From: Sphingobacteriaceae bacterium
GTDB taxonomy: Bacteria > Bacteroidota > Bacteroidia > Sphingobacteriales > Sphingobacteriaceae
DNA length: 64,000 bases
Reading direction: 5' to 3'
Assembly: GCA_029266635.1 (NCBI GenBank)
Contig: JAQSWM010000001.1
Span: 310,001 to 374,000 of the forward strand
The position numbers and the translations under genes were made by a program. Below the pieces are notes generated by a model that saw only the letters and a program-made list of their open reading frames with translations, made no database searches and had not been told where the DNA came from. This document shows, in pieces, positions 1 to 64,000 of this stretch; the stretch's first letter is position 1; every line of letters begins with the position of its first letter.

Positions 1-101
1 TTTATTTGTGGCTTGTTAGTGAAGCCCGGGAGAAGATTATTTCGGGCGATTTTTACGACTGGAAGAACAAAATGGCTGTGCAGCTTTCGCAGCGCTTATA
101 A
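1..101 (+). CDS. tgt: Queuine tRNA-ribosyltransferase, C-terminal end only
   Basis: The frame is open from base 3 to a TAA at 99-101 and gives a 32-residue tail that contains LWLVSEAREKI and DFYDWKNKM and ends in LSQRL. This is the conserved C-terminus of bacterial Tgt, which exchanges guanine for the queuine precursor at the wobble position of GUN tRNAs. The rest of the gene lies left of the window. The next gene, an LptF/G permease, begins 12 bases later, an arrangement common in Bacteroidota. The identification rests on a short tail plus context. Confidence 0.75.
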   Translation, partial: YLWLVSEAREKIISGDFYDWKNKMAVQLSQRL

Positions 102-113
102 TAGGTAACATAC

Positions 114-1202
114 GTGCGCAGACTTTTTAAAATCATCGACTGGTACATCATCCAAAAATATCTGGGAACCTTCCTGTTCACCATGGTAGTTTTTTCGGTG
201 ATCATTGTAATTTTCGACATCTCAGAAAAGCTCGATAACTTTCTAGAGTATCACGCTCCCCTATCTAAAATCATCTTCCAGTACTACGCAGGCGTGCTTC
301 CTTTTTTCCTGAACATGCTCTCGCCGCTCATAAACTTCATCGCTGTGATCTTTTTTACAGCGAAGATGGCGGACCAAACTGAGATTGTGCCAATATTGAG
401 CGGGGGCGTAAGCTTCAACCGGTTTCTGTTCCCCTATTTCGTATCTGCATTTATTATTTTTCTCGTCACCCTGGTTTTTAACCTGTTCATCATTCCGAAA
501 ACGAACAAGCTCAAGATCGATTTTGAAAACGTGTACGTGACGCCGAAAACGGATAATTCCAAGATGTACACGCATATGCAGCTTGACAAGAACACGTACG
601 TTTACATAGAAAACTTCGATAACCTGCACAAAGTCGGGTACAGGTTTTCGATCGAGAAATTCAACGGTGATACTTTAAAGGAGAAATTAATTGCGGAAAG
701 CGTTACCTGGGATTCCGTGAAGCATGTTTGGACTATGCAAAATTATTCAATCAGAAAAATTGACGGGCTGAACGAGAAGATGATATCCGGAGTTACGAAA
801 GATACTGTCCTGGATATGCAACCGAGTAATTTTGAGCTGTACGACAACGTGTATTCGGCCATGAGCATGAAGGTTCTGGATGAGAATATACGAAAAGAGC
901 GCATCCGCGGGACGGGCAACATGGTAAATCTGGAGCTTGAGAAATACAAGCGCTACGTGTATCCATTATCGTCCTTTGTGCTTACGCTGATGGGCGTATC
1001 GCTCTCTTCCCGAAAGGTTCGTGGAGGAATTGGCCTGCCTTTAGGGATTGGGATATTCCTGAGTTTCGCGTACATTCTTTTTATTCAGTTTTCTACGATG
1101 TTCGCTCTGAAGGGCGGGCTCTCGCCTCTTATTGCCGTGTTCATTCCCAATGTGATTTTTGGAGCCTTAGGTGCGTACCTACTAATAAAAGCGCCTAAAT
1201 AA
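114..1202 (+). CDS. LptF/LptG (YjgP/YjgQ) family LPS export permease
   Basis: A 362-residue inner-membrane protein with the LptF/G layout: N-terminal transmembrane helices (about residues 15-35, 55-80, 100-125), a periplasmic beta-jellyroll region (about 140-270) and C-terminal helices (about 285-360). Family members pass lipopolysaccharide from the LptB ATPase to the periplasmic bridge. The start is GTG at 114, 12 bases after the tgt stop, so the two are probably co-transcribed. The downstream transporter begins one base after the stop. Whether it is the F or G paralog cannot be decided from this sequence. Confidence 0.88.
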   Translation: MRRLFKIIDWYIIQKYLGTFLFTMVVFSVIIVIFDISEKLDNFLEYHAPLSKIIFQYYAGVLPFFLNMLSPLINFIAVIFFTAKMADQTEIVPILSGGVSFNRFLFPYFVSAFIIFLVTLVFNLFIIPKTNKLKIDFENVYVTPKTDNSKMYTHMQLDKNTYVYIENFDNLHKVGYRFSIEKFNGDTLKEKLIAESVTWDSVKHVWTMQNYSIRKIDGLNEKMISGVTKDTVLDMQPSNFELYDNVYSAMSMKVLDENIRKERIRGTGNMVNLELEKYKRYVYPLSSFVLTLMGVSLSSRKVRGGIGLPLGIGIFLSFAYILFIQFSTMFALKGGLSPLIAVFIPNVIFGALGAYLLIKAPK

Positions 1203-1203
1203 C

Positions 1204-2115
1204 ATGCTCAAAGCGCATTCGGTTAGCCGGAACCTGCTTGTGCTGCATGCAACGGTTTTTGTGTGGGGCTTTACAGGGATACTGGGCCAGTTAATTTCTA
1301 TTTCGGCAGTGCACCTTGTTTGGTACCGGGTTCTGATCGCCTTTACAACTCTTTTCATCTATTTCAAAGCCACAAAGACGGACATTAAAGTCACCCGCGA
1401 AACTTTCCTGAAATTGTTCTTTACAGGAGCATTGGTGGGCGGGCACTGGATATTATTCTTTCAATCAATCAAGCTTTCTACAGTTTCTGTGGCGCTGGTA
1501 TGCCTCTCTTCAATCACGCTATTCACAGCCACATTGGAGCCAATCCTGAAAAAGCAGAAGATCTCGAAGCTTGAAATTTGCACAGGCATGGCGATAATTT
1601 GTGGCATTTACCTCATTTTCAAATTTGAAAGCAGATACACAGCAGGCATCATCTGCGGGCTTACATGTGCGCTGTTTGCGAGTTTGTTCTCAATCATTAA
1701 CTCCAAACAAGTTAAAAACCGCCCGGCACCTATCATTAGCTTCTATGAACTGATCGGTGCCTGGGTGTGGATCTCAATCTACCTCGCGGCTACGAGCGGC
1801 TTTGATAGTTCTATGAGCCTGAATACATCAGACCTTCTTTATCTTCTTCTTTTGGGTACCGTTTGTACCTCTGTTGCCTACGTGGCCGGGGTGTCTGTGA
1901 TGAAGGAATTATCCGCCTACCAGGTAGCACTTATCACCAATCTTGAGCCTGTTTACGGAATCATTCTAGCTTACATTTTCTTCGCCAAGCAAGAGCAAAT
2001 GACCCCTGGATTCTACTTGGGAGCGTGCGTCGTCCTGGCTGCTGTTTTCTTATCGCCATACATCAGAACGCATTTCGAGAAAAGGCGATTGCGCAAGCAA
2101 ATCCCCCTGGGGTAG
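1204..2115 (+). CDS. EamA/DMT family transporter
   Basis: A 303-residue, almost entirely hydrophobic protein with about ten predicted transmembrane helices in two EamA repeats. The first holds FVWGFTGILGQL near residue 19 and the second ends with TNLEPVYGIILAYIFF near residue 245, the usual conserved helix of drug/metabolite transporters. The substrate is unknown. The ATG at 1204 lies one base past the LptF/G stop, which points to translational coupling in a tgt-lptF/G-eamA operon. The C-terminus is basic (EKRRLRKQ). Confidence 0.85.
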   Translation: MLKAHSVSRNLLVLHATVFVWGFTGILGQLISISAVHLVWYRVLIAFTTLFIYFKATKTDIKVTRETFLKLFFTGALVGGHWILFFQSIKLSTVSVALVCLSSITLFTATLEPILKKQKISKLEICTGMAIICGIYLIFKFESRYTAGIICGLTCALFASLFSIINSKQVKNRPAPIISFYELIGAWVWISIYLAATSGFDSSMSLNTSDLLYLLLLGTVCTSVAYVAGVSVMKELSAYQVALITNLEPVYGIILAYIFFAKQEQMTPGFYLGACVVLAAVFLSPYIRTHFEKRRLRKQIPLG

Positions 2116-2798
2116 GGGAGGATTAAAACCTTCTTAAATACACTAAGTAGCTGCTTTACCCAGATATAGGTTTGGGATATTTTCACTTCGTTCGTAATGA
2201 GTTGATGGCGTTCCAGGTATACACAGAATCATGTATGATCTAGGTTAATCGGACTCTTGTCCAATTATGAAAGGGGACGTGTAACATTGGTTTTAGCTGC
2301 TAAACCCTGTCTCAACAAACACCCATGCCGACAGCAAATCAACTATCATAATAAAAGAAACAAACGGGGTCGATTGGGTCTAACGAGAAAGGTGGCTACT
2401 CATTTACGACGCCTTCTTTCTTCGAAGAGCTCAACTGCATCCTGTCGAATTACTGACTTCAAATCTCCGTACGTTTAGAGAAAACTTTTTTAAAAATCCG
2501 AGGCAGCTTTTCGACCGTAACCGAAAAAAACTCAGTTAACTTTTTGAGCGGTAATAGTAAAAACCAAATTCAGATTCTATACTTTTAAAAAGGCGAATAA
2601 ATCAGTTTACAACCTTGAACAGATGGATATTTCTGCTGAAACATAATTATTATTAGCATACCAGAAAAAGAATTGATAAAATCATAAAATCATAGTAATC
2701 AATATATAACGTATATCATGTGAAACTTGTTAATTATATGGCTTTAGAAGAAGCGCATGCCTGCCAACTAATAATTTTAGCACGGAATAAGTAAGCCG
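2116..2798. other. AT-rich intergenic region without a convincing gene
   Basis: This 683-base gap holds only one short open frame (2257-2478, 73 codons), whose basic, low-similarity translation I do not recognise and do not call. From about 2480 to 2798 the sequence is strikingly AT-rich, richer than its surroundings, with no clear TAnnTTTG promoter core, RNA gene or strong terminator. It may be a decayed insertion or simply the upstream region of the next gene. Confidence 0.5.
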
Positions 2799-5639
2799 AT
2801 GAACATAACGTATAAATCATTAATAATCAGAATTTTTACCATATTTATATTAATCAATAATTATCATACCGCTTACGCCCAGTTTTTTGCCGCTGAACAA
2901 AACCCTCCAGGTTTGAAATGGAAAGAAATCAGCACACAAAACTTCAACATCCTCTACCCTGCCGGAATGGAAAGCGAGGCACAGCGAATGGCCAATACTG
3001 CCACTTCCATCATAGGCCGGGTTAGTTCAACCTATCATATACAACCAAAAGAAATTACCATCATTCTCCAAAATCAAGGCACTACATCCAATGGATTCGT
3101 CCAGCTTGCTCCCCGCCGTTCCGAGTTCTACACCACCCCTGCTCAGGACTTCGACTATCAGGATTGGCTGAACAGCCTGGCTGTGCACGAGCTCAGGCAC
3201 GTGGCTCAATTTGACAAGCTGACGGGCAAGTTAAAGGCACCATTTTTTGAAGAGCTTGGGCTTGCAATCTTCGGCATCACTCTCCCACCCTGGTTCTATG
3301 AAGGGGATGCAGTTGTGACTGAAACCGTACTTACAAATGCCGGTCGAGGAAGGCAGCCCGAGTTCGACCTTATTTTACGAACAAATACACTAAGTGGCAG
3401 AAAATACAGTTACTCAAAAGACTATCTGGGCTCAGTCAAAGACTTCCCTCCCGGCTACTATACTCTGGGCTATTACATGGTTTCGAAGCTCCGACGCGAC
3501 AATGGCTCGACCATCATGGACAGCCTTCTTACCCGCATCGCACATAACCCGATCAGGCCCTACAACCTGAGCAGTTCAATGAAAAAGTTTACAGGCATCG
3601 GCACACGCCAACTGCACGACTCTACCATCAGCGAACTGAAACATCTTTGGAAAGAGCAACAACAAAAAGCCCAGCCTCTCACCTACCCGATTATCAATAA
3701 AAGAAAGGATGATGAACCTGTAAGCTACCTGATGCCTGTAGCGATTTCACCCAATGAAACCATCGCATTAAAACAGGGCAAAGGCTTTGCTCCCGTCTTG
3801 GTTAAACTTGATTCACTTGGTAACGAAACCAAGATCCTGAAGATCGGTCCACAAGAGGATTTATATTTTAGGTATGCCTCGGGCAAATTGGTTTGGGATG
3901 AATATCGCTCAGATGCACGATACCAGCAGCGCTCGTTCAATGTGATCAATATCTATGATCTTCAAACCAAGGAATACAAGCAGCTCACCCATCGCACTCG
4001 GCTGTTTGCGCCAGCACTATCGCCTGACGGCAAAACAATCATCGCGGTAGAGGTATCCTATTCCAACAAAATTTCGCTCGTTAGCTTAAACGCAGAATCC
4101 GGAGAGGAAATCAACCGTTACAGCAGTCCGGGCAATTACACGCTGCAAACGCCTCAGTTTAGCACCGATGGCAGCAGAGTGGTTTGCGTTGCCGTGAGCC
4201 AGGCGGGCTGCAGCCTTTATGAGTTAAATCTTAGCACCGGGCAATTCAGGAGGCTAATCCCGTTTCAGAAGCAGCTTATCGCGAAGCCTGTGTACGCAGG
4301 GAATAACATAGTTTTCAAAGCCCATTACAACGGAATCGATAATTTATACGAACTGGAGCCCGCATCGGGAACCATTACACAGCTTACTTCAGCGAAGTTT
4401 GGCGCCTACAATCCATCCTACGATGAAAAAGACGGTCGGATACTTTTCAATAACTATCAGGTAAATGGTTACGATGTTGCTTCTCTTAACATCGAAAAGC
4501 TTAAACCAATCACATCGAAAAGCACGCCGGTCGACTACATAGCACCGATTGTTGCGGAGGAAGGTGGTCAGGATGTGTTCGACAGCATCCCGCAGGTAAA
4601 CTACAGCAGCCACAGCTTTAATGAGCTTAGTCATTTGTTTTACTTCCATAGTCTGCTCCCTATTGCCGAGGAAAGCCCATTTTTTAACAACTACAACTTT
4701 GGACTGAAACTCCAGTCTGACAATCTGCTGAACACGCTCAGCTCGTATGTTGGCTATCGATTCAACAATGCACTGAAAAAAAGCGAGTATCTGGCTGGGT
4801 TCACTTACTCGAAATTCTTTCCGGTGTTGTCTGCTACGTATTTAAATCAGGCAAGGCTCATTTACCAGCGAAAATCAACAACTGACAACACGTTGATACC
4901 GATCAGCTGGCGTGAACACCAAATGGAGTTTACCGCAATTGTGCCTCTCAGTTTCAACCGCCGCAATTACGGCTATTACGCAGGCGGCGAAGTGGGCAGC
5001 AGCTATACCACACGTTACAACATCATCAACAAACCTTCGAATCTGGCTTCTGCCCTGGCTTTCCCGATGAGTTATCAGATGTACTTTGTCAGGAATGAAA
5101 CTCAAAGTGCCCGGGATCTGGCACCGCGTTGGGGGCAAAACGTTTCAGCGAGGTATAGGCATTTCCCTTTTGAAAATAATTTGAGCGGTAGCCTGTGGAC
5201 GTTTCGCAGTACCTTCTATTTTCCCGGCCTCCTTTCTCACCATTCTTTTCAGGCTTCTTTCAACTATCAAACGTCTTCTGGAGATTATGCTTCCGCGATA
5301 GATATTCCGCTTGTAAGCGGCTATAGTAACCTGAAGGCTTCCGCCAATCTACGCAATACGCTGTTGACCGACTATCGTTTTCCTATATTTTATCCTGATT
5401 GGGAACTCGGGCCTCTTGCATACATCAAAAGGTTGACCGGTGGCTTTTTTGCGGATTTTGAGAATATGGGAAAGGGAAATCAGTTTGCGCCACGCACCTA
5501 TGGGGCAGAGCTGAAAGCCGACATGAACCTGCTGAGGTTTTATCTGCCAAACTTTATCCCGTCTGTGAAGATTATCTTCGTAAATGAAAAACCGCATCAA
5601 AATCCGATATTCGAAGCGGGACTAACCTACAATTACTAA
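2799..5639 (+). CDS. Secreted metallopeptidase-like protein with PD40 propeller and C-terminal beta-barrel
   Basis: A 946-residue protein with a signal peptide (cleavage near AYAQ, residue 28). Residues about 30-200 look like a gluzincin peptidase: H130-E131-L-R-H134 is an HExxH zinc motif, and WFYEGDAVVTE (166-175) supplies a likely glutamate ligand. Residues about 300-560 contain PD40/TolB-like propeller repeats (SPDGKTI, STDGSRV). Residues about 620-946 are rich in alternating aromatic strands and end in LTYNY, typical of an outer-membrane barrel. The likely site is the outer membrane, with the peptidase in the periplasm or outside. A LapA-like gene starts one base after the stop. Substrate unknown. 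Confidence 0.75.
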   Translation: MNITYKSLIIRIFTIFILINNYHTAYAQFFAAEQNPPGLKWKEISTQNFNILYPAGMESEAQRMANTATSIIGRVSSTYHIQPKEITIILQNQGTTSNGFVQLAPRRSEFYTTPAQDFDYQDWLNSLAVHELRHVAQFDKLTGKLKAPFFEELGLAIFGITLPPWFYEGDAVVTETVLTNAGRGRQPEFDLILRTNTLSGRKYSYSKDYLGSVKDFPPGYYTLGYYMVSKLRRDNGSTIMDSLLTRIAHNPIRPYNLSSSMKKFTGIGTRQLHDSTISELKHLWKEQQQKAQPLTYPIINKRKDDEPVSYLMPVAISPNETIALKQGKGFAPVLVKLDSLGNETKILKIGPQEDLYFRYASGKLVWDEYRSDARYQQRSFNVINIYDLQTKEYKQLTHRTRLFAPALSPDGKTIIAVEVSYSNKISLVSLNAESGEEINRYSSPGNYTLQTPQFSTDGSRVVCVAVSQAGCSLYELNLSTGQFRRLIPFQKQLIAKPVYAGNNIVFKAHYNGIDNLYELEPASGTITQLTSAKFGAYNPSYDEKDGRILFNNYQVNGYDVASLNIEKLKPITSKSTPVDYIAPIVAEEGGQDVFDSIPQVNYSSHSFNELSHLFYFHSLLPIAEESPFFNNYNFGLKLQSDNLLNTLSSYVGYRFNNALKKSEYLAGFTYSKFFPVLSATYLNQARLIYQRKSTTDNTLIPISWREHQMEFTAIVPLSFNRRNYGYYAGGEVGSSYTTRYNIINKPSNLASALAFPMSYQMYFVRNETQSARDLAPRWGQNVSARYRHFPFENNLSGSLWTFRSTFYFPGLLSHHSFQASFNYQTSSGDYASAIDIPLVSGYSNLKASANLRNTLLTDYRFPIFYPDWELGPLAYIKRLTGGFFADFENMGKGNQFAPRTYGAELKADMNLLRFYLPNFIPSVKIIFVNEKPHQNPIFEAGLTYNY

Positions 5640-5640
5640 C

Positions 5641-5937
5641 ATGAGTGCTAAAACCATTTTCATAATCATCATAACAGTTCTGGTAACTATTATTTTGATG
5701 AAGAACACAGACGAGGTTCGGTTTTGGATTTTTGGCGATACGGATGTGCCGAAGCTCGCCATATTAGGCACAATGTTCGGGCTGGGGCTGATAGTTGGAT
5801 TTCTATTGGGAAGGCCGAAGAGAAAAGCAACTGCCACAGAATACGATGATTTAGATTTAGATAAGGAAGAAGAGCACCAACCAGAACCGGTTAGAAAAAG
5901 CACCTTGAGCAATGAGGATCGCGATTACATCAGTTAG
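5641..5937 (+). CDS. LapA-domain (DUF1049) small membrane protein
   Basis: A 98-residue protein with two hydrophobic segments (about residues 4-20 and 38-58) separated by NTDEVRFWIFG, followed by a charged cytoplasmic tail. This is the layout of the lipopolysaccharide-assembly LapA (DUF1049) family. The ATG follows the preceding stop by one base, so the pair is probably one transcript. The last eight bases overlap the converging minus-strand gene. Confidence 0.75.
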   Translation: MSAKTIFIIIITVLVTIILMKNTDEVRFWIFGDTDVPKLAILGTMFGLGLIVGFLLGRPKRKATATEYDDLDLDKEEEHQPEPVRKSTLSNEDRDYIS

Positions 5938-6775
5938 CGGGCGACCCGCTCTGTGCTAAAAGCTTGTCCACAACCTCGTCCAGTTTTTTTGAGTTGCCAC
6001 GATATTTTTTTAAGTCAAATAACCTGACCTCCTTAAACTCCGTCGGATGGCTTTCGCTCTGCAGAGCGATAAATCCTGACTTCAGCGGAGTCCCGTCAAC
6101 CTTAGCCTCTGGCCGATAGTTAAAAACGTTTCCACCGCCAATCTGTGGCTTATTATACTCCAGCACCATTTGCCCGTTCACGTAATGCCTGATCAGGGAA
6201 TCTCCCAACACAAGCACCTGCGCTTTTACCCATTGATCTCCTGCATAGGTTTTGGATACTGAATTAATGCAATGTGTTGTGACTAGCTTTCCATTCACAT
6301 CGATGTAAGTTCCGGGTGTGCAGGCATTGAGGGTTGGCCGTTCCTCCTTCCCATTTCCACCCAGCAATTGCGCTTCTATCGAGATGGGATAATCCTGATC
6401 AACAGCCATGGTTTTCGGATTCTGGCAGTGGATCATAATTCCATTGTTGCGGTAAGCCCATTTCGGACCATCTGGCAACTGTTCGCCTACAAACCTGTAA
6501 GTTGTTTCTATGAGGTAATCAGAAAACTCTCGATCATAAAAAATGTGGCCATAAAGCTCATTGAACTTCTCATACTCGCCGTAATTGATCTGTAAAAGCC
6601 CATCCTTTACACGAAAGGTATTTTTATAATTCTCGCCAAGCGGATGACCTTTGATCTTAACAGTCCAGCCATTTAGGTTTTTGCCGTTGAACAACTGCTG
6701 CCACTTTTCTTCGGAAGGTTTTCTTACGGAACAAGCGGTTAAGCCGAAAATGCAGGCGATAAAAAGGTATTTCAT
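5930..6775 (-). CDS. DUF1080 (3-keto-disaccharide hydrolase domain) lipoprotein
   Basis: 281 residues with a lipoprotein signal (LTAC, Cys15). The rest matches the DUF1080 concanavalin-like fold: QQLFNGKNLNGW (about 27-38) at the N-terminus, YRNNGIMIHC in the middle and a C-terminal GFIALQSESHPTEFKEVRLF strand pair. Family members act on 3-keto-sugars or bind carbohydrate; the substrate here is unknown. It converges on the LapA-like gene with an 8-base overlap. It is separated from the next minus-strand gene by about 57 bases. Confidence 0.85.
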   Translation of the reverse strand: MKYLFIACIFGLTACSVRKPSEEKWQQLFNGKNLNGWTVKIKGHPLGENYKNTFRVKDGLLQINYGEYEKFNELYGHIFYDREFSDYLIETTYRFVGEQLPDGPKWAYRNNGIMIHCQNPKTMAVDQDYPISIEAQLLGGNGKEERPTLNACTPGTYIDVNGKLVTTHCINSVSKTYAGDQWVKAQVLVLGDSLIRHYVNGQMVLEYNKPQIGGGNVFNYRPEAKVDGTPLKSGFIALQSESHPTEFKEVRLFDLKKYRGNSKKLDEVVDKLLAQSGSPAN

Positions 6776-6832
6776 GGCATGTACAACTTACGCTTGGGGA
6801 TTACGCACCTTTAGCAGAGCTCTTGAAATCTG

Positions 6833-7579
6833 TTATTCTTTGATCAACTTCTCAATGATTCTTACGAAGTAGTTGTTTTCGTCGTATTCTCTTGCAACCT
6901 TTGCCGAATCTGATTTTGTGACTGGAAAATTCCCTTTTATATATCGGATATATCCATTTCTGTCGACAAATATATTGCGAGGTATAGCACCTATTTTTAA
7001 AGCTTTTTTATACTCTTCGGCATTCTGCAATATTTGATAATTAAAAGGATGTTCATTGAGAAAGCTTACCAACTTATGATCCACTTTCCTGTTCTCAGTA
7101 AGCCCCAGAAAGTTCATTTTTTCGGAATACTTTTCCTTCAATCTGCTCAAATCAGGCATTTCCGCAATACATGGACCGCAGTATGTAGCCCCAAAATTTA
7201 TAAGGGTCGGCTTTCCGAGCATTTGGCTTGAGGAAAACTCCTTACCTTCTAAGTCTTTTAACTTAAATTCAGGCAACTTTTTATTGAGAAGTAAGAATAC
7301 TGAATCTTGTTTAAATGCGAATCTGAACTCGTTATTGAGGGCACCGGGACCCTTTTCAACAACAAAACTCATATAGTTAATTATCGAATCTTTGGTAAAG
7401 ACCCGATGATAAATCGTTGGAACTACGATGTAGTTTGGAGGAACGGCTTTCTGAGTGCTTTCGAATGCAGTTCTTATTCTTTCTTCAGTGAATAACGAGT
7501 CTGTGTTGAAGGTGTAATAACTGGTCTGCCCGTAGCTTACCTGAGCAAAAAACAACAACAGAAGCAATGTTCTTTTCAT
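6833..7579 (-). CDS. TlpA-like thioredoxin-fold disulfide reductase, secreted
   Basis: 248 residues with a signal peptide (VSYGQ, about residue 18). The C-terminal half (from about 100) is an AhpC/TSA-Redoxin type thioredoxin domain: LPEFKLKDLEGKEF, then NFGATYCGPC with the active-site C134-G-P-C137, and the cis-proline region AIPRNIFVDRNG. The N-terminal about 95 residues are a lineage-specific extension. Such proteins reduce or shuffle periplasmic disulfides. It may be co-transcribed with the DUF1080 gene downstream. Confidence 0.85.
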   Translation of the reverse strand: MKRTLLLLLFFAQVSYGQTSYYTFNTDSLFTEERIRTAFESTQKAVPPNYIVVPTIYHRVFTKDSIINYMSFVVEKGPGALNNEFRFAFKQDSVFLLLNKKLPEFKLKDLEGKEFSSSQMLGKPTLINFGATYCGPCIAEMPDLSRLKEKYSEKMNFLGLTENRKVDHKLVSFLNEHPFNYQILQNAEEYKKALKIGAIPRNIFVDRNGYIRYIKGNFPVTKSDSAKVAREYDENNYFVRIIEKLIKE

Positions 7580-7674
7580 CGTAAATGTAGATAGGCGTTA
7601 CAAATCAGGGAATACTATTATGCACCTAATCTACAGCAAATTTGCTAGTTATAACACTGACCTTGGGTGTTACA

Positions 7675-7700
7675 CAAAAAAGCCGGGCAATTGCCCGGCT
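7675..7700 (-). terminator. Rho-independent terminator
   Basis: A perfect 20-base GC-rich palindrome at 7681-7700 is preceded on the plus strand by an A-run, so that a minus-strand transcript would form the hairpin and then a U-run. It sits 15 bases past the stop of the unknown secreted protein gene. Confidence 0.85.
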
Positions 7701-7714
7701 CGAAATGTCAAGAA

Positions 7715-8248
7715 TTAAAGCTTCACATAAAGCCCCACTCCCATTGTCTCAGAGGCGGCGCCTATCTTAAAAATGTCTTTGATCTTCTTTTGCGCAGCAT
7801 GGTTAAATATATCAACTGCCTTATTAGCGGCACCTTTCGTGAGCAGCTTTACCAACACGCCTGTCCCTATCGCGGTAGCACCAGATACAATTGCCGACTG
7901 GTAGCTTTGCTTGTCGGTGCTGTTGGCCACCGCTTTTATTGCTCCGTAAGCGGTAACTGCTGTACCAGCATAAGAGGCAATCTTGAAAACCGTGCGGCCC
8001 GACCTAAACGTTCTGAACAGACGATCCACCTCAGAATTTTTCTTCATCCCGAGAATCTCAGCCACCTGCACAATCTTCCGTATCTCGATATTCCCGAGGT
8101 AAAACTTCGGACTGAAACCATTCTCCACTCTCATTACCCGCCCCAGAATATCCTTAGGTTTCAAATTCTCCAAGTCAATTTGTGCATTAGCGTTTGATGC
8201 GAGAAAAATGCCCGAGCTCAGGCACAGCAAAAAAACTAGTTTTTTCAT
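7715..8248 (-). CDS. Unknown secreted protein with glycine/alanine-rich hydrophobic segments
   Basis: 177 residues with a clear signal peptide (SNANAQ, cleavage near 22). I do not recognise the family. Residues about 95-145 contain small-residue-rich hydrophobic stretches (YAGTAVTAYGAIKAV, SGATAIGTGVLVKLL) reminiscent of glycine-zipper or pore-like helices, with basic segments on both sides. The C-terminus is amphipathic (VGLYVKL). A strong terminator follows, so it ends its transcript. Upstream lies ispE, 75 bases away, on the same strand. Confidence 0.65.
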   Translation of the reverse strand: MKKLVFLLCLSSGIFLASNANAQIDLENLKPKDILGRVMRVENGFSPKFYLGNIEIRKIVQVAEILGMKKNSEVDRLFRTFRSGRTVFKIASYAGTAVTAYGAIKAVANSTDKQSYQSAIVSGATAIGTGVLVKLLTKGAANKAVDIFNHAAQKKIKDIFKIGAASETMGVGLYVKL

Positions 8249-8323
8249 CTTCAGGATTCTTACACCTCAAGCAGAGGTTGCAATTTAACGCTCCCGATCA
8301 CGGTTTGGTGTACAATTATGTTG

Positions 8324-9127
8324 TTACACTCCGTAGAAAATGAGGTTGTGCTTTTCTAATTCTCTCAGGTCGGGTTTGTGGTCGAATATGCCATACACAG
8401 AAGCGCCGCTGCCACTCATGGAAGCGTACAAAGCACCTGATTCATACAGAGCATTCTTTATTTGTCGGATTTGAGGATGCACTTTAAAAACAGAATCTTC
8501 AAAATCGTTCCTGAGCGCTTGTCTCCACTCCTTCACGGGGCTAGCGAGAATTTCTCTCAAGCCGATTTCAGTAGCTTTGGGCTTCACTCCCGCGTAAGCC
8601 TGCGCTGTGGGCACGTGCACTGGCGGCATAACCAGGGCAATGTGGTAGGCAGACAAATCCACCGAAACATCCTCAAACTCATCTCCTCTCCCGAAAGCAA
8701 ACATGGGTTTGTTGTGCAAGAAAAAAGCACAATCTGCCCCGAGCTGTCGGGCGTAGGCTTCCATCTGAGGCACGGTGAGATTAAGGTTGAATTTATTCTT
8801 TAGCAGAGCGATGAAGAAGGCAGCATCGGCTGAACCCCCGCCGAGCCCGGCTCCAATGGGAATGTGCTTGTGCAGGTGGATGTGAACCGGCGGCAGTTCA
8901 AAATCTTGCTTGATTAAATGATAGGCTTTGAGGCAGAGGTTTTCATCGGGGTTGCCGGGAACAGAAATCCCTGAAAATGTCATCTTCAGCGCATCAGACT
9001 CCACAACCTCTACCGCATCCCGGACTTTAACAGGATAAAAAACGGTTTGAATATCGTGGTAACCGTCATTGCGACGGCTTACAATGTTTAACCCGAGATT
9101 TATTTTAGCATTTGGAAAGGCAATCAT
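8324..9127 (-). CDS. ispE: 4-diphosphocytidyl-2-C-methyl-D-erythritol kinase
   Basis: 267 residues of the GHMP kinase fold. The N-terminal FPNAKINLGLNI motif binds substrate, and the glycine-rich ATP loop GAGLGGGSADAA lies at about 92-103. The C-terminal MSGSGASVYGIF is the third GHMP motif. IspE phosphorylates CDP-methylerythritol in the MEP isoprenoid pathway in the cytoplasm. The length is slightly short of, but within, the family range. It follows a small charged-protein gene by 39 bases on the same strand. Confidence 0.95.
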   Translation of the reverse strand: MIAFPNAKINLGLNIVSRRNDGYHDIQTVFYPVKVRDAVEVVESDALKMTFSGISVPGNPDENLCLKAYHLIKQDFELPPVHIHLHKHIPIGAGLGGGSADAAFFIALLKNKFNLNLTVPQMEAYARQLGADCAFFLHNKPMFAFGRGDEFEDVSVDLSAYHIALVMPPVHVPTAQAYAGVKPKATEIGLREILASPVKEWRQALRNDFEDSVFKVHPQIRQIKNALYESGALYASMSGSGASVYGIFDHKPDLRELEKHNLIFYGV

Positions 9128-9166
9128 TCAGCGCTAAAATACACTGTTGCAGCCATAGCGCAAAGG

Positions 9167-9397
9167 CTAATCCGCTTCCTCGTCCTCGGGCTGGCTCCCC
9201 TGCTGTTCGCGTAATTCATCAAACGAGTTATACATCTGTTCATCGAATGGTTTATCGTGATAATCGTCTTTCTTTGAATTACCCGTACGTATTGCATCTA
9301 CCTGCCGTTTATCGGTTTCATTTGGATCAGATATCCTGGCATCTATCTCATCTTCACGATCTATCGGTTCTTTATTGATCTTATTTGGCTCTGCCAT
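9167..9397 (-). CDS. Small highly charged protein, unknown function
   Basis: 76 residues, very rich in Asp, Glu, Lys and Arg, without hydrophobic segments; the start is MAEPNKIN and the end QPEDEEAD. It looks intrinsically disordered. I do not recognise it. Its composition is unlike a chance antisense frame, it has a sensible ATG, and it sits just upstream of ispE on the same strand, which supports it being real. Confidence 0.55.
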   Translation of the reverse strand: MAEPNKINKEPIDREDEIDARISDPNETDKRQVDAIRTGNSKKDDYHDKPFDEQMYNSFDELREQQGSQPEDEEAD

Positions 9398-9539
9398 GCT
9401 CTTATATTTTAGTTGTATTTTTCTAACATGCCAACTTGTCTAATGTTTATCTGAATAATCAAATCGGCAGAAGCCTGAAAATCAATGTAAATTCAAAAAC
9501 ATTAAGGCATTTTTGTTTCTGATTAAAAATTGATTTCCC

Positions 9540-9547
9540 TACCTTTG
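9540..9547 (+). promoter_or_regulatory. Promoter -7 element of rpsA
   Basis: TACCTTTG fits the Bacteroidota TAnnTTTG -7 box and is followed by GCAGTCCC. A TTTG at 9512-9515 is a possible -33 box, although the 24-base spacing is longer than usual. The start codon is 42 bases downstream. The same core plus GCAGTCC is found before rpsL and tRNA-Phe. Confidence 0.7.
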
Positions 9548-9589
9548 CAGTCCCGATTCAAAAATTGGGAAAAGGAGACAAATTAATTA

Positions 9590-11617
9590 ATGGCTAAAAA
9601 ACAAGAAGTAGAAAAAGAGTTAGACGCTAAAACAGCTGAGCTCGGAACCGAAACCAACGCGGTTAAAGAAAAAGAAAACATTGAATCAGAAGCTGATTCT
9701 TTGTCGATCGATGAGATCAAATCAAAAACTTTAATTACCCCTTCCGGTGATTTTGACTGGGATGCGGACGATAAAGGTTTTGGAAACTACAGCAAAGCTG
9801 AGCGTGAAAAGCTTGAAGAGCAGTACGCAGGCACTTTCCACTCTATTACTAAAGGAGAGATCATTGCAGGAACTGTTGTATCAATCAACAACAAAGATGT
9901 TGTGTTGAACATTGGTTTCAAATCTGATGGCCTTGTATCGCTTTCTGAATTCCGCGACACTCCGGACCTGAAAGTTGGCGACAGCGTGGATGTGTTTGTA
10001 GAATCGCAGGAAGATGCAAGCGGACAGCTTGTATTATCTCGCAAGCGTGCAAAAACTCAACGTTCATGGGAAACCATTAATGAAGCATTAGAAAACGACA
10101 CAATCATCAACGGTTTTGTAAAAAGCCGTACAAAAGGTGGTTTGATCGTTGATATTATGGGCGTAGAAGCCTTCTTGCCAGGATCTCAGATCGACATTAA
10201 GCCGATCCGTGATTACGACATTTATGTTGGTAAGACAATGGAATTCAAAGTTGTTAAGATCAACCACGAGTTTAAAAACGTAGTGGTATCGCACAAAGTG
10301 CTGATCGAAGACGATTTGGAAAACCAAAAAACAGAAATTGTTGCGAAGCTTGAAAAAGGACAGGTTCTTGAAGGAACTGTTAAAAACATCACTGACTTCG
10401 GTGTATTCATCGATCTTGGCGGTGTAGATGGCTTGTTGCACATTACAGATATCTCTTGGGGACGTATCGAGCATCCGAAAGAAGTTCTTTCACTTGATCA
10501 GAAGATCAATGTGGTTGTTCTTGATTTTGATGATGAGAAAAAACGTATTGCCCTTGGCTTGAAACAACTGACTCCACATCCTTGGGAGTCGTTAGATACT
10601 AACCTTGAAGTTGGTTCTAAAGTGAAAGGCAAAATTGTTACTGTTGCTGATTACGGCGCATTCCTTGAAATCACTCCAGGTGTAGAAGGTTTGATCCACG
10701 TATCAGAAATGTCATGGTCTCAAAACCTTCGCAGCCCACAGGAATTCCTGAAAGTTGGCGATGAGGTTGAAGCTCAGATCTTAACATTAGATCGCGATGA
10801 GCGCAAAATGAGCCTTGGCATCAAACAACTAACTCCAGATCCTTGGAAAAACATCGCAGAACGTTTCCCTGTTGGAAGCCAGCACAAAGCTGTTGTGAAA
10901 AACATGACTAACTTCGGTGTATTTGTTGAGCTTGGCGAAGGTGTTGACGGCTTGATCCACATTTCAGATCTTTCATGGTCTAAAAAAGTGAATCACCCTA
11001 ACGAATTCACCAAAGTTGGCGAAACTTTAGATGTTGTTGTTTTAGAAGTTGACGAAGAAAGCCGCAAGCTTAGCTTAGGTCACAAGCAGCTGGAAGAAAA
11101 CCCTTGGGAAACTTTCGAAACTATCTTCACGCTGGATTCTATCCACGAAGGAACTGTGTTGAAAGTAACCGACAAAGGAGCTATCGTTGCACTTCCTTAT
11201 GGAGTTGAAGGGTTCTGCCCTAGCAAACACTCCATCAAAGAAGATGGCAAAGCTCTTAAGGTTGACGAAACAGCCGAATTTAAGATCATTGAATTCAACA
11301 AAGACTCTAAACGTATCGTAGTTTCTCACGCACGCATCTGGGAAGAAGTAAAAGCTGAAGCCCGTAATGCTGAAAACAAAGAGAAAAAGAACGAGCAAAA
11401 AGCTGCTGCAAGCGCAGTGAAAAAAGTGAAAGAGTCTGTTGAGAAATCAACTTTAGGCGATCTAAGCGTCCTTGCTCAATTGAAAGAGCAAATGGAAGGT
11501 GCAGAGAATAAAGCTGCTGCTAAGAAGACTCCTGCTGCTAAAGCAGAAGAAGCTCCAAAAGCGGAAGAGGCTGCTGCTCCTGCTGCAGATGCATCATCTG
11601 AAGAAGGGGCTAAATAA
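9590..11617 (+). CDS. rpsA: 30S ribosomal protein S1
   Basis: 675 residues with six tandem S1 RNA-binding repeats, each with the pattern G-x-V-x-x-(I/M)-T-x-F-G-V/A-F (for example around residues 265, 350, 435). A long N-terminal acidic/lysine tail precedes the repeats, and an alanine/lysine/glutamate-rich tail follows them, typical of Bacteroidota S1. It helps mRNA bind the 30S subunit, important in a phylum that barely uses Shine-Dalgarno pairing. A -7 promoter box lies just upstream and a strong terminator 20 bases after the stop, so it is monocistronic. Confidence 0.97.
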   Translation: MAKKQEVEKELDAKTAELGTETNAVKEKENIESEADSLSIDEIKSKTLITPSGDFDWDADDKGFGNYSKAEREKLEEQYAGTFHSITKGEIIAGTVVSINNKDVVLNIGFKSDGLVSLSEFRDTPDLKVGDSVDVFVESQEDASGQLVLSRKRAKTQRSWETINEALENDTIINGFVKSRTKGGLIVDIMGVEAFLPGSQIDIKPIRDYDIYVGKTMEFKVVKINHEFKNVVVSHKVLIEDDLENQKTEIVAKLEKGQVLEGTVKNITDFGVFIDLGGVDGLLHITDISWGRIEHPKEVLSLDQKINVVVLDFDDEKKRIALGLKQLTPHPWESLDTNLEVGSKVKGKIVTVADYGAFLEITPGVEGLIHVSEMSWSQNLRSPQEFLKVGDEVEAQILTLDRDERKMSLGIKQLTPDPWKNIAERFPVGSQHKAVVKNMTNFGVFVELGEGVDGLIHISDLSWSKKVNHPNEFTKVGETLDVVVLEVDEESRKLSLGHKQLEENPWETFETIFTLDSIHEGTVLKVTDKGAIVALPYGVEGFCPSKHSIKEDGKALKVDETAEFKIIEFNKDSKRIVVSHARIWEEVKAEARNAENKEKKNEQKAAASAVKKVKESVEKSTLGDLSVLAQLKEQMEGAENKAAAKKTPAAKAEEAPKAEEAAAPAADASSEEGAK

Positions 11618-11637
11618 ATTCAATAGCTTTATAATCA

Positions 11638-11669
11638 ATCCCGGTGGCACAACCACCGGGATTTTTTTT
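11638..11669 (+). terminator. Rho-independent terminator of rpsA
   Basis: Ten-base-pair stem (11638-11647 with 11653-11662), five-base loop, then a run of eight T. It separates rpsA from the pyr genes. Confidence 0.92.
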
Positions 11670-11713
11670 GCCCGCTTGTCAGAAGCGGAGGGCTCCCGCT
11701 CAAAATATTTTTC

Positions 11714-11721
11714 TATTTTTG
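11714..11721 (+). promoter_or_regulatory. Possible -7 element for pyrR-pyrB
   Basis: TATTTTTG matches TAnnTTTG and lies 16 bases before the pyrR ATG. No convincing TTTG is found at the correct distance upstream. If it is used, the leader would be only about ten bases, leaving no room for a PyrR-binding attenuator. Confidence 0.35.
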
Positions 11722-11737
11722 GGAAATCAAACCACTG

Positions 11738-12277
11738 ATGCAAACATCCGAACTGCTCTACGGTCAGAAATTTCAAATCACCATACAGCGGCTTTGCCAT
11801 CAGTTAATAGAAAACCACAACGACTTTTCTAATTCCGTAATCTTGGGCATCCAGCCGCGGGGCATTTTCCTTTCCAAGCGCATCGCCGAAGAGCTTAGGA
11901 AAATTCTGGCTGAAGCAACAATCCTCAATGGGAATTTGGATATCACCTTTTTCAGGGACGATTTCCGCCGCCGCGAAGGCCCGCTTGTGCCAAACAGCAC
12001 GCAAATCGATTTCATCATTGAAGGTAAAAAGGTGATTCTGATGGACGATGTGCTGTGGACCGGGCGCACCATCCGCTCCGCCATGGACGCTATGCTTGCC
12101 TTTGGCCGGCCTGAGAAAGTGGAACTGCTGGTGCTGGTGGATCGCAGATACTCAAGGCACGTACCTATCGAACCTAATTACATCGGCATACAGGTTGACT
12201 CAATTGATTCGCAGAAAGTAATTGTAAGCTGGAAAGAAACAGATCAGGAAGACAAAGTAATACTCTTATCTGAATAA
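11738..12277 (+). CDS. pyrR: PyrR-type phosphoribosyltransferase / pyrimidine regulator
   Basis: 179 residues of the type I PRTase fold. The PRPP loop VILMDDVLWTGRT is at 99-111, RDDFRRRE at about 73-80 matches the flexible hood, and VDRRYSRHVPI is the C-terminal PyrR signature. PyrR makes UMP from uracil and PRPP and in Firmicutes attenuates pyr mRNA. The gene sits directly before pyrB (5-base gap), so the two form an operon in pyrimidine synthesis. No attenuator-like hairpin lies between the rpsA terminator and the ATG, so an RNA-binding role is not shown. Confidence 0.9.
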   Translation: MQTSELLYGQKFQITIQRLCHQLIENHNDFSNSVILGIQPRGIFLSKRIAEELRKILAEATILNGNLDITFFRDDFRRREGPLVPNSTQIDFIIEGKKVILMDDVLWTGRTIRSAMDAMLAFGRPEKVELLVLVDRRYSRHVPIEPNYIGIQVDSIDSQKVIVSWKETDQEDKVILLSE

Positions 12278-12282
12278 GAAAT

Positions 12283-13221
12283 ATGGCAGAACAGTCGCAG
12301 ACACTTAGCAGTAAACACCTTCTCGGAATTAAAGACCTGAACACCCGCGATATTGAACTGATTTTTGAAACTGCCGATACTTTTAAAGACGTTTTAAACC
12401 GCCCGATTAAAAAAGTCCCCTCTCTTCGAGACGTTACTATTGCGAATATCTTTTTTGAGAACTCCACACGCACCCGCCTTTCATTTGAACTTGCACAGAA
12501 GCGCCTTTCGGCTGATACGGTAAATTTTGCAGCATCGTCTTCATCAGTAAGCAAGGGCGAAACGCTTGTTGATACTGTTAACAACATTTTAGCCATGAAA
12601 GTGGACATGGTGGTGATGCGGCATCCCTATGCCGGAGCGGGCGTTTTCCTAAGCAAGCATATAGATGCGCATATTGTAAATGCCGGCGATGGCGCACACG
12701 AGCATCCCACGCAGGCGCTGCTTGATGCCTTTTCTATCCGGGAGAAATATGGAGATGTGGCAGGCAAGAAGGTGGCGATTATTGGCGATATACTTCATTC
12801 CAGGGTAGCTCTGTCCAATATTCTTTGTCTTCAGAAATTAGGTGCGGAAGTTATGGTTTGCGGCCCGACAACCTTGATCCCAAAATACATCCACACGCTT
12901 GGCGTGAAAATAGAGCATGATCTATTAAAAGCGCTGAATTGGTGCGACGTGGCAAACATGTTGCGCATCCAGCTAGAAAGGCAGGACATCAAGTATTTCC
13001 CCTCTCTTAGGGAATATTCTATGCTTTATGGCTTAAATAAGAAGATCCTTGATTCTCTTGATAAAGAAATCACAGTAATGCATCCCGGACCGATCAATCG
13101 CGGAGTGGAAATCACCAGCGATGTAGCCGATAGCAAGCAGTCTATCATACTCGATCAGGTAGAGAATGGCGTTGCGATCCGTATGGCTGTTTTGTACCTG
13201 CTCGCTGGTCAGAGCAGCTAA
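12283..13221 (+). CDS. pyrB: Aspartate carbamoyltransferase catalytic subunit
   Basis: 312 residues. The carbamoyl-phosphate motif STRTR is at 61-65 in FFENSTRTRLSFE. HEHPTQALLDAF (about 140-150) and MHPGPINRG (about 264) are the remaining active-site segments. It condenses carbamoyl phosphate with aspartate, the committed step of pyrimidine synthesis. No pyrI regulatory subunit follows. It is the second gene of the pyrR-pyrB pair. Confidence 0.96.
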   Translation: MAEQSQTLSSKHLLGIKDLNTRDIELIFETADTFKDVLNRPIKKVPSLRDVTIANIFFENSTRTRLSFELAQKRLSADTVNFAASSSSVSKGETLVDTVNNILAMKVDMVVMRHPYAGAGVFLSKHIDAHIVNAGDGAHEHPTQALLDAFSIREKYGDVAGKKVAIIGDILHSRVALSNILCLQKLGAEVMVCGPTTLIPKYIHTLGVKIEHDLLKALNWCDVANMLRIQLERQDIKYFPSLREYSMLYGLNKKILDSLDKEITVMHPGPINRGVEITSDVADSKQSIILDQVENGVAIRMAVLYLLAGQSS

Positions 13222-13497
13222 TCCTAGAACATTATACCTCCAGGCGGGTTACATTTCTTTAGCTGGTAATAAACAGCTAACTTGCATGTAATGAAGCTGC
13301 AAAATACATATAGCTTACACCTCCTGATTGCCTCAGAAGTAGCTTCTTCCTTCCGCTATGCCTTGCTGGCAAAACTCGTCTTCGCACAATATTGAAGTTT
13401 GGTTGTTATAGATAATAGCTTGAAAGTTTAGCTGTGGCTAAGTCTTTCAATCTCAACTTATATATAACCTGTAACCTTTCAAATAAAACTTACCATC

Positions 13498-14664
13498 ATG
13501 CCTTTTTATCACACATTAGGCAGCATTCCTCCAAAGCGGCATACGGTTTTCCGTAAACCGGATGGCGGCTTGTATGCTGAAGAACTTGTTTCAACTGAGG
13601 GCTTTTCAAGCTTGTATTCGCTTGTATATCATACATATCCACCAACGATTGTCAAGGAATTAGGAGAGCCTTACTCCGTTGAGCCCAAAGTTGCCCGCGA
13701 AAAGCATCTTAAACATACCAGCCTTATTGGCTTCAACATTACACCAGAAGATGATTACCTGAAAAGCCGCAAGCCTGTGCTGGTGAATAATGATCTTCAT
13801 ATCTCGTTGGCTTCGCCGAGGAAATCCATGACGGATTACTTCTACAAGAATAGCCAGGCAGATGAGGTAATTTTTGTTCATATTGGCTCGGGAGCTTTGA
13901 AGACAGGCTTTGGGAACATCCGCTTTGAGTACGGCGATTATCTGGTTATCCCGAGAGGCACCATTTACCAGCTTGAGTTTGATACACCGGATAACAGGCT
14001 CTTTATAGTTGAGAGCTTCAGCCCTATCCGCACTCCTAAGCGTTACCGAAACGAGCATGGGCAGTTGATGGAGCATTCACCGTTTTGTGAGAGAGATATC
14101 AAATTACCAAAAGACCTGCACACACATGATGAGCGTGGCGATTTCAAAATCCTCATCAAAAAACAGGGGTTGATTTATCCATACACCTACGGCACACACC
14201 CTTTCGATTTCGTCGGCTGGGATGGCTATCATTATCCTTACGGATTCTCCATCCACAATTTTGAACCCATTACCGGGCGCCTTCACCAGCCGCCACCGGT
14301 GCACCAAACGTTTGAGGGTCACAATTTCGTAATCTGCTCATTCGTACCGCGGAAATATGATTATCACTCGCTATCAATACCGGCACCATACAACCACAGC
14401 AATGTGGACAGTGATGAAGTGTTGTACTACGTTGATGGCGATTTCATGAGCCGCAAGAGTGTGGTGAAAGGGCAGATCACACTCCATCCAGGCGGCATCC
14501 CGCACGGACCGCATCCCGGAACAGTAGAAAAATCGATCGGAAAAGAATCTACAGAAGAGTTAGCTGTGATGATAGATCCTTTCAAGCCTTTGATGTTAAC
14601 TGATTATGCCCTCCAGATCGAGGATGAGAGTTATCACAAAAGCTGGCAGGAGAATGTTGAATGA
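13498..14664 (+). CDS. hmgA: Homogentisate 1,2-dioxygenase
   Basis: 388 residues of the cupin-type HmgA family. N-terminal region FYHTLGSIPPKRHTVFRKPDGGLYAEEL, followed by the cupin core with EVIFVHIGSG and GDYLVIPRGTIYQ. The C-terminal metal site has YNHSNVDSDEVLYY and GGIPHGPHPGT, supplying the histidines and glutamate that bind Fe(II). It opens the homogentisate ring in tyrosine/phenylalanine catabolism. The next gene, 26 bases on, makes homogentisate. The 276-base gap upstream shows no clear promoter. Confidence 0.95.
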   Translation: MPFYHTLGSIPPKRHTVFRKPDGGLYAEELVSTEGFSSLYSLVYHTYPPTIVKELGEPYSVEPKVAREKHLKHTSLIGFNITPEDDYLKSRKPVLVNNDLHISLASPRKSMTDYFYKNSQADEVIFVHIGSGALKTGFGNIRFEYGDYLVIPRGTIYQLEFDTPDNRLFIVESFSPIRTPKRYRNEHGQLMEHSPFCERDIKLPKDLHTHDERGDFKILIKKQGLIYPYTYGTHPFDFVGWDGYHYPYGFSIHNFEPITGRLHQPPPVHQTFEGHNFVICSFVPRKYDYHSLSIPAPYNHSNVDSDEVLYYVDGDFMSRKSVVKGQITLHPGGIPHGPHPGTVEKSIGKESTEELAVMIDPFKPLMLTDYALQIEDESYHKSWQENVE

Positions 14665-14690
14665 TGTTTAACTATTAAAGATTAACAAGA

Positions 14691-15815
14691 ATGGATACTC
14701 AGATATTAGAAAGAAATAAACAAGAAACTGATTTTCTCCCTCTGAACGGGACAGATTACGTTGAATTATACGTGGGCAATGCCAAGCAGGCGGCACACTT
14801 TTATAAAACAGCATTTGGCTTTCAGAGCTTGGCTTATGCCGGACCTGAAACGGGTGTTAAAGACAGGTCATCGTACGTGCTGGTGCAGAACAAAATCCGA
14901 TTAGTGCTCACCACAGCACTCCGCTCTGAGCATCCCATAACCGAACACGTCAAAAAACACGGTGACGGCGTAAAGATCCTGGCCTTATGGGTTGATGACG
15001 CTTTTGAAGCTTTTAAACAGACCACCGCTCGTGGCGCAAAGGTCTACATGGAACCACAAACGTTAACGGATCAGGACGGCGAGATTCGCATGGGCGGGAT
15101 TTACACATACGGCGAAACCGTTCACATGTTCATCGAGCGCAAAAATTACAATGGTGCGTTTATGCCCGGTTATGTGAAGTGGGAAAGCCACTACAATCCA
15201 GAAGAAGTCGGCTTATTATACGTGGACCACTGCGTGGGAAATGTGGGTTGGAACCGAATGGACGAGTGGGTGAAGTTTTATGAGGATGTATTGGGTTTCA
15301 GGAACATCCTGACTTTTGACGACAAACAAATTTCTACCGAATACTCTGCCCTTATGAGCAAGGTAATGAGCAATGGAAACGGCTACGTAAAGTTCCCTAT
15401 CAATGAGCCGGCTGAAGGCAAAAAAAAGTCCCAGGTGGAAGAATACCTCGAGTTCTACGAAGGCGAAGGCGTGCAGCACGTGGCAATTGCTACTCATGAC
15501 ATAGTGGAAACCGTCACAAAACTCCAGAGCCGTGGGGTAGAGTTTTTAAAAGTGCCTGATGTTTATTACGACAACTTACTTGAGCGTGTTGGGAAAATAG
15601 ATGAAGATATTGAGCCTCTAAAGGAACTTGGCATATTAGTAGACCGGGACGAAGAAGGTTATCTGCTGCAGATCTTCACAAAGCCCGTAGAAGATCGCCC
15701 AACCTTATTCTTTGAGATCATACAACGCAAAGGCGCACGCTCTTTCGGAGCCGGCAATTTTAAAGCACTTTTTGAAGCGCTTGAAGCAGAACAGGAACGC
15801 CGCGGAAATTTGTAG
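14691..15815 (+). CDS. hppD: 4-hydroxyphenylpyruvate dioxygenase
   Basis: 374 residues with two vicinal-oxygen-chelate halves. Fe(II) ligands are visible as VDHCVGNV (His near 184), GVQHVAIAT (His near 264) and FFEIIQR (Glu near 344), followed by the characteristic GNFKALFEALE C-terminal helix. It converts 4-hydroxyphenylpyruvate to homogentisate, the substrate of the upstream hmgA product, so the pair covers two consecutive steps of tyrosine breakdown in one operon. Confidence 0.96.
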   Translation: MDTQILERNKQETDFLPLNGTDYVELYVGNAKQAAHFYKTAFGFQSLAYAGPETGVKDRSSYVLVQNKIRLVLTTALRSEHPITEHVKKHGDGVKILALWVDDAFEAFKQTTARGAKVYMEPQTLTDQDGEIRMGGIYTYGETVHMFIERKNYNGAFMPGYVKWESHYNPEEVGLLYVDHCVGNVGWNRMDEWVKFYEDVLGFRNILTFDDKQISTEYSALMSKVMSNGNGYVKFPINEPAEGKKKSQVEEYLEFYEGEGVQHVAIATHDIVETVTKLQSRGVEFLKVPDVYYDNLLERVGKIDEDIEPLKELGILVDRDEEGYLLQIFTKPVEDRPTLFFEIIQRKGARSFGAGNFKALFEALEAEQERRGNL

Positions 15816-15822
15816 CATTTGC

Positions 15823-15854
15823 TTGCCTGATTGCGGGGCAAAAAAATATATTTG
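15823..15854 (+). promoter_or_regulatory. Promoter for the small membrane protein at 15882
   Basis: TTG at 15823-15825 and TATATTTG at 15847-15854, with 21 bases between. The -7 box is a perfect TAnnTTTG. It supports the internal ATG at 15882 as the true start of the next gene. Confidence 0.65.
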
Positions 15855-15881
15855 TTAACAGCATACTTTAACGATCCTTCT

Positions 15882-16496
15882 ATGAAATTTTTTGCCCACG
15901 CTCTCCTCTCCTTTGTCCTGATTATTGGCAGCATTGCTGCATCTGCACAGGATTCGACCAAGCGCACACCAGCACAGCGCCCACCCGCAGCAACTGTAAA
16001 GCCTGCTGTTCAGCCCGAGATTCCCGCCAAAAAGGTGGTAACTGCTCCGGCAAGGCCAAGCCTGTGGACGCAGCTTCAGGCTGCAAAAGACAGTCTAAGG
16101 TCGGAACATGCAAAAGTTGTACAGGCACATTCTCAACTAGCCCTTCAAGCTGATACCATTCAGCAATTACAGGATACTTTGAAAGCAAAGGCAGAAGTTC
16201 CAAAGGAAACGCCGGAGGAAGCCCGAAATCAGGTAAATGTGCTGGGCAGCAACGTTGACTTTTCTACATACAACAGCATACTGCTGGGGGCTTTGCTGCT
16301 CTTCATCCTGGCTTTCGTTTTTGTGGTTGTGCGTTCTGCGAAATATCGCCAGGAAGCTCACTACAGAACAAATTTATTCCAGGAGTTATCCGACGAATTT
16401 CATGCGCACAAAGTAAAGGCGAACGAGAAAGAGAAAAAGCTTGCCCGCGAGTTGCAGGACGAACGGAACAAGATAGAAGAGATGAAAGGCAGGTGA
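15882..16496 (+). CDS. Signal-peptide protein with one transmembrane helix and C-terminal coiled coil, unknown
   Basis: 204 residues from the ATG at 15882; an earlier in-frame start (15831) would overlap the promoter and spoil the signal peptide. MKFFAHALLSF to SAAQ-type cleavage (near residue 22), then a Pro/Ala-rich linker, a short coiled coil (QAAKDSLRSEHAK), a transmembrane helix (about 133-153, ILLGALLLFILAFVF) and a basic/acidic coiled-coil tail. I do not recognise the family. A bidirectional terminator follows. Confidence 0.65.
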   Translation: MKFFAHALLSFVLIIGSIAASAQDSTKRTPAQRPPAATVKPAVQPEIPAKKVVTAPARPSLWTQLQAAKDSLRSEHAKVVQAHSQLALQADTIQQLQDTLKAKAEVPKETPEEARNQVNVLGSNVDFSTYNSILLGALLLFILAFVFVVVRSAKYRQEAHYRTNLFQELSDEFHAHKVKANEKEKKLARELQDERNKIEEMKGR

Positions 16497-16531
16497 TCTC
16501 TCAACTACTACCCTGCTGAGTAAACCGAACC

Positions 16532-16577
16532 TGTCATGCTGAGCGGAGCCGAAGCATGAGCGGAGGAGTCGAAGGTC
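16532..16577. repeat. Dispersed intergenic repeat (GTCATGCTGAGCGGAG... type)
   Basis: Contains GTCATGCTGAGCGGAGCCGAAGC followed by a second GAGCGGAGGAGTCGAAGG unit. Related but longer and more degenerate units lie at 57665-57832. From memory, this sequence style is common between genes of Sphingobacteriaceae; I cannot check the copy number. Confidence 0.5.
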
Positions 16578-16599
16578 CGAAACAGTACAAAAACAACAA

Positions 16600-16629
16600 A
16601 GCCCATACACCGAAATGTATGGGCTTTTT
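16600..16629. terminator. Bidirectional terminator between convergent genes
   Basis: Ten-base-pair stem (16600-16609 with 16616-16625), six-base loop, T-run on the plus side and A-rich sequence before it, so it can end both the plus-strand gene at 15882-16496 and the str operon (rpsJ) coming from the right. Confidence 0.85.
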
Positions 16630-16649
16630 AGATTATGTTAATCTCTTAC

Positions 16650-16955
16650 TTAAACTTTGATCTCAACTTCTACACCACTTGGCAATTCAAGTTTCATTAA
16701 AGCATCAACAGTTTTAGAATTTGAACTGTAAATGTCTAATAAACGCTTGTAAGAGCACAATTGGAACTGCTCACGAGCTTTTTTGTTCACGTGCGGTGAA
16801 CGCAAAACTGTAAAAATCCTCTTCTCAGTTGGCAATGGGATTGGCCCGCTTACCACAGCGCCTGTGGGCTTCACTGTCTTTACGATCTTCTCAGCAGACT
16901 TATCCACGAGGTTGTAATCGTACGATTTTAATTTGATCCTGATTCTTTGGCTCAT
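16650..16955 (-). CDS. rpsJ: 30S ribosomal protein S10
   Basis: 101 residues, typical S10: [14 protein letters not shown] at the N-terminus, [31 protein letters not shown] in the middle and the [11 protein letters not shown] end. It is the last gene of the minus-strand rpsL-rpsG-fusA-rpsJ series, 97 bases after fusA. S10 also acts in transcription antitermination (NusE). Confidence 0.98.
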
Positions 16956-17019
16956 TGTTGTTTTAAATTATATCCTCAGTAAGAGCTATTAATTACTTCG
17001 GACGGTTAAAATTTATAAG

Positions 17020-17041
17020 CCCCTCTCCTGTTGGAGAGGGG
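17020..17041. repeat. Palindromic intergenic repeat between fusA and rpsJ
   Basis: Nine-base-pair C/G-rich arms (17020-17028 and 17033-17041) around a TGTT loop, followed by TTGGGGTGAGG. No U-run follows on the minus strand, so it is not a normal terminator. A degenerate relative (CCTCACCC with CCCTCCCCGGGGGG) lies at about 51681-51732. It resembles a dispersed hairpin repeat. Confidence 0.5.
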
Positions 17042-17052
17042 TTGGGGTGAGG

Positions 17053-19167
17053 CTATGCGTTTGCTTTCTTGCCTTTTACCTTCGCTATAACTTCATCCTG
17101 AACGTTACGAGGCGCTTCAGCGTAGTGGTCAAACTCCATTGTCGAAGTTGCACGGCCAGAAGTGATAGTACGCAACTGAGTTACGTAACCGAACATTTCA
17201 GAGAGAGGCACAGTAGCTTTGATAACCTGCGATCCGGCACGTGAGTCCATACCTAAAAGCTGGCCACGGCGACGGTTCATATCACCGATTACATCACCCA
17301 TGTTTTCTTCAGGTGTAAGGATCTCAACCTTCATGATCGGCTCCATCAACACTGGCTTACATTTTGGCAATGCTTCGCGGAAAGCTGAACGTGCACAAAT
17401 CTCGAAAGACAAAGCATCTGAATCGACTGCGTGGAATGAACCATCAATCAATCTAACTTTCATGCCTTGCAGCGGATATCCGGCTAACACACCGTTCACC
17501 ATCGCCGCCTGGAAACCTTTTTCAACAGATGGGATAAATTCACGAGGAATTGAACCACCACTGATCTCGTTCACAAACTGCAAGCCTCCTTTAGCATCAG
17601 CTTCAGCATCAAGCGGAGAAATAATAACCTGGATGTCGGCAAATTTACCACGTCCCCCAGTTTGTTTCTTATAAGTTTCGCGGTGTTGAGTAGTACCGGT
17701 GATTGCCTCTTTGTAAGCAACCTGCGGAGCTCCCTGGTTAACTTCTACTTTAAACTCACGCTTCAAACGATCCATCAGGATGTCTAAGTGAAGCTCGCCC
17801 ATACCTGAAATTACAGTCTGGCCAGTTTCTTCGTCAGTCTTAACGTGGAAAGTTGGATCCTCTTCAGCTAATTTCGCTAAAGCCATACCTAATTTGTCAA
17901 CGTCTGCCTGAGTTTTAGGCTCAATTGCCAAACCGATAACCGGCTCTGGGAAATTCATAGATTCTAATACAATCTGATGCTTTTCATCGCAAAGCGTATC
18001 GCCGGTTTTAATATCCTTAAAGCCTACTACCGCAGCAATATCACCTGCTCCTACATTAGGAATTGGGTTTTGCTTGTTAGCGTGCATTTGGAATATACGC
18101 GAAATACGTTCTTTGCTTTCTGAGCGCATATTGTACACGTACGATCCTGCGTCCAGATTACCTGAATACACACGGATAAAGCACAATCGGCCCACAAACG
18201 GGTCTGTAGCGATTTTGAATGCCAAAGCAGCGAAGGGCTCCTTTACATCCGGCTTACGCAAGATTTCTTCGTTAGTATCAGGGTTGTGGCCCACAATACC
18301 TTCAACATCCATAGGCGATGGCAATAATTCCATCACGTAGTCAAGCATGGTTTGAACACCTTTGTTTTTGAATGATGAACCGCAAACCATTGGAACGATC
18401 TTAGCATCAAGAACAGCCTGGCGCAATGCATCAAGGACCTCACGCTCAGTGATAGTCTCAGGAGCATCGAAGAATTTCTCCATCAGGCTCTCATCGTACT
18501 CAGCAACAGATTCAAGCAATTTCTCTCTCCACTCAGCAACCTCATCCAGCATATCTTCCGGAATAGGAACTTCGGTAAAGGTCATGCCTTTATCGTGCTC
18601 ATTCCAAACAATACCACGGTTGTTGATCAGATCAACCACACCTTTGAAGTTATCTTCAGCACCAATTGGCAATTGCAAAGGAACAGCGTTGCTGCCCAGC
18701 ATGTCTTTAACCTGCTTAACAACTTTCAAGAAATCAGCACCAGAACGGTCCATCTTGTTCACGAAGCCGATACGGGCAACGTTGTAGTTGTTGGCAAGGC
18801 GCCAGTTAGTTTCAGATTGAGGCTCAACACCATCAACTGCAGAAAATAAGAACACCAAACCATCCAATACACGCAGCGAGCGGTTTACCTCAACGGTAAA
18901 ATCCACGTGCCCGGGAGTATCGATAATGTTGATGTGATAATTTTGATTGCGGTATTTCCAGTTAACTGTTGTAGCAGCAGATGTAATGGTGATACCACGT
19001 TCCTGCTCCTGTGCCATCCAGTCCATAGTTGCAGCACCTTCATGCACCTCGCCTATTTTGTGGTTGATACCTGCATAATAAAGGATACGCTCTGTTGTTG
19101 TGGTTTTACCCGCATCAATGTGAGCAGCGATCCCGATGTTTCTTGTATATCTTAAATCTCTTGACAT
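17053..19167 (-). CDS. fusA: Translation elongation factor G
   Basis: 704 residues. GTPase motifs: AHIDAGKT (15-22), the G2 segment [14 protein letters not shown] in the G3 position and NKMD in G4. All five EF-G domains are present to the C-terminal [14 protein letters not shown] region. It drives tRNA-mRNA translocation with GTP. It lies between rpsG and rpsJ in the str operon. The 71-base gap from rpsG contains a strong terminator-like hairpin. Confidence 0.98.
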
Positions 19168-19186
19168 TATGTTTTGATGATTTTAA

Positions 19187-19225
19187 AAAACACACCGGTT
19201 GCTATTCGCAACCGGTGTGTTTTCA
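19187..19225 (-). terminator. Strong terminator-like hairpin inside the str operon (rpsG-fusA gap)
   Basis: A perfect 16-base-pair inverted repeat (19189-19204 with 19210-19225) and five-base loop. On the minus-strand transcript it is followed by a U-run. It has the form of an intrinsic terminator but stands between rpsG and fusA, so it more likely attenuates or partly terminates, or blocks exonucleases. Confidence 0.75.
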
Positions 19226-19238
19226 ATTTTATCGTTTA

Positions 19239-19706
19239 TTAGAAACGGAAGTGAGAGAACGCTTTGTTGGCTTCAGCCATTTTGTGCGTATCTTCTTTTT
19301 TCTTAACCGCTGCGCCTTCGCCTTTAGCTGCCGAAATAATTTCGCCTGCTAATTTCTCCATCATGGTTTTTTCTCCACGACGGCGTGCATAGCTGATCAA
19401 CCACTTCATGCCTAAAGCAATTTTGCGCTCAGGGCGAACTTCAGTTGGAACCTGGAAGTTTGCACCACCCACACGGCGAGATTTAACCTCTACCGCAGGC
19501 ATTACATTATTCAAAGCTTTTTTCCAAGCTTCTAAACCGCTTTCGCTGGTTTTCTTTTCTACCAATTCAACAGCATCGTAAAATATAGAGTATGCGATAG
19601 ACTTTTTGCCATCGAACATCATATTGTTTACAAACCTGGTAACCATTACGTCATTGAACTTTGGGTCAGGCAGTAAAATTCTCTTTTTTGGTTTTGACTT
19701 TCTCAT
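19239..19706 (-). CDS. rpsG: 30S ribosomal protein S7
   Basis: 155 residues of S7: MRKSKPKKR start, [38 protein letters not shown] and the [15 protein letters not shown] end. It nucleates assembly of the 30S head. It starts 19 bases after rpsL on the same strand and is followed by a strong hairpin before fusA. Confidence 0.98.
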
Positions 19707-19725
19707 TGTGCTTTCCTCCGTTCAA

Positions 19726-20139
19726 TTATTTCTTTTTACCTTTTGCTGGTGCAGCAGCTGCCTGTCCCGGTTTAGGACGCTTAGTTCCGTACTTAGAGCG
19801 GCGTTGGTTACGTCCGGCTACGCCAGAAGTATCTAATGCGCCACGGATAATATGGTAACGTACACCTGGCAAATCTTTTACACGTCCTCCGCGGATCAAC
19901 ACAATTGAGTGCTCCTGAAGGTTGTGGCCCTCGCCGGGGATGTATGCGTTCACCTCTTTACCGTTTGTTAAACGTACACGGGCAACTTTACGCATTGCTG
20001 AGTTTGGTTTCTTAGGGGTAGTGGTGTACACACGTGTGCATACGCCTCTTCGCTGTGGACAAGAGTCCAACGCTGGCGACTTACTCTTGTCAACCATAGC
20101 TACTCTACCTTTTCTAACTAATTGTTGGATAGTAGGCAT
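19726..20139 (-). CDS. rpsL: 30S ribosomal protein S12
   Basis: 137 residues of S12: [12 protein letters not shown], the decoding-centre loops [16 protein letters not shown] and [23 protein letters not shown]. It is the first gene of the str operon and has a good promoter just upstream. The C-terminal tail ([10 protein letters not shown]) is an alanine/lysine extension beyond the usual end. Confidence 0.98.
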
Positions 20140-20184
20140 TTCTTGCTTTTTCTGTTTATTTTTTTATTCCTATTAAAAGGACTG

Positions 20185-20215
20185 CAAAAGTAGGCACTTT
20201 ATTTTTGATATTCAA
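20185..20215 (-). promoter_or_regulatory. Promoter of the str operon
   Basis: Read on the minus strand: TTG (20215-20213), 20 bases, TACTTTTG (20192-20185), then GCAGTCC. It matches the Bacteroidota consensus in both boxes and shares the GCAGTCC start region with the rpsA and tRNA-Phe promoters. The rpsL ATG is about 45 bases downstream. Confidence 0.82.
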
Positions 20216-20219
20216 GCGG

Positions 20220-20445
20220 TTGTGAGAAAAAGTTTGAAGTAAGGGGATGGGTGTGAGGCAGAAGGTTAAAGGCGTGAGATTCAAGGTTGCGGGGTAAGGG
20301 TGTGAGTTGCAAGAATTTGGATGTGAGGAGATTTGGGAAAGGTGCTGTGGTGCTGCTATGAGCGGCAGCCCTGCTATCCGCTGCAAGTCCTCACTCGTAC
20401 CTCGCTGTGGGCTTTTCGCTGCTATCAGGTTTAGTGAAGATGAGG
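20220..20445. repeat. Degenerate G-rich and CGCTGC-type intergenic repeats
   Basis: The 378-base gap between rpsL and the next gene contains, from about 20240 to 20335, several imperfect copies of GGTGTGAG/GGATGTGAG separated by purine-rich sequence. From 20355 to 20432 a segment follows with CTGCTATCCGCTGC and TTTTCGCTGCTATC. No open frame of note is found. It looks like a cluster of dispersed intergenic repeats. Confidence 0.4.
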
Positions 20446-20517
20446 TTTGAGCATCAACCCTAGACTTTTAACTATATCTGAATATTGGTAACTTAGAGAA
20501 GTTTTTAAGCCGATTCG

Positions 20518-20682
20518 ATGAGCAACACCTTGAAAATTATAGCAGCTGTAGCCACCTTAGTTTTCTGGGCTGCTGTTGTGTGGAATAACGAGAGAATATT
20601 GCAGTCAATAATTCTTGTCTTGCTCTTTACAGCGTTAGAATTATGGATCGTTTTGCGGAGATTGGCTAAAGATTTGATATAG
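20518..20682 (+). CDS. Small two-helix membrane protein, unknown
   Basis: 54 residues from ATG at 20518 to TAG at 20680-20682. Two hydrophobic segments (ATLVFWAAVVW and ILVLLFTALELWIVL) flank a short NNERI turn, and the C-terminus RRLAKDLI is positively charged. The composition and topology fit a real small membrane protein and not chance sequence, but I recognise no family. Confidence 0.45.
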   Translation: MSNTLKIIAAVATLVFWAAVVWNNERILQSIILVLLFTALELWIVLRRLAKDLI

Positions 20683-20717
20683 AAGCAGCTGATACTACAT
20701 GGGAAAGCCGTCCTTTC

Positions 20718-21749
20718 TTATTGCTCAACCTTGTTCTCAGCAATAAACTGCTTAAAAAGCTTACCACCTTCTCGCAAGCTTCCATCGGCATTTTGAAGTG
20801 CGATAGCCTTCCCTTCTCCCCCATCGCCACTGTACCACATTACATACATAAGTTTAAGTTCCAAGCATTTTTTTAACGTATTGCTTACAATTTCAGGCCT
20901 TAGGTCCAATTGCCCGATTTCAGTTATAATCGGCTGCTTTCCTGTAGCTTTTTTAAGATAAGCCACCACATAATCCAGCAAAGCCGGATCAATCTTTTTG
21001 CTCACATCCTCATCCTTCATTCCCCGCAGAGGAAAATACCAATGGAAATTCACGTAATCTATCGGGAGATTCTTATATGCTTCAACCTGCTTATGTCCTA
21101 TTTTAAGTTTCGCCTGACTGGCGGGTGCCCCTAAAAGAGCGTCTATGTTCTTGAGCCGAGCCTCAGGGAAAGCCTTATGAGCAAAAATATCGGCTTCTTG
21201 CTTTCTGCCAAGGTTCAGCAAATCTTCGTACACCAATAACGAGAGTGTCGGGCTGGTCAGTCCACCGTTCGTAATCTTTAAGCCTTTGGCATGCACAACC
21301 GGGATAGCTGCTTTGAGTTCCGCAAAGTAATCGTCGATTGTGCCGGTATGATAATTTGGGTTGTCTTCCTCATTCTCTATTGTCACCAATTCAGGTTTAT
21401 ACACGGAGAGAATGTCTGACAGCTTCTTGGTGTAATCAGCAAAATCTGAAGCGAACGGCATGGCGTGCCCGGCGCCACCTGCATTATAGGCGATGTTCAA
21501 TACCGTCTTTATACCAGCTTTGTTAAACGCATCAATGGTTTCATCCTTCCCGGTCCATTTTGACATTATGATACGTGTGCGCAGGTACTGAATGCCCAGC
21601 TCCTTCGCCAACTTAATCTGGACGGCATCCGGCATCGACTTATTTTCTGTGCGATTTACCAGCACGCCAAAATGTGTTTGAGCAAAACTGGTATTAGCTC
21701 TAATCAGTAAAACGAATGCTAGAAGAACAACGGCAGCAAGAGTTTTCAT
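20718..21749 (-). CDS. Secreted TIM-barrel glycoside hydrolase (clan GH-A type)
   Basis: 343 residues with a signal peptide (TSFAQ, about 24). The sequence reads as a beta/alpha barrel: LGIQYLRTRI, VLNIAYN, LVTIENEEDN (likely acid/base Glu at strand 4), YVNFHWYFP, and PIITEIGQLD (likely nucleophile Glu at strand 7). Both glutamates are in the places expected for clan GH-A enzymes such as GH5/GH39. The substrate is unknown and no carbohydrate-transport genes are beside it. Upstream, 102 bases away, is an FkbM methyltransferase on the same strand. Confidence 0.75.
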   Translation of the reverse strand: MKTLAAVVLLAFVLLIRANTSFAQTHFGVLVNRTENKSMPDAVQIKLAKELGIQYLRTRIIMSKWTGKDETIDAFNKAGIKTVLNIAYNAGGAGHAMPFASDFADYTKKLSDILSVYKPELVTIENEEDNPNYHTGTIDDYFAELKAAIPVVHAKGLKITNGGLTSPTLSLLVYEDLLNLGRKQEADIFAHKAFPEARLKNIDALLGAPASQAKLKIGHKQVEAYKNLPIDYVNFHWYFPLRGMKDEDVSKKIDPALLDYVVAYLKKATGKQPIITEIGQLDLRPEIVSNTLKKCLELKLMYVMWYSGDGGEGKAIALQNADGSLREGGKLFKQFIAENKVEQ

Positions 21750-21851
21750 AAGAGATTTCTTAGATTGAGCATCCTGCAGCTGGAAGTTTAACGCAACAGG
21801 AATTTGTTACAAACGATCGTCCAGCTTTGGATTGTCAGGGTTAAAATTAGT

Positions 21852-22634
21852 TTACTCATTTTCATTAACAGCAATGCAGATGCCTTTATTCTCGCTCAGC
21901 TTAAAACCAAGTTTTGCCAAGTGTGCTGAAAGCTCATCAGCCCGATAGCTGGGCTCGAAGATTATCTTGTCCACACGCTGCGCCAGTTCAGCATCTATGT
22001 TTTTAATAATCTCATATTCTGCGCCCTCACAATCAAGCTTTAGCAGGCTGCATTTCGATATCCCACACATGGAAAAAGCTTCCTTTAGCGAGAGAAGCTC
22101 AACCTGCGTATAGGCTCGGTCCTCGAACTGCGGCAATATGCTGTGCCCGCCAATATTTTTATCATGTATGAAAAGCTTTTCGGTTCTTGTATTACCGCCA
22201 AGGCCAAACGGGTGCAACCGAACATCGGCGAAGCCACTGGACTCAACATTTGAAGTAAGCTGCAAAAAGTTGGGATGGTAAGGCTCAAAACAATGAATTG
22301 TTGCGCCGGGATACAGTTGCTTCATCCTAATGGTGAAAAGCCCTGTATTTGCTCCAACATCTACGATTACAGGATTGCGTGTGCTAAGCTCCGGAAGGTC
22401 ATAACATTTGTCTATAAAGATTTCCTTGTAGATAAATAAGGTCATGAACTGGTGAACAGAAAAAAAGCCACCTTCCTTCAGGCTAAAAGTTAGGCCTTTT
22501 TGTGAGCCGGAAATCAAGGTTCGCCCTAAGGCATACCAAAACCTCCAGGGTAAATTCAGGGCTTCAGCATGCTTTCTGTAACTTTTAAAGTCGAGCATCT
22601 GCTTAAATGCCCAGTTCAATCGCCAGCCGCTCAT
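21852..22634 (-). CDS. FkbM family SAM-dependent methyltransferase
   Basis: 260 residues. The SAM-binding motif I is VIVDVGANTGLFTIRM (about 89-104), followed by IHCFEPYHPNF. The FkbM signature LLKLDCEGAEYEII is near 190-205. Members O-methylate sugars, polyketides or similar cell-surface molecules. It is not inside an obvious surface-polysaccharide cluster, so the target is open. Confidence 0.88.
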   Translation of the reverse strand: MSGWRLNWAFKQMLDFKSYRKHAEALNLPWRFWYALGRTLISGSQKGLTFSLKEGGFFSVHQFMTLFIYKEIFIDKCYDLPELSTRNPVIVDVGANTGLFTIRMKQLYPGATIHCFEPYHPNFLQLTSNVESSGFADVRLHPFGLGGNTRTEKLFIHDKNIGGHSILPQFEDRAYTQVELLSLKEAFSMCGISKCSLLKLDCEGAEYEIIKNIDAELAQRVDKIIFEPSYRADELSAHLAKLGFKLSENKGICIAVNENE

Positions 22635-22681
22635 ATTATTTGCACTGTTGTAAGGCCCTAAATTACTCTTTCGTTATAACC

Positions 22682-22712
22682 AAAAAAAAGAGCCACAGTT
22701 TCCCGTGGCTCT
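22682..22712 (-). terminator. Rho-independent terminator of the DUF4142 gene
   Basis: Eight-base-pair stem (22689-22696 with 22705-22712) followed on the minus strand by a run of seven or more U. It lies 21 bases past the stop at 22734. Confidence 0.85.
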
Positions 22713-22733
22713 CTTAGATTAATTGTTGCTTCC

Positions 22734-23882
22734 TTAAAATAATTTGCGGTTCACCATTTTAGCATGCGCCAGGTGAGCTTGAAGCGCAGGAAGGGTTTTT
22801 TGCGCATAGGATTTTACCTGCGGATCGTCGGACTGAGCTGCGCTCTGGAACAATGCAATTGCTTGATAGTGATCCTGGAGCATCATTCTCATGTACTGCT
22901 GATCAAACTGCTGACCACTAAGATTATTCAGGCTTGTGATTTCGTTCATGGTTGTCATAGCAGAACTATTCATGCTTGAAGAGCCATTCATGTTCATCGA
23001 CCCGTCTTTATTCATAGAACCAGAGTCATTGTTGTCAGAGTATCCCGATCCGCTGTTAACTGATCCTCCTGCTCCCATTGAGCCATTCATTCCTGAACCG
23101 TTTGTACTTGTTCCCGTGCTTGCACTCGCACCATAGGAGCCAGACATGTTTGCGGAATTACTGAAAGCCGGAGCTTGAATGTTTATGTTCTTTGTTGATG
23201 CCACGTTCATCAGTTGCTGATTATTTGTAGAATGGTCTCTTACCATCATTTCAGCAAACGCCCTTACATCCGGGTTACTTGATTTTTGTTGTGCGATGCG
23301 GCTTAGCTCAACCTCACGCATGCCGCTCTCTGCTGCCATTGGCAAGAAGCTCTGAGCAGAATTGTAAGTACTGAAGTTAGAATAGTTAAGCGGTCCCTGA
23401 TACCCGTTCATAAAGAAGCTCATCTGAGAGCTGCCGTAAACATTATTATTTCCCGAGCCTGACCAGCCACTTGTACTGCCTGTGCCGTTCATGTTGTTGG
23501 AACCAGAATTGGTACCTGATCCGTATGAACTTCCATTAGAACTGCTGCTCATCGATCCCGAAATCCCCGTATCGTAGGTGCTTCCATTCGCATCACCGTT
23601 TGGGTAAGTGCCCGAGGTGCTGTCATCGGTGTTCATTATACCGCTTGAGGCTAATGTATTATCAGAACCAACGGTTCCGTTTGTAATCACACCACCCGTG
23701 GTTTCCATTGTTCCGGATGTAGTTTCGCTGTTATCCATCGATGCAGTTCCAACATCAGTCGAGCTTCCCATATCCATGCCTGTTGTACCGCTCGAACTTC
23801 CCGAGCCGGTCCGTGTGCTTGAACAAGCTGCCATCATCCCTGCAGCGAGCAAAGCCATTGTTTGCATTTTTAGATTTTTCAT
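22734..23882 (-). CDS. DUF4142 lipoprotein with Ser/Gly/Asn-rich linkers
   Basis: 382 residues from the internal ATG at 23882, which gives a lipoprotein signal (MMAACSS, Cys20); the longer frame begins at 23936 and would bury it. Residues about 21-155 are low-complexity Ser/Gly/Thr/Asn. The ferritin-like DUF4142 helices appear as SFLPMAAESGMREVELSRIA to MVRDHSTNNQQL (about 180-225), then a second low-complexity insert of about 75 residues, then MMLQDHYQAIALFQSAA to the end. The family is typically outer-membrane or periplasmic and of unknown function, often linked to stress. Confidence 0.82.
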   Translation of the reverse strand: MKNLKMQTMALLAAGMMAACSSTRTGSGSSSGTTGMDMGSSTDVGTASMDNSETTSGTMETTGGVITNGTVGSDNTLASSGIMNTDDSTSGTYPNGDANGSTYDTGISGSMSSSSNGSSYGSGTNSGSNNMNGTGSTSGWSGSGNNNVYGSSQMSFFMNGYQGPLNYSNFSTYNSAQSFLPMAAESGMREVELSRIAQQKSSNPDVRAFAEMMVRDHSTNNQQLMNVASTKNINIQAPAFSNSANMSGSYGASASTGTSTNGSGMNGSMGAGGSVNSGSGYSDNNDSGSMNKDGSMNMNGSSSMNSSAMTTMNEITSLNNLSGQQFDQQYMRMMLQDHYQAIALFQSAAQSDDPQVKSYAQKTLPALQAHLAHAKMVNRKLF

Positions 23883-24174
23883 AGTTTTCAAATTAGATGT
23901 TTGTGTTGGTTTGAAACCGTATGCCACAAGTCTCAAAAAATGTTCCGCTATAGCTGTGATTTATACTTAAAAGGGAAATTAAGTACCCGATAATTTGCGT
24001 TTAAATATCAATAAGCCATTTTGTATAGCTTGCGCAGCATTATCGCCCAAGCTGCCGGACATTGGCACGGCTTAAAAAAAGTGAAGAATTGTTTCAACCC
24101 TCGTATTCAATTGTGTATTTTCACGTTAAAGGCTTGAGAGTTTAGATTTATTGAAAAGGGATCTTTTTTCAGCG

Positions 24175-25038
24175 ATGCCGGGGGGCTGGGCTGAAGCATT
24201 TGGAAAAAGTTTAAGGGCACTCGTGTGCTTTCTTGCTTTACTGCTGGGGGCACATTTATCGTTTTCGTCAACTTACAAGGTAAACGACAGAACGAAAATT
24301 TACAGCGAGCAAGTAGCTGCGGATTCTGTGTTGCTGAAAATGGACAACGATCTCAGTATCCCGGTATCGGTAAAGCTGGGGATCAATTCTGAAAACCTTC
24401 AAAACGGCAATCAAGCTACAATCTCTGCAGTAATTCCCGCACGGACAGTGGGGCACGTAGTTGCACGTTTTAAAAAGATAAATAGGAGCCTCTCATACAA
24501 ACTTTCGTACAGTTGGAAAATTGTGCTGGGGGACGTCACGCAAACGCCCGACGGCAGCTATATATACAGCTATCCTTATTCAAAAATCGGCACCTATAAA
24601 ATTTCACAAGGTCCAGGCGGTGCGTTCAGCCATCAGGGCGTTTTTGCATATGATTTCCTGATGCCTGTGGGAACGCCCATACTCGCAGCCCGCGATGGAA
24701 TTGTTGCGATGGTCAAATCCGATTCAAAGTCCGGCGGCGCCGACCGCAAATTCATCGACGATGCGAACTACATTTCTGTTTACCATCAGGACGGCACCTT
24801 AGGAAACTATTTCCATCTTAACTGGAACAGTGCTATTGTGAAAGAAGGGCAATTCGTAAAAAAAGGCGAAATCATAGGCTATTCAGGTAACACCGGATTC
24901 ACCAGCGGCCCTCACCTTCACTTTGAAGTGGTTAGGCCAAACCTCAATGCCGACAAAAACACCTTTGTGTACTTCCACTGGGCTGACGAAAAAGCCAACG
25001 GATCTCTGGCTCATTTAAGCGAAACTGCTAATCATTAG
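24175..25038 (+). CDS. M23 family metallopeptidase (LytM/peptidoglycan type)
   Basis: 287 residues from ATG 24175; a TTG at 24151 adds eight residues. A signal sequence (LVCFLALLLGAHLSF) is followed by an Ig-like region and a C-terminal M23 domain: SHQGVFAYDF provides the first His and Asp ligands, and GPHLHFEV the HxH. These enzymes cut peptide crosslinks in peptidoglycan or act as dLytM regulators; here the ligands look complete, so it is probably active. Confidence 0.85.
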   Translation: MPGGWAEAFGKSLRALVCFLALLLGAHLSFSSTYKVNDRTKIYSEQVAADSVLLKMDNDLSIPVSVKLGINSENLQNGNQATISAVIPARTVGHVVARFKKINRSLSYKLSYSWKIVLGDVTQTPDGSYIYSYPYSKIGTYKISQGPGGAFSHQGVFAYDFLMPVGTPILAARDGIVAMVKSDSKSGGADRKFIDDANYISVYHQDGTLGNYFHLNWNSAIVKEGQFVKKGEIIGYSGNTGFTSGPHLHFEVVRPNLNADKNTFVYFHWADEKANGSLAHLSETANH

Positions 25039-25185
25039 AAATTGAGTTCCGTCCGTTACCCGTCATCTGGAGTGCTCCAACTGATAGATTTTTAGCTAAT
25101 TCTCAGCTGCATATTTCCAGGACTTTCATCCCGTCCCTCGTGCTAGTGCAGCTCTTTTTATAAAGTAACAAATTCCTCCCAATTA

Positions 25186-25216
25186 TTTGTTATAATAAAA
25201 TGGTTGTTTATTATTG
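25186..25216 (+). promoter_or_regulatory. Promoter of the SusC-SusD locus
   Basis: TTTG (25186-25189), 19 bases, TATTATTG (25209-25216), one mismatch to TAnnTTTG. The start codon is about 78 bases downstream. A 7-base inverted repeat, GTTGTTT (25203-25209) and AAACAAC (25224-25230), flanks the -7 box and could be an operator. Confidence 0.6.
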
Positions 25217-25294
25217 TAAATAGAAACAACAACCAACCAATTTTAAACCAGTTGCTTAGCTCTCGCGGGCGGGCAAGTATCTAATTAAACAATT

Positions 25295-28200
25295 ATGAAT
25301 AGTTTTTACCAAAGAACCGAACCCCGGCTCTGGGGATCAATTGGGCAACTCGTCTCCTTCTTTGCCAAGATCAGGTGCGTGGGCGCACCGTTGCTAGTAT
25401 TTGCGGCTATTATTCCGTTGATGACCTGTATGGCCTTTTCAGCACAAGCCGCATCAGTATCCGTGGCAGCAGACACCATTGTCACGAAAGGAGTAATCAG
25501 CGATAACACCGGTCCCCTTCCGGGTGTGTCGGTTGTTTTGAAATCAGATAAAAACATCGGCACCGTTACAGATGCCAATGGCCGGTTTAGCCTGAGAGTT
25601 CCCGCGAATGGCACATTAGTTATCAGTTCAGTCGGCTTTATAACGCAAGAGGTTCAAATCAATGGGAGACAGTCGCTGGCTCTTACATTGATGGATGATG
25701 TGAAATCACTCAATGAAGTAGTGGTAATTGGATACGGAACGCAAAGTCGCGAAAAGCTGATAGGTTCGGTTGCACAGGTTTCCGGTGAGGACATTGCTGA
25801 ACGACCGGTTTCCCAATTGAAACAAGCGCTTACAGGACAACTGCCGGGTGTTATCATCACGCAGCGTAGTGGCCAACCGGGAGTTGGTAGTGGCAGGATT
25901 AGTGTGAGGGGCGTCGGTTCATTCGGTGCTTCGCAAGATGCGCTCATATTAGTTGATGGAATTATTGTTAATAATTTCAATGATATAGACCCAAATGATG
26001 TTGAAAATATCTCAGTATTAAAAGATGCTTCTACCGCAGCAATCTACGGGTCACGTGCCTCTAACGGTGTGATCCTGGTAACCACAAAGAGCGGAAAGCT
26101 AGGCGATCCTAAATTCACCTTCAATTCATACGCGGCTAAACAAAAGCCTACAGTATTTCCTGATTACATTAACTCTTGGGAATACCAGCAATTGTTGTTT
26201 GAAGCCCAGAATGGAACATCTCAACTTACTCCTGATCAGGTTGCAGAGGTGGAAAAGTATCGTGCACAGAATGATATTAATTATCCAAATAATGATTTCC
26301 TGGATAAAACAATCTCTAAAGACGGGCTTCAAGTTGGTAACAGTATTGCTGCAAGCGGAGGCACTGAAAAAACCAAATACAATTTTTCATTTGGTAATTT
26401 GTATCAGGATGGGATGGTAGAGAAAAACAATTATACACGTTATAACTTGCGCCTCAACCTGAACACTGCTCTTTCCAAAAAATTCAACTTTACCACGCGT
26501 CTTGCGGCTATATCATCGAAGGTTAATGAACCGATGGCGCCTCCCGGAGGCACTGCAACTGATATGCTTGGAATAATCGGACAAGCAGCCCGATTTGCAA
26601 ATACATTGATCGACGTTTATCCAAATGGAGATTATGGAGTTGGCCTTGCCAATGGTGGCACTGCCGTTTCTGACCTTGCGAGCAAATCATTTACGACAGA
26701 TAAATCGTTGAATTTAAACGCAAATCTTCGCCTTGATTATAAACCGATCTCGGATTTGACCTTGTCATTTGTGCCTGGCTATCGTCGTAACGATGGACGT
26801 GTAACTACATTCCGTGCCTCCATGCGGTTAAATGACAATATAACGCTCGGACCAAACACTCTTCGGGAAAACTACTCAGGAAATGAGTATTACATCCTTC
26901 AGGGGCTTGCGGACTATAAAAAATCTTTAGGAAAGCATGACATCGACATACTTGGAGGCTACTCTTATGAAGATTTTAAGGGTAACAGCATCATGGCTTT
27001 CCGCGATAACCTACCAAGCAATGATCTTACCGTATTGGACTTTTCTTCCCCGCAAAATCAGCAATCAGGTGGAAATGGCAATGAATATGCTTTGGAGTCT
27101 CAGTTTCTGCGGGTAGCTTATAATTATGAAAGCAAATACTTATTGCAGGGCACAGTCCGCAGAGATGGTTCATCGCGTTTCCCCACTTCCCAGAAATATG
27201 CAGTATTTCCCTCTGTAGGTGCTGCCTGGCGTGTTGCCGAAGAGCCGTTTATCAGAGACAAATTTTCATGGCTGAATGAATTTAAGGTAAAAGCGTCCTG
27301 GGGAATTTTAGGAAATCAGGAAATTGGCGAGTATCCGTACCAAAATACGCTGGTTTCCAATTCGAATACCTCATATGTATTTGGCGGTCAAATAACTCCG
27401 GGTGCTGCCAGAACACGCCTTGTAGATAGTACACTCCATTGGGAATCTACCAGAACGGCCGATATTGGCTTAGAAGTAGCTCTGCTAAGAAATACAGTTA
27501 ATTTTTCTGCAACCTATTTTAACAGGGTTACTGACGAAATTCTGATTAGCCCGAACTCCAGCGTGTCAAATGTTTTAGGTTTTAATTTATCTCAGCAAAA
27601 CTCAGGGAAACTATTAAACAGAGGGCTCGAGTTTACTGCCGGGTATAACAACAAGTTCGGTAAGTTCGGATTCAATGTCGCGGCGAACCTCACTGTATTA
27701 AAGAACAAAGTGCTTGATATGGGGGTTGGCAATATCCTTCAGCCGAATGGGCTGATTGGCGACGGAACAAATTTCATAGGCTATCCAAGTGTCGGCAACG
27801 GCTATGATTCCTATTATGGGTATATAGCGGATGGCATGTTCACAAGCGCTCAGGATGTTATTGATTACGAAACAACTGCAGACCAACAAGCTATAAATGC
27901 TAATCCAAAACCTGGTGATATCCGGTACAAAGACATTAGCGGGCCAAACGGAGTGCCGGATGGCAAGGTCGATGCTACCTATGACCGTGCTGTATTAGGC
28001 AGCCAAATCCCTAAATATAGCTACGGAGCGAGTATTGGCGCCAGTTATAAAGGATTTGACGTAAGCGCATTGATCCAGGGCGTCGCAGGAGTACAGGGTC
28101 GACTACAGGGATATGCCGGATGGGCGCTTTATAATAATTATGGAAACATTCAGCGCTGGCAGTATGAAGGCAGGTGGACTGAACAAAACCCTGACAGAAA

Positions 28201-28501
28201 CGCCAAATATCCACGCATTGAGCAGATCCCGGGAAGCGGCGCTCCTCCGAATACCACCCTGTCATCTTTTTGGATACTTAATGGTGCCTACACGCGGGTT
28301 AGAAATATTCAGTTAGGCTATAACATTCCTAAACAAACATTCAGCCGCCTTGGAGTATCTAATGCCAGAATTTACTTTACTGTAGAAAACCCGGTAACTA
28401 TTAGTCATTACTATCAAGGCTGGGACCCTGAGATGGTTGGAAATTCAAATTTCTATCCACTGATGACTAATTACACGGTAGGTTTAAACGTCAATTTTTA
28501 A
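25295..28501 (+). CDS. SusC/RagA family TonB-dependent outer-membrane transporter
   Basis: 1068 residues. Long signal region (to about 53), carboxypeptidase-D-like regulatory domain (about 63-140, GPLPGVSVVLK to GFITQEVQI), TonB box region EVVVIGYG (about 143-150), plug (KQALTGQLPGVII to ILVTTKSG, about 180-265) and a 22-strand barrel ending in LNVNF. It imports oligosaccharides across the outer membrane. There is no N-terminal STN domain, so signalling to an anti-sigma factor is unlikely. The paired susD starts nine bases downstream. It opens a large PUL. Confidence 0.97.
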   Translation: MNSFYQRTEPRLWGSIGQLVSFFAKIRCVGAPLLVFAAIIPLMTCMAFSAQAASVSVAADTIVTKGVISDNTGPLPGVSVVLKSDKNIGTVTDANGRFSLRVPANGTLVISSVGFITQEVQINGRQSLALTLMDDVKSLNEVVVIGYGTQSREKLIGSVAQVSGEDIAERPVSQLKQALTGQLPGVIITQRSGQPGVGSGRISVRGVGSFGASQDALILVDGIIVNNFNDIDPNDVENISVLKDASTAAIYGSRASNGVILVTTKSGKLGDPKFTFNSYAAKQKPTVFPDYINSWEYQQLLFEAQNGTSQLTPDQVAEVEKYRAQNDINYPNNDFLDKTISKDGLQVGNSIAASGGTEKTKYNFSFGNLYQDGMVEKNNYTRYNLRLNLNTALSKKFNFTTRLAAISSKVNEPMAPPGGTATDMLGIIGQAARFANTLIDVYPNGDYGVGLANGGTAVSDLASKSFTTDKSLNLNANLRLDYKPISDLTLSFVPGYRRNDGRVTTFRASMRLNDNITLGPNTLRENYSGNEYYILQGLADYKKSLGKHDIDILGGYSYEDFKGNSIMAFRDNLPSNDLTVLDFSSPQNQQSGGNGNEYALESQFLRVAYNYESKYLLQGTVRRDGSSRFPTSQKYAVFPSVGAAWRVAEEPFIRDKFSWLNEFKVKASWGILGNQEIGEYPYQNTLVSNSNTSYVFGGQITPGAARTRLVDSTLHWESTRTADIGLEVALLRNTVNFSATYFNRVTDEILISPNSSVSNVLGFNLSQQNSGKLLNRGLEFTAGYNNKFGKFGFNVAANLTVLKNKVLDMGVGNILQPNGLIGDGTNFIGYPSVGNGYDSYYGYIADGMFTSAQDVIDYETTADQQAINANPKPGDIRYKDISGPNGVPDGKVDATYDRAVLGSQIPKYSYGASIGASYKGFDVSALIQGVAGVQGRLQGYAGWALYNNYGNIQRWQYEGRWTEQNPDRNAKYPRIEQIPGSGAPPNTTLSSFWILNGAYTRVRNIQLGYNIPKQTFSRLGVSNARIYFTVENPVTISHYYQGWDPEMVGNSNFYPLMTNYTVGLNVNF

Positions 28502-28510
28502 TATAAGAAC

Positions 28511-30160
28511 ATGAAAAATCTATATAAATATTGCTCAGTGGTTCTTTGTTTAACATTCCTGGGTTTTTCTTCCTGTAAAAAGGATTTGGAAAAATCGCCT
28601 TTAGACGAGTTCGACCGTGGAGATTTCTGGACCACAGAAGCCAATGCAAACCTTGCGCTTACAGCAGTGTATCGGGGAAATCTTGACGGCAATGGAGCCA
28701 GCCAGAGCCCCACATCGTGGTGGTCTTACCAGGCTTTAGTTTTTCTTGAAGGAGCAACAGACAATGCTTATCATGGCCAAGGCGATAATACCTCCATCCA
28801 TAAGCTGACTAATGGCACCCTAAATGCATCAGTCGGAATTTTGGGCCTATTTTGGACACCGTCGTATCGGATTATTGCGTTAAGCAACGATTTTCTCGAA
28901 AACATAGGGAAAGTATCGATGGATGATGCCAAGAAAAAACGCATGATCGCTGAAGTACGATTCTTACGTGCCAGCCAGTATTTTTATCTATCGCAGCATT
29001 TCGGATCCGTTCCATTGGTAACGAAGGTATTGACTCCAGAAGAAGCCAATACGGTTGACAAAGCTTCTAAGCAGGTCGTTGTTGATTTCGTTTTAAGCGA
29101 GTATCAAGCTGCGATACCGGATTTGCCCCGTTTTAGAGACATCAAACCGAGCGAGATTGGGAGGGCAAGCAAGCAAGCTGCTCTGGCATTTTTAGGCCGC
29201 ATCCAGCTAGCCCAAAAGTTGTATGTTGATGCGGCAACGACCTACAAAACGATTATTGACTTCAATGACAATCAGATTGATCCTAACTATGTGAGTATTT
29301 TCCTCGAATCCAATGAAAACAGTTCAGAAAACATATTCAGCACGCAATTTCTGAAAGACGTTTTTGCTAATGTTATCCACCAACACATTGCGCCAAGGAC
29401 CGTTGGTGGGTTTACTTTAATCAATCCACTGGCAAACCTGATGGAGGCGTATCAGTTCACAGATGGAACTACTTTTTCTTACACAGATCCTCGGTATGAT
29501 TATACCGATTTGGGCAAAAACAGAGATCCACGGCTTAGATATACAATCTACTACAATGGCTCACCTTATAGAGATTTTCGAATCTATACCCACCCGGATT
29601 CTTCTAAATCAACAGACAGGATAACAAACCTGAATTCTAAAACTGGGTATTTGGTAAAAAAATACATAGATGAAGGTTTTACCGGAAGTTTCACCACTGG
29701 ATACGGGGGAAATGTCCCAATTATCCGTTATGCAGAGGTTTTATTGAGTTATCTTGAAGCCAAGCTTGAAGCCGGGCAGCCAATCGATCAAGCTTTGTTG
29801 AACCAGACTATCAATAAAGTCAGAGGAAGAGCTTCGGTGAACATGCCGCCAATCACACAAACAAACCCCACATTGCTACGTCCCATATTACGAAATGAGC
29901 GCAGGGTAGAGTTGGCTATGGAGGGTATTCGCTTGTGGGATTTGCTGAGATGGGGCATTGCTGACCAGGCTCTTAAAGGCGATTTTTACGGGCATCCCTT
30001 CCCTGTGTCGAAAACGGCAATCAAGAAGAAGAGCGCTGCCACGCCGGCAGATCCATTTAAACGCTGGTATGTGACTACACGCAATTTTCGTAAGGGGGTT
30101 GATGAATATTGGCCAATTCCGCAGAGCGAGGTAAATATTAATCCCAAATTAGGCCAATAA
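28511..30160 (+). CDS. SusD/RagB family glycan-binding lipoprotein
   Basis: 549 residues with a lipoprotein signal (GFSSCKKD, Cys22). The N-terminal SusD-like region (EKSPLDEFDRGDFW to AEVRFLRA) and the C-terminal RagB/SusD domain (NKVRGRASVNMPP, LRNERRVELAMEGIRLWDLLRWG) are both present. It forms the lid on the SusC barrel and binds the target glycan at the cell surface. It follows susC directly. Downstream enzymes begin after 155 bases. Confidence 0.97.
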   Translation: MKNLYKYCSVVLCLTFLGFSSCKKDLEKSPLDEFDRGDFWTTEANANLALTAVYRGNLDGNGASQSPTSWWSYQALVFLEGATDNAYHGQGDNTSIHKLTNGTLNASVGILGLFWTPSYRIIALSNDFLENIGKVSMDDAKKKRMIAEVRFLRASQYFYLSQHFGSVPLVTKVLTPEEANTVDKASKQVVVDFVLSEYQAAIPDLPRFRDIKPSEIGRASKQAALAFLGRIQLAQKLYVDAATTYKTIIDFNDNQIDPNYVSIFLESNENSSENIFSTQFLKDVFANVIHQHIAPRTVGGFTLINPLANLMEAYQFTDGTTFSYTDPRYDYTDLGKNRDPRLRYTIYYNGSPYRDFRIYTHPDSSKSTDRITNLNSKTGYLVKKYIDEGFTGSFTTGYGGNVPIIRYAEVLLSYLEAKLEAGQPIDQALLNQTINKVRGRASVNMPPITQTNPTLLRPILRNERRVELAMEGIRLWDLLRWGIADQALKGDFYGHPFPVSKTAIKKKSAATPADPFKRWYVTTRNFRKGVDEYWPIPQSEVNINPKLGQ

Positions 30161-30178
30161 ATAAGGTTTAGCTAACTA

Positions 30179-30316
30179 ATGGACTTGGGATTCATACCCT
30201 CACAGGAGGGCAGACAAGCCGTTGATGAAAAAATAGCTGTAACTGCAATGGTTGCAAAGGATATGGATACAGGGGGACCTTACAGTACGCATACTTGCAC
30301 GACTAAAGTTTTATAA
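30179..30316 (+). CDS. Short open frame between susD and A1, possibly a gene remnant
   Basis: 45 codons from ATG 30179 to TAA 30314-30316, whose last A is the first base of the A1 start codon (TAATG junction). The translation contains SQEGRQAVDEKIAVTAM and MDTGGPYSTHTC, which looks protein-like, but I recognise no family. It may be a leader peptide coupled to A1 or the tail of a deleted gene. Confidence 0.3.
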   Translation: MDLGFIPSQEGRQAVDEKIAVTAMVAKDMDTGGPYSTHTCTTKVL

Positions 30317-31926
30317 TGAGAAGACTAAAAGTAGGTTTAATTGCATTAGCAAGCTTTTGTATGCATAGTTATGCGCAGGACAGAAATCTGACCCCGATGG
30401 GTGAAATTGCGTTGTCGGAATCATTAGTCCCAATACGGCCTGGTATACCTGGAAAACTACTTTTCTGGAACCAGTACGCCCACCAGTTTATTTATGCTCC
30501 GGCATTTGACTACCGTTCTGTGAGCGGTGCAATGAACTACCGCTATAATATAACAAGCCGAGGCAAACTATACACGTTTGAAAGCAAGGTGCCGTATTCG
30601 CCGCTAAGCAGTGTTTGGAAAGATATGCCCACGGGAGCTTTCAGACTTAACGTCATTGCCCTAAATGCTTCAGGAGACAGCATCGCCTCTGCCGGGGAAG
30701 GGACCTATTACAAGTCCAGCTTCTTTAACGGGCCTTACTATGAACCGGTAATGCCGTACGACCAAAGTGCGAGAACCGCTTTGGATACGATCATGAACCG
30801 GAGCTATATTCTGTATTGGTTGGATCACAAGAAACCTGACCCGTCTTATGAACTTTATCGTTTCGCGGCTAAAGTACTCAGTTCGGTAGTTGCTGCGGGA
30901 GCTACCCATGCTATATCGAAGCCCGGCACGGAAGATGTCAAACGTTCCGTACAGATAGCAGAAATCGTTGCCGATTATCTTCTAAATATAAGTTTTCCCA
31001 AGGGCACTCCGCTGGAATACTTTCCTCCGACCTATTATGGGTTTCCTCATCTTATTGGGGCTAATGGGTCGCACATGCGCCTGAATAATACGGTTACCTT
31101 TTTAGTTCCGAATGCGGGTCATGCTTATCTGGATCTTTATTCCGTTACAAAAAACGAGAAATACCTGGAAGCGGCGAAAAAAATTGCAGGTACGCTGCAA
31201 AAAACGCAACTGCCCAGCGGAACTTGGTTTTTTTCAATGGATAACCAGACGGGTAAGCCAACGGCCGAAAATCTCCTTATTCCCACCGCTGTGGTCAATT
31301 ATTTCGACCGCCTTCGGACTGAGTTTGGTGTAAAAGGTCTGGAAGAATCAACAGCTCACGCAGTGAACTGGCTGATGAACAACCCAGTTAAGACCTACAA
31401 TTGGCAGGCGCAATTTGAAGATATAAAACCCCATGAGCCCTACTATAATCAAAGCAGGGAGCAGGCGTGTGAACTGGCTATTTATCTGATGAAGAACAAA
31501 AGAGATATTGGCATCGCTGAGAACCTCATCCGCTACGCAGAAGATCAGTTTGTAATATGGGAGCACCCCGGTCCTTATATTGACAAAAGCAAGGGAGGAA
31601 CGCGGCCAAGTCCGGGATGGATCTCAGTTAATTGGATCGCCCCCTCCGTCCAGGAACAATATACATACTGGATGCCCGTAACGCGGTCTGCAGGAATTAT
31701 GCTAGATACCTATTGGCAGGCATATGTAGCTACTAAAAAGGATATCTATCTGGCAAAGGCAAAATCTATTGCCAATACGCTGACGGTTGTTCAGAAAGAA
31801 AACAATAATGCCTATCCGGGATATTTTACCAAATATACTATGCAGGAATGGATAAACGGTGTGGTGTATCCAGGAAGAACAATGATGGCATTTCAAAGAT
31901 ACCTGAATAACCAAAATCTCAATTAA
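30316..31926 (+). CDS. PUL protein A1: secreted, Ig-like plus probable alpha/alpha-barrel
   Basis: 536 residues, signal peptide to about SYAQ (21). It is one of five paralogs in this locus. Shared features: RPGIPG (about 40-45), FWN then HQFIYAPAFDY (about 59-69), an Ig/FN3-like region to about 150, then helices that fit an (alpha/alpha) barrel: AGHAYLDLYS, REQACELAIYL, EDQFVIWE, PSVQEQY. A1 is the most diverged: W replaces otherwise common residues in some helices and its proline-rich hinge differs. Probably carbohydrate-active, but no family is recognised. It begins at the TAATG junction with the short frame. Confidence 0.8.
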   Translation: MRRLKVGLIALASFCMHSYAQDRNLTPMGEIALSESLVPIRPGIPGKLLFWNQYAHQFIYAPAFDYRSVSGAMNYRYNITSRGKLYTFESKVPYSPLSSVWKDMPTGAFRLNVIALNASGDSIASAGEGTYYKSSFFNGPYYEPVMPYDQSARTALDTIMNRSYILYWLDHKKPDPSYELYRFAAKVLSSVVAAGATHAISKPGTEDVKRSVQIAEIVADYLLNISFPKGTPLEYFPPTYYGFPHLIGANGSHMRLNNTVTFLVPNAGHAYLDLYSVTKNEKYLEAAKKIAGTLQKTQLPSGTWFFSMDNQTGKPTAENLLIPTAVVNYFDRLRTEFGVKGLEESTAHAVNWLMNNPVKTYNWQAQFEDIKPHEPYYNQSREQACELAIYLMKNKRDIGIAENLIRYAEDQFVIWEHPGPYIDKSKGGTRPSPGWISVNWIAPSVQEQYTYWMPVTRSAGIMLDTYWQAYVATKKDIYLAKAKSIANTLTVVQKENNNAYPGYFTKYTMQEWINGVVYPGRTMMAFQRYLNNQNLN

Positions 31927-32033
31927 GGTTAGGAGAAATTTGACTGTTGTTCAAAAGATGTTAGATAAATATACCTTGGTTGTTAATTAGAAATTGCCAA
32001 GTGAACGAAATTATATTTCTTTATCAAATACTC

Positions 32034-34013
32034 ATGAATCAAATACTTAAAAAAATAAGGCATGTTGGATATATAAAATTGCAATTGGCTGCCTTAGTTA
32101 TGACTGCTCTTTTTCTGCCGGTACGAGCCGCTGAAGTAAAGCAACCTCTGATTGAACTGGTTAAAGGAAAAAAAGCTGTTGCCACCATAATTTATTCCAA
32201 TGACGTTCCGCTTTATGGATTAACTGCGGGCAGGTTGGCCGCATATATCGAAAAACAAACAGATATACAGGTCCCGGTGACTGCCGGAAATTTCATGCCA
32301 TCGGATAAAAACACCACGGTAATACTTGATGGGACAACGGATAAAAGCCTGCTGGGAAAATATGGGCTTAAAGCCGAACTGAAATCAAATCACAGCGATA
32401 CATATCTTCTTAAGACCGTTTGGCATAATAATATGCCTTTCATCATCCTGGCGGGGAACTCGCCTTCTGCTGTAAGTTTTGCCGCTTTCCGCCTGATGGA
32501 AGAACTTGAGGTTACAGGGAAAAATGCCTTTGTTAGACAGATGGACATCCGGGCTGAACCTTTTTTTAAGAACAGGCTGATTTCGATGGGAAATATCTGG
32601 CAAGCAGGCTTAGAAATCGAAAGGAAATATAATATTGAAGCATGGCCTGTGGATAAAATCTTAAAGTCTGTTGATATGTACAATTCATTCGGTTTCAATG
32701 GCCTCGAAGTGCTTGATCGTTTTAATGAAGGTTACCTTACGCCTTGTTATGGGATAACTCGTGAAGAATGGAGGAATAAAATATGGGCCATGGCAGACCG
32801 GGCGCATTTAAATGGCCAGAAGGTATATTTACGTGCCTGGGGCAATGCGGTAATGGCTGACCCCAAAAAATTTAAAACGGACTCACTGTCAACAAGGATA
32901 CCCCGCAGATTTGAGAATTTTTGCCCTGACCTGCCGGAAGATAGGAAGCGATGGGAAACAGAAATAAGGGATTATTACGTTCCAAATTATGCAAACCACA
33001 TAGATGTTTTCATGGGACATTGGGCAGATCGGGGCGGATGCAAAGACCCGCTATCCAAGGCAACAATTGACGATTGCCTGAGACTGCAAATGGAGTTGCA
33101 AGATTCATTCAGAAAAATTAATCCTGAAATTCAAACGTCCTTCAGTTTTTGGCGTGTGAATGCCAATGCCTGGCGTGGATACCAGGATCATCACTCGGTG
33201 AGCGCTTCTCCGATTCTAAATAAAGATGTTGTTATGGTCCAGGCGACCCGGTCTGAAAGTGATTTGTACTCAGCAAAATTAACATCTGATTTTATTGCTG
33301 ACGGGCATAAAGCAGCGGTTTGGTCGTGGTCAAGAGCCGATGTGGAGGCCTATCAAAATGATGCTTCCATGCTTATTCGTACACACAGCATTGGAAAATA
33401 CTTCAGTGATCTGCCAACTTCAGCCAAAGTGCTGGAATGGCATAATATCGAACGCTGCCAGCATGGTTTAGGGAATGTCATTAATTTTTACGTAGCCGGG
33501 AAGCTTTTGTGGAATCCGAAAGCGAATGTAGATACCCTTATGCAGGATTTCGCGGTTAAGATGTTTGGGGAAAATAATGCCCCTTACATTGTCGAAGCCT
33601 ATAACGTCATGGAAAAAGTACGCGTTACTGATAATAAAGACAAACCTTCCCCTGAAAACCCCCGCCAAATGACCTCTCTTTGTCAGAAAGCTCTTAAAGC
33701 ACTAGATAAAGTAAAATTAGATCCAAATTTCCGTCCCCGACTAGACCTACTAATTTCTCCGCAGCAAATAAAAAAAGATTTGGTAGATGCTTTAACCGTT
33801 ATTAAAGAGTATTCTACAGCGGTTAGCGAGGATTTGCCGACACTGGACTCAGCAATTAAGGCAAAAGATAAGCATCAGCAGGAAAAGCTCTTGAATACAT
33901 TAAAAGTAAAAATCGACACTTGGGATAACTCAATCGCCGGTTTATTCGAAGCCCGGGCAATGGAGCAAGAATTAAATAGAAGAGGAATAAAAATAGGAGA
34001 AGAATATTTATAA
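32034..34013 (+). CDS. PUL protein B1: alpha-glucuronidase-like N-domain plus TIM barrel, secreted
   Basis: 659 residues from the ATG at 32034; an earlier TTG (31980) would add 18 residues before the signal peptide. Signal ends near VRAAE (33). Residues about 35-165 form an alpha/beta domain of the type found before GH67, GH20 and GH115 barrels (VATIIYSNDVPLYGL, ILAGNSPSAVSFAAFRLMEE). A barrel follows with NRLISMGNIW, FNGLEVLDRFNEGY, GQKVYLRAWGNAV, FCPDLPEDRKRW and GHWADRGGC. The paralog B2 is very similar. The domain order suggests a glycosidase, perhaps for a uronic-acid glycan; catalytic residues cannot be assigned with confidence. Confidence 0.78.
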   Translation: MNQILKKIRHVGYIKLQLAALVMTALFLPVRAAEVKQPLIELVKGKKAVATIIYSNDVPLYGLTAGRLAAYIEKQTDIQVPVTAGNFMPSDKNTTVILDGTTDKSLLGKYGLKAELKSNHSDTYLLKTVWHNNMPFIILAGNSPSAVSFAAFRLMEELEVTGKNAFVRQMDIRAEPFFKNRLISMGNIWQAGLEIERKYNIEAWPVDKILKSVDMYNSFGFNGLEVLDRFNEGYLTPCYGITREEWRNKIWAMADRAHLNGQKVYLRAWGNAVMADPKKFKTDSLSTRIPRRFENFCPDLPEDRKRWETEIRDYYVPNYANHIDVFMGHWADRGGCKDPLSKATIDDCLRLQMELQDSFRKINPEIQTSFSFWRVNANAWRGYQDHHSVSASPILNKDVVMVQATRSESDLYSAKLTSDFIADGHKAAVWSWSRADVEAYQNDASMLIRTHSIGKYFSDLPTSAKVLEWHNIERCQHGLGNVINFYVAGKLLWNPKANVDTLMQDFAVKMFGENNAPYIVEAYNVMEKVRVTDNKDKPSPENPRQMTSLCQKALKALDKVKLDPNFRPRLDLLISPQQIKKDLVDALTVIKEYSTAVSEDLPTLDSAIKAKDKHQQEKLLNTLKVKIDTWDNSIAGLFEARAMEQELNRRGIKIGEEYL

Positions 34014-34058
34014 TCCCCTTAAAGAATAAAATAAGCAAGCTTCAAATTAAAGAACTGC

Positions 34059-34098
34059 AGCAGCGTGAAGCTCGCTAATCCGCCAGACTCCACGCTGC
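34059..34098 (+). other. Inverted repeat between B1 and A2
   Basis: Eight-base arms GCAGCGTG (34059-34066) and CACGCTGC (34091-34098) around a 24-base loop, then TTTAC. Too little U-run for a clear terminator; it may trim or stabilise the PUL mRNA between B1 and A2. Confidence 0.4.
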
Positions 34099-34119
34099 TT
34101 TACAAAATTAATAGCCAAT

Positions 34120-35763
34120 ATGTCTACTTCTTCATTTTTTTCAATCAACTGGTTAAAAAATCTCGGCACAGGATTATTATTGATCTGTAACTTACAGGCA
34201 AGAACACAGTCAGTTAAAATGACGGCTTTTGGTAACCAAGCTCTACAAGAAACTGTAGTCCCGGTACGCCCCGGAATACCAGGTCTACAGCCCTTCTGGA
34301 ACCAATCTTCGCACCAATTCATCTATGCACCTGCCTTCAATTACAAAGCTGTTAATGGCGCTACATTTTACCGTTTTGAGCTCCTGTCCCTCGTAGATTC
34401 GAGCCGCTATAAGTTTGAAAGCGGAGTACCATATGCTCCGTTAAGCCCTGTATGGGCTGATGTTCCTGTTGGCTATTTCAATTTAAAGGCAATGGCTGTT
34501 GGGGCAGATGGAAAAGAGCTCGGCACCGCAGGCGAAGGGAAGTACTACAGAGCGGCATACTTCAACGGCATTTACCACTCCCCTGTAATGGCCTATGATA
34601 AAAGTGCAATGACTGCCCTCAACAATCTGCTGAACAAAGATTTTGTGAACTATTGGTTTGAGCACAAGAGCAATGATCCCGGTTATGAATACTACCGTTA
34701 TCCTGCAAAAATCTGGAGCGCTTTGATTATAGGAGCTGTTACACAGGCAAGGCTAAAAGCGAACACGCCTGAAGCGAGCCGATACACTCAACTGGCAAAA
34801 ATCGTTGCCGACTATCTGATCAGTGTTAGCTTTAAACCAGGCACTCCGCTTGAATACCACCCACCCACTTATCGCGGATATGAGGATATATTTAAGAAAG
34901 TAACGCCACATATCAAAACGGACAGCCATCTGATGATCCAGTCGGCGGATGCGGGCAATGCCTATCTTGACCTTTATGACCTCACTGCAGACAAAAAATA
35001 CTTGGAAGCTGCCAAACGGATTGCCAGCACTTATTTAAAAACCCAACTTCCAAACGGAAGCTGGTACATGTTTATAAACGTAAACACCGGCAAGCCCGCT
35101 GCGCCGAACATCGCCATCCCTACTTCCACAATAAACTACTTTGATCGCTTAAGCCGCGATTACAAAGTTCCTGGCTTAGAAGATGCCACCAAACGAGCGG
35201 TAAAATGGATGATGGAAAATCCGATAAAGACGTACGACTGGCAAGGGATGTTTGAAGATATTGGCCCCCGGGCTGCTTATTCGAACCATAGCAGAGAGCA
35301 GGTGTGCGACATGGCAGTTTACTTGTTAAAAAACGCGAAGAGCGACCCACGAAACCTGCCGCTTGCGGAAGATCTAATCCGTTTTGCTGAAGACCAGTTT
35401 GTAATTTGGGAAAAGCCCGTTGCAGCGAAGAAGAACAAGATTCCCAAAGGCGATGCGTGGAATTCAGTGAACTGGATAACGCCTGGTGTGCAGGAGCAAT
35501 ACACATTTTGGGAGCCCGTTGGAAGAACGGCAGGCATTATGATGGAAACTTACCGAACGGCTTACAACGTTACAGGAAAAGATATTTATCTTGCCAAGGC
35601 AAAGTCCATCGCAAATACATTTACAGTAGTTCAAAGCCATCACAATGGCGATTATCCTACATTGTTTTCGAAATTCAAGTCTAATTTTTGGTTGAATAGC
35701 GTTGTTTACCCGGCAAAAATGATGATGCTGCTTGAAAACGACTTAAAATCCCAAAAACATTAA
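34120..35763 (+). CDS. PUL protein A2: secreted, Ig-like plus probable alpha/alpha-barrel
   Basis: 547 residues, slightly longer than its paralogs because of a longer N-terminus; hydrophobic signal LGTGLLLICNL near residues 15-25. RPGIPG, FWN, HQFIYAPAF and the later AGNAYLDLYDL, SREQVCDMAVYLL, EDQFVIWEKP and WITPGVQEQY are all present. It is followed after 15 bases by A3, so the two form a tight pair. Same predicted architecture as A1, unknown activity. Confidence 0.8.
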   Translation: MSTSSFFSINWLKNLGTGLLLICNLQARTQSVKMTAFGNQALQETVVPVRPGIPGLQPFWNQSSHQFIYAPAFNYKAVNGATFYRFELLSLVDSSRYKFESGVPYAPLSPVWADVPVGYFNLKAMAVGADGKELGTAGEGKYYRAAYFNGIYHSPVMAYDKSAMTALNNLLNKDFVNYWFEHKSNDPGYEYYRYPAKIWSALIIGAVTQARLKANTPEASRYTQLAKIVADYLISVSFKPGTPLEYHPPTYRGYEDIFKKVTPHIKTDSHLMIQSADAGNAYLDLYDLTADKKYLEAAKRIASTYLKTQLPNGSWYMFINVNTGKPAAPNIAIPTSTINYFDRLSRDYKVPGLEDATKRAVKWMMENPIKTYDWQGMFEDIGPRAAYSNHSREQVCDMAVYLLKNAKSDPRNLPLAEDLIRFAEDQFVIWEKPVAAKKNKIPKGDAWNSVNWITPGVQEQYTFWEPVGRTAGIMMETYRTAYNVTGKDIYLAKAKSIANTFTVVQSHHNGDYPTLFSKFKSNFWLNSVVYPAKMMMLLENDLKSQKH

Positions 35764-35778
35764 AATACTACCAGCTAC

Positions 35779-37389
35779 ATGAAAATCAGCTCGTTAAAAA
35801 AGTTAACGTTTGTCCTCTCAACATTAATTTGCCTGTGGGCGCCTTCCGGCGCTCAGGACAAGAAAACCTTCGGGCAAATTGCCTTGGAAGAATCTACTAT
35901 TCCGGTTCGGCCAGGTGTACCTGGAAAGGTACCCTTTTGGAACGGAGATGCTAAACGATTTATCTACGCTCCCGCCTTCGATTTCAAGAAAATCCCCAAT
36001 GCTGTGAAGTATAGATATGAGCTTACTTCGGTGAAAACAGGAAAGAAGTACTTTTTCGAAAGCAAAATACCTTACGAACCCCTATCTAAGATATGGCAAT
36101 CAGTTCCAGTAGGCGATGTAAGGCTCAAGGTTACCGCTATCAACACGGCTGGGAAGGCAATTGGGGAATCAGGCTCGCGTGAGTTTTACCGGGCAGCTCC
36201 GTTTAACGGAGTCTATCATAAACCTGTGATGCCCTATGGCCAAAGTGCAATGCAGGCGCTTGAAAATTTACTGGATGAAGATTATGTAAAGTATTGGTCA
36301 ATTAATAAAAAACCTGACCCTACATACCTCAACTACCGTTATCCGGCTAAAATCTACAGCGCTCTGGTGATCGGTGCAGTAACTTACGCCCGACTGAAAC
36401 CCAACACTGTACAAGCCACAAAGGCGGTTGAGTTAGCGGAAACTGTTGCCGATTTCATGCTGAGCATTCGGTACAAGCCTGGCAGTGCCTGGGAAAATTT
36501 CGTCCCAACATACTACGGCGAAAAATTCCCCGCAGACAAACCTCACATGCGGCCTCAAAATAATTTCACGCCAATGGGTGTAGATGCAGGAAATGCCTTT
36601 TTAGACCTTTATGATTATACCCGTAAACCAGAATATTTGGATGCAGCAAAACTCATCGCAACAACGTATCTGAAGAACCAGATGGAAAATGGCAGTTGGT
36701 ATCAATTTACAGATTATGAAACCAATGTTCCTTTAGCAAAGAACATCCTGATCCCAACATCGGTCATAAATTACTTTGACAGGCTAAGCCGCGATTATAA
36801 AGTGCCCGGACTTGAAGCGGCAGCTAACAAAGCTCTGGCTTATACAATGGCACATCCCGTGAAAACATTCGATTGGCAAGGTCAGTTTGAAGATGTTTTT
36901 GCCCGGCCGCCTTACAAAAACCTGAGCCGCGAACAGGCATGCGAGCTGGCGATGTATTTGTTGAATAATGCAAAAAACAATCCGGCAAACGTAAAACTCG
37001 CCGAAGAGCTTATCCGCTTTTCAGAAGACCAGTTTGTGATTTGGGAACAACCCAGAAGCATGACCAAAACAAAAGGCCCGGGCTGGCAGCCGCAAAACTG
37101 GATCACACCCAGCGTTCAGGAGCAATATGTTTTCTGGAACCCGGTGGGAAGAGCTGCGGGAATCATGATGGATACCTATTGGCACGCTTTCAAAGTAACC
37201 AACAACAGCTTGTACAAGGCAAAGGCGGAATCGCTGGCGAACGCTTTTACACTTGTACAAAAAGAGCACGACGGCGATTATCCAACATTTTTTACCAGGT
37301 ATAAAATGCCTTTGTGGTTAAATAGCGTAGTCTACCCTGCCAAGATGATGATGCAGCTTGACAATGACTTAAAGACCGCCCAGAACTAG
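35779..37389 (+). CDS. PUL protein A3: secreted, Ig-like plus probable alpha/alpha-barrel
   Basis: 536 residues, signal peptide to about SGAQ (26). It keeps RPGVPG, PFWN and FIYAPAFDF. It differs where the others have AHQF, having AKRF, and MPYDxS becomes MPYGQS. The helical part has FEDVFARPPYKNLSREQACELAMYLL, EDQFVIWEQP and NWITPSVQEQY. The short gaps on both sides (15 and 35 bases) place it in one transcript with A2 and A4. Function unknown beyond probable glycan processing. Confidence 0.8.
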   Translation: MKISSLKKLTFVLSTLICLWAPSGAQDKKTFGQIALEESTIPVRPGVPGKVPFWNGDAKRFIYAPAFDFKKIPNAVKYRYELTSVKTGKKYFFESKIPYEPLSKIWQSVPVGDVRLKVTAINTAGKAIGESGSREFYRAAPFNGVYHKPVMPYGQSAMQALENLLDEDYVKYWSINKKPDPTYLNYRYPAKIYSALVIGAVTYARLKPNTVQATKAVELAETVADFMLSIRYKPGSAWENFVPTYYGEKFPADKPHMRPQNNFTPMGVDAGNAFLDLYDYTRKPEYLDAAKLIATTYLKNQMENGSWYQFTDYETNVPLAKNILIPTSVINYFDRLSRDYKVPGLEAAANKALAYTMAHPVKTFDWQGQFEDVFARPPYKNLSREQACELAMYLLNNAKNNPANVKLAEELIRFSEDQFVIWEQPRSMTKTKGPGWQPQNWITPSVQEQYVFWNPVGRAAGIMMDTYWHAFKVTNNSLYKAKAESLANAFTLVQKEHDGDYPTFFTRYKMPLWLNSVVYPAKMMMQLDNDLKTAQN

Positions 37390-37424
37390 TCCAATACCTT
37401 AGTGAATAAACAGTGAATAAGAAC

Positions 37425-39029
37425 ATGAATAAGAAAACCATTTACGTACTGATTGCCTTTGCAGCAACAGTCGCGGGCTGTAAGTCCCTCAACGGAACAA
37501 ACACGAACGAAAAATCCTTAGGTGAGATAGCAAAACAAGAATCTGCCACCCCAATTCGTCCGGGAAAACCCGGCGTAGCACCTTTCTGGAACGCGAAAGC
37601 TCACCAATTCATTTACGCTCCCGCCTTCGATTACAAGCTTGTGCCCGGTGCTGTAAAATATCAATATAAAGTTCGGTCGCTGGTTGATTCTTCTGACCAC
37701 AACTTCGAAAGCGATGTTCCTTACACCCCATTGAGCAAAATATGGACAGCGCTCCCTATTGGTTTCTTCACTTTAGAAGTAAACGGCTTATCCGCCACAG
37801 GCGCAAACCTTGGAACAGCCGGCAAAGGCAAATACTACCACGCTGCTTATTTTAACGGGCCCTATTATGAGCCGGTTATGCCTTATGATAAAAGTGCCAT
37901 GATCGCTTTGGACACGCTTTTCAATAGAAGTTATGTCAATTATTGGTACACCCACAAGGTTCCTGATCCTGATTACGTAAACTACCGCTACCCGGCCAAA
38001 ATCATCAGTGCGCTGGTTATCGGTGCCGTAACCTATGCAAGGCTGAAACCGAACACACCCGAAGCAACCCGCTCTACAGAGCTGGCAAAAACTATCGCTG
38101 ATTATTTGCTGAGCATCCGGTATCCAAAAGGATCTGCATGGGAGTATTTTGTCCCAACATATTATGGGCCACGCATCGGGAAAGATCCCAAATCGCATAT
38201 GCAGCTCACTAATAATTTCACCATTATGGGTGTAGATGCCGGCAATGCGTTCCTGGATTTATACAACCTGAATGGTGATAAGAAATATTTAGAAGCGGCA
38301 AAACAGATAGCCCAAACGTATTTGAAAACACAGTTGCCAAGCGGAACCTGGTACCAGTTTGTGAATTACCAGACCGGAGAGCCCACGGCTCCAAACCTTA
38401 CCATCCCTACCTCGATTATCAATTATTTAGGGCGGATGACACGCGAATACAAAATGGATGGATTGGAGAACGCTACCACGAAAGCTGTAAACTGGGTGAT
38501 GGAGAATCCTGTAAAAACTTTCAACTGGCAGGGGCAATTTGAAGACGTATATGCCCGTCCGCCTTACGAGAACCTTGCCAGAGAACAGGCCTGCGATATG
38601 GCAGTTTACCTTTTCACGAATAAAAAAGATTTCAAGCTGGCTGACGAACTGCTTCGTTTCTCAGAAGATCAGTTTATAATTTGGGAGAAGCCTGTGCCAA
38701 TTACCATCGGAAAGTACAAAGGGCCTTCCTATAATTCCAATAGCTGGATTACGCCTAATGTACTTGAACAATATGTTTACTGGATGCCTGTAGGACGCTC
38801 CGCAGGTGTAATGGTGGATGCCTATCATCAGGCTTACAAGGCTACCCACAACGAGATGTACCTGGCAAAAGCCAAAGCTATCGCCAACGCTTTTACACTG
38901 AACCAAAAGCTCCATAACGGCAACTACGATACCTACTTCACCAAATATGTCCTGGATGGCTGGCTGAACAGCACAGTTTATCCTGCCAAGGTGTTGATGA
39001 ACCTTCAAAATGATTTGAAGAAAAATTAA
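37425..39029 (+). CDS. PUL protein A4: lipoprotein member of the A family
   Basis: 534 residues from ATG 37425; a GTG at 37413 would add four residues. Unlike A1-A3 and A5, the signal ends in a lipobox, TVAGC, with Cys19, followed by KSLNGTN. The body follows the family: RPGKPG, PFWN, HQFIYAPAFDYK, FNGPYYEPVMPYDKSAM, REQACDMAVYLF, EDQFIIWEKP and WITPNVLEQY. The lipid anchor suggests that A4 works at the outer membrane while the others are soluble. Confidence 0.8.
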   Translation: MNKKTIYVLIAFAATVAGCKSLNGTNTNEKSLGEIAKQESATPIRPGKPGVAPFWNAKAHQFIYAPAFDYKLVPGAVKYQYKVRSLVDSSDHNFESDVPYTPLSKIWTALPIGFFTLEVNGLSATGANLGTAGKGKYYHAAYFNGPYYEPVMPYDKSAMIALDTLFNRSYVNYWYTHKVPDPDYVNYRYPAKIISALVIGAVTYARLKPNTPEATRSTELAKTIADYLLSIRYPKGSAWEYFVPTYYGPRIGKDPKSHMQLTNNFTIMGVDAGNAFLDLYNLNGDKKYLEAAKQIAQTYLKTQLPSGTWYQFVNYQTGEPTAPNLTIPTSIINYLGRMTREYKMDGLENATTKAVNWVMENPVKTFNWQGQFEDVYARPPYENLAREQACDMAVYLFTNKKDFKLADELLRFSEDQFIIWEKPVPITIGKYKGPSYNSNSWITPNVLEQYVYWMPVGRSAGVMVDAYHQAYKATHNEMYLAKAKAIANAFTLNQKLHNGNYDTYFTKYVLDGWLNSTVYPAKVLMNLQNDLKKN

Positions 39030-39063
39030 CTGATTAAAATGCTTTGCTGATCTAAGGACTAAT

Positions 39064-41034
39064 ATGCTAATCAAATCAACTTCAATTAAAAGATCAAGGT
39101 TATGGTTTATCTGCACTGGCCTGACTGCTATTTCCGCAATTCAGGTTCAGGCGGCCGAAGCGACAAAAACTCAGATTGAACTGGTTAGCCACAAAAAAGC
39201 AGCAGCCATAATTGTTTATAATAACGATTCGCCGGTTTATTCTTTAACAGCAAACAAGCTTGCTAGTTACATTCGAAGCCAGACAGATGTAGGCCTTCAA
39301 ACAGTAACTGACGTTGATTTCAAGCCAAAGGCCAAAGTCGCTACTATACTCCTCGATGGGGCAACAGATAAAAGCCTGCTAAAGAAATATGGGCTCACAG
39401 CTACTGTGAAGTCTAGCCGGCATGACGCTTACAGTATCCAAACGTTATGGCATAACTCTATGGCATTTATAGTCTTAGCCGGAAACTCGCCTGATGCTGT
39501 AAAGTTTGCTGCTTACAGGCTGATGGAAGAGCTGGATATCCAAAAAGGGAATGCCTCGGTGAAGCCACTTGATATACAAGCTGAACCGTTTTTTAAAAAC
39601 CGACTGGTTTCCATGGGAAACATCTGGCGCACCGCTATAGAAATAGAGCGGAAATATAACATTGAAGCCTGGCCCGTTGACAGGATTGTCAAGTCGGTTG
39701 ATATGTATGATTCGTTCGGCTTTAATGGTTTTGAGGTACTGGACCGTTTTAACGAAGGATACCTGATGCCCTGCTACGGAATCACCCGCGAGCAGTGGCG
39801 GAACAAAGTGTGGGCAATTGCAGATCGGGCGCACCTAAATGGGCAGAAAGTTTATTTACGTGCCTGGGGCAATGCGGTGATGGATATTCCCGAAGGCTTT
39901 AAAGCAGAAGGCCCAACTTCTAATGTGCCCCGGATATTTAAAACATTTTGTCCTGATCTGCCTGAAGACAGAAAGCGCTGGGAAGAAGAGATTCGCGATT
40001 ACTATGTTCCTAATTACGCCAGCCATATAGATAATTTCATTGGCCATTGGGCCGATGCCGGCGGATGCCGCGACCCCAAATCGCAAGCCACCATTGACGA
40101 CTGCCTGCGCCTGCACATGGAATTGCAAAGCGCCTTCCGGAAAGTTAACCCGGACATTCAGACATCCTTTAGCTTCTGGCACATGGATGCAAATAACTGG
40201 CGGCAGTATAAAGACCATCATTCTGTCAGCGCCTCTCCTATTCTGAGCAAAGATGTAATTATGACCCAGGCTACGCGGTCGCATACCATTCCTTATTCTG
40301 AAAAACTGACAAGTGATTTTATTGCAGATGGCCATCCTGCCGCAACCTGGACGTGGATACGCGGAGATGCTGAATCGTTTCATAACGACGCCTCGTTGCT
40401 TATACGCGTTCATTCCTTAGGTAAGTATTTCAGCGGATTGCCCGCTTCTGCTCAAGCATTAGATTGGCATAATGTGGAGCGCTGCCAGCACGGAATGGCC
40501 AATGTTGTGAATTACTATGTAGCCGGAAAGCTGATGTGGGATCCTAAAGCAGATGTAGATAAGCTGCTTAAGGACTTTGCTGTAAAAATGTTCGGGCAGA
40601 AGAATGCGCCTACTATTGTGGAAGCGTATAATACCATGGAAAAGGTTCGGGTTTCTGACAACATGGATAAGAAACCTGCTCCCAAAAATCCCTCGGAAGT
40701 AGCTCAGTTATGCCACAATGCTCTTCGAAAACTCAATAATATGAAAATTGAAGCAGGATACCGCCCGCGGCTAGGGCTGGTGATCACGCCGCAACAGATC
40801 CGACGCGATTTAATAGATGCACTGACAGTAATAGAAGAATATGCCCTTTGTTATAGCAGGGAATTGCCGGAACTGGATAATGCAATAAAGGAAAAGAATA
40901 AGGATGCTGAAGACAAACTGATAAATAGCCTGAAGAATAAAATCAGCAACTGGGGCAGTTCAATAGCGGGCTTATTTGAAGCACGTGCGATGGAGCAGCA
41001 GCTACAGAAGAGGGGGTATCAGATTGGAGCTTAA
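39064..41034 (+). CDS. PUL protein B2: close paralog of B1
   Basis: 656 residues, signal to about VQAAE (30). It matches B1 along its whole length, including FNGFEVLDRFNEGYLMPCYGITREQWRNK, GQKVYLRAWGNAVM, FCPDLPEDRKRWEEEIRDYYVPNYASHID, and HWADAGGC. The C-terminal helical region (RAMEQQLQKRG) matches too. The pair is the product of a duplication inside the PUL. Same tentative role as B1: alpha-glucuronidase-like N-domain with a TIM barrel, substrate unknown. Confidence 0.78.
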   Translation: MLIKSTSIKRSRLWFICTGLTAISAIQVQAAEATKTQIELVSHKKAAAIIVYNNDSPVYSLTANKLASYIRSQTDVGLQTVTDVDFKPKAKVATILLDGATDKSLLKKYGLTATVKSSRHDAYSIQTLWHNSMAFIVLAGNSPDAVKFAAYRLMEELDIQKGNASVKPLDIQAEPFFKNRLVSMGNIWRTAIEIERKYNIEAWPVDRIVKSVDMYDSFGFNGFEVLDRFNEGYLMPCYGITREQWRNKVWAIADRAHLNGQKVYLRAWGNAVMDIPEGFKAEGPTSNVPRIFKTFCPDLPEDRKRWEEEIRDYYVPNYASHIDNFIGHWADAGGCRDPKSQATIDDCLRLHMELQSAFRKVNPDIQTSFSFWHMDANNWRQYKDHHSVSASPILSKDVIMTQATRSHTIPYSEKLTSDFIADGHPAATWTWIRGDAESFHNDASLLIRVHSLGKYFSGLPASAQALDWHNVERCQHGMANVVNYYVAGKLMWDPKADVDKLLKDFAVKMFGQKNAPTIVEAYNTMEKVRVSDNMDKKPAPKNPSEVAQLCHNALRKLNNMKIEAGYRPRLGLVITPQQIRRDLIDALTVIEEYALCYSRELPELDNAIKEKNKDAEDKLINSLKNKISNWGSSIAGLFEARAMEQQLQKRGYQIGA

Positions 41035-41116
41035 CCTTAATATGCGTTCTGGGTACAAAAAAATCATTCTTAGAAAGATAAATTCTCATACTTCTATTGT
41101 GGAAAATTTTCAATCA

Positions 41117-43240
41117 ATGAGAAAAGTACTTATTTTACTTTGTGCGTTTTTACCGACAGCCGCAGCCTATTCGCAAACATCTGCACACCTTTCCAAAATC
41201 TTAGTTGAACTGCCGGGCGGCAAAATGGGCGATACCGAATTGATCGCCATCAAGCGTATTCGCGAATACACCAACGCTATTGTACAGGTAGAAACCTCCT
41301 CACCAAAAAAAGAGAATAAAAAAGAATTTGATTTAACTGTTATTCTGGGAACTTCAGGCGACTCGCAGGAGCTAAAAAACGAATGGCAAAAACACGCTTC
41401 TGCCAGGGAGGATTCGTACCTGCTTCAAACGTCATCTAACCGCCCGCTCACGGTGCTCGCATCGGGTACAAATAAACGGGGAACGCTTTACGCAGCATAT
41501 CAGTTGGCGGACTTATTAAAAGCTGAAGCAGACATTTCGAAGCTAAACTTATACTTTGAACCAAAAATACAGCAGAGGTATGTTTCTTTTGGCGCCACCA
41601 CCCACGGCCGGCGATATTACCGCCCGGCTCTTTACTACCAAACGCTTAAGGAACTACCCCGATATGGTTACAATGGTGTACTCATTTATCCTGGCGGCGG
41701 CACTCCTATCGGCCGGCAAAGCTCCCCTGTAGCCGAAACAGAGTCGGGGAAATTATATCGGGATACAGCAAATACCCAGCAATGGAAAAACTGGTTTAAG
41801 GAATTAAAAACGTATCAGCACGATATTGTTATGACGATACCGCCCATGATTCCCCCGGGCTATACCAATAAAGAAATTGTAGATTTTTACGATGGCGGCC
41901 CGGAACCAAAAGACTACATCACCAATTTAAAATCGCATTACAAGGAGTTCTTGCAGCTCCTTACCCATGATTATCCTGAAATCGACTCCTATTTGTTCAA
42001 TTCAACTGAAGGGGCGACTTTCGGGAGGAACGAGCGGTTCTTTGGTGCGCCTGCGCCCGATCGGTTTCCAAACCAAAAATACATGGAAAACAATGAGCGC
42101 ATAATGCGGGCCTATTTTGATGTGCTTTCTGAGTTCTTTAAATCAGATCTGCACAAGGTCTCGTTTTGGACGCATTCCTTCGGCCTTACCAGCGAAGGAA
42201 TAACAAAAATGCGGGAAATTCTCTTTCAGTATCCGCAAGTGTTGATTTTGGAAGATGACTACTGGAACAATAATTTGTGGCCAAATAACATTCCGGCTAT
42301 GAAGTATTTATCCGAAGGCCTCAGGGCAAAAATCCATACGAAAAACCCTTTCGGCATGTTTCAGATTGCAACAGATGGCGAATATTTCGGAGGCGGCAGC
42401 TTACCGAATGCTTACCCCGGCTCGCACGTCAGATCTGCAAAAGATGCTTTGGCGAGAAATGCCCGAATGGTTGTGCAGCGCTTGGACCTGCACGACCGTA
42501 CTCCCTACGGAACCTCCTTTGGCACGATGGAAATAGTCCCGATAACTGCATCCAAACAGTTGTGGAATCCTGTACCGGATGAAGCAACAATATGGCAGGA
42601 TTGGGCGAGCCGCAGGTTTGGAAAGAAAGCAGCTCCTTTTGTTGTTGATGCGCTTAAACAATCTGAGCCGATCCTGGCGAACGGGCTTCTTTGCAATGGC
42701 ATTGACCTATTAGGCAACGGCTCTGAATTCAACACCAAAATGTGGTCAAAAGAAGATAATGGCTTCGCTCACTTTCAACTTTTTGGAAAGCCGGGCAGGA
42801 AATTAGTGCAAAAGACAGATGCTGATATTATCTATAGCGAGGAGTATGCCTCTTACCAAATGGATACGCACACAATTGGCATTAACGATTTTCTTCAAAG
42901 CCGCGATAAGGCACTGCAGTCGGTTGCGTATGCTTTAGATCAGATACAAAAAGCAAAACCGTATCTAAAGGCGGAAGATTATACGATGCTCAATGGCATT
43001 TTTGTGAACGGGCGGAATGTGATCAATGCACTTAAGCTTTTAGGGTCGGCAGCTTATGCAACAAACATCATGATGTCGAACTTCGATCATGTAAAAGACC
43101 CGAAGGCTTTGTTTGATCGTTCCATTGCCAACCTGGAAGCATACATTAAAGCAGGCAAGCTCATCCCTGAAATGAATCAGAACTTACAAACGATTGCAAA
43201 AAATTATAAACAGGTTGGCAACAAAGCCTCTCCCAGATAA
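41117..43240 (+). CDS. PUL protein C: diverged B-like glycosidase candidate
   Basis: 707 residues from ATG 41117, which begins a good signal peptide (MRKVLILLCAFLPTAAAYSQ); the open frame starts earlier, at 40976, but that part overlaps B2. An N-domain of the B type (about 25-160, GTNKRGTLYAAYQLADLL) precedes a barrel with RYVSFGATTHGRRYY, YNGVLIYPGGG, NSTEGATFGRNERFFG (possible catalytic Glu), VSFWTHSFG and ILEDDYWNNN. The insertions make it larger than B1/B2. It ends six bases before A5. Confidence 0.7.
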   Translation: MRKVLILLCAFLPTAAAYSQTSAHLSKILVELPGGKMGDTELIAIKRIREYTNAIVQVETSSPKKENKKEFDLTVILGTSGDSQELKNEWQKHASAREDSYLLQTSSNRPLTVLASGTNKRGTLYAAYQLADLLKAEADISKLNLYFEPKIQQRYVSFGATTHGRRYYRPALYYQTLKELPRYGYNGVLIYPGGGTPIGRQSSPVAETESGKLYRDTANTQQWKNWFKELKTYQHDIVMTIPPMIPPGYTNKEIVDFYDGGPEPKDYITNLKSHYKEFLQLLTHDYPEIDSYLFNSTEGATFGRNERFFGAPAPDRFPNQKYMENNERIMRAYFDVLSEFFKSDLHKVSFWTHSFGLTSEGITKMREILFQYPQVLILEDDYWNNNLWPNNIPAMKYLSEGLRAKIHTKNPFGMFQIATDGEYFGGGSLPNAYPGSHVRSAKDALARNARMVVQRLDLHDRTPYGTSFGTMEIVPITASKQLWNPVPDEATIWQDWASRRFGKKAAPFVVDALKQSEPILANGLLCNGIDLLGNGSEFNTKMWSKEDNGFAHFQLFGKPGRKLVQKTDADIIYSEEYASYQMDTHTIGINDFLQSRDKALQSVAYALDQIQKAKPYLKAEDYTMLNGIFVNGRNVINALKLLGSAAYATNIMMSNFDHVKDPKALFDRSIANLEAYIKAGKLIPEMNQNLQTIAKNYKQVGNKASPR

Positions 43241-43246
43241 TCTGAT

Positions 43247-44854
43247 ATGAAAAAGAATATTGCTTTTTACGCTCTTCTAATCGCTAATGTGAGTTTGTGC
43301 TTTCCTGCTTTAGCACAAACATCTCCTAAGAAATCTTTTGGTGAAATAGCGAAAGAAGAATCCATTACACCTATTCGCCCCGGTGTGCCGGGCAAAACTC
43401 CGTTTTGGAATGCCAACGCCCACCAGTTCATTTATGCGCCTGCTTTTGAATACAAAATTGTACCGGGAGCAAGCAAATACAGGTACGACATCAAGACGGA
43501 GAATAATGGAATTCTAAGCTTCGAGACCAATGTCCCCTACTCGCCTTTAAGCAAGGTGTGGGCATCAATGCCAACCGGGTTCTTTAACCTGCAAGTGACA
43601 GCATTAAACAGCAAGGGAGAAAGCATCGGCACAGCGGGAAACGGCAAATACTACAAAGCAGCTTACTTCAACGGCCCGTATCACACGCCCGTAATGCCTT
43701 ATGATGAAAGTGCCAAAATCGCTTTAGACAATCTCCTGCATAAAGACTACGTAAATTACTGGCTCACCAATAAAGTTCCCGATCCTGATTATGCGCTTTA
43801 CCGCTATCCTGCTAAGATCTACAGCGCTCTGGTAGTTGGAGCCGTTACACACGCCCGGCTGAAGAAAGGCACTGCTGACGCCAAACGATCTGAAGAACTG
43901 GCGAAAGTAGTGGCAGATTACATGATAGGCATCAGCTATCCAAAAGGATCAGTTTGGGAGTATTTTGTGCCAACTTATTACGGTCCCCGCATCCCGAATA
44001 AACCGGGCTCGCACATCAACCTGAAAAGTAATTTTACCGTGATGGGTGCTGACGCAGGAAACGCATTCCTCGACTTGTACGATTTCACAAAAGACAGCAA
44101 GTACTTAGATGCCGCAAAGCGGATTGCTGATACTTACCTGAAGAACCAGATGAAAAACGGCAGCTGGTACCTGTACGCAGATTACCAGAATGGCGGACCA
44201 GTGGCTCCCAATATTTCCATTCCAACTGCGGTGATTAACTACTTTGATCGGTTGAGGAAAGATTACGCAGTGAAAGGCCTGGAGGAGCCGACTAAAAAGG
44301 CAGTGAACTGGGTAATGGAGAATCCAGTGAAAACGTTTAACTGGCAGGCTCAGTTCGAAGATGTAAAAGCCATGCCGCCATATAAGAGGCACAGCCGCGA
44401 GCAGGCATGTGATATGGCAGTATACCTGATGAAGAACCACACTCAAATTCCGCTTGCGGAAGAATTAATCCGTTTTGCGGAAGATCAGTTTGTCATCTGG
44501 GAGAAACCTCTGCCAATAATCATCCACGACACGCCCGACAAAGAAGTTAGTCCGGGCTGGAACTCAAAAAACTGGATTACGCCTTCAGTACAAGAGCAAT
44601 ACGGATTCTTTATGCCAGTGAGCAGAACAGCAGGAGTAATGATCGATACCTACTGGCAAGCTTACGCGACGACAAAAAAAGAGATTTACAAAGCGAAAGC
44701 TCAATCTATAGCCAATGCACTCACGCTTGTTCAGAAAGAGCATAACGGCGACTATCCTACTATGTTCACCAAGTACGACATGAACTTTTGGTTGAATAGC
44801 GTGGTTTATCCTGCTAAAGTGATGATGGATTTGGCTGATAATCTGAAAAAATAA
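43247..44854 (+). CDS. PUL protein A5: secreted, Ig-like plus probable alpha/alpha-barrel
   Basis: 535 residues, signal to about ALAQ (24). RPGVPG at 44-49, PFWN at 52-55, HQFIYAPAFEYK at 59-70; Ig/FN3-like strands to about 150; helical domain to the end with AGNAFLDLYDF, SREQACDMAVYL, EDQFVIWEKP, NWITPSVQEQYGF and YPTMFTKY. It is closest in feel to A4, sharing FNGPY and YFVPTYYGPRI. It closes the PUL; a terminator follows. Confidence 0.8.
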   Translation: MKKNIAFYALLIANVSLCFPALAQTSPKKSFGEIAKEESITPIRPGVPGKTPFWNANAHQFIYAPAFEYKIVPGASKYRYDIKTENNGILSFETNVPYSPLSKVWASMPTGFFNLQVTALNSKGESIGTAGNGKYYKAAYFNGPYHTPVMPYDESAKIALDNLLHKDYVNYWLTNKVPDPDYALYRYPAKIYSALVVGAVTHARLKKGTADAKRSEELAKVVADYMIGISYPKGSVWEYFVPTYYGPRIPNKPGSHINLKSNFTVMGADAGNAFLDLYDFTKDSKYLDAAKRIADTYLKNQMKNGSWYLYADYQNGGPVAPNISIPTAVINYFDRLRKDYAVKGLEEPTKKAVNWVMENPVKTFNWQAQFEDVKAMPPYKRHSREQACDMAVYLMKNHTQIPLAEELIRFAEDQFVIWEKPLPIIIHDTPDKEVSPGWNSKNWITPSVQEQYGFFMPVSRTAGVMIDTYWQAYATTKKEIYKAKAQSIANALTLVQKEHNGDYPTMFTKYDMNFWLNSVVYPAKVMMDLADNLKK

Positions 44855-44857
44855 AGC

Positions 44858-44888
44858 GTATCGGCTGAGCTTTTGGTTTAGCCGATAC
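44858..44888. terminator. Bidirectional terminator at the end of the PUL
   Basis: Thirteen-base-pair stem with two G-U pairs (44858-44870 with 44876-44888) and TTTTG loop. It is flanked by A-rich sequence on the left and T-rich sequence on the right, and lies between A5 and the converging M16 gene. Its right edge touches the M16 stop codon. Confidence 0.75.
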
Positions 44889-46160
44889 TTATTTCTTACC
44901 TACAATTACCTTTTCAAACGAATCAAAGTCGAGGTATTTGTTAGCCAGCTCTTGTAAGCGTTCGGATGTGATTGTACGCACTGTATTGATGTAAGTGTCG
45001 TAATAGTCATATCCCAATCCGAGGAAATAGATATTCTTGAATTTATCAGCATGCGAGAATGCATTCTCAAGGCTGCCCAGCAACGAACCCATCATGTAAT
45101 TCCGTACTAGGTCGAGTTCTTCTGCCGGCACCGGCTGCTCTCTTAGCAGCTTGATTTCCTTTTCAATTTCCGAAACCGCGGCACTGCACACCTCCGCCCC
45201 TACGTCCGAAGCAATGAAGAAATATCCGGCATTTTGCAAAGACACCAGTGCAGAGCCGATCCCATACGTGTAGCCTTTATCTTCGCGGATGTTCGCCATC
45301 AGGCGTGAGCCGAAATACCCACCCAAAACCGTATTCAACACCTGCAAAGCTGGGAAGTCCGGATGTTGTCTGTTAACGCAGGTTTGGCCGACGCGTATCG
45401 CGGATTGCAGCGCCTGAGGCTTTTCCACGTAACGTTCCAAGCCAGCCGTCCTGGAAAACTCGAATGTATTAACAGTAAAACCCTGGTCTGTTGTCCAGTC
45501 TTCTCCAAAATGATTTGAGATCAGGCTGATTGCTTCTTCAGTTGCTCGGCCCGCCAGGATCACCGTGCAATTTGCAGGCTGATAAGCTTCCCGAAAGTAT
45601 TTAATCAGGTCGGCTCGTGCAATTTGGTCGTAATCGGTTGCTGTGACAGTATAGCCGTAAATGGTATCGCCGAACAACGCCCGGTTGAATGTGCGACGGC
45701 TTACTACGTCGTTCTTTTCAAGGCTCACGCTCAACTTCTGCTTTTGATTGCGTTTGAAGGTTTCGAGCTCTTCTTCCGGAAAAATAGAATCGGTAAGCAG
45801 AGATTTGACTATCGGAAGGATTGAAGCAAGGTGCTTATTCAGCGAGTGAATAGTCACCGAAGCCATGTCATAATTATACTCCGTCTGGATAAATGCACCG
45901 TAATAGTCAATACGCTCAGCAATTTGCGAGGCAGTGTATTGGCTTGTGCCATCGGAAATCATAGAGTTTACCGCGTAGGCTTGTAGCGGCTTGGCTACGT
46001 TCCAGTTCACGTTTTTGAAAATAAATTCAATCCGGACCAGCTCCTGCTCTCCGCCGTTTATAACGAAAAGTTTTAAGCCGTTAGCAAAACTTACGGGCTC
46101 AGCTTTTATTAACTCAATATGTTCTACCTGCCCGAAAGCTGGTGCTTCTAATCTGTTCAT
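44889..46160 (-). CDS. M16 family peptidase subunit without the zinc motif
   Basis: 423 residues of the M16B fold but without HxxEH in the first domain, where SQIAERIDYYGAF takes its place. The C-terminal half retains AIRVGQ, NTVLGGYFGSRLMANIREDKGYTYGIGS and LVRNYMMGSLLGSLEN, typical of the substrate-holding subunit. It starts four bases inside the upstream M16 gene, so the two are coupled and probably form a heterodimer. Confidence 0.92.
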   Translation of the reverse strand: MNRLEAPAFGQVEHIELIKAEPVSFANGLKLFVINGGEQELVRIEFIFKNVNWNVAKPLQAYAVNSMISDGTSQYTASQIAERIDYYGAFIQTEYNYDMASVTIHSLNKHLASILPIVKSLLTDSIFPEEELETFKRNQKQKLSVSLEKNDVVSRRTFNRALFGDTIYGYTVTATDYDQIARADLIKYFREAYQPANCTVILAGRATEEAISLISNHFGEDWTTDQGFTVNTFEFSRTAGLERYVEKPQALQSAIRVGQTCVNRQHPDFPALQVLNTVLGGYFGSRLMANIREDKGYTYGIGSALVSLQNAGYFFIASDVGAEVCSAAVSEIEKEIKLLREQPVPAEELDLVRNYMMGSLLGSLENAFSHADKFKNIYFLGLGYDYYDTYINTVRTITSERLQELANKYLDFDSFEKVIVGKK

Positions 46161-47422
46161 TTATCCGCTAGATTAACCTGTTCTGCGGCATCGGCCACAT
46201 AGTACATGGTGGTAGCATTCTCTTTTCTGAAAAGGGATTTTGCACGCTCAAGAATATCGTTCTCTGTGACAGCAAAGTATCTTGAAACCTCTTCATTCAA
46301 CTTCTCAGCGCCACCCAATAGTTCAAAAAAAGCCAGGTTCATTGCTTTTTCAAGCAAGCTCATCTGTCCGAAAACCATCGTAGATTCCACTTTATTCTTC
46401 ACTTTCTCTAATTCATCAGTGGCAACTTTTTCGGTCTTCAACTGCTCCAATTGTTGCCAGATCGCCGCTTCTGCCTGCTCAAGCGCAACTCCCTGCACCG
46501 GCTTGCCTTCGATGACAAATAATCCAGGATCAAGGCTGTTGGTATGATATGCATGTATTTCACTGAAGAGCTTTTGTTCTCGTACCAGGTTAATGAACAT
46601 CCTGGACGATTGCCCACGCGACAGAATATCCGAAATCAGGTCACACTCATAGAAACCTTTGTCGGTGCGTGCCGGCATATGGAAAACCATGTAAATAGCA
46701 TCAACCGGAACATTTGCCTTCACAACTGCCCGGCGTTCCTCCTTTAGTTCTGGCTCCTGAGGCAGGCTTCGGCTATATTTCTCGCCCGCGGGGATGGAAC
46801 CAAACCATTTTTCCGCCAGCTCACGCACTTCTTCCGTCTGTACATTTCCGCCCACAACCATAATGGCGTTTTGCGGATTGTAGTGTTTCCTGAAAAATGC
46901 CTTTACATCTTCAATCCTGGCATCTTCGATGTGAGAGAGGTTTTTGCCGATTGTTGCCCACTGATACGGGTGTTTCTTGTAAGCCAGCGGGCGGAGTTTT
47001 AGCCAGACATCGCCATATGGCTGATTCAGGTAGCGCTGCTTAAACTCCTCGGACACCACGTTCCGCTGCACTTCCAGGCTCTTTTCACTAAAAGCAAGGT
47101 TCAGCATGCGGTCGCTCTCCAGCCAGAAAGCAGTTTCCAGATTTACAGCGGGTAACGTGATGTAGTAGTTGGTGATATCGTTGCTCGTGAAAGCATTGTT
47201 CTCTCCCCCAACACGCTGCAGAGGCTCATCATAAACCGGGATGTTAACAGAGCCACCAAACATCAGGTGCTCAAATAAGTGAGCAAAGCCTGTTTGGTCG
47301 GGGCTTTCGTCACGGGCACCAACATCGTAAAGGATATTTACAACCGCCATTGGTGTGGTATGATCTTCATGAACCAGCACCCGCAAGCCGTTTTCCAATG
47401 TAAAGCGGTTGAAATTAACCAT
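46157..47422 (-). CDS. M16 family peptidase, catalytic subunit
   Basis: 421 residues. The inverted zinc motif HLFEH is in GFAHLFEHLMFGG near residue 45-57; the distal glutamate is in the VVSEEFKQRYLNQPYG region (about 120-135). C-terminal domain with VPVDAIYMVFHMPA and LSRGQSSRMFINLVREQ. No signal peptide is seen, so cytoplasmic action on short peptides is likely. It follows the LpxL-like gene by 66 bases on the same strand. Confidence 0.93.
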   Translation of the reverse strand: MVNFNRFTLENGLRVLVHEDHTTPMAVVNILYDVGARDESPDQTGFAHLFEHLMFGGSVNIPVYDEPLQRVGGENNAFTSNDITNYYITLPAVNLETAFWLESDRMLNLAFSEKSLEVQRNVVSEEFKQRYLNQPYGDVWLKLRPLAYKKHPYQWATIGKNLSHIEDARIEDVKAFFRKHYNPQNAIMVVGGNVQTEEVRELAEKWFGSIPAGEKYSRSLPQEPELKEERRAVVKANVPVDAIYMVFHMPARTDKGFYECDLISDILSRGQSSRMFINLVREQKLFSEIHAYHTNSLDPGLFVIEGKPVQGVALEQAEAAIWQQLEQLKTEKVATDELEKVKNKVESTMVFGQMSLLEKAMNLAFFELLGGAEKLNEEVSRYFAVTENDILERAKSLFRKENATTMYYVADAAEQVNLADK

Positions 47423-47488
47423 CAGTCAATTTTATTATTAGAAATGGAATGCAAAGCTAAAAGTTTTGAGGAATTGAAATTGGGAGCC

Positions 47489-48370
47489 TTACCCAATGAA
47501 GCCTTGTTCGTTGAACTTCCAGCGCTTATGCGACCATAGCCAGTATTGAGGCTTTTCCATGATCATTTTTTCGAGATATCGAACATGTGCCTCGGTAATC
47601 TCATGCTCGGCAGTTTCCTGCGGATTCTCAATGAGCGGAACGAATGTGCATGTATAATATCCTCTTTTCACCAGCCGAACATCCAGGAAAACCACAGGGC
47701 TATTGGTGAGTTTGGCTATCTTTTCTATGCCGAGGAAAATGGCGGTGGTTTGATTCAGAAAGGTTGTAAAATACTGTGTCTCGTGGTAGTGCGGAGTCTG
47801 ATCACTTACAAAAACAGATAAGGTTATTTGCTTCCTATACTCAACTATCTTGCGAAGCGCCAGCTTCATAGGCACCATAACTGCACCGTAACGCGTCCGT
47901 ATCTTATGGAAAAGGTTTTCAAATACTTTATTAGCAAGCGGTTTGTAAACCACCATGTTCAGCCCGCTGTTGCACAACGGCATCACGTTGCCCATTTCCC
48001 AGTTGGCATAATGTCCGGCCGCAGCCACAACACTCCTCCCAGCGCTGAAATAAGTTTCCAGGATCTCCGGATTGGTGTACACAAAATGCTTTAAGGCAGA
48101 TTTTTTAGGAAGAGATATCATCTTCACAGACTCAATCATCATGTCTGCCAGGTACTCATAATATTGCTTCTCAATCAGCTGTAATTCAGCGGAGCTTTTG
48201 TTTGGGAAAGATCTGCCTAAGTTGCCTTGCACAACATCCCGGCGGTATTTAACTATGTGGTAGAGAATGAGAAAGATTAAGTCGGAAATCAGGTACAAAA
48301 ACCAAAATGGCAGTAAGGAAACGAGGTATAAAAAGAAAACAACTATCCTGCTAAAGAAAGCATTGACCAT
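47489..48370 (-). CDS. LpxL/HtrB-like lipid A acyltransferase
   Basis: 293 residues from ATG at 48370; the open frame extends 32 residues upstream but those run through a clear promoter. One N-terminal membrane helix (FFLYLVSLLPFWFLYLISDLIFLI), then the acyltransferase motifs AGHYANWEMG (the H-x4-E catalytic pair, about 120-130) and YWLWSHKRWKF at the end. It adds secondary acyl chains to lipid A at the inner membrane. It may be transcribed with the two M16 genes. Confidence 0.9.
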   Translation of the reverse strand: MVNAFFSRIVVFFLYLVSLLPFWFLYLISDLIFLILYHIVKYRRDVVQGNLGRSFPNKSSAELQLIEKQYYEYLADMMIESVKMISLPKKSALKHFVYTNPEILETYFSAGRSVVAAAGHYANWEMGNVMPLCNSGLNMVVYKPLANKVFENLFHKIRTRYGAVMVPMKLALRKIVEYRKQITLSVFVSDQTPHYHETQYFTTFLNQTTAIFLGIEKIAKLTNSPVVFLDVRLVKRGYYTCTFVPLIENPQETAEHEITEAHVRYLEKMIMEKPQYWLWSHKRWKFNEQGFIG

Positions 48371-48387
48371 TAATTGGCTATTTTCCT

Positions 48388-48416
48388 CAAACATATCACA
48401 AAAAATCAAGTACAAA
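48388..48416 (-). promoter_or_regulatory. Promoter of the LpxL-like gene
   Basis: Minus strand: TTTG (48416-48413), 17 bases, TATGTTTG (48395-48388), a perfect TAnnTTTG. It lies inside the longer version of the open frame, so it argues for the start at 48370. Confidence 0.75.
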
Positions 48417-48465
48417 CCTTTAAAATTGTCTGTAACTAATCTTTTATACACCTCATTTAGCTCCA

Positions 48466-50106
48466 ATGAACTTCACTGTGAAAGGTAATCTGGTTGATAT
48501 TGCAAACAAGGTTATGTATGCCGCCGAGATTGAGGTTGTAAATAGCCGTATTTCGAAAATAGAGCAACAAGCCGATTCACTTTCGCCCGATCTCCCTTTC
48601 ATCCTGCCGGGATTTACAGATGCGCACGTTCATATCGAGAGCTCCATGCTGGTGCCATCTGAGTTCGCCCGGTTAGCTGTTGTGCACGGCACAGTGGCCA
48701 CAGTCAGTGACCCGCACGAAATAGCCAATGTATGCGGACTGGAAGGTGTTGAATACATGATCGAGAACGGAAAGACTGTGCCGTTTAAGTTCAATTTTGG
48801 TGCGCCGAGCTGTGTGCCAGCCACCACGTTTGAAACTGCGGGTGCCGAGTTGACGGCCGATGAGGTTGGCTACCTGCTTGAGAAGGACGAGATCCGATAC
48901 TTGGCAGAGATGATGAATTTCCCCGGCGTGTTGTACGACGATGCGGAGGTGATGAAGAAAATTGCTCTCGCAAAAGAATACGGAAAGCCCGTGGATGGCC
49001 ACTCACCTGGTCTTCGCGGCGAACAGGCAAAAAAATACATTGGCGCAGGCATCAGCACCGACCACGAATGCTTTACCAGCGAAGAAGCAGTGGAGAAACT
49101 GCAACTGGGGATGAAGATCCTCATCCGCGAAGGCAGCGCTGCCAAAAACTTCGATGCGCTGATTGACTTGCTAAATGATTGGCCCGATATGATGATGTTT
49201 TGCAGCGACGATAAACATCCCGACAGCCTCGTTGCAAGCCACATCAATAAACTATGTGCCGACGCAGTTGCCCGCGGTATTGATGTTTTCAAAGTCTTGA
49301 AAGCCGCCTGCATCAACCCGGTTGAGCACTATAACCTTGATGTGGGCACACTTCGCGAGGGTGATTTCGCCGATTTTATCCTGGTAAAGGACCTGGAAGA
49401 ATTTGAAGTGATCAGCACTTACATCAATGGTCAGTTGGTTGCTGAAAATGGCAAAAGCAATATTGAGAGGCAGCCCGTCAATATCCTGAACCATTTTGAT
49501 TGTGAATTAAAGTTTCCGCACCATTTCAGCTTTGAGGCAAATGATCCGGCGAGCCTTAAAGAAGTTGTGCCTGTGATAGAAGCGCTGGATGGGCAGCTGA
49601 TCACGAACAAACTGCTCATTGAAATGGCTGTAGGCGGCGGTAAAATCCAAAGCGACACAACAAACGACATATTGAAAATCGCGGTAGTGAACCGTTACCG
49701 CGATGCGCCTGTAGCCAAAGCTTTCATCAAAAACTTTGGACTGAAGAAAGGTGCCATTGCCTCTTCCGTTGCGCACGATAGCCATAACATCGTGGTTGTG
49801 GGTGTGGATGATGAGAGCATCGCGAAGGCGGTAAACCTGATTATTGGCTGTAAGGGCGGGGTAAGTTGTGTAAGCGGCTCGGAAAAGCAGGTTTTGCCGC
49901 TGCCGGTTGCCGGGCTGATGAGTGCCGACGATGGCTATAAAGTTGCGGAAAGTTACACCCGCATTGATCAGATGGCTAAGAGGCTCGGCTCTACACTCTC
50001 CTCTCCTTTTATGACCTTGTCTTTTATGGCTTTGCTGGTGATCCCTTCGCTAAAACTAAGCGACAAAGGACTGTTTGATGGCGAGACATTCTCGTTCGTG
50101 AAATAG
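48466..50106 (+). CDS. ade: Adenine deaminase
   Basis: 546 residues of the amidohydrolase fold: DAHVHIESS (metal-binding HxH, about 50-58), [13 protein letters not shown] and [28 protein letters not shown] and [10 protein letters not shown] (later metal ligands). The C-terminal half holds [12 protein letters not shown] and CKGGVSCV, typical of Ade. It converts adenine to hypoxanthine and ammonia in purine salvage. It is divergent from the LpxL-like gene. Confidence 0.95.
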
Positions 50107-50113
50107 CAGACGT

Positions 50114-50329
50114 CTATCTTTTCACGTGATCTGCCAGCCTATGGCCATTCCTGGGGTTTTTATCTTCCAGGCACAACAGTATAATGATAGAAATAATTGG
50201 TATCAGAAAAGATATCCAGAACCAAAACCAAAAGTTTCGGCCATTGCTCCTGGCAATAGAACCCGCGATGATTTGAGGCGAAAATAATGCTACTATTGCC
50301 AGTATGGCTAACGGTATTTCGAACGGCAT
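50114..50329 (-). CDS. Small membrane protein, unknown
   Basis: 71 residues with two hydrophobic helices (IPLAILAIVALFSPQIIAG and WFWFWISFLIPIISIIILLCL) linked by SIARSNGRN, and a basic tail (RNGHRLADHVKR). A TATCTTTG promoter core lies 14 bases upstream. It converges on ade with a 7-base gap. The composition and promoter support expression; the function is unknown. Confidence 0.6.
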   Translation of the reverse strand: MPFEIPLAILAIVALFSPQIIAGSIARSNGRNFWFWFWISFLIPIISIIILLCLEDKNPRNGHRLADHVKR

Positions 50330-50342
50330 GCTATTCTGCCTG

Positions 50343-50350
50343 CAAAGATA
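50343..50350 (-). promoter_or_regulatory. -7 element for the small membrane protein
   Basis: Minus-strand TATCTTTG, a perfect TAnnTTTG, 14 bases before the ATG. No good TTTG is found at the normal upstream spacing. Confidence 0.5.
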
Positions 50351-50365
50351 TAAACAGTTGGTGTT

Positions 50366-50403
50366 GTGCTAAATACCCAAAATTAGGTATTGGCGGTTAG
50401 CAC
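50366..50403. other. Bulged inverted repeat upstream of the rpsF promoter
   Basis: Outer arms GTGCTAA/TTAGCAC and inner arms ATACC/GGTAT, with a TGGCGG bulge on one side. It lies between divergent transcripts (small membrane protein and rpsF cluster). No U-run follows. It may be a regulator site or RNA structure. Confidence 0.4.
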
Positions 50404-50515
50404 CTATGGAAATATCTTTGCCGAACTTAAAAAATGATTAATTAAGTGTGTGTGTAAGCGGTATGTGCCTTTGTTGGCGGCAGCCGCTTTTTCCTTGCTT
50501 CCTCATCTGTAACTC

Positions 50516-50546
50516 TTTGACGATAACAATAATATTCATACATTTG
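50516..50546 (+). promoter_or_regulatory. Promoter of rpsF-rpsR-rplI
   Basis: TTTG (50516-50519), 19 bases, TACATTTG (50539-50546), followed by GCATCCC. Both boxes fit the consensus exactly; rpsF begins 41 bases downstream. Confidence 0.88.
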
Positions 50547-50587
50547 CATCCCTTTACAAAAGAAGGAAACATAAATAAACAACAGAA

Positions 50588-50953
50588 ATGCAACAGTACG
50601 AAACAGTGATCGTTCTAACCCCGTTGTTATCTGAAGAAATTGCGAAAGAGGCAGTTGCCAAATTCACAAAGATCTTAACTGATAACGGAGCCGAAATTAT
50701 CCAGGAGGATAATTGGGGTTTGAAGAAATTAGCGTACCCTATCCAAAAGAAAACTACAGGGTATTATCACCTCACCGAATTCAGAGCTCCGGGTGAACTT
50801 ATCAGCAAACTGGAGGTTGAATACAAACGTGATGAGCGTATTCTGCGATTTTTAACAGTTGCTTTAGACAAACACGCTGCCGCTTACAGTGAGAAAAAAC
50901 GTAGCGGTGCTTTCAACAAAAAGAAACCAGCAACAGAGGAGGCAACAGCATAA
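50588..50953 (+). CDS. rpsF: 30S ribosomal protein S6
   Basis: 121 residues: YETVIVLTPLLSEE at the start, DNWGLKKLAYPIQKKTTGYY in the core and DERILRFLTVALDKHA near the end. The tail is lysine/alanine-rich. It binds 16S rRNA together with S18. The stop overlaps the rpsR start by one base (TAATG), so translation is coupled. Confidence 0.97.
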   Translation: MQQYETVIVLTPLLSEEIAKEAVAKFTKILTDNGAEIIQEDNWGLKKLAYPIQKKTTGYYHLTEFRAPGELISKLEVEYKRDERILRFLTVALDKHAAAYSEKKRSGAFNKKKPATEEATA

Positions 50954-51216
50954 TGGCAAGAGAACAAATTCAGTATGTTACCGCTCCAAAGGTGGAGGAT
51001 AACCGCAAAAAATATTGCCGTTTCAAAAAGAATGGCATCAAGTACATTGATTACAAAGACGCTAACTTCCTTTTAAAGTTCATTAACGATCAGGGCAAAC
51101 TATTGCCACGGCGTTTAACAGGAACTTCATTGAAGTTTCAGCGCAAAGTAGCACAAGCCGTTAAGCGTTCACGCCACATCGGTTTATTGCCTTACGTTAC
51201 GGATTCATTAAAATAA
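50953..51216 (+). CDS. rpsR: 30S ribosomal protein S18
   Basis: 87 residues. KKYCRFKKNGIKYIDYKD, FLLKFINDQGKLLPRRLTGTSLKFQRKVAQAVKRSRHIGLLPY are the signature S18 segments. One-base overlap with rpsF; rplI follows after 16 bases. Confidence 0.97.
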   Translation: MAREQIQYVTAPKVEDNRKKYCRFKKNGIKYIDYKDANFLLKFINDQGKLLPRRLTGTSLKFQRKVAQAVKRSRHIGLLPYVTDSLK

Positions 51217-51232
51217 GAGGGGGATATACGAA

Positions 51233-51676
51233 ATGGAATTAATTCTAAAACAGGATATCAAGAACCTTGGCGAAAAGGATGATATTGTAAGCGTAAAGCC
51301 GGGATATGGCCGTAACTTTTTAATCCCGAAAGGATATGCAGAACTGGCTACCAGCTCGGCAAAAAAAGTTTTAGCTGAAAACCTGAAACAAGCGCAGTTC
51401 AAACAAGACAAAATTAAAAACGATGCTTTAGCTATTGCTGAAAGACTGGAAAACGTAAAGCTTTCTATCGGAGCAAAAGCTGGCGAGTCAGGCAAAATCT
51501 TCGGTTCAGTAAACACTATCCAGGTTGCTGATGCTTTGAAAAAAGAAGGTTTTGATGTTGACCGTCGCCGCATCACTTTTGAAACTGAACCTAAAATGAT
51601 TGGCGAATACGTAGCCAACTTAAACCTTCACAAAGAAGTGAAAGTTCAGGTTCCTTTTGAAGTGGTTGCTGAATAA
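51233..51676 (+). CDS. rplI: 50S ribosomal protein L9
   Basis: 147 residues: MELILKQDIKNLGEKDDIVSVKPGYGRNFLIPKGYA is the RNA-binding N-domain, followed by the long linking helix and a C-domain with KIFGSVNTIQVADAL and INDxxxKxLG-like ending. Last gene of the S6-S18-L9 operon; a hairpin terminator follows after about 70 bases. The gap also has a degenerate CCTCACCC repeat. Confidence 0.96.
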   Translation: MELILKQDIKNLGEKDDIVSVKPGYGRNFLIPKGYAELATSSAKKVLAENLKQAQFKQDKIKNDALAIAERLENVKLSIGAKAGESGKIFGSVNTIQVADALKKEGFDVDRRRITFETEPKMIGEYVANLNLHKEVKVQVPFEVVAE

Positions 51677-51746
51677 GCTAGCCTCACCCGCTAACGCATA
51701 AGCAACCGCACCCTCCCCGGGGGGAAAGGAGTAAAAACAAACATAA

Positions 51747-51777
51747 ATGCTTCCTGACTAATCAGGGAGCATTTTTT
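51747..51777 (+). terminator. Rho-independent terminator of rpsF-rpsR-rplI
   Basis: Eleven-base-pair stem with one G-U pair (51747-51757 with 51762-51772), CTAA loop and a six-T run. Confidence 0.85.
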
Positions 51778-51787
51778 ATTTTAGCAA

Positions 51788-52516
51788 ATGGCAAAGAAAC
51801 AATCATCTGCAAAGAAGCCTGTTAAAAAGCGCAGCACATCTTCCAGGATTGCCAGGATCTTTCGTGGCATTTTCATCTGGTTCTTCAGTATTTCTATCGT
51901 GTGGGTTCTTTTTACCCGATTTGTAAACCCACCTGTCACCTGGCTTATGATACAGCGTGGCATTGAGCGCAAAGCGGATGGCAAAGACTGGAAAGTAGAG
52001 AAAGACTGGAAGAGCTTTGATGAACTTTCCAACAACCTTAAAATTGCGGCTATGGCTGGCGAAGATTCCCACTTTCTGGTACATGGCGGGCTTGACCTCG
52101 ATGCCATTGAACAAGCGTATGAAAAAAATCAGAAGAGTGACAGGCTGAGAGGCGGTAGTACGATCAGCCAGCAAACTGCCAAGAACGTTTTTCTGTGGCC
52201 GGGACGCTCATGGGTGCGTAAGGGTTTTGAAACTTACTTTACTTTCCTGATAGAGGCGCTATGGGGCAAGAAGCGAATTTTGGAAGTGTACCTGAATGTT
52301 GTTGAGATGGGCGACGGGATTTATGGCGCAGAGGCAGCGAGCCGGCATTATTATCACAAATCCGCAGAAAGCCTAACCAAGGCTCAGGCTGCTCTGCTCA
52401 TAGCGGTACTTCCAAACCCGCTCAAATGGACACCGGCACATCCAACATCTTACATCCGCTACAAGCAATCGCTGATTCTGAAAAATATGTATCGGTTAAG
52501 GCGAGTGAGATTTTAA
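51788..52516 (+). CDS. mtgA: Monofunctional peptidoglycan transglycosylase
   Basis: 242 residues of the GT51 fold: one membrane anchor (GIFIWFFSISIVWVLF, about 31-46), then AAMAGEDSHFLVHGGLD with the catalytic Glu, RGGSTISQQTAKNVFLWPGRSW and KKRILEVYLNVVEMGDGIYGAEAASRHYY. There is no transpeptidase domain. It polymerises lipid II into glycan strands at the periplasmic face. It starts 10 bases after the L9 terminator. Confidence 0.95.
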   Translation: MAKKQSSAKKPVKKRSTSSRIARIFRGIFIWFFSISIVWVLFTRFVNPPVTWLMIQRGIERKADGKDWKVEKDWKSFDELSNNLKIAAMAGEDSHFLVHGGLDLDAIEQAYEKNQKSDRLRGGSTISQQTAKNVFLWPGRSWVRKGFETYFTFLIEALWGKKRILEVYLNVVEMGDGIYGAEAASRHYYHKSAESLTKAQAALLIAVLPNPLKWTPAHPTSYIRYKQSLILKNMYRLRRVRF

Positions 52517-52521
52517 ACCGG

Positions 52522-53253
52522 CTACTCCGCCGCAAACTCCATCCGGATAGTTATTGAGCCTGTTTTTTGGTTGCTGGAGGTATTGAATGCTCCACCGTAA
52601 CTATAGTCCTCGTTGCTGTTTTTGCCGGTTATCTGGAAAACGCCCATGTTTGCCTTCTTCAGCTCGCCCAAATCACTTCCTGCGTTTTTTGCAATGATCT
52701 CGGCCCGTGTTCGGGCATCAGCGCTGGCTTTTGCGAGCAGGTCCATCTTTATCTGCGAAAGTTTGGTGTTATAGAACTGTGGAGCAAGGGACGTCAGTTC
52801 GATTCCGCTCTGGATTAGCTCCGTAGATTCTCTGGACACCTTATCAACTTTGCCGATGTTATTTGATTCTACCGTAACGGTTTGGCTCAGGTTATAACCT
52901 GTAAACTCCTGCCCCATTTGTCTGCCGTTCGCATCGTTGAAGTAGTTAAACTCCTTGTTAATGCTTATCGCAGAGAATACGATTTCGTTGTCCTGAATTC
53001 CTTTAGCACTCAAATACTGCTTAATTGAACGCTCGTCGGCTTTGAGCATCGCATAAGCGCTCTTCAAATCCATCGACTTACGGGAATAAATTCCATTCCA
53101 CACAATCAGGTCGCTGGCAAAATCCTTTTCAGCCAAGCCTGTTACCACGATAGTCTCTACCGCTTTGGATTTGTATTTAAACGCTGATCCTGCTATCCAA
53201 AAAGAAATGATTGCACATAATCCGAGGATAATTGCAGCGTAAAGTATGCGCAT
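52522..53253 (-). CDS. SIMPL (DUF541) domain periplasmic protein
   Basis: 243 residues with an N-terminal signal/anchor (YAAIILGLCAIISFWI). Domain features: TIVVTGLAEKDFASDLIVWNGIYSR, then NIGKVDKVSRESTELIQSGIEL and LLAKASADARTRAEIIAKNAGSDLGEL, typical of SIMPL proteins. Function unknown; the family is linked to oxidative stress and IRAK signalling in other contexts. Convergent with mtgA, 5 bases apart. Confidence 0.88.
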   Translation of the reverse strand: MRILYAAIILGLCAIISFWIAGSAFKYKSKAVETIVVTGLAEKDFASDLIVWNGIYSRKSMDLKSAYAMLKADERSIKQYLSAKGIQDNEIVFSAISINKEFNYFNDANGRQMGQEFTGYNLSQTVTVESNNIGKVDKVSRESTELIQSGIELTSLAPQFYNTKLSQIKMDLLAKASADARTRAEIIAKNAGSDLGELKKANMGVFQITGKNSNEDYSYGGAFNTSSNQKTGSITIRMEFAAE

Positions 53254-53296
53254 AACTTTTTATTTAAATGTATGAATTTATGCGCAAATGAAATAA

Positions 53297-53776
53297 TCAG
53301 GAATTGACCAGGCTTCCAAACACCTGCTGATGCCAGCTCTCCTTAAAAGTCACCTCCCACTTGCTGTTGAGTTCAGCAACGGTTTGTACCAGATTATTGA
53401 AGACAATTGTATTTTCATCAACCCTGCCCGAAGCAATAAGGCTTTCGAATTCCTGTCTTCCGCAGGATGATATCTGCTCCCCATCCCGCCAGGCAATGTT
53501 AAACCGGTCGAAAAGATTGATGTTAAATTGCGACTCAATCTGCTTCATCAAGCCTACAGATTTGTCTATCGAGCATCCTGTTGCGCCGGCCTGCCGCTCA
53601 TCAACCATCAATATCAGAAAACGGTTGTAGCGCACCTCTCCTCTCGCCGCCAGCTGATGCCCGTGGGCAAGCCACTGGGAAGTGAATTGGTTTAATGTAT
53701 CTTGTATTTGCTGGCTCTCTGCAGCAGTAAGTGCTCTGTTAGATTGATAAACCCAAACTCTGGAGCTTTCAGACAT
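53297..53776 (-). CDS. Conserved Bacteroidota small protein (often mislabelled ABC transporter ATPase)
   Basis: 159 residues from ATG 53776 (MSESSRVWVYQSNRALT); 53782 is an alternative ATG. It contains FTSQWLAHGHQL, FLILMVDERQAGATGCSIDKSVG and FDRFNIAWRDGE. No Walker A or other ATPase motif is present, so the usual database label is wrong. A TACTTTTG promoter core at 53786-53793 (minus strand) sits just upstream. Unknown function, widely conserved in Bacteroidota as far as I recall. Confidence 0.75.
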   Translation of the reverse strand: MSESSRVWVYQSNRALTAAESQQIQDTLNQFTSQWLAHGHQLAARGEVRYNRFLILMVDERQAGATGCSIDKSVGLMKQIESQFNINLFDRFNIAWRDGEQISSCGRQEFESLIASGRVDENTIVFNNLVQTVAELNSKWEVTFKESWHQQVFGSLVNS

Positions 53777-53843
53777 TTCCATACACAAAAGTAAAATTTC
53801 CGCGGCTCAGCCCTGCTATTTCAATGTAAAAAGCTGCAGCTCT

Positions 53844-54635
53844 CTACAAGCCGTTCGCTCTTGCCGTAATCTCGGCAATATCCAAAACCGCGACGCTTCC
53901 TTCCTTGTCCAGGTTCTTTACACCGTCGGTCAGCATGGTCATGCAATACGGGCAGCCGGCTGCTATCACATTTGGACTTGTTTCAAGCGCCTGTTCAACC
54001 CGTTCGATGTTTACATCCTTACGGCCCGGCTCCGGTTCCTTGAACATCTGAGCACCCCCGGCACCGCAGCACATGCCATGCGCACGGCATCGTTTCATCT
54101 CAACCAGATCAGCATCTAAAACTTCAAGCGCTCTTCGGGGAGCTTCATAAACCCCGTTTCCACGACCTAAGTAGCACGGATCATGGAAAGTAATCTTTTT
54201 GCCTTTAAAGCTCTCACCGCCTTCGGCTTTAAGCTTCCCATCATCTATTAACTGCTGGATGAGCTGCGAATGATGTATAACTTCGTAATGCCCGCCTAAA
54301 CCCGGATACTCGTTCTTGATTGTGTTAAAGCAATGCGGACAGCCGGTCACGATCTTTTTTATCTGGTAAGCATCCAGCACCTGGATATTCGTCATCGCCT
54401 GCATCTGGAACAAAAACTCGTTTCCGGCACGTTTCGCGGGATCTCCCGTGCAACTCTCTTCGGTTCCAAGCACGGCATATTTTATTCCTACATGTTGAAG
54501 TATTTTACAGATATCGCGGGTTATTCTTTGTGCCCTTTCATCGAAGCTCCCGGCGCAGCCAACCCAGAAAAGTATTTCAGGGCTCTCGCCGTTGGCCTGC
54601 ATCTCAGCCATCGTAGGCACGTGTAGTTCTGTCAT
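53844..54635 (-). CDS. Fe-S oxidoreductase, CCG-domain subunit (HdrB/GlpC-like)
   Basis: 263 residues from ATG 54635, 11 bases after the partner gene; the open frame extends upstream through the partner's end. Two CCG-type cysteine regions: ILFWVGCAGSFD, ESCTGDPAKRAG, VTGCPHCFNTI, then HDPCYLGRGNG, CRAHGMCCGAGG and AAGCPYCMTML. These bind a non-cubane Fe-S cluster in heterodisulfide-reductase-like enzymes. The natural electron acceptor is unknown. Operon with the membrane Fe-S protein upstream. Confidence 0.88.
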   Translation of the reverse strand: MTELHVPTMAEMQANGESPEILFWVGCAGSFDERAQRITRDICKILQHVGIKYAVLGTEESCTGDPAKRAGNEFLFQMQAMTNIQVLDAYQIKKIVTGCPHCFNTIKNEYPGLGGHYEVIHHSQLIQQLIDDGKLKAEGGESFKGKKITFHDPCYLGRGNGVYEAPRRALEVLDADLVEMKRCRAHGMCCGAGGAQMFKEPEPGRKDVNIERVEQALETSPNVIAAGCPYCMTMLTDGVKNLDKEGSVAVLDIAEITARANGL

Positions 54636-54645
54636 CTTAGTCTTC

Positions 54646-55944
54646 TTATTGAGTTTTCTCCGCCCAGTTGAACCTGTCGGCAGGAGAATATTTCCATGGA
54701 GCGCCATTATTCTCCACATTGCCAAACATGTTGTTGAGGCTGGCAGGTGCCTTTGATTCTTCCATCACTGAATACCGGCGCAGTTCCATGATAATGCTGA
54801 GCGGATCGATATTCACCGGACAAGCCTGTGTGCAGGCATTGCAGGTGGTACAGGCCCAGATTTCTTCTTGTGTGATATAATCGTCAAGCAGCGATCTTCC
54901 GTCATTGTAATCTTTTCCATGCTTGTCTATATTCTTCCCGATCTCACTAATGCGGTCGCGGGTATCCATCATGATCTTGCGTGGCGATAAAAGCTTACCG
55001 GTATTGTTGGCCGGGCACTCCGAAGTGCATCGCCCACACTCCGTACACGTATAGGCTTCCATCAGGCTCTTCCAGCTAAGATCGGTGGCATCCTTCGCTC
55101 CGAACTTTCCTGGTTCAAGCACCTCTGGTGTGAAGGATGGATCTAGCATAGCCTTCACCTCGTTGGTAACTGAAGGCATATTGTTGAACTCGCCCTTAGG
55201 CTCCAGCTTGGAGTAATAGGTATTTGGGAAAGCAAGCAGGATATGGAAGTGCTTGGAATATGGCAGATAATTCAGGAAAGCAAAAATGCCGATGATGTGG
55301 AACCACCAGCAAAACCGTTCGATCAGCATCAGCGACTGCTCGCTATCAGGCAGAAGCGGCGAAAACAAATTGCTTATAGGAAACGCTCCTGCTTTGATGT
55401 AGTGGCCGGCACCTGCAAGCTGCAGTTTATAGTCGGCAGCATTCATGGTCAGAAAAGCCGTCATCAGCAGGATTTCTGTAATCAGGATGTAATTGGCATC
55501 TGAGCGTGGCCAGCTCGTCATCTCAACGCCAAAGAAGCGCCGGATCTTCAACACATTCCTCCTGATCAGGAATATCACGCAGGCAATAAGCACCAGGATT
55601 GCCAGCCACTCAAAAGCGCCGATCAGGAAGCTATAAAAGCCGCCAAGGAATGAAAACACCCGATGCGTGCCGAACAAGCCGTCGATGGCAATTTCCAGAA
55701 CTTCGATATTGATGATTATGAAGCCGGCATACACAAAAAAGTGAAGGATAAAAGGCACAGGGCGTGCCGCCATCTTAGTTTGACCGAAAGCTACCTTCAG
55801 CATGGTTGCCCAGCGCTCTCCCGGGCGGTCGGAGCGGTCAAGCGGGCGGCCAAGATTGATGTTGCGTATAATCTTCTTGACGTTTATCGAAAAGAGAACA
55901 ACTGCCGCAATTACTATTACCAGGAAAATCCCCTGTTCTATCAT
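54646..55944 (-). CDS. Membrane Fe-S oxidoreductase subunit (HdrC/E-like)
   Basis: 432 residues. About five transmembrane helices (residues 5-25, 65-85, 105-128, 155-172, 212-232) with histidines that could bind heme, then two [4Fe-4S] motifs, Cys300-303-306-310 (CTECGRCTSECP) and Cys365-368-371-375 (CTTCNACTQACP). The likely role is quinone-linked electron transfer to the CCG protein encoded 11 bases downstream. Confidence 0.88.
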   Translation of the reverse strand: MIEQGIFLVIVIAAVVLFSINVKKIIRNINLGRPLDRSDRPGERWATMLKVAFGQTKMAARPVPFILHFFVYAGFIIINIEVLEIAIDGLFGTHRVFSFLGGFYSFLIGAFEWLAILVLIACVIFLIRRNVLKIRRFFGVEMTSWPRSDANYILITEILLMTAFLTMNAADYKLQLAGAGHYIKAGAFPISNLFSPLLPDSEQSLMLIERFCWWFHIIGIFAFLNYLPYSKHFHILLAFPNTYYSKLEPKGEFNNMPSVTNEVKAMLDPSFTPEVLEPGKFGAKDATDLSWKSLMEAYTCTECGRCTSECPANNTGKLLSPRKIMMDTRDRISEIGKNIDKHGKDYNDGRSLLDDYITQEEIWACTTCNACTQACPVNIDPLSIIMELRRYSVMEESKAPASLNNMFGNVENNGAPWKYSPADRFNWAEKTQ

Positions 55945-56069
55945 AGTTGAAATATATCAGAGTTTAGGCTTTGGCATGAGCAGCCAAGATAAAAATTTAT
56001 TATGCAGCCATAAAGGAATTAGGAGGAATATTGTTTGTGAACAGCGATTCTGAAAATTCTTAAAAAAGA

Positions 56070-56100
56070 TTTCCAGAAGAGAAAAAAGAAGCTACATTTG
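56070..56100 (+). promoter_or_regulatory. Promoter of tRNA-Phe
   Basis: TTTC (56070-56073), 19 bases, TACATTTG (56093-56100), followed by GCAGTCCC. The tRNA begins 16 bases after the -7 box. Confidence 0.8.
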
Positions 56101-56116
56101 CAGTCCCAAACGGGAT

Positions 56117-56189
56117 GGTACCTTAGCTCAGTTGGTAGAGCAAAGGACTGAAAATCCTTGTGTCCCTGGTTCGATTCCTGGAGGTACCA
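56117..56189 (+). tRNA. tRNA-Phe (anticodon GAA)
   Basis: 73 bases that fold into a complete cloverleaf. Acceptor arms GGTACCT and AGGTACC, D-arm GCTCAGTTGGTAGAGC, anticodon loop CTGAAAA (GAA), T-loop GGTTCGATTCC. The CCA end is not encoded. A promoter and a terminator flank it, so it is a single-gene transcript. Confidence 0.97.
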
Positions 56190-56192
56190 CAA

Positions 56193-56221
56193 AAGCCTGA
56201 TAGAGATATCAGGCTTTTTTT
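56193..56221 (+). terminator. Rho-independent terminator of tRNA-Phe
   Basis: Ten-base-pair stem (56193-56202 with 56207-56216), GAGA loop, run of T. Confidence 0.9.
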
Positions 56222-56296
56222 ATTGGTAACAGTCTTTCAAAGCTGATGATACCTCCTTCTACTCAAGCTCACTGCATAAAAGAAACATTGTAATAA

Positions 56297-56328
56297 AAAA
56301 AGCCTCTCCCAAACTGGAAGAGGCTTTT
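56297..56328 (-). terminator. Rho-independent terminator of the GH43-like gene
   Basis: Ten-pair stem (56301-56310 with 56316-56325, one G-U on the minus strand) and, on the minus strand, a run of U. It is 21 bases beyond the stop at 56349. Confidence 0.85.
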
Positions 56329-56348
56329 GACAGGCCATGTTGCTGATA

Positions 56349-57434
56349 TTAGTTAAACACTGGTTTGTTTTGGCTAACACCTCTTGTTGGGGTTCCTTCC
56401 AAGTCGTTGTTGCCATTCCGCAGGAATGGATCTACGCAAATCGCACGATCAGACCAGCTCTCTCCGGAAGTTGTTTTTATCCTGTAGATCATCCACATGG
56501 TGCCCGCATCATCTACTACGCGGTTAGGTGCACCAGGACCATATAACCCCATTGATGGATTTTGCTGGAACAGCGGATTGTTGCCAACGGCAGTGCCTTC
56601 AGCAGGTTTTGTGAAGGGCCCGGTTGGTGAGCTTGACCACGCGTAACCAATAGCATACCGTGCAAGGGCTCCGCCCGATCCGTTATAAAGCATGTAATAT
56701 CTTCTGCTGGCTGGCGCATTAGAGGCATAATAAACAAGTGGGTGTTCAATATTAACGTTTTCCCAAGCCTGAGTAATGGACAATACCGATTGATCCGTGC
56801 CGGAAACTTTGTTTAATCCATCAGCCGTTAGTTGAACACACCGAAGGTCAGGGTTGGTTCCTGTACCAACATTTCTGGAATAGTACATATAGACCTTGTT
56901 TGTAACCGGATCTTTAAATACAGAAGGATCAATGCAAGGTATGTAAGTTCCATCAGTCTGTTGCTTGACCATAAGGCTTGAGTTTACAACTGTGTAAGGG
57001 CCACCTGGAGAGGTCGAAGTTGCCACACCAATAGTTTTGTTCAGTTGTCCGTTATTAGCAGTAAAGTACAGGTTATAGGTGCTTCCATACTTGTAGCTGC
57101 CTGACGACCAGAACGTACCGCTTGAAGCAGTTAGCAATGGATCTGTTTTCTTTGTCCAGGTTATTAAATCTAAAGAATGATACGCGTAGTATTGGTTGCC
57201 ATCAGGATATACAAGCCAGAACCTACCGTCAGCTCCCCTGAATACCTGAGGATCTTTAGGGTTTTCTGATGCACCAATCACAGCATTCTGAAAGGTAGCT
57301 TTCACATTGCCAAATTGTTTTGAGTTTGCACCACTTCCAGATTTTTCTGCGGTTTCTGCTCCGTTTTGTTTACACGATGACGACGCTAAAAGCGCAAGGC
57401 ACGCTAATGCGGGCCAGAAATTGTTTTTCTTCAT
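56349..57434 (-). CDS. GH43-like five-bladed propeller lipoprotein
   Basis: 361 residues with a lipoprotein signal (LLASSSCKQ, Cys21). The five-bladed beta-propeller pattern of GH43/GH117-like enzymes is visible: NPKDPQVFRGADGRFWLVY (candidate base Asp61), CIDPSVFKDPVTNKVYMYYS (second acidic residue) and VNIEHPLVYY (candidate acid Glu). Substrate unknown, often alpha-L-arabinose or beta-xylose. It stands alone with its own terminator. A perfect 8-base inverted repeat lies upstream at 57461-57497. Confidence 0.8.
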   Translation of the reverse strand: MKKNNFWPALACLALLASSSCKQNGAETAEKSGSGANSKQFGNVKATFQNAVIGASENPKDPQVFRGADGRFWLVYPDGNQYYAYHSLDLITWTKKTDPLLTASSGTFWSSGSYKYGSTYNLYFTANNGQLNKTIGVATSTSPGGPYTVVNSSLMVKQQTDGTYIPCIDPSVFKDPVTNKVYMYYSRNVGTGTNPDLRCVQLTADGLNKVSGTDQSVLSITQAWENVNIEHPLVYYASNAPASRRYYMLYNGSGGALARYAIGYAWSSSPTGPFTKPAEGTAVGNNPLFQQNPSMGLYGPGAPNRVVDDAGTMWMIYRIKTTSGESWSDRAICVDPFLRNGNNDLEGTPTRGVSQNKPVFN

Positions 57435-57460
57435 TGATTTTTGTTGGTTAGTTTTTTTAT

Positions 57461-57497
57461 TGTTGTACCTGGCTTTGCCTGCCTGCTAAGTACAACA
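57461..57497 (-). promoter_or_regulatory. Operator-like inverted repeat before the GH43-like gene
   Basis: TGTTGTAC (57461-57468) and GTACAACA (57490-57497) form a perfect 8-base inverted repeat with 21 bases between, 27 bases upstream of the start codon. No regulator gene lies beside it in the window. Confidence 0.4.
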
Positions 57498-57664
57498 TCC
57501 AATATCCATCTTAGATTTGTTACAATTGTTGCTGATACTAGCATTTTTGTAGTCGGCAGCTTGCCAGCACCTCAGATCGACAAAAGAACTTATTTGCTTA
57601 GCTGATAAACTGTACGCATTTAGGAGAATGATACTGATTTGTCCACTAGCCTGTCGAAGCACTT

Positions 57665-57832
57665 GTCACTGAACAGCCTGCCGGTCACCGGCGAGAAGTA
57701 GAAGCGTGTCATGCTGGGACTCTTGAAGCCCCACCATGAGCAGCCTCCCCGACCAACCGCTGGGAGTCGAAGCGCCACTCACTACGATGTCACGCTGAGC
57801 AGCCTGCCAGACCACTGGCGGGGAGTCGAAGC
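57665..57832. repeat. Tandem degenerate repeat units
   Basis: Four imperfect units end in GAAGC: 57665-57705, 57708-57729, 57732-57773 and 57789-57832. They share GTCA(T/C)GCTGAGC and AGCCTGCC followed by GGAGTCGAAGC. A related sequence lies at 16532-16577. They lead directly into the CACT microsatellite. Confidence 0.6.
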
Positions 57833-57921
57833 CACTCACTCACTCACTCACTCACTCACTCACTCACTCACTCACTCACTACTCACTCACTCACTCACTC
57901 ACTACTCACCACTCACTACTC
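57833..57921. repeat. (CACT)n tetranucleotide microsatellite
   Basis: Twelve uninterrupted CACT units at 57833-57880, then broken CACT/ACTACTC runs up to 57921. It ends 13 bases from the stop of the PhyH gene and sits in the noncoding gap between that operon and the GH43-like gene. Confidence 0.9.
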
Positions 57922-57933
57922 AATACCCTACAA

Positions 57934-58761
57934 TCACCCTTTCAAACTCACATCAGCGTCTTTAGACAGAAATGAGTTATTATCGCCCAAGCCTTCGGTA
58001 CCTGCCTCCATCATAGCTGTGTCAGGGACGATACTCAGCGGTGTCACGCTCGAATTAGATGTCTCATTGTATGGCACGTTCGATTGTCGGTTGTAAACAG
58101 AGATCAGCGACCATCTCGACTTATCAGACAGGTTCGCTTCCGAGCGGTGCAAAAGGTTCGGGTGGAAGAACAGGGCATCGCCCGGCTCCAGCTCTACATA
58201 CACCAATTCCATCGTTTTCAGGGCTAAATCAACATACGTTTGCGAGGCTCCCACCTGCTCGCCTGCAAACCCGTGCTCAACTCTCCCCATTTTATGTGAT
58301 CCTTTGATAACCTGCAAACATCCGTTTTCCTTACGTGCCTGCGTGATCGCGATCATTACAGATATCATCTGATCGGGAAACAAATACTGGTTTTTATACC
58401 AGTAACCATAATCCTGGTGCCATTCCCAGGCCCCACCCACACGGGGCTCCTTTTGCATCAGTTTTGAATGGTAGTGGCACACAGTGCCACTGCCATCAAG
58501 TAAGCGGCTGGCAGAATTTACCATCCGCTCGCTTTTGGTGAGAAGCCCGTAAACATCATTCCCGGGGTTAAACCATAGAGCCAGTTTGGTCTTCTTCCCC
58601 GATTGATCGTTAAGATCATACGAGTTTTTAGACATCACTGAATCTTCCACTGCTATATCAAGTAGTTTCTGGGTTTCTGCCTGATTTAGGAACTGCTTTA
58701 CAATAAGGTATCCGTCCTCATGGAAGGATGCCACCTGCTGCTCTGTTAATGCAAATGCCAT
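57934..58761 (-). CDS. Phytanoyl-CoA dioxygenase (PhyH) family Fe(II)/2-oxoglutarate enzyme
   Basis: 275 residues, no signal peptide. The iron-binding His115-x-Asp117 lies in AWEWHQDYGYW and the distal His205 in FFHPNLLHRSE; Arg216 is the likely 2-oxoglutarate ligand. All metal residues are present, so it should be active in the cytoplasm. It starts 12 bases after the 946-residue secreted protein and ends the same operon. Substrate unknown; the pairing with two glycosidase-like proteins suggests a sugar-derived or lipid substrate. Confidence 0.88.
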   Translation of the reverse strand: MAFALTEQQVASFHEDGYLIVKQFLNQAETQKLLDIAVEDSVMSKNSYDLNDQSGKKTKLALWFNPGNDVYGLLTKSERMVNSASRLLDGSGTVCHYHSKLMQKEPRVGGAWEWHQDYGYWYKNQYLFPDQMISVMIAITQARKENGCLQVIKGSHKMGRVEHGFAGEQVGASQTYVDLALKTMELVYVELEPGDALFFHPNLLHRSEANLSDKSRWSLISVYNRQSNVPYNETSNSSVTPLSIVPDTAMMEAGTEGLGDNNSFLSKDADVSLKG

Positions 58762-58773
58762 ATGCTTTTTAGT

Positions 58774-61614
58774 TTATCGTTTTAGCGTTGTACTTGAACT
58801 TGAATTGATCTTACCATCGCTCATCTCTGCTTTTACCGACCATTCTATCTCTCTATCTTTTTCAGACATCGGGATGGAAAATTCGTATGGATAGCTGGAA
58901 TCAGTCACTGTCTTCCAGTCTTTCTGGCCGGTGATCCTGTAGCTGAGAGTAGCGCTTTTCACAGTATCATTATAGGCTTCAAGCCAGATGAACGCATTGC
59001 TGAGTTCGCCAAAAGACAACACCGAGGACCTGATCTTTCCGAACGGGCTGTCCACCATCCTGTAACTCTGCGGACTTGAGCTGTCGCTGTCTTTTGCCAT
59101 TTTCTGCTGGAACTGCGTAACGATATTCACATCATTAATAGCAATGGCGGTAATCCCTTTAGGGCTGACCTGTACTTTGAGCCTTTCGTTTTGGGTTTTC
59201 CCCTGTCCGGCAGCAACATTGTCCTTCCAGATACGATAACTATGGTTTCCATACACTGGTACAAGAGTAGGATTTATCTGCACCTCAGCTTCCTGCGCCC
59301 TGTCGCTTTGATTTAAAAAAGCGATATAGAATTTCCCGTTTCCGTAAGCAGTTAAATAATTAACCTGCTCATTGTCCACCTTTAACACCTGCTTTGGCAT
59401 CCATATATTCACGTTTTTGTCTCCGTAGAAAGATCCCGGAGCTTGTCCGTACACATTGCTTTTAAGGTAGGCGTAGCCAACAGCAAATTCAGGTGGGAAA
59501 TTGATGCCTCCGTTCGAGCTCGCATACACATCGGAGATCAGGTAATCAAACAGCAGGGCAATTTGTGGCCATACGTGATTGTAGTAAAACTGGTTGTATG
59601 ATACCTCATGCTGAAAACGCAGCGGATAATCCGGGCGGGAATAGACCGTATTGAATTCGCCATCTATATCGTAGCCGGGATAATTGGAATACCTGCCCAC
59701 CACAGCCGCACGCCCAACAGCTCTGAAGAAATCATCTTTTGTGTAGTAGGCAAGACGGAGTAAATGTGGAGCCTGGCTGGCCAGAAAGATCGCCGGGTTC
59801 CAGGAAGATGTATAGGTTGACTCGGGCGTTAAGCCGATTTGCGAAACGATCCACGCGGGAACTTCCTGCCTTGGTGCCGGCATCGCAGGTATTTTATCCC
59901 GCACAGCTTCTATACACAGGAATTCAGAAATCCCATTTTTATTTACCACAATTGTCGAATCTGGTATTACCGGATAAAACCAGGTATACTGCATGTATTG
60001 CTTGGCTCCCGCGGCAGCCGCATCTAAATAACGCTTTTCCTTAGTGGTTTCGTAAAGGCTAAGCATCTCCATCCACAAAGGCGAAAAATCTGTCCAGAAC
60101 TGAGCGGCCTGTTCAGTGCTGGCGTCAGAAAAGTCGGTTTGCTTATTCGTGATCCTCCACTTAATGTACTCGTCGGCTTTTTGCTTGGCTTTCGTCAGAT
60201 ACTCGGCTTTTCCGGTCATCTTGTAGAGCGAGAGCAGGTTTGGCCAGTCATCGCCCTTGCTGTCTTTTGTAAGGTTCAGTTTCCGTGTTACGTGGCTCAG
60301 GCTGTCTGCAAAATATGCGAAGACGGGGCTCTTACCTTTATAAAAAGCATCCAGCGCTGCAAGTTCCGAAACTTCTACAGCCGGTCCCATCATTCTGCTT
60401 GAGGGGTTTTGATGGGTGATGTTCTTATTTACGGAAAAAAGGTATTTCTCACGCGACATCAGGTATTCAATCATTGGAAGAGCCCGCCGTGTATAGATCC
60501 CCTGGTTGTCAGTGATGATCGCTGCCGACAGCGGATGCAGTCCCGACACGTTCTTAACCGTGTTCGCCACATCCGTCGAATAATCAAAGCCTTTCATATC
60601 AGCACTCCAGCGACTGTAAACATCATCCATCTGGAAGTCGATCATGTTCTCTATCGTTTGATTCAGGTTGTAATAAACGTTTTCACGATAATCTTTGAAC
60701 TGAAAAATGTTCTTTGCTGCCGCTATGTAGGCATCGGGCTGGCTTCCCTTATAAACGAAAACCCGGAACTTGAACGAGTGAATAGCGCCGGCCTTCAGTT
60801 TAGAATCAGGATTGCCGAGCACGGGCGAGAATATTTGAGGCTGTGCATTCCCTGCCTGGTTGCGCACCAGAACTCCGAAAAGTATATTGCCCGTTTGCTG
60901 ATATGGAAGCCGGTACGGGATAACCGTTGGATCGGCGAGCACACCATAGGTCATGCCGTCTTTCTGCACCATTGTTCCGGGCAAGCCGCACATTTCTTCA
61001 GTAGAAAGAAATGGCTTCTCCGGAAAGCGCTTTTCCTGCCACACAAATGGCTGCCAGATGGCATCGAACTTGTCGGGTGCAAGCTCAGGCATGCCGGTAT
61101 AACCAATGCTGTACCAGTCTTCCTTTGCCGGAACAAACTTGTATTCTATCACGGGTTCATTGACTGTATTGCTGAGCGATACGGTAGCACTAAGCTGGCC
61201 GGCATCATTCTTTGGAAACGACCATCGAATAAGCCCATCCCGCACCTGCGATGCGGAGGCAGTAACTGTTACTGGCTTGGCTGCCTCAAAAAAGTTCGCG
61301 GTAGTCTCTTTTGAACCTTCAACCTTCCAGAAGGGCAGCCTCAGCTTATCGTTTGTATTGGGCGCAAACTTGCCGGCATTGCTGAAGGTATATTTTAGAA
61401 CCGGATCTTCGCTTCTCCGCATTATAGTGAAGCGGGGTTGCAGCGTATATGTGCGGCCTGTGGGCTTGTGTTTCAGCACGACCGAACCATCTTTATTCAG
61501 CGTAGTTTCAAATTGCGCATTGCTGAGTTTCCCGGTGGATTGAGCTTGTACAAACGATGTATCTGCAATAATAAAAACGGCAAGGCCTAAAAGCAATGAA
61601 GAAAATTTTCTCAT
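58774..61614 (-). CDS. Large secreted protein, probable carbohydrate-active enzyme of unknown family
   Basis: 946 residues, signal to about VQAQ (25). N-terminal beta-sandwich-like region (25-320, with GRTYTLQPRF and NEPVIEYKFVPAKEDW), a helical region (about 330-720, repeating YLTKAKQKADEYIKW and YLDAAAAGAKQYMQYTW patterns of an alpha/alpha toroid), then C-terminal beta-domains (about 750-946). No catalytic signature is recognised. It lies four bases after the GH31 gene and 12 before PhyH, an operon position that supports a role in glycan use. Confidence 0.6.
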   Translation of the reverse strand: MRKFSSLLLGLAVFIIADTSFVQAQSTGKLSNAQFETTLNKDGSVVLKHKPTGRTYTLQPRFTIMRRSEDPVLKYTFSNAGKFAPNTNDKLRLPFWKVEGSKETTANFFEAAKPVTVTASASQVRDGLIRWSFPKNDAGQLSATVSLSNTVNEPVIEYKFVPAKEDWYSIGYTGMPELAPDKFDAIWQPFVWQEKRFPEKPFLSTEEMCGLPGTMVQKDGMTYGVLADPTVIPYRLPYQQTGNILFGVLVRNQAGNAQPQIFSPVLGNPDSKLKAGAIHSFKFRVFVYKGSQPDAYIAAAKNIFQFKDYRENVYYNLNQTIENMIDFQMDDVYSRWSADMKGFDYSTDVANTVKNVSGLHPLSAAIITDNQGIYTRRALPMIEYLMSREKYLFSVNKNITHQNPSSRMMGPAVEVSELAALDAFYKGKSPVFAYFADSLSHVTRKLNLTKDSKGDDWPNLLSLYKMTGKAEYLTKAKQKADEYIKWRITNKQTDFSDASTEQAAQFWTDFSPLWMEMLSLYETTKEKRYLDAAAAGAKQYMQYTWFYPVIPDSTIVVNKNGISEFLCIEAVRDKIPAMPAPRQEVPAWIVSQIGLTPESTYTSSWNPAIFLASQAPHLLRLAYYTKDDFFRAVGRAAVVGRYSNYPGYDIDGEFNTVYSRPDYPLRFQHEVSYNQFYYNHVWPQIALLFDYLISDVYASSNGGINFPPEFAVGYAYLKSNVYGQAPGSFYGDKNVNIWMPKQVLKVDNEQVNYLTAYGNGKFYIAFLNQSDRAQEAEVQINPTLVPVYGNHSYRIWKDNVAAGQGKTQNERLKVQVSPKGITAIAINDVNIVTQFQQKMAKDSDSSSPQSYRMVDSPFGKIRSSVLSFGELSNAFIWLEAYNDTVKSATLSYRITGQKDWKTVTDSSYPYEFSIPMSEKDREIEWSVKAEMSDGKINSSSSTTLKR

Positions 61615-61618
61615 AGTA

Positions 61619-63838
61619 TTAGTTTATAGAGTAATTATGCCCCGGAATCAACTCGAACTCATAGGCAAATCGTGTGTATTGTGATTTGATTTTTCTCCCT
61701 GTTTTTGTGTCCCTGATTACAGGCGTTTTGCTGCCTTTCATTTGTATGGAGATGCTTGATGTTGTTTTACCATCCTCATCGTAGAAGGCTGTCGATCCTT
61801 GAAATCCCACAGGATAAACCCTCGCCATCAGCTTTCCGGCTACTTTCTCAACCACGAATCCGGTGCCTCCAACAAACAGCGGAGTTTTATCTACAGGAAT
61901 ATCGAAGTCTTTAAGCATTGAGTTGCCCGCATAAACTTTTCCGTTATCGTAATCAATCCATTTTCCTGCAGGCAGATAGATATCCCGCGAGGTACTTTTT
62001 GCGTAGTCATCGCCATACAACGGCACAGCCAGCAAAGCTTCTCCAAGCATCCATTGATACCCGCGAACCCTTTCATTTTCCCGGTAATAAGTGGTTGTAT
62101 CTGATGGGTAAGCCAGCGGCAGCGGTGTCATGGTATATGGGAAACCGGTAAGATGCGTTTTAACCGCCGCACTGTAAATGTAAGGGTGAAGCCTGTCGTG
62201 CAGTTGGGCTGCGCTGCGGCACACATCAAGCACTTGTTTGTCTTTCAGGTTCCACGGGCCGTATCCAAAAGACATAGACGGATTTACCGCCGCATATTGT
62301 GATTCCCTCATCAGGTATTTCCTTACGCGATCCTGTTGCGTTGCATATTTCTTATTGGTAAGGCCTGTGCCGCCGATAACATCGGGATACACATACGGAA
62401 AACCGCTGTATGCAAAAGCCAGGCCGTTAACCGGACCGCGATCCTGATTCTCCGGAATGTTGAAATCATTATACCTGTGCAAATCCATTGGCGAACCCAC
62501 ATAGCCATTTCTTCCCATCACGTACACTCCTCTGTTCATGAGGGCGGCGTTTACCGGATCTAATTTATCATCCTTAAAATCCCTGGTCTCATAACCATAC
62601 AAGTCTTCTTTGAATCCGTCAACCCCGGCGGCTTCCCATTTCTTACAAAGGTCATCGTACCATCTTACTGCCTCCGGATTATCAGCATCCAGAAAATAGC
62701 AATCAGTTTTCGGAAACCCAACTTTAAACAGGTAAGCCTGGCCATCCTTTTTAAGGAAATAACCTTTTTTCAGTCCTTCATCTGTGTAGAGGCCGTTGGG
62801 GATAAAAGCGATCCGCAATCCTATTATAAACTTCAGGTTCTTCTTATGAAAGTAGTCAATGAACCCTTTCGGATCCGGGTACTTCACTGGATCCCACGCA
62901 CCAAAACTTGTGGTCGTAAAGTGCTTCGGCTCATTGCTGGGCCAAAAACCCGATCCAACAACCATCCAGCTTAACGGAAAACCCTCTGCCAGGTAATGAT
63001 CCACATCCTGGGTAACAGTTTGATAATTGGTATTCCAGACCAGAGCGCCCCACGCCTCCCATCCTACTCCAAACCACGCATATTTCGGGAGATATACTTT
63101 GTAGCCCTCCTGGTTGCGCACACGCAGGTAATCCGCATAAATCTGTTTTACAGAGCCAATAAAATAGTACATCGCCGGCATTTCTGATCTATTGAAACTT
63201 CCCTGCACCAGCTCATCCTTATCTACCTTGACTATCTTTCTGTCTGGCTCCAGGTTTATACATGCCAGCCCTTGTTTCGGGAACACTACAAAGTTGCTGA
63301 CCAGCCTTGACTCTCTTGCCTGCACAGACTTGGCACCAAACTCTTTATCGAGAAATCCTGTTAGCTCGGCATCGTACGGCTCACGAAATCCTGCGTTGTC
63401 GGCAAGGCCGAAAGCCGGTGCTAACCCTTTGGTGCGGGCCACAATAGAGCCGCTGATGGGTTTGGCGTCAGCATAGCGGACTGACATTTTGAAGTAATTG
63501 TCAGACAAAGTAAAACGAACGGTCGCCCTAACGCCGATGTCATTTGTAACACTGAATTCAGCGCTTCCCGCATCCTGGCTCACCAATCGGGCATCGGCAA
63601 TGGCAGAATTCAGTAATAACAACCCGGAGCTTGCATGCGCCTGCAGAAGCGGGCTATTGTCGGGTTTTAAAATCGAATACCTGAATCCTTTTTTAAGTAT
63701 CTGGATGCTGTAAGATGGCTTCTTCAAAGTCCAGACGGATTCTGCCGCGTCTCTTGTATTTGAAACTGCATAGCCGGGCACAGCAAGCTGTATCGCCAGA
63801 TAAGTAAAGAGGATATAAGTTTTTATTCTTTTCATCAA
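61619..63838 (-). CDS. GH31-like glycoside hydrolase, atypical active-site region
   Basis: 739 residues, signal near PGYAVS (25). N-terminal beta-domain, then a (beta/alpha)8 barrel: YAWFGVGWEAWGALVW, PLSWMVVGSGFWP, FIIGLRIAFIPNG, GVDGFKEDLYGYE (candidate nucleophile Asp412) and HRYNDFNIPEN as a candidate acid/base region. The C-terminal part (PAGKWIDYDNGK) is the standard GH31 beta-domain. Most GH31 enzymes act on alpha-glucosides or alpha-xylosides; the acid/base region differs from the usual W-x-G-D form. It is the first gene of a three-gene minus-strand operon. The 162 bases upstream show no clear promoter. Confidence 0.82.
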   Translation of the reverse strand: MMKRIKTYILFTYLAIQLAVPGYAVSNTRDAAESVWTLKKPSYSIQILKKGFRYSILKPDNSPLLQAHASSGLLLLNSAIADARLVSQDAGSAEFSVTNDIGVRATVRFTLSDNYFKMSVRYADAKPISGSIVARTKGLAPAFGLADNAGFREPYDAELTGFLDKEFGAKSVQARESRLVSNFVVFPKQGLACINLEPDRKIVKVDKDELVQGSFNRSEMPAMYYFIGSVKQIYADYLRVRNQEGYKVYLPKYAWFGVGWEAWGALVWNTNYQTVTQDVDHYLAEGFPLSWMVVGSGFWPSNEPKHFTTTSFGAWDPVKYPDPKGFIDYFHKKNLKFIIGLRIAFIPNGLYTDEGLKKGYFLKKDGQAYLFKVGFPKTDCYFLDADNPEAVRWYDDLCKKWEAAGVDGFKEDLYGYETRDFKDDKLDPVNAALMNRGVYVMGRNGYVGSPMDLHRYNDFNIPENQDRGPVNGLAFAYSGFPYVYPDVIGGTGLTNKKYATQQDRVRKYLMRESQYAAVNPSMSFGYGPWNLKDKQVLDVCRSAAQLHDRLHPYIYSAAVKTHLTGFPYTMTPLPLAYPSDTTTYYRENERVRGYQWMLGEALLAVPLYGDDYAKSTSRDIYLPAGKWIDYDNGKVYAGNSMLKDFDIPVDKTPLFVGGTGFVVEKVAGKLMARVYPVGFQGSTAFYDEDGKTTSSISIQMKGSKTPVIRDTKTGRKIKSQYTRFAYEFELIPGHNYSIN

Positions 63839-64000
63839 CAGGTGATTTATTTAAATTCAGTTACAGTTAAAATTGAGGGTTTGGTTGTTTATTGATTTGC
63901 TTGATTATCAGAAATCAAATCCTACCCCTTCTTGCCTACCGTTCTAATTTGACGACTTGTATTTTTTCTATTCTTCTATCGGGAGTCTCCGCATCAATTG

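Follow-up and report, generated by a model that had tools for sequence, protein, structure and literature searches.

A polysaccharide utilization locus of a Sphingobacteriaceae bacterium with five paralogs of a putative (alpha/alpha)6-barrel glycosidase family

Analysis of the window, a stretch of 64,000 nucleotides from the genome of a Sphingobacteriaceae bacterium, revealed a polysaccharide utilization locus (PUL) in which five paralogs of one uncharacterized family (A1 to A5) accompany SusC, SusD, and the secreted proteins B1, B2, and C. We tentatively favor, with slightly less than even confidence, the reading that this PUL serves a heteroglycan, that the A proteins are glycosidases with divided labor, and that the freed sugar is oxidized via a pathway encoded on another contig (contig 8). 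SusCD would bind and import oligosaccharides of one heteroglycan, with A4 acting on the cell surface and the other four A proteins working in the periplasm, each A copy being a carboxylate-type glycosidase that may fit a different neighboring linkage. B1, B2, and C would remove another, probably alpha-linked, substituent, and the sugar released by A would be taken to the cytoplasm for a non-phosphorylative, Entner-Doudoroff-type oxidation by an SDR dehydrogenase, a lactonase, an MR_MLE dehydratase, and a DHDPS-type aldolase.

Organization and transcription of the locus

As the first-pass annotation had described, susC, susD, and eight genes for secreted proteins lie on one strand (10 genes, all +, 25295-44854), with the following features.

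susC, 25295..28501, +, SusC/RagA TonB-dependent outer-membrane receptor for glycan import (TIGR04056, 859.8 bits; Plug domain)
susD, 28511..30160, +, surface glycan-binding lipoprotein (PF07980, 161.3 bits, 5.6e-47)
A1, 30316..31926, +, predicted secreted (alpha/alpha)6-barrel enzyme
B1, 31980..34013, +, secreted DUF4838/GH67-like protein (PF16126, 27.2 bits)
Stem-loop in the B1-A2 gap, 34059..34099, +, -20.9 kcal/mol, z -3.7
A2, 34120..35763, +, predicted (alpha/alpha)6-barrel paralog
A3, 35779..37389, +, predicted (alpha/alpha)6-barrel paralog
A4, 37413..39029, +, predicted (alpha/alpha)6-barrel paralog with a lipobox
B2, 39064..41034, +, second DUF4838/GH67-like protein (PF16126, 28.7 bits)
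C, 40976..43240, +, secreted GH67-superfamily protein (PF03648, 25.9 bits)
A5, 43247..44854, +, (alpha/alpha)6-barrel paralog, the one modeled by AlphaFold2
Terminator hairpin, 44858..44888, no strand assigned, between the convergent A5 and M16 peptidase genes

By sequence, the identity of SusC and SusD is unambiguous, both TIGR04056 and PF07980 scoring far above their cutoffs, and the two genes are spaced by 9 bp. The arrangement resembles that of SusC/SusD-type PULs, in which SusC and SusD are followed by secreted (here predicted) enzymes on one strand up to a terminal terminator, and the predicted folds and weak family matches suggest that the co-located proteins may be the glycan-degrading enzymes characteristic of a PUL. 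Unlike such PULs, the locus carries five copies of an uncharacterized family and has neither a standard backbone enzyme nor a regulator gene; the absence of both had been noted earlier and was upheld, as the locus contains neither a regulator nor any familiar family of glycan-active enzymes. To call it an undescribed system was nevertheless too strong, since PULs made of a few uncharacterized families are already known. The closest SusD proteins were found in G092 (50%) and G051 (41%), whose susD neighborhoods held no informative enzyme genes beyond one sulfatase-like gene, recognized by eye.

The bidirectional terminator proposed for the end of the locus agrees with the hairpin at 44858-44888, whose 14-bp stem forms a stable fold in either orientation (z -5.8 and -4.2). 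The proposal of one promoter fared less well: the Bacteroidetes -33/-7 consensus was not found upstream of susC and was not above chance frequency across the window, and the stem-loop in the 34014-34119 gap could split or tune the transcript as an internal attenuator or processing site.

Family A has a predicted (alpha/alpha)6-barrel fold with invariant carboxylates

The A1-A5 proteins are 48 to 62% identical to one another over their full length, consistent with the paralogy first assigned to them. The searches covered Pfam, NCBIfam, PHROGs, and PDB. For A, all Pfam and NCBIfam models stayed below their cutoffs, in agreement with the lack of a family assignment that had been anticipated. Against the Pfam GH76 model (cutoff, 25.9 bits), A2 (11.7) and A4 (14.3) remained below threshold and no match was listed for A1, A3, and A5, and other weak sub-threshold Pfam matches included pectate lyase 2 and C5-epimerase. 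Family A occurs in Bacteroidota, Verrucomicrobiota, Lentisphaerota, Planctomycetota, KSB1, and Bacillota; it is thus widespread across phyla yet nameless in Pfam and NCBIfam, and we know of no member with a known activity.

The high-confidence AlphaFold2 model of A5 (pLDDT 94.5) consists of a beta domain and an (alpha/alpha)6 barrel, and its top structural match is cellobiose 2-epimerase (Z 29.6; rmsd 3.3 over 334 residues), with GH76 (Z 27.6) and GH88 (Z about 24) further down, all at about 10% identity. Among solved structures, the best sequence-profile match for A was GH76 4v1r (1.1e-9). By its predicted fold, A belongs to the (alpha/alpha)6-barrel superfamily. The view of the locus as mostly unknown families therefore stands in part: A is uncovered by curated families, but its predicted barrel, the DUF4838 match of B, and the GH67 N domain of C are recognizable.

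Five carboxylates are retained in all of A1-A5, and among relatives D372 (67/67), D413 (67/67), E412 (66/66), and E450 (67/67) are invariant, with E371 present in 65/67, in line with the acidic conservation foreseen for this family. Across 62 core relatives, every His position of A5 stays below 90% conservation, whereas in the N-acylglucosamine (AGE)/cellobiose 2-epimerase family the catalytic histidines are conserved. Because A combines four invariant carboxylates with no conserved His, a carboxylate glycosidase fits better than an epimerase, and hydrolysis would be its chemistry. The epimerases share the barrel with A and differ from it further in that A is secreted and has an extra N-terminal beta domain. 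GH76 alpha-mannanases likewise share the barrel, in whose cleft they carry two catalytic aspartates; A falls far below the Pfam GH76 cutoff and has the conserved acidic pairs E371-D372 and E412-D413.

Two other functions were weighed for A. Instead of being a hydrolase, A could be a polysaccharide lyase or an enzyme of uronyl processing, which appears unlikely. Lyases also use the (alpha/alpha)6 barrel, Y244, Y379, Y452, and polar N/Q residues are highly conserved in A, the weak Pfam matches include the lyase and epimerase models named above, and A relatives adjoin heparinase-II-like proteins, namely HepII_C/DUF4962 proteins in the Petrimonas and Maribellus loci (gene order suggests the same for a Prolixibacteraceae locus) and a Hepar_II_III_C protein in an Opitutaceae locus. 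The missing conserved His and the identity of the most invariant polar residues, which are the four carboxylates, argue against it, as do the nearby pathway genes (described below), which point to aldose oxidation via a classical SDR and not to unsaturated uronates. It is highly improbable that the A proteins are mainly noncatalytic, serving as glycan-binding or scaffold proteins: the family has no member of known activity and its highly conserved W54, W105, W172, and W418 could line a binding site, but an enzyme fold holds the four invariant carboxylates, and the PUL would be left without a convincing enzyme except B and C. A carboxylate glycosidase remains our preferred reading of A.

Age and divergence of the five paralogs

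In the phylogenetic tree, A1 is the deepest branch among the five paralogs and the sister of A3 is a Botryobacter ruber protein (support, 100/100). As judged from the sequences, the A1-A5 split predates the separation from Botryobacter, Flavisolibacter, and a Chitinophagales MAG and is older than several genera. Near-invariant sites are substituted in three copies (A1, T505G; A2, Q369M; A5, N381R). It is quite unlikely that the five copies are redundant and provide dosage of one activity with labor undivided; their 48 to 62% identity and the full retention of the conserved acidic residues are compatible with redundancy, but the age of the copies, the substitutions, and a lipobox in A4 alone speak against it. 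The tree and the substituted sites favor divergent specificities over dosage, in keeping with the stepwise removal of similar linkages suggested by the first-pass annotation. Its other suggestion, different localization of one activity, has partial support: by eye, A4 carries the lipobox VAGC and is likely a lipoprotein, and A1, A2, A3, and A5 resemble ordinary secreted proteins.

Co-location of A genes with an oxidative sugar-acid pathway

For several of the closest relatives, A genes adjoin genes for the non-phosphorylative breakdown of a sugar acid (SDR, SMP-30 lactonase, MR_MLE dehydratase, DHDPS aldolase, and TauE). In Gramella sp. AN32, two A genes lie in a neighborhood of SDR, TauE, DHDPS, SSF, MR_MLE, SMP-30, and FAA genes. 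SMP-30 lactonase genes also adjoin A in Flavisolibacter (44% identity to that of Gramella) and a Chitinophagales MAG (39%), and in a Chloroflexi MAG the A gene has MR_MLE and DHDPS genes nearby. When pathway genes other than SDRs were counted, they were present at 4/8 A loci of the closest clade versus 0/62 others (p 8e-5), and without Gramella at 3/7 (p 6.7e-4).

The bacterium itself carries on contig 8 an SDR-TauE-DHDPS-MR_MLE-SSF operon syntenic with the Gramella operon (40-65% identity), the SDR (55%), TauE (57%), DHDPS (65%), and MR_MLE (54%) genes being adjacent and in the same order. This catabolic operon is unlinked to the PUL, and the contig end falls inside it. No SMP-30 lactonase homologue was matched at E 0.001 in this genome (96% complete), and another lactonase type could take its place. 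Among 119 relatives, in searches that used different profiles, the contig-8 dehydratase is shared only by G025, whose A gene (E 2e-126) forms an operon with SDR, MR_MLE, and SSF sodium symporter genes next to a divergent AraC gene; that A gene belongs to a distant clade, with 25% identity to A3.

It is possible, albeit doubtful, that the link between A and the oxidative pathway holds at a few loci only and that the sugars of this PUL enter ordinary phosphorylated catabolism. The unlinked contig-8 operon and the undetected SMP-30 lactonase are consistent with this, the majority of A loci fall outside the closest clade and have no pathway genes, and across the whole family sulfatases (9/110 nearest neighbors; none in this locus) and Gfo/Idh/MocA proteins are more frequent next neighbors of A. 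The enrichment in the closest clade, the synteny of the bacterium's own operon with that of Gramella, and the co-occurrence of dehydratase and A gene in G025 weigh against it, and we prefer to carry the pathway link over to this locus, where it may supply oxidation of the sugar released by A. This neighborhood, which the first-pass annotation had missed, offers a concrete way to find the function of A, and five natural variants with a linked catabolic pathway make the locus a good place to learn activity and the rules by which specificity changes.

The sulfofucolytic Entner-Doudoroff pathway combines a classical SDR (PF13561), an MR_MLE dehydratase (PF13378/PF02746), a lactonase, an aldolase (PF03328), and a TauE exporter (PMC12421959). 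The pathway described here resembles it in the SDR, MR_MLE, lactonase, and aldolase steps and in TauE, and differs in that the aldolase is DHDPS-type instead of PF03328 and TauE lies inside the operon (PMC12421959). A 6-deoxyhexose, a galactose-type sugar, and a sulfonated sugar are all candidates for the substrate. As a long shot, A may represent a new GH family whose product is a 6-deoxy or 6-sulfonated hexose resembling sulfoquinovose or sulfofucose, with the Bacteroidota-type SDR-TauE-DHDPS-MR_MLE set burning the sugar and TauE exporting the sulfonate product; if so, the glycan served by this PUL would contain a sulfonated sugar or a rare deoxy sugar.

Two further routes were considered. 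Uronate oxidation by a uronate dehydrogenase was set aside for the contig-8 operon, as this encodes a classical SDR, a type from which known uronate dehydrogenases differ. Redox-assisted glycoside cleavage by Gfo/Idh/MocA proteins was considered because such genes adjoin A in Petrimonas-type loci and a B relative in G168, and was rejected as this locus has no such gene.

B and C are distant GH67/DUF4838-like proteins

B1 and B2 are 67% identical, the close paralogs they had been taken for. The relation of C to B, earlier described as that of a diverged relative, is detectable and weak, consisting of a single local match (43 aa at 40%, E about 1e-5). Both B1 and B2 narrowly pass the DUF4838 cutoff (PF16126, 26.6 bits) by 0.6 and 2.1 bits, respectively, with a match of about 46 residues (profile positions 276-322 of 325) that leaves most of B uncovered. 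In profile comparison, B matches the N domain and the start of the barrel of GH67, and C just passes the GH67 N-terminal model (PF03648; cutoff, 24.3 bits). Unlike GH67 alpha-glucuronidases, B reaches neither the middle nor the C-terminal model, and neither was listed for C at E up to 1; for a true GH67, the two models give 510 and 327 bits. The STEG of C aligned (at 20% identity) near the GH67 (K)ANSEG motif, whose Glu is the catalytic acid, but the KNGPxD stretch of true GH67 is absent from C. From these matches, B and C appear to be distant outliers of the GH67/DUF4838 group, whose members combine an N domain with a TIM barrel. Structure prediction of B2 from three sequences gave a pLDDT of 40.8.

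The closest full-length B relative found outside this genome is 22% identical, the relatives' genomes yielded one partial weak match to B, and phylum-wide a real distant relative was present only in G168. The surroundings of the 70 A loci contained no homologue of B or C at 1e-5, none was found in viral contigs, and DUF4838 was mentioned once, incidentally, in the literature searched. The C open reading frame begins inside B2, and its likely start, the first ATG with a signal peptide, is at 41117, while the signal-peptide start of B1 is probably at 32034. Elsewhere, a full DUF4838 protein adjoins A in locus L032.

Organization of the locus

The locus lies on contig 1 of a draft genome (3.6 Mb, 18 contigs) and is a system of an ordinary kind, a polysaccharide utilization locus (PUL), made of uncharacterized enzymes. 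Family model matches made the identities of SusC and SusD certain, and their genes were followed on the same strand by A1-B1-A2-A3-A4-B2-C-A5, comprising five paralogs (A1 to A5), two close paralogs (B1 and B2), and C, which is weakly related to B. All eight are secreted proteins.

25295-44854, + strand: susC, susD, and eight secreted-protein genes
34059-34099, + strand: stem-loop in the B1-A2 gap (-20.9 kcal/mol, z -3.7)

The coordinates and gene counts of the first-pass annotation were right, and a strong hairpin was found at the end of the gene set. The analysis did not demonstrate the single promoter that it had proposed; the stem-loop, located in the widest gap between enzyme genes, splits the locus into susCD-A1-B1 and A2-A3-A4-B2-C-A5 and is possibly an attenuator or processing site. 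The locus is flanked by an M23-type peptidase gene on one side and two convergent M16 peptidase genes on the other (both kinds named by eye). The M16 pair was kept in all five relatives whose flanks were read, with this PUL missing beside it, and the GC content of the locus matched that of the rest of the window; the PUL is thus lineage specific, although nothing marks it clearly as recently inserted.

Family A

Full-length pairwise identity among A1 to A5 was 48 to 62%. Family A did not reach the cutoff of any curated model in Pfam or NCBIfam, and the sub-threshold Pfam matches were all to toroid enzymes. The family is broad but sparse, considering that scanning a single genome from each species yielded 70 loci in Bacteroidota, Verrucomicrobiota, Lentisphaerota, KSB1, Planctomycetota, and Bacillota, while 394 other genomes sampled from the class gave no convincing match. 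The A5 model (67 input sequences; pLDDT 94.5) predicted an (alpha/alpha)6 barrel plus a beta domain at the N terminus. Its top structural matches were cellobiose 2-epimerases (Z 29.6), with GH76 mannanases (Z 27.6) and GH88 (Z 24) also matching, each at about 10% identity. In the alignment of relatives, D372, E412, D413, and E450 (A5 numbering) were invariant and Q414 and Q451 nearly so, whereas no conserved histidine was found. Epimerases of this fold depend on histidines; thus, carboxylate-based hydrolysis is the most likely predicted chemistry of family A.

The five copies fell within a supported clade of 14 whose other members came from Flavisolibacter, a Chitinophagales MAG, Botryobacter, Gramella, a Rikenellaceae MAG, and others. 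A3 and the Botryobacter protein were sisters (support 100/100), and those of Flavisolibacter and the Chitinophagales MAG fell among A3 and A4, indicating that the copies are old rather than products of recent tandem duplication. All five retained the conserved acidic residues, near-invariant sites were changed in A5 (N381R), A2 (Q369M), and A1 (T505G), and only A4 carried a lipobox. Divergent specificity with some division of location best fits these copies.

Several neighborhoods of A were observed elsewhere. Petrimonas, Maribellus, and relatives (loci L024, L026, L018, and L014) share a conserved PUL type in which susC and susD are accompanied by a large heparinase-II/DUF4962-like protein, a single A protein, and a Gfo/Idh/MocA oxidoreductase. 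Sulfatases, 9 of 110 nearest neighbors overall, flank A in Verrucomicrobia, Botryobacter, Rikenellaceae, and Lentisphaerota (L034, L009, L010, and L030).

Families B and C

Over about 46 residues, B1 and B2 (67% identity) scored just above the DUF4838 cutoff, and C, related to B by a single 43-residue match, scored above cutoff for the GH67 N-terminal domain. When compared by hhalign with true GH67 proteins of other genomes, B aligned across the N domain and barrel start (probability 96, E 3.7e-9); the match of C spanned the N domain (probability 82, E 1e-5). STEG of C lies near the position of the GH67 ANSEG acid motif, but C lacks the KNGPxD stretch in the alignment and did not match the GH67 middle and C-terminal models. 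B1, B2, and C are classed as outliers of the GH67/DUF4838 superfamily, not as GH67. Pairing of A with DUF4838-type proteins recurs, given that an Ignavibacteriae MAG encodes a full DUF4838 protein adjacent to A and a Prolixibacteraceae MAG has a DUF4838/GH67-like protein encoded upstream of A.

Proposed link to an oxidative sugar-acid pathway

Gramella sp. AN32 carries two A genes in one locus, alongside genes for an SDR, TauE, a DHDPS-type aldolase, an SSF symporter, an MR_MLE dehydratase, an SMP-30 lactonase, AraC, a second SDR, an FAA hydrolase, and an MFS transporter; the best family for the FAA hydrolase was 2,4-didehydro-3-deoxy-L-rhamnonate hydrolase, scoring below cutoff. Further loci of the closest clade have individual members of this gene set: the lactonase gene directly adjoins A in Flavisolibacter and in the Chitinophagales MAG, a Chloroflexi MAG has MR_MLE and DHDPS, and an Opitutaceae MAG has an SDR. 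With SDRs left out, pathway genes accompanied A in 4/8 closest-clade loci versus 0/62 others. The window's own genome encodes a similar operon in nearly the gene order of the Gramella locus.

Contig 8, 222207-226518 (L158 7207-11518): SDR-TauE-DHDPS-MR_MLE-SSF operon, truncated where the contig ends

Its products were, in that order, 55, 57, 65, 54, and 40% identical to the Gramella proteins. An opposite-strand GntR-like regulator gene (named by eye) precedes the operon. TauE exporters are unusual within sugar-acid operons. Among 119 relatives, only G025 has the contig-8 MR_MLE gene, in the same kind of operon, and it also encodes an A protein (E 2e-126), whose operon includes a further SDR, MR_MLE, and SSF together with a divergent AraC gene. 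This co-occurrence supports the link without proving it, because the G025 protein belongs to a distant clade and a different profile was used in the base-rate search. Family A and its pathway link are worth testing.

In the proposed mechanism, SusCD would take in oligosaccharides, the A proteins would cleave off one sugar in several contexts, with B and C removing another; the freed sugar would be oxidized to a lactone, followed by ring opening, dehydration, and aldolase splitting. Candidate sugars are L-rhamnose, L-fucose, and galactose-type or sulfonated sugars, the last owing to TauE and the resemblance of the proposed pathway to the sulfofucose pathway (PMC12421959). A sulfonated substrate, suggested by this analogy, would be a lead only, since TauE-family substrates are poorly known.

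Other genes in the window

56352-63838, - strand: four sugar-related-looking genes
20718-21749, - strand: secreted TIM-barrel-like protein, possibly a glycosidase

By eye, one of the four genes encodes a GH43-like lipoprotein and one a phytanoyl-dioxygenase-like protein; the other two encode large secreted proteins, and the last gene lies near the window edge. The TIM-barrel-like gene, likewise named by eye, adjoins ribosomal protein genes, with an FkbM-like methyltransferase gene alongside.
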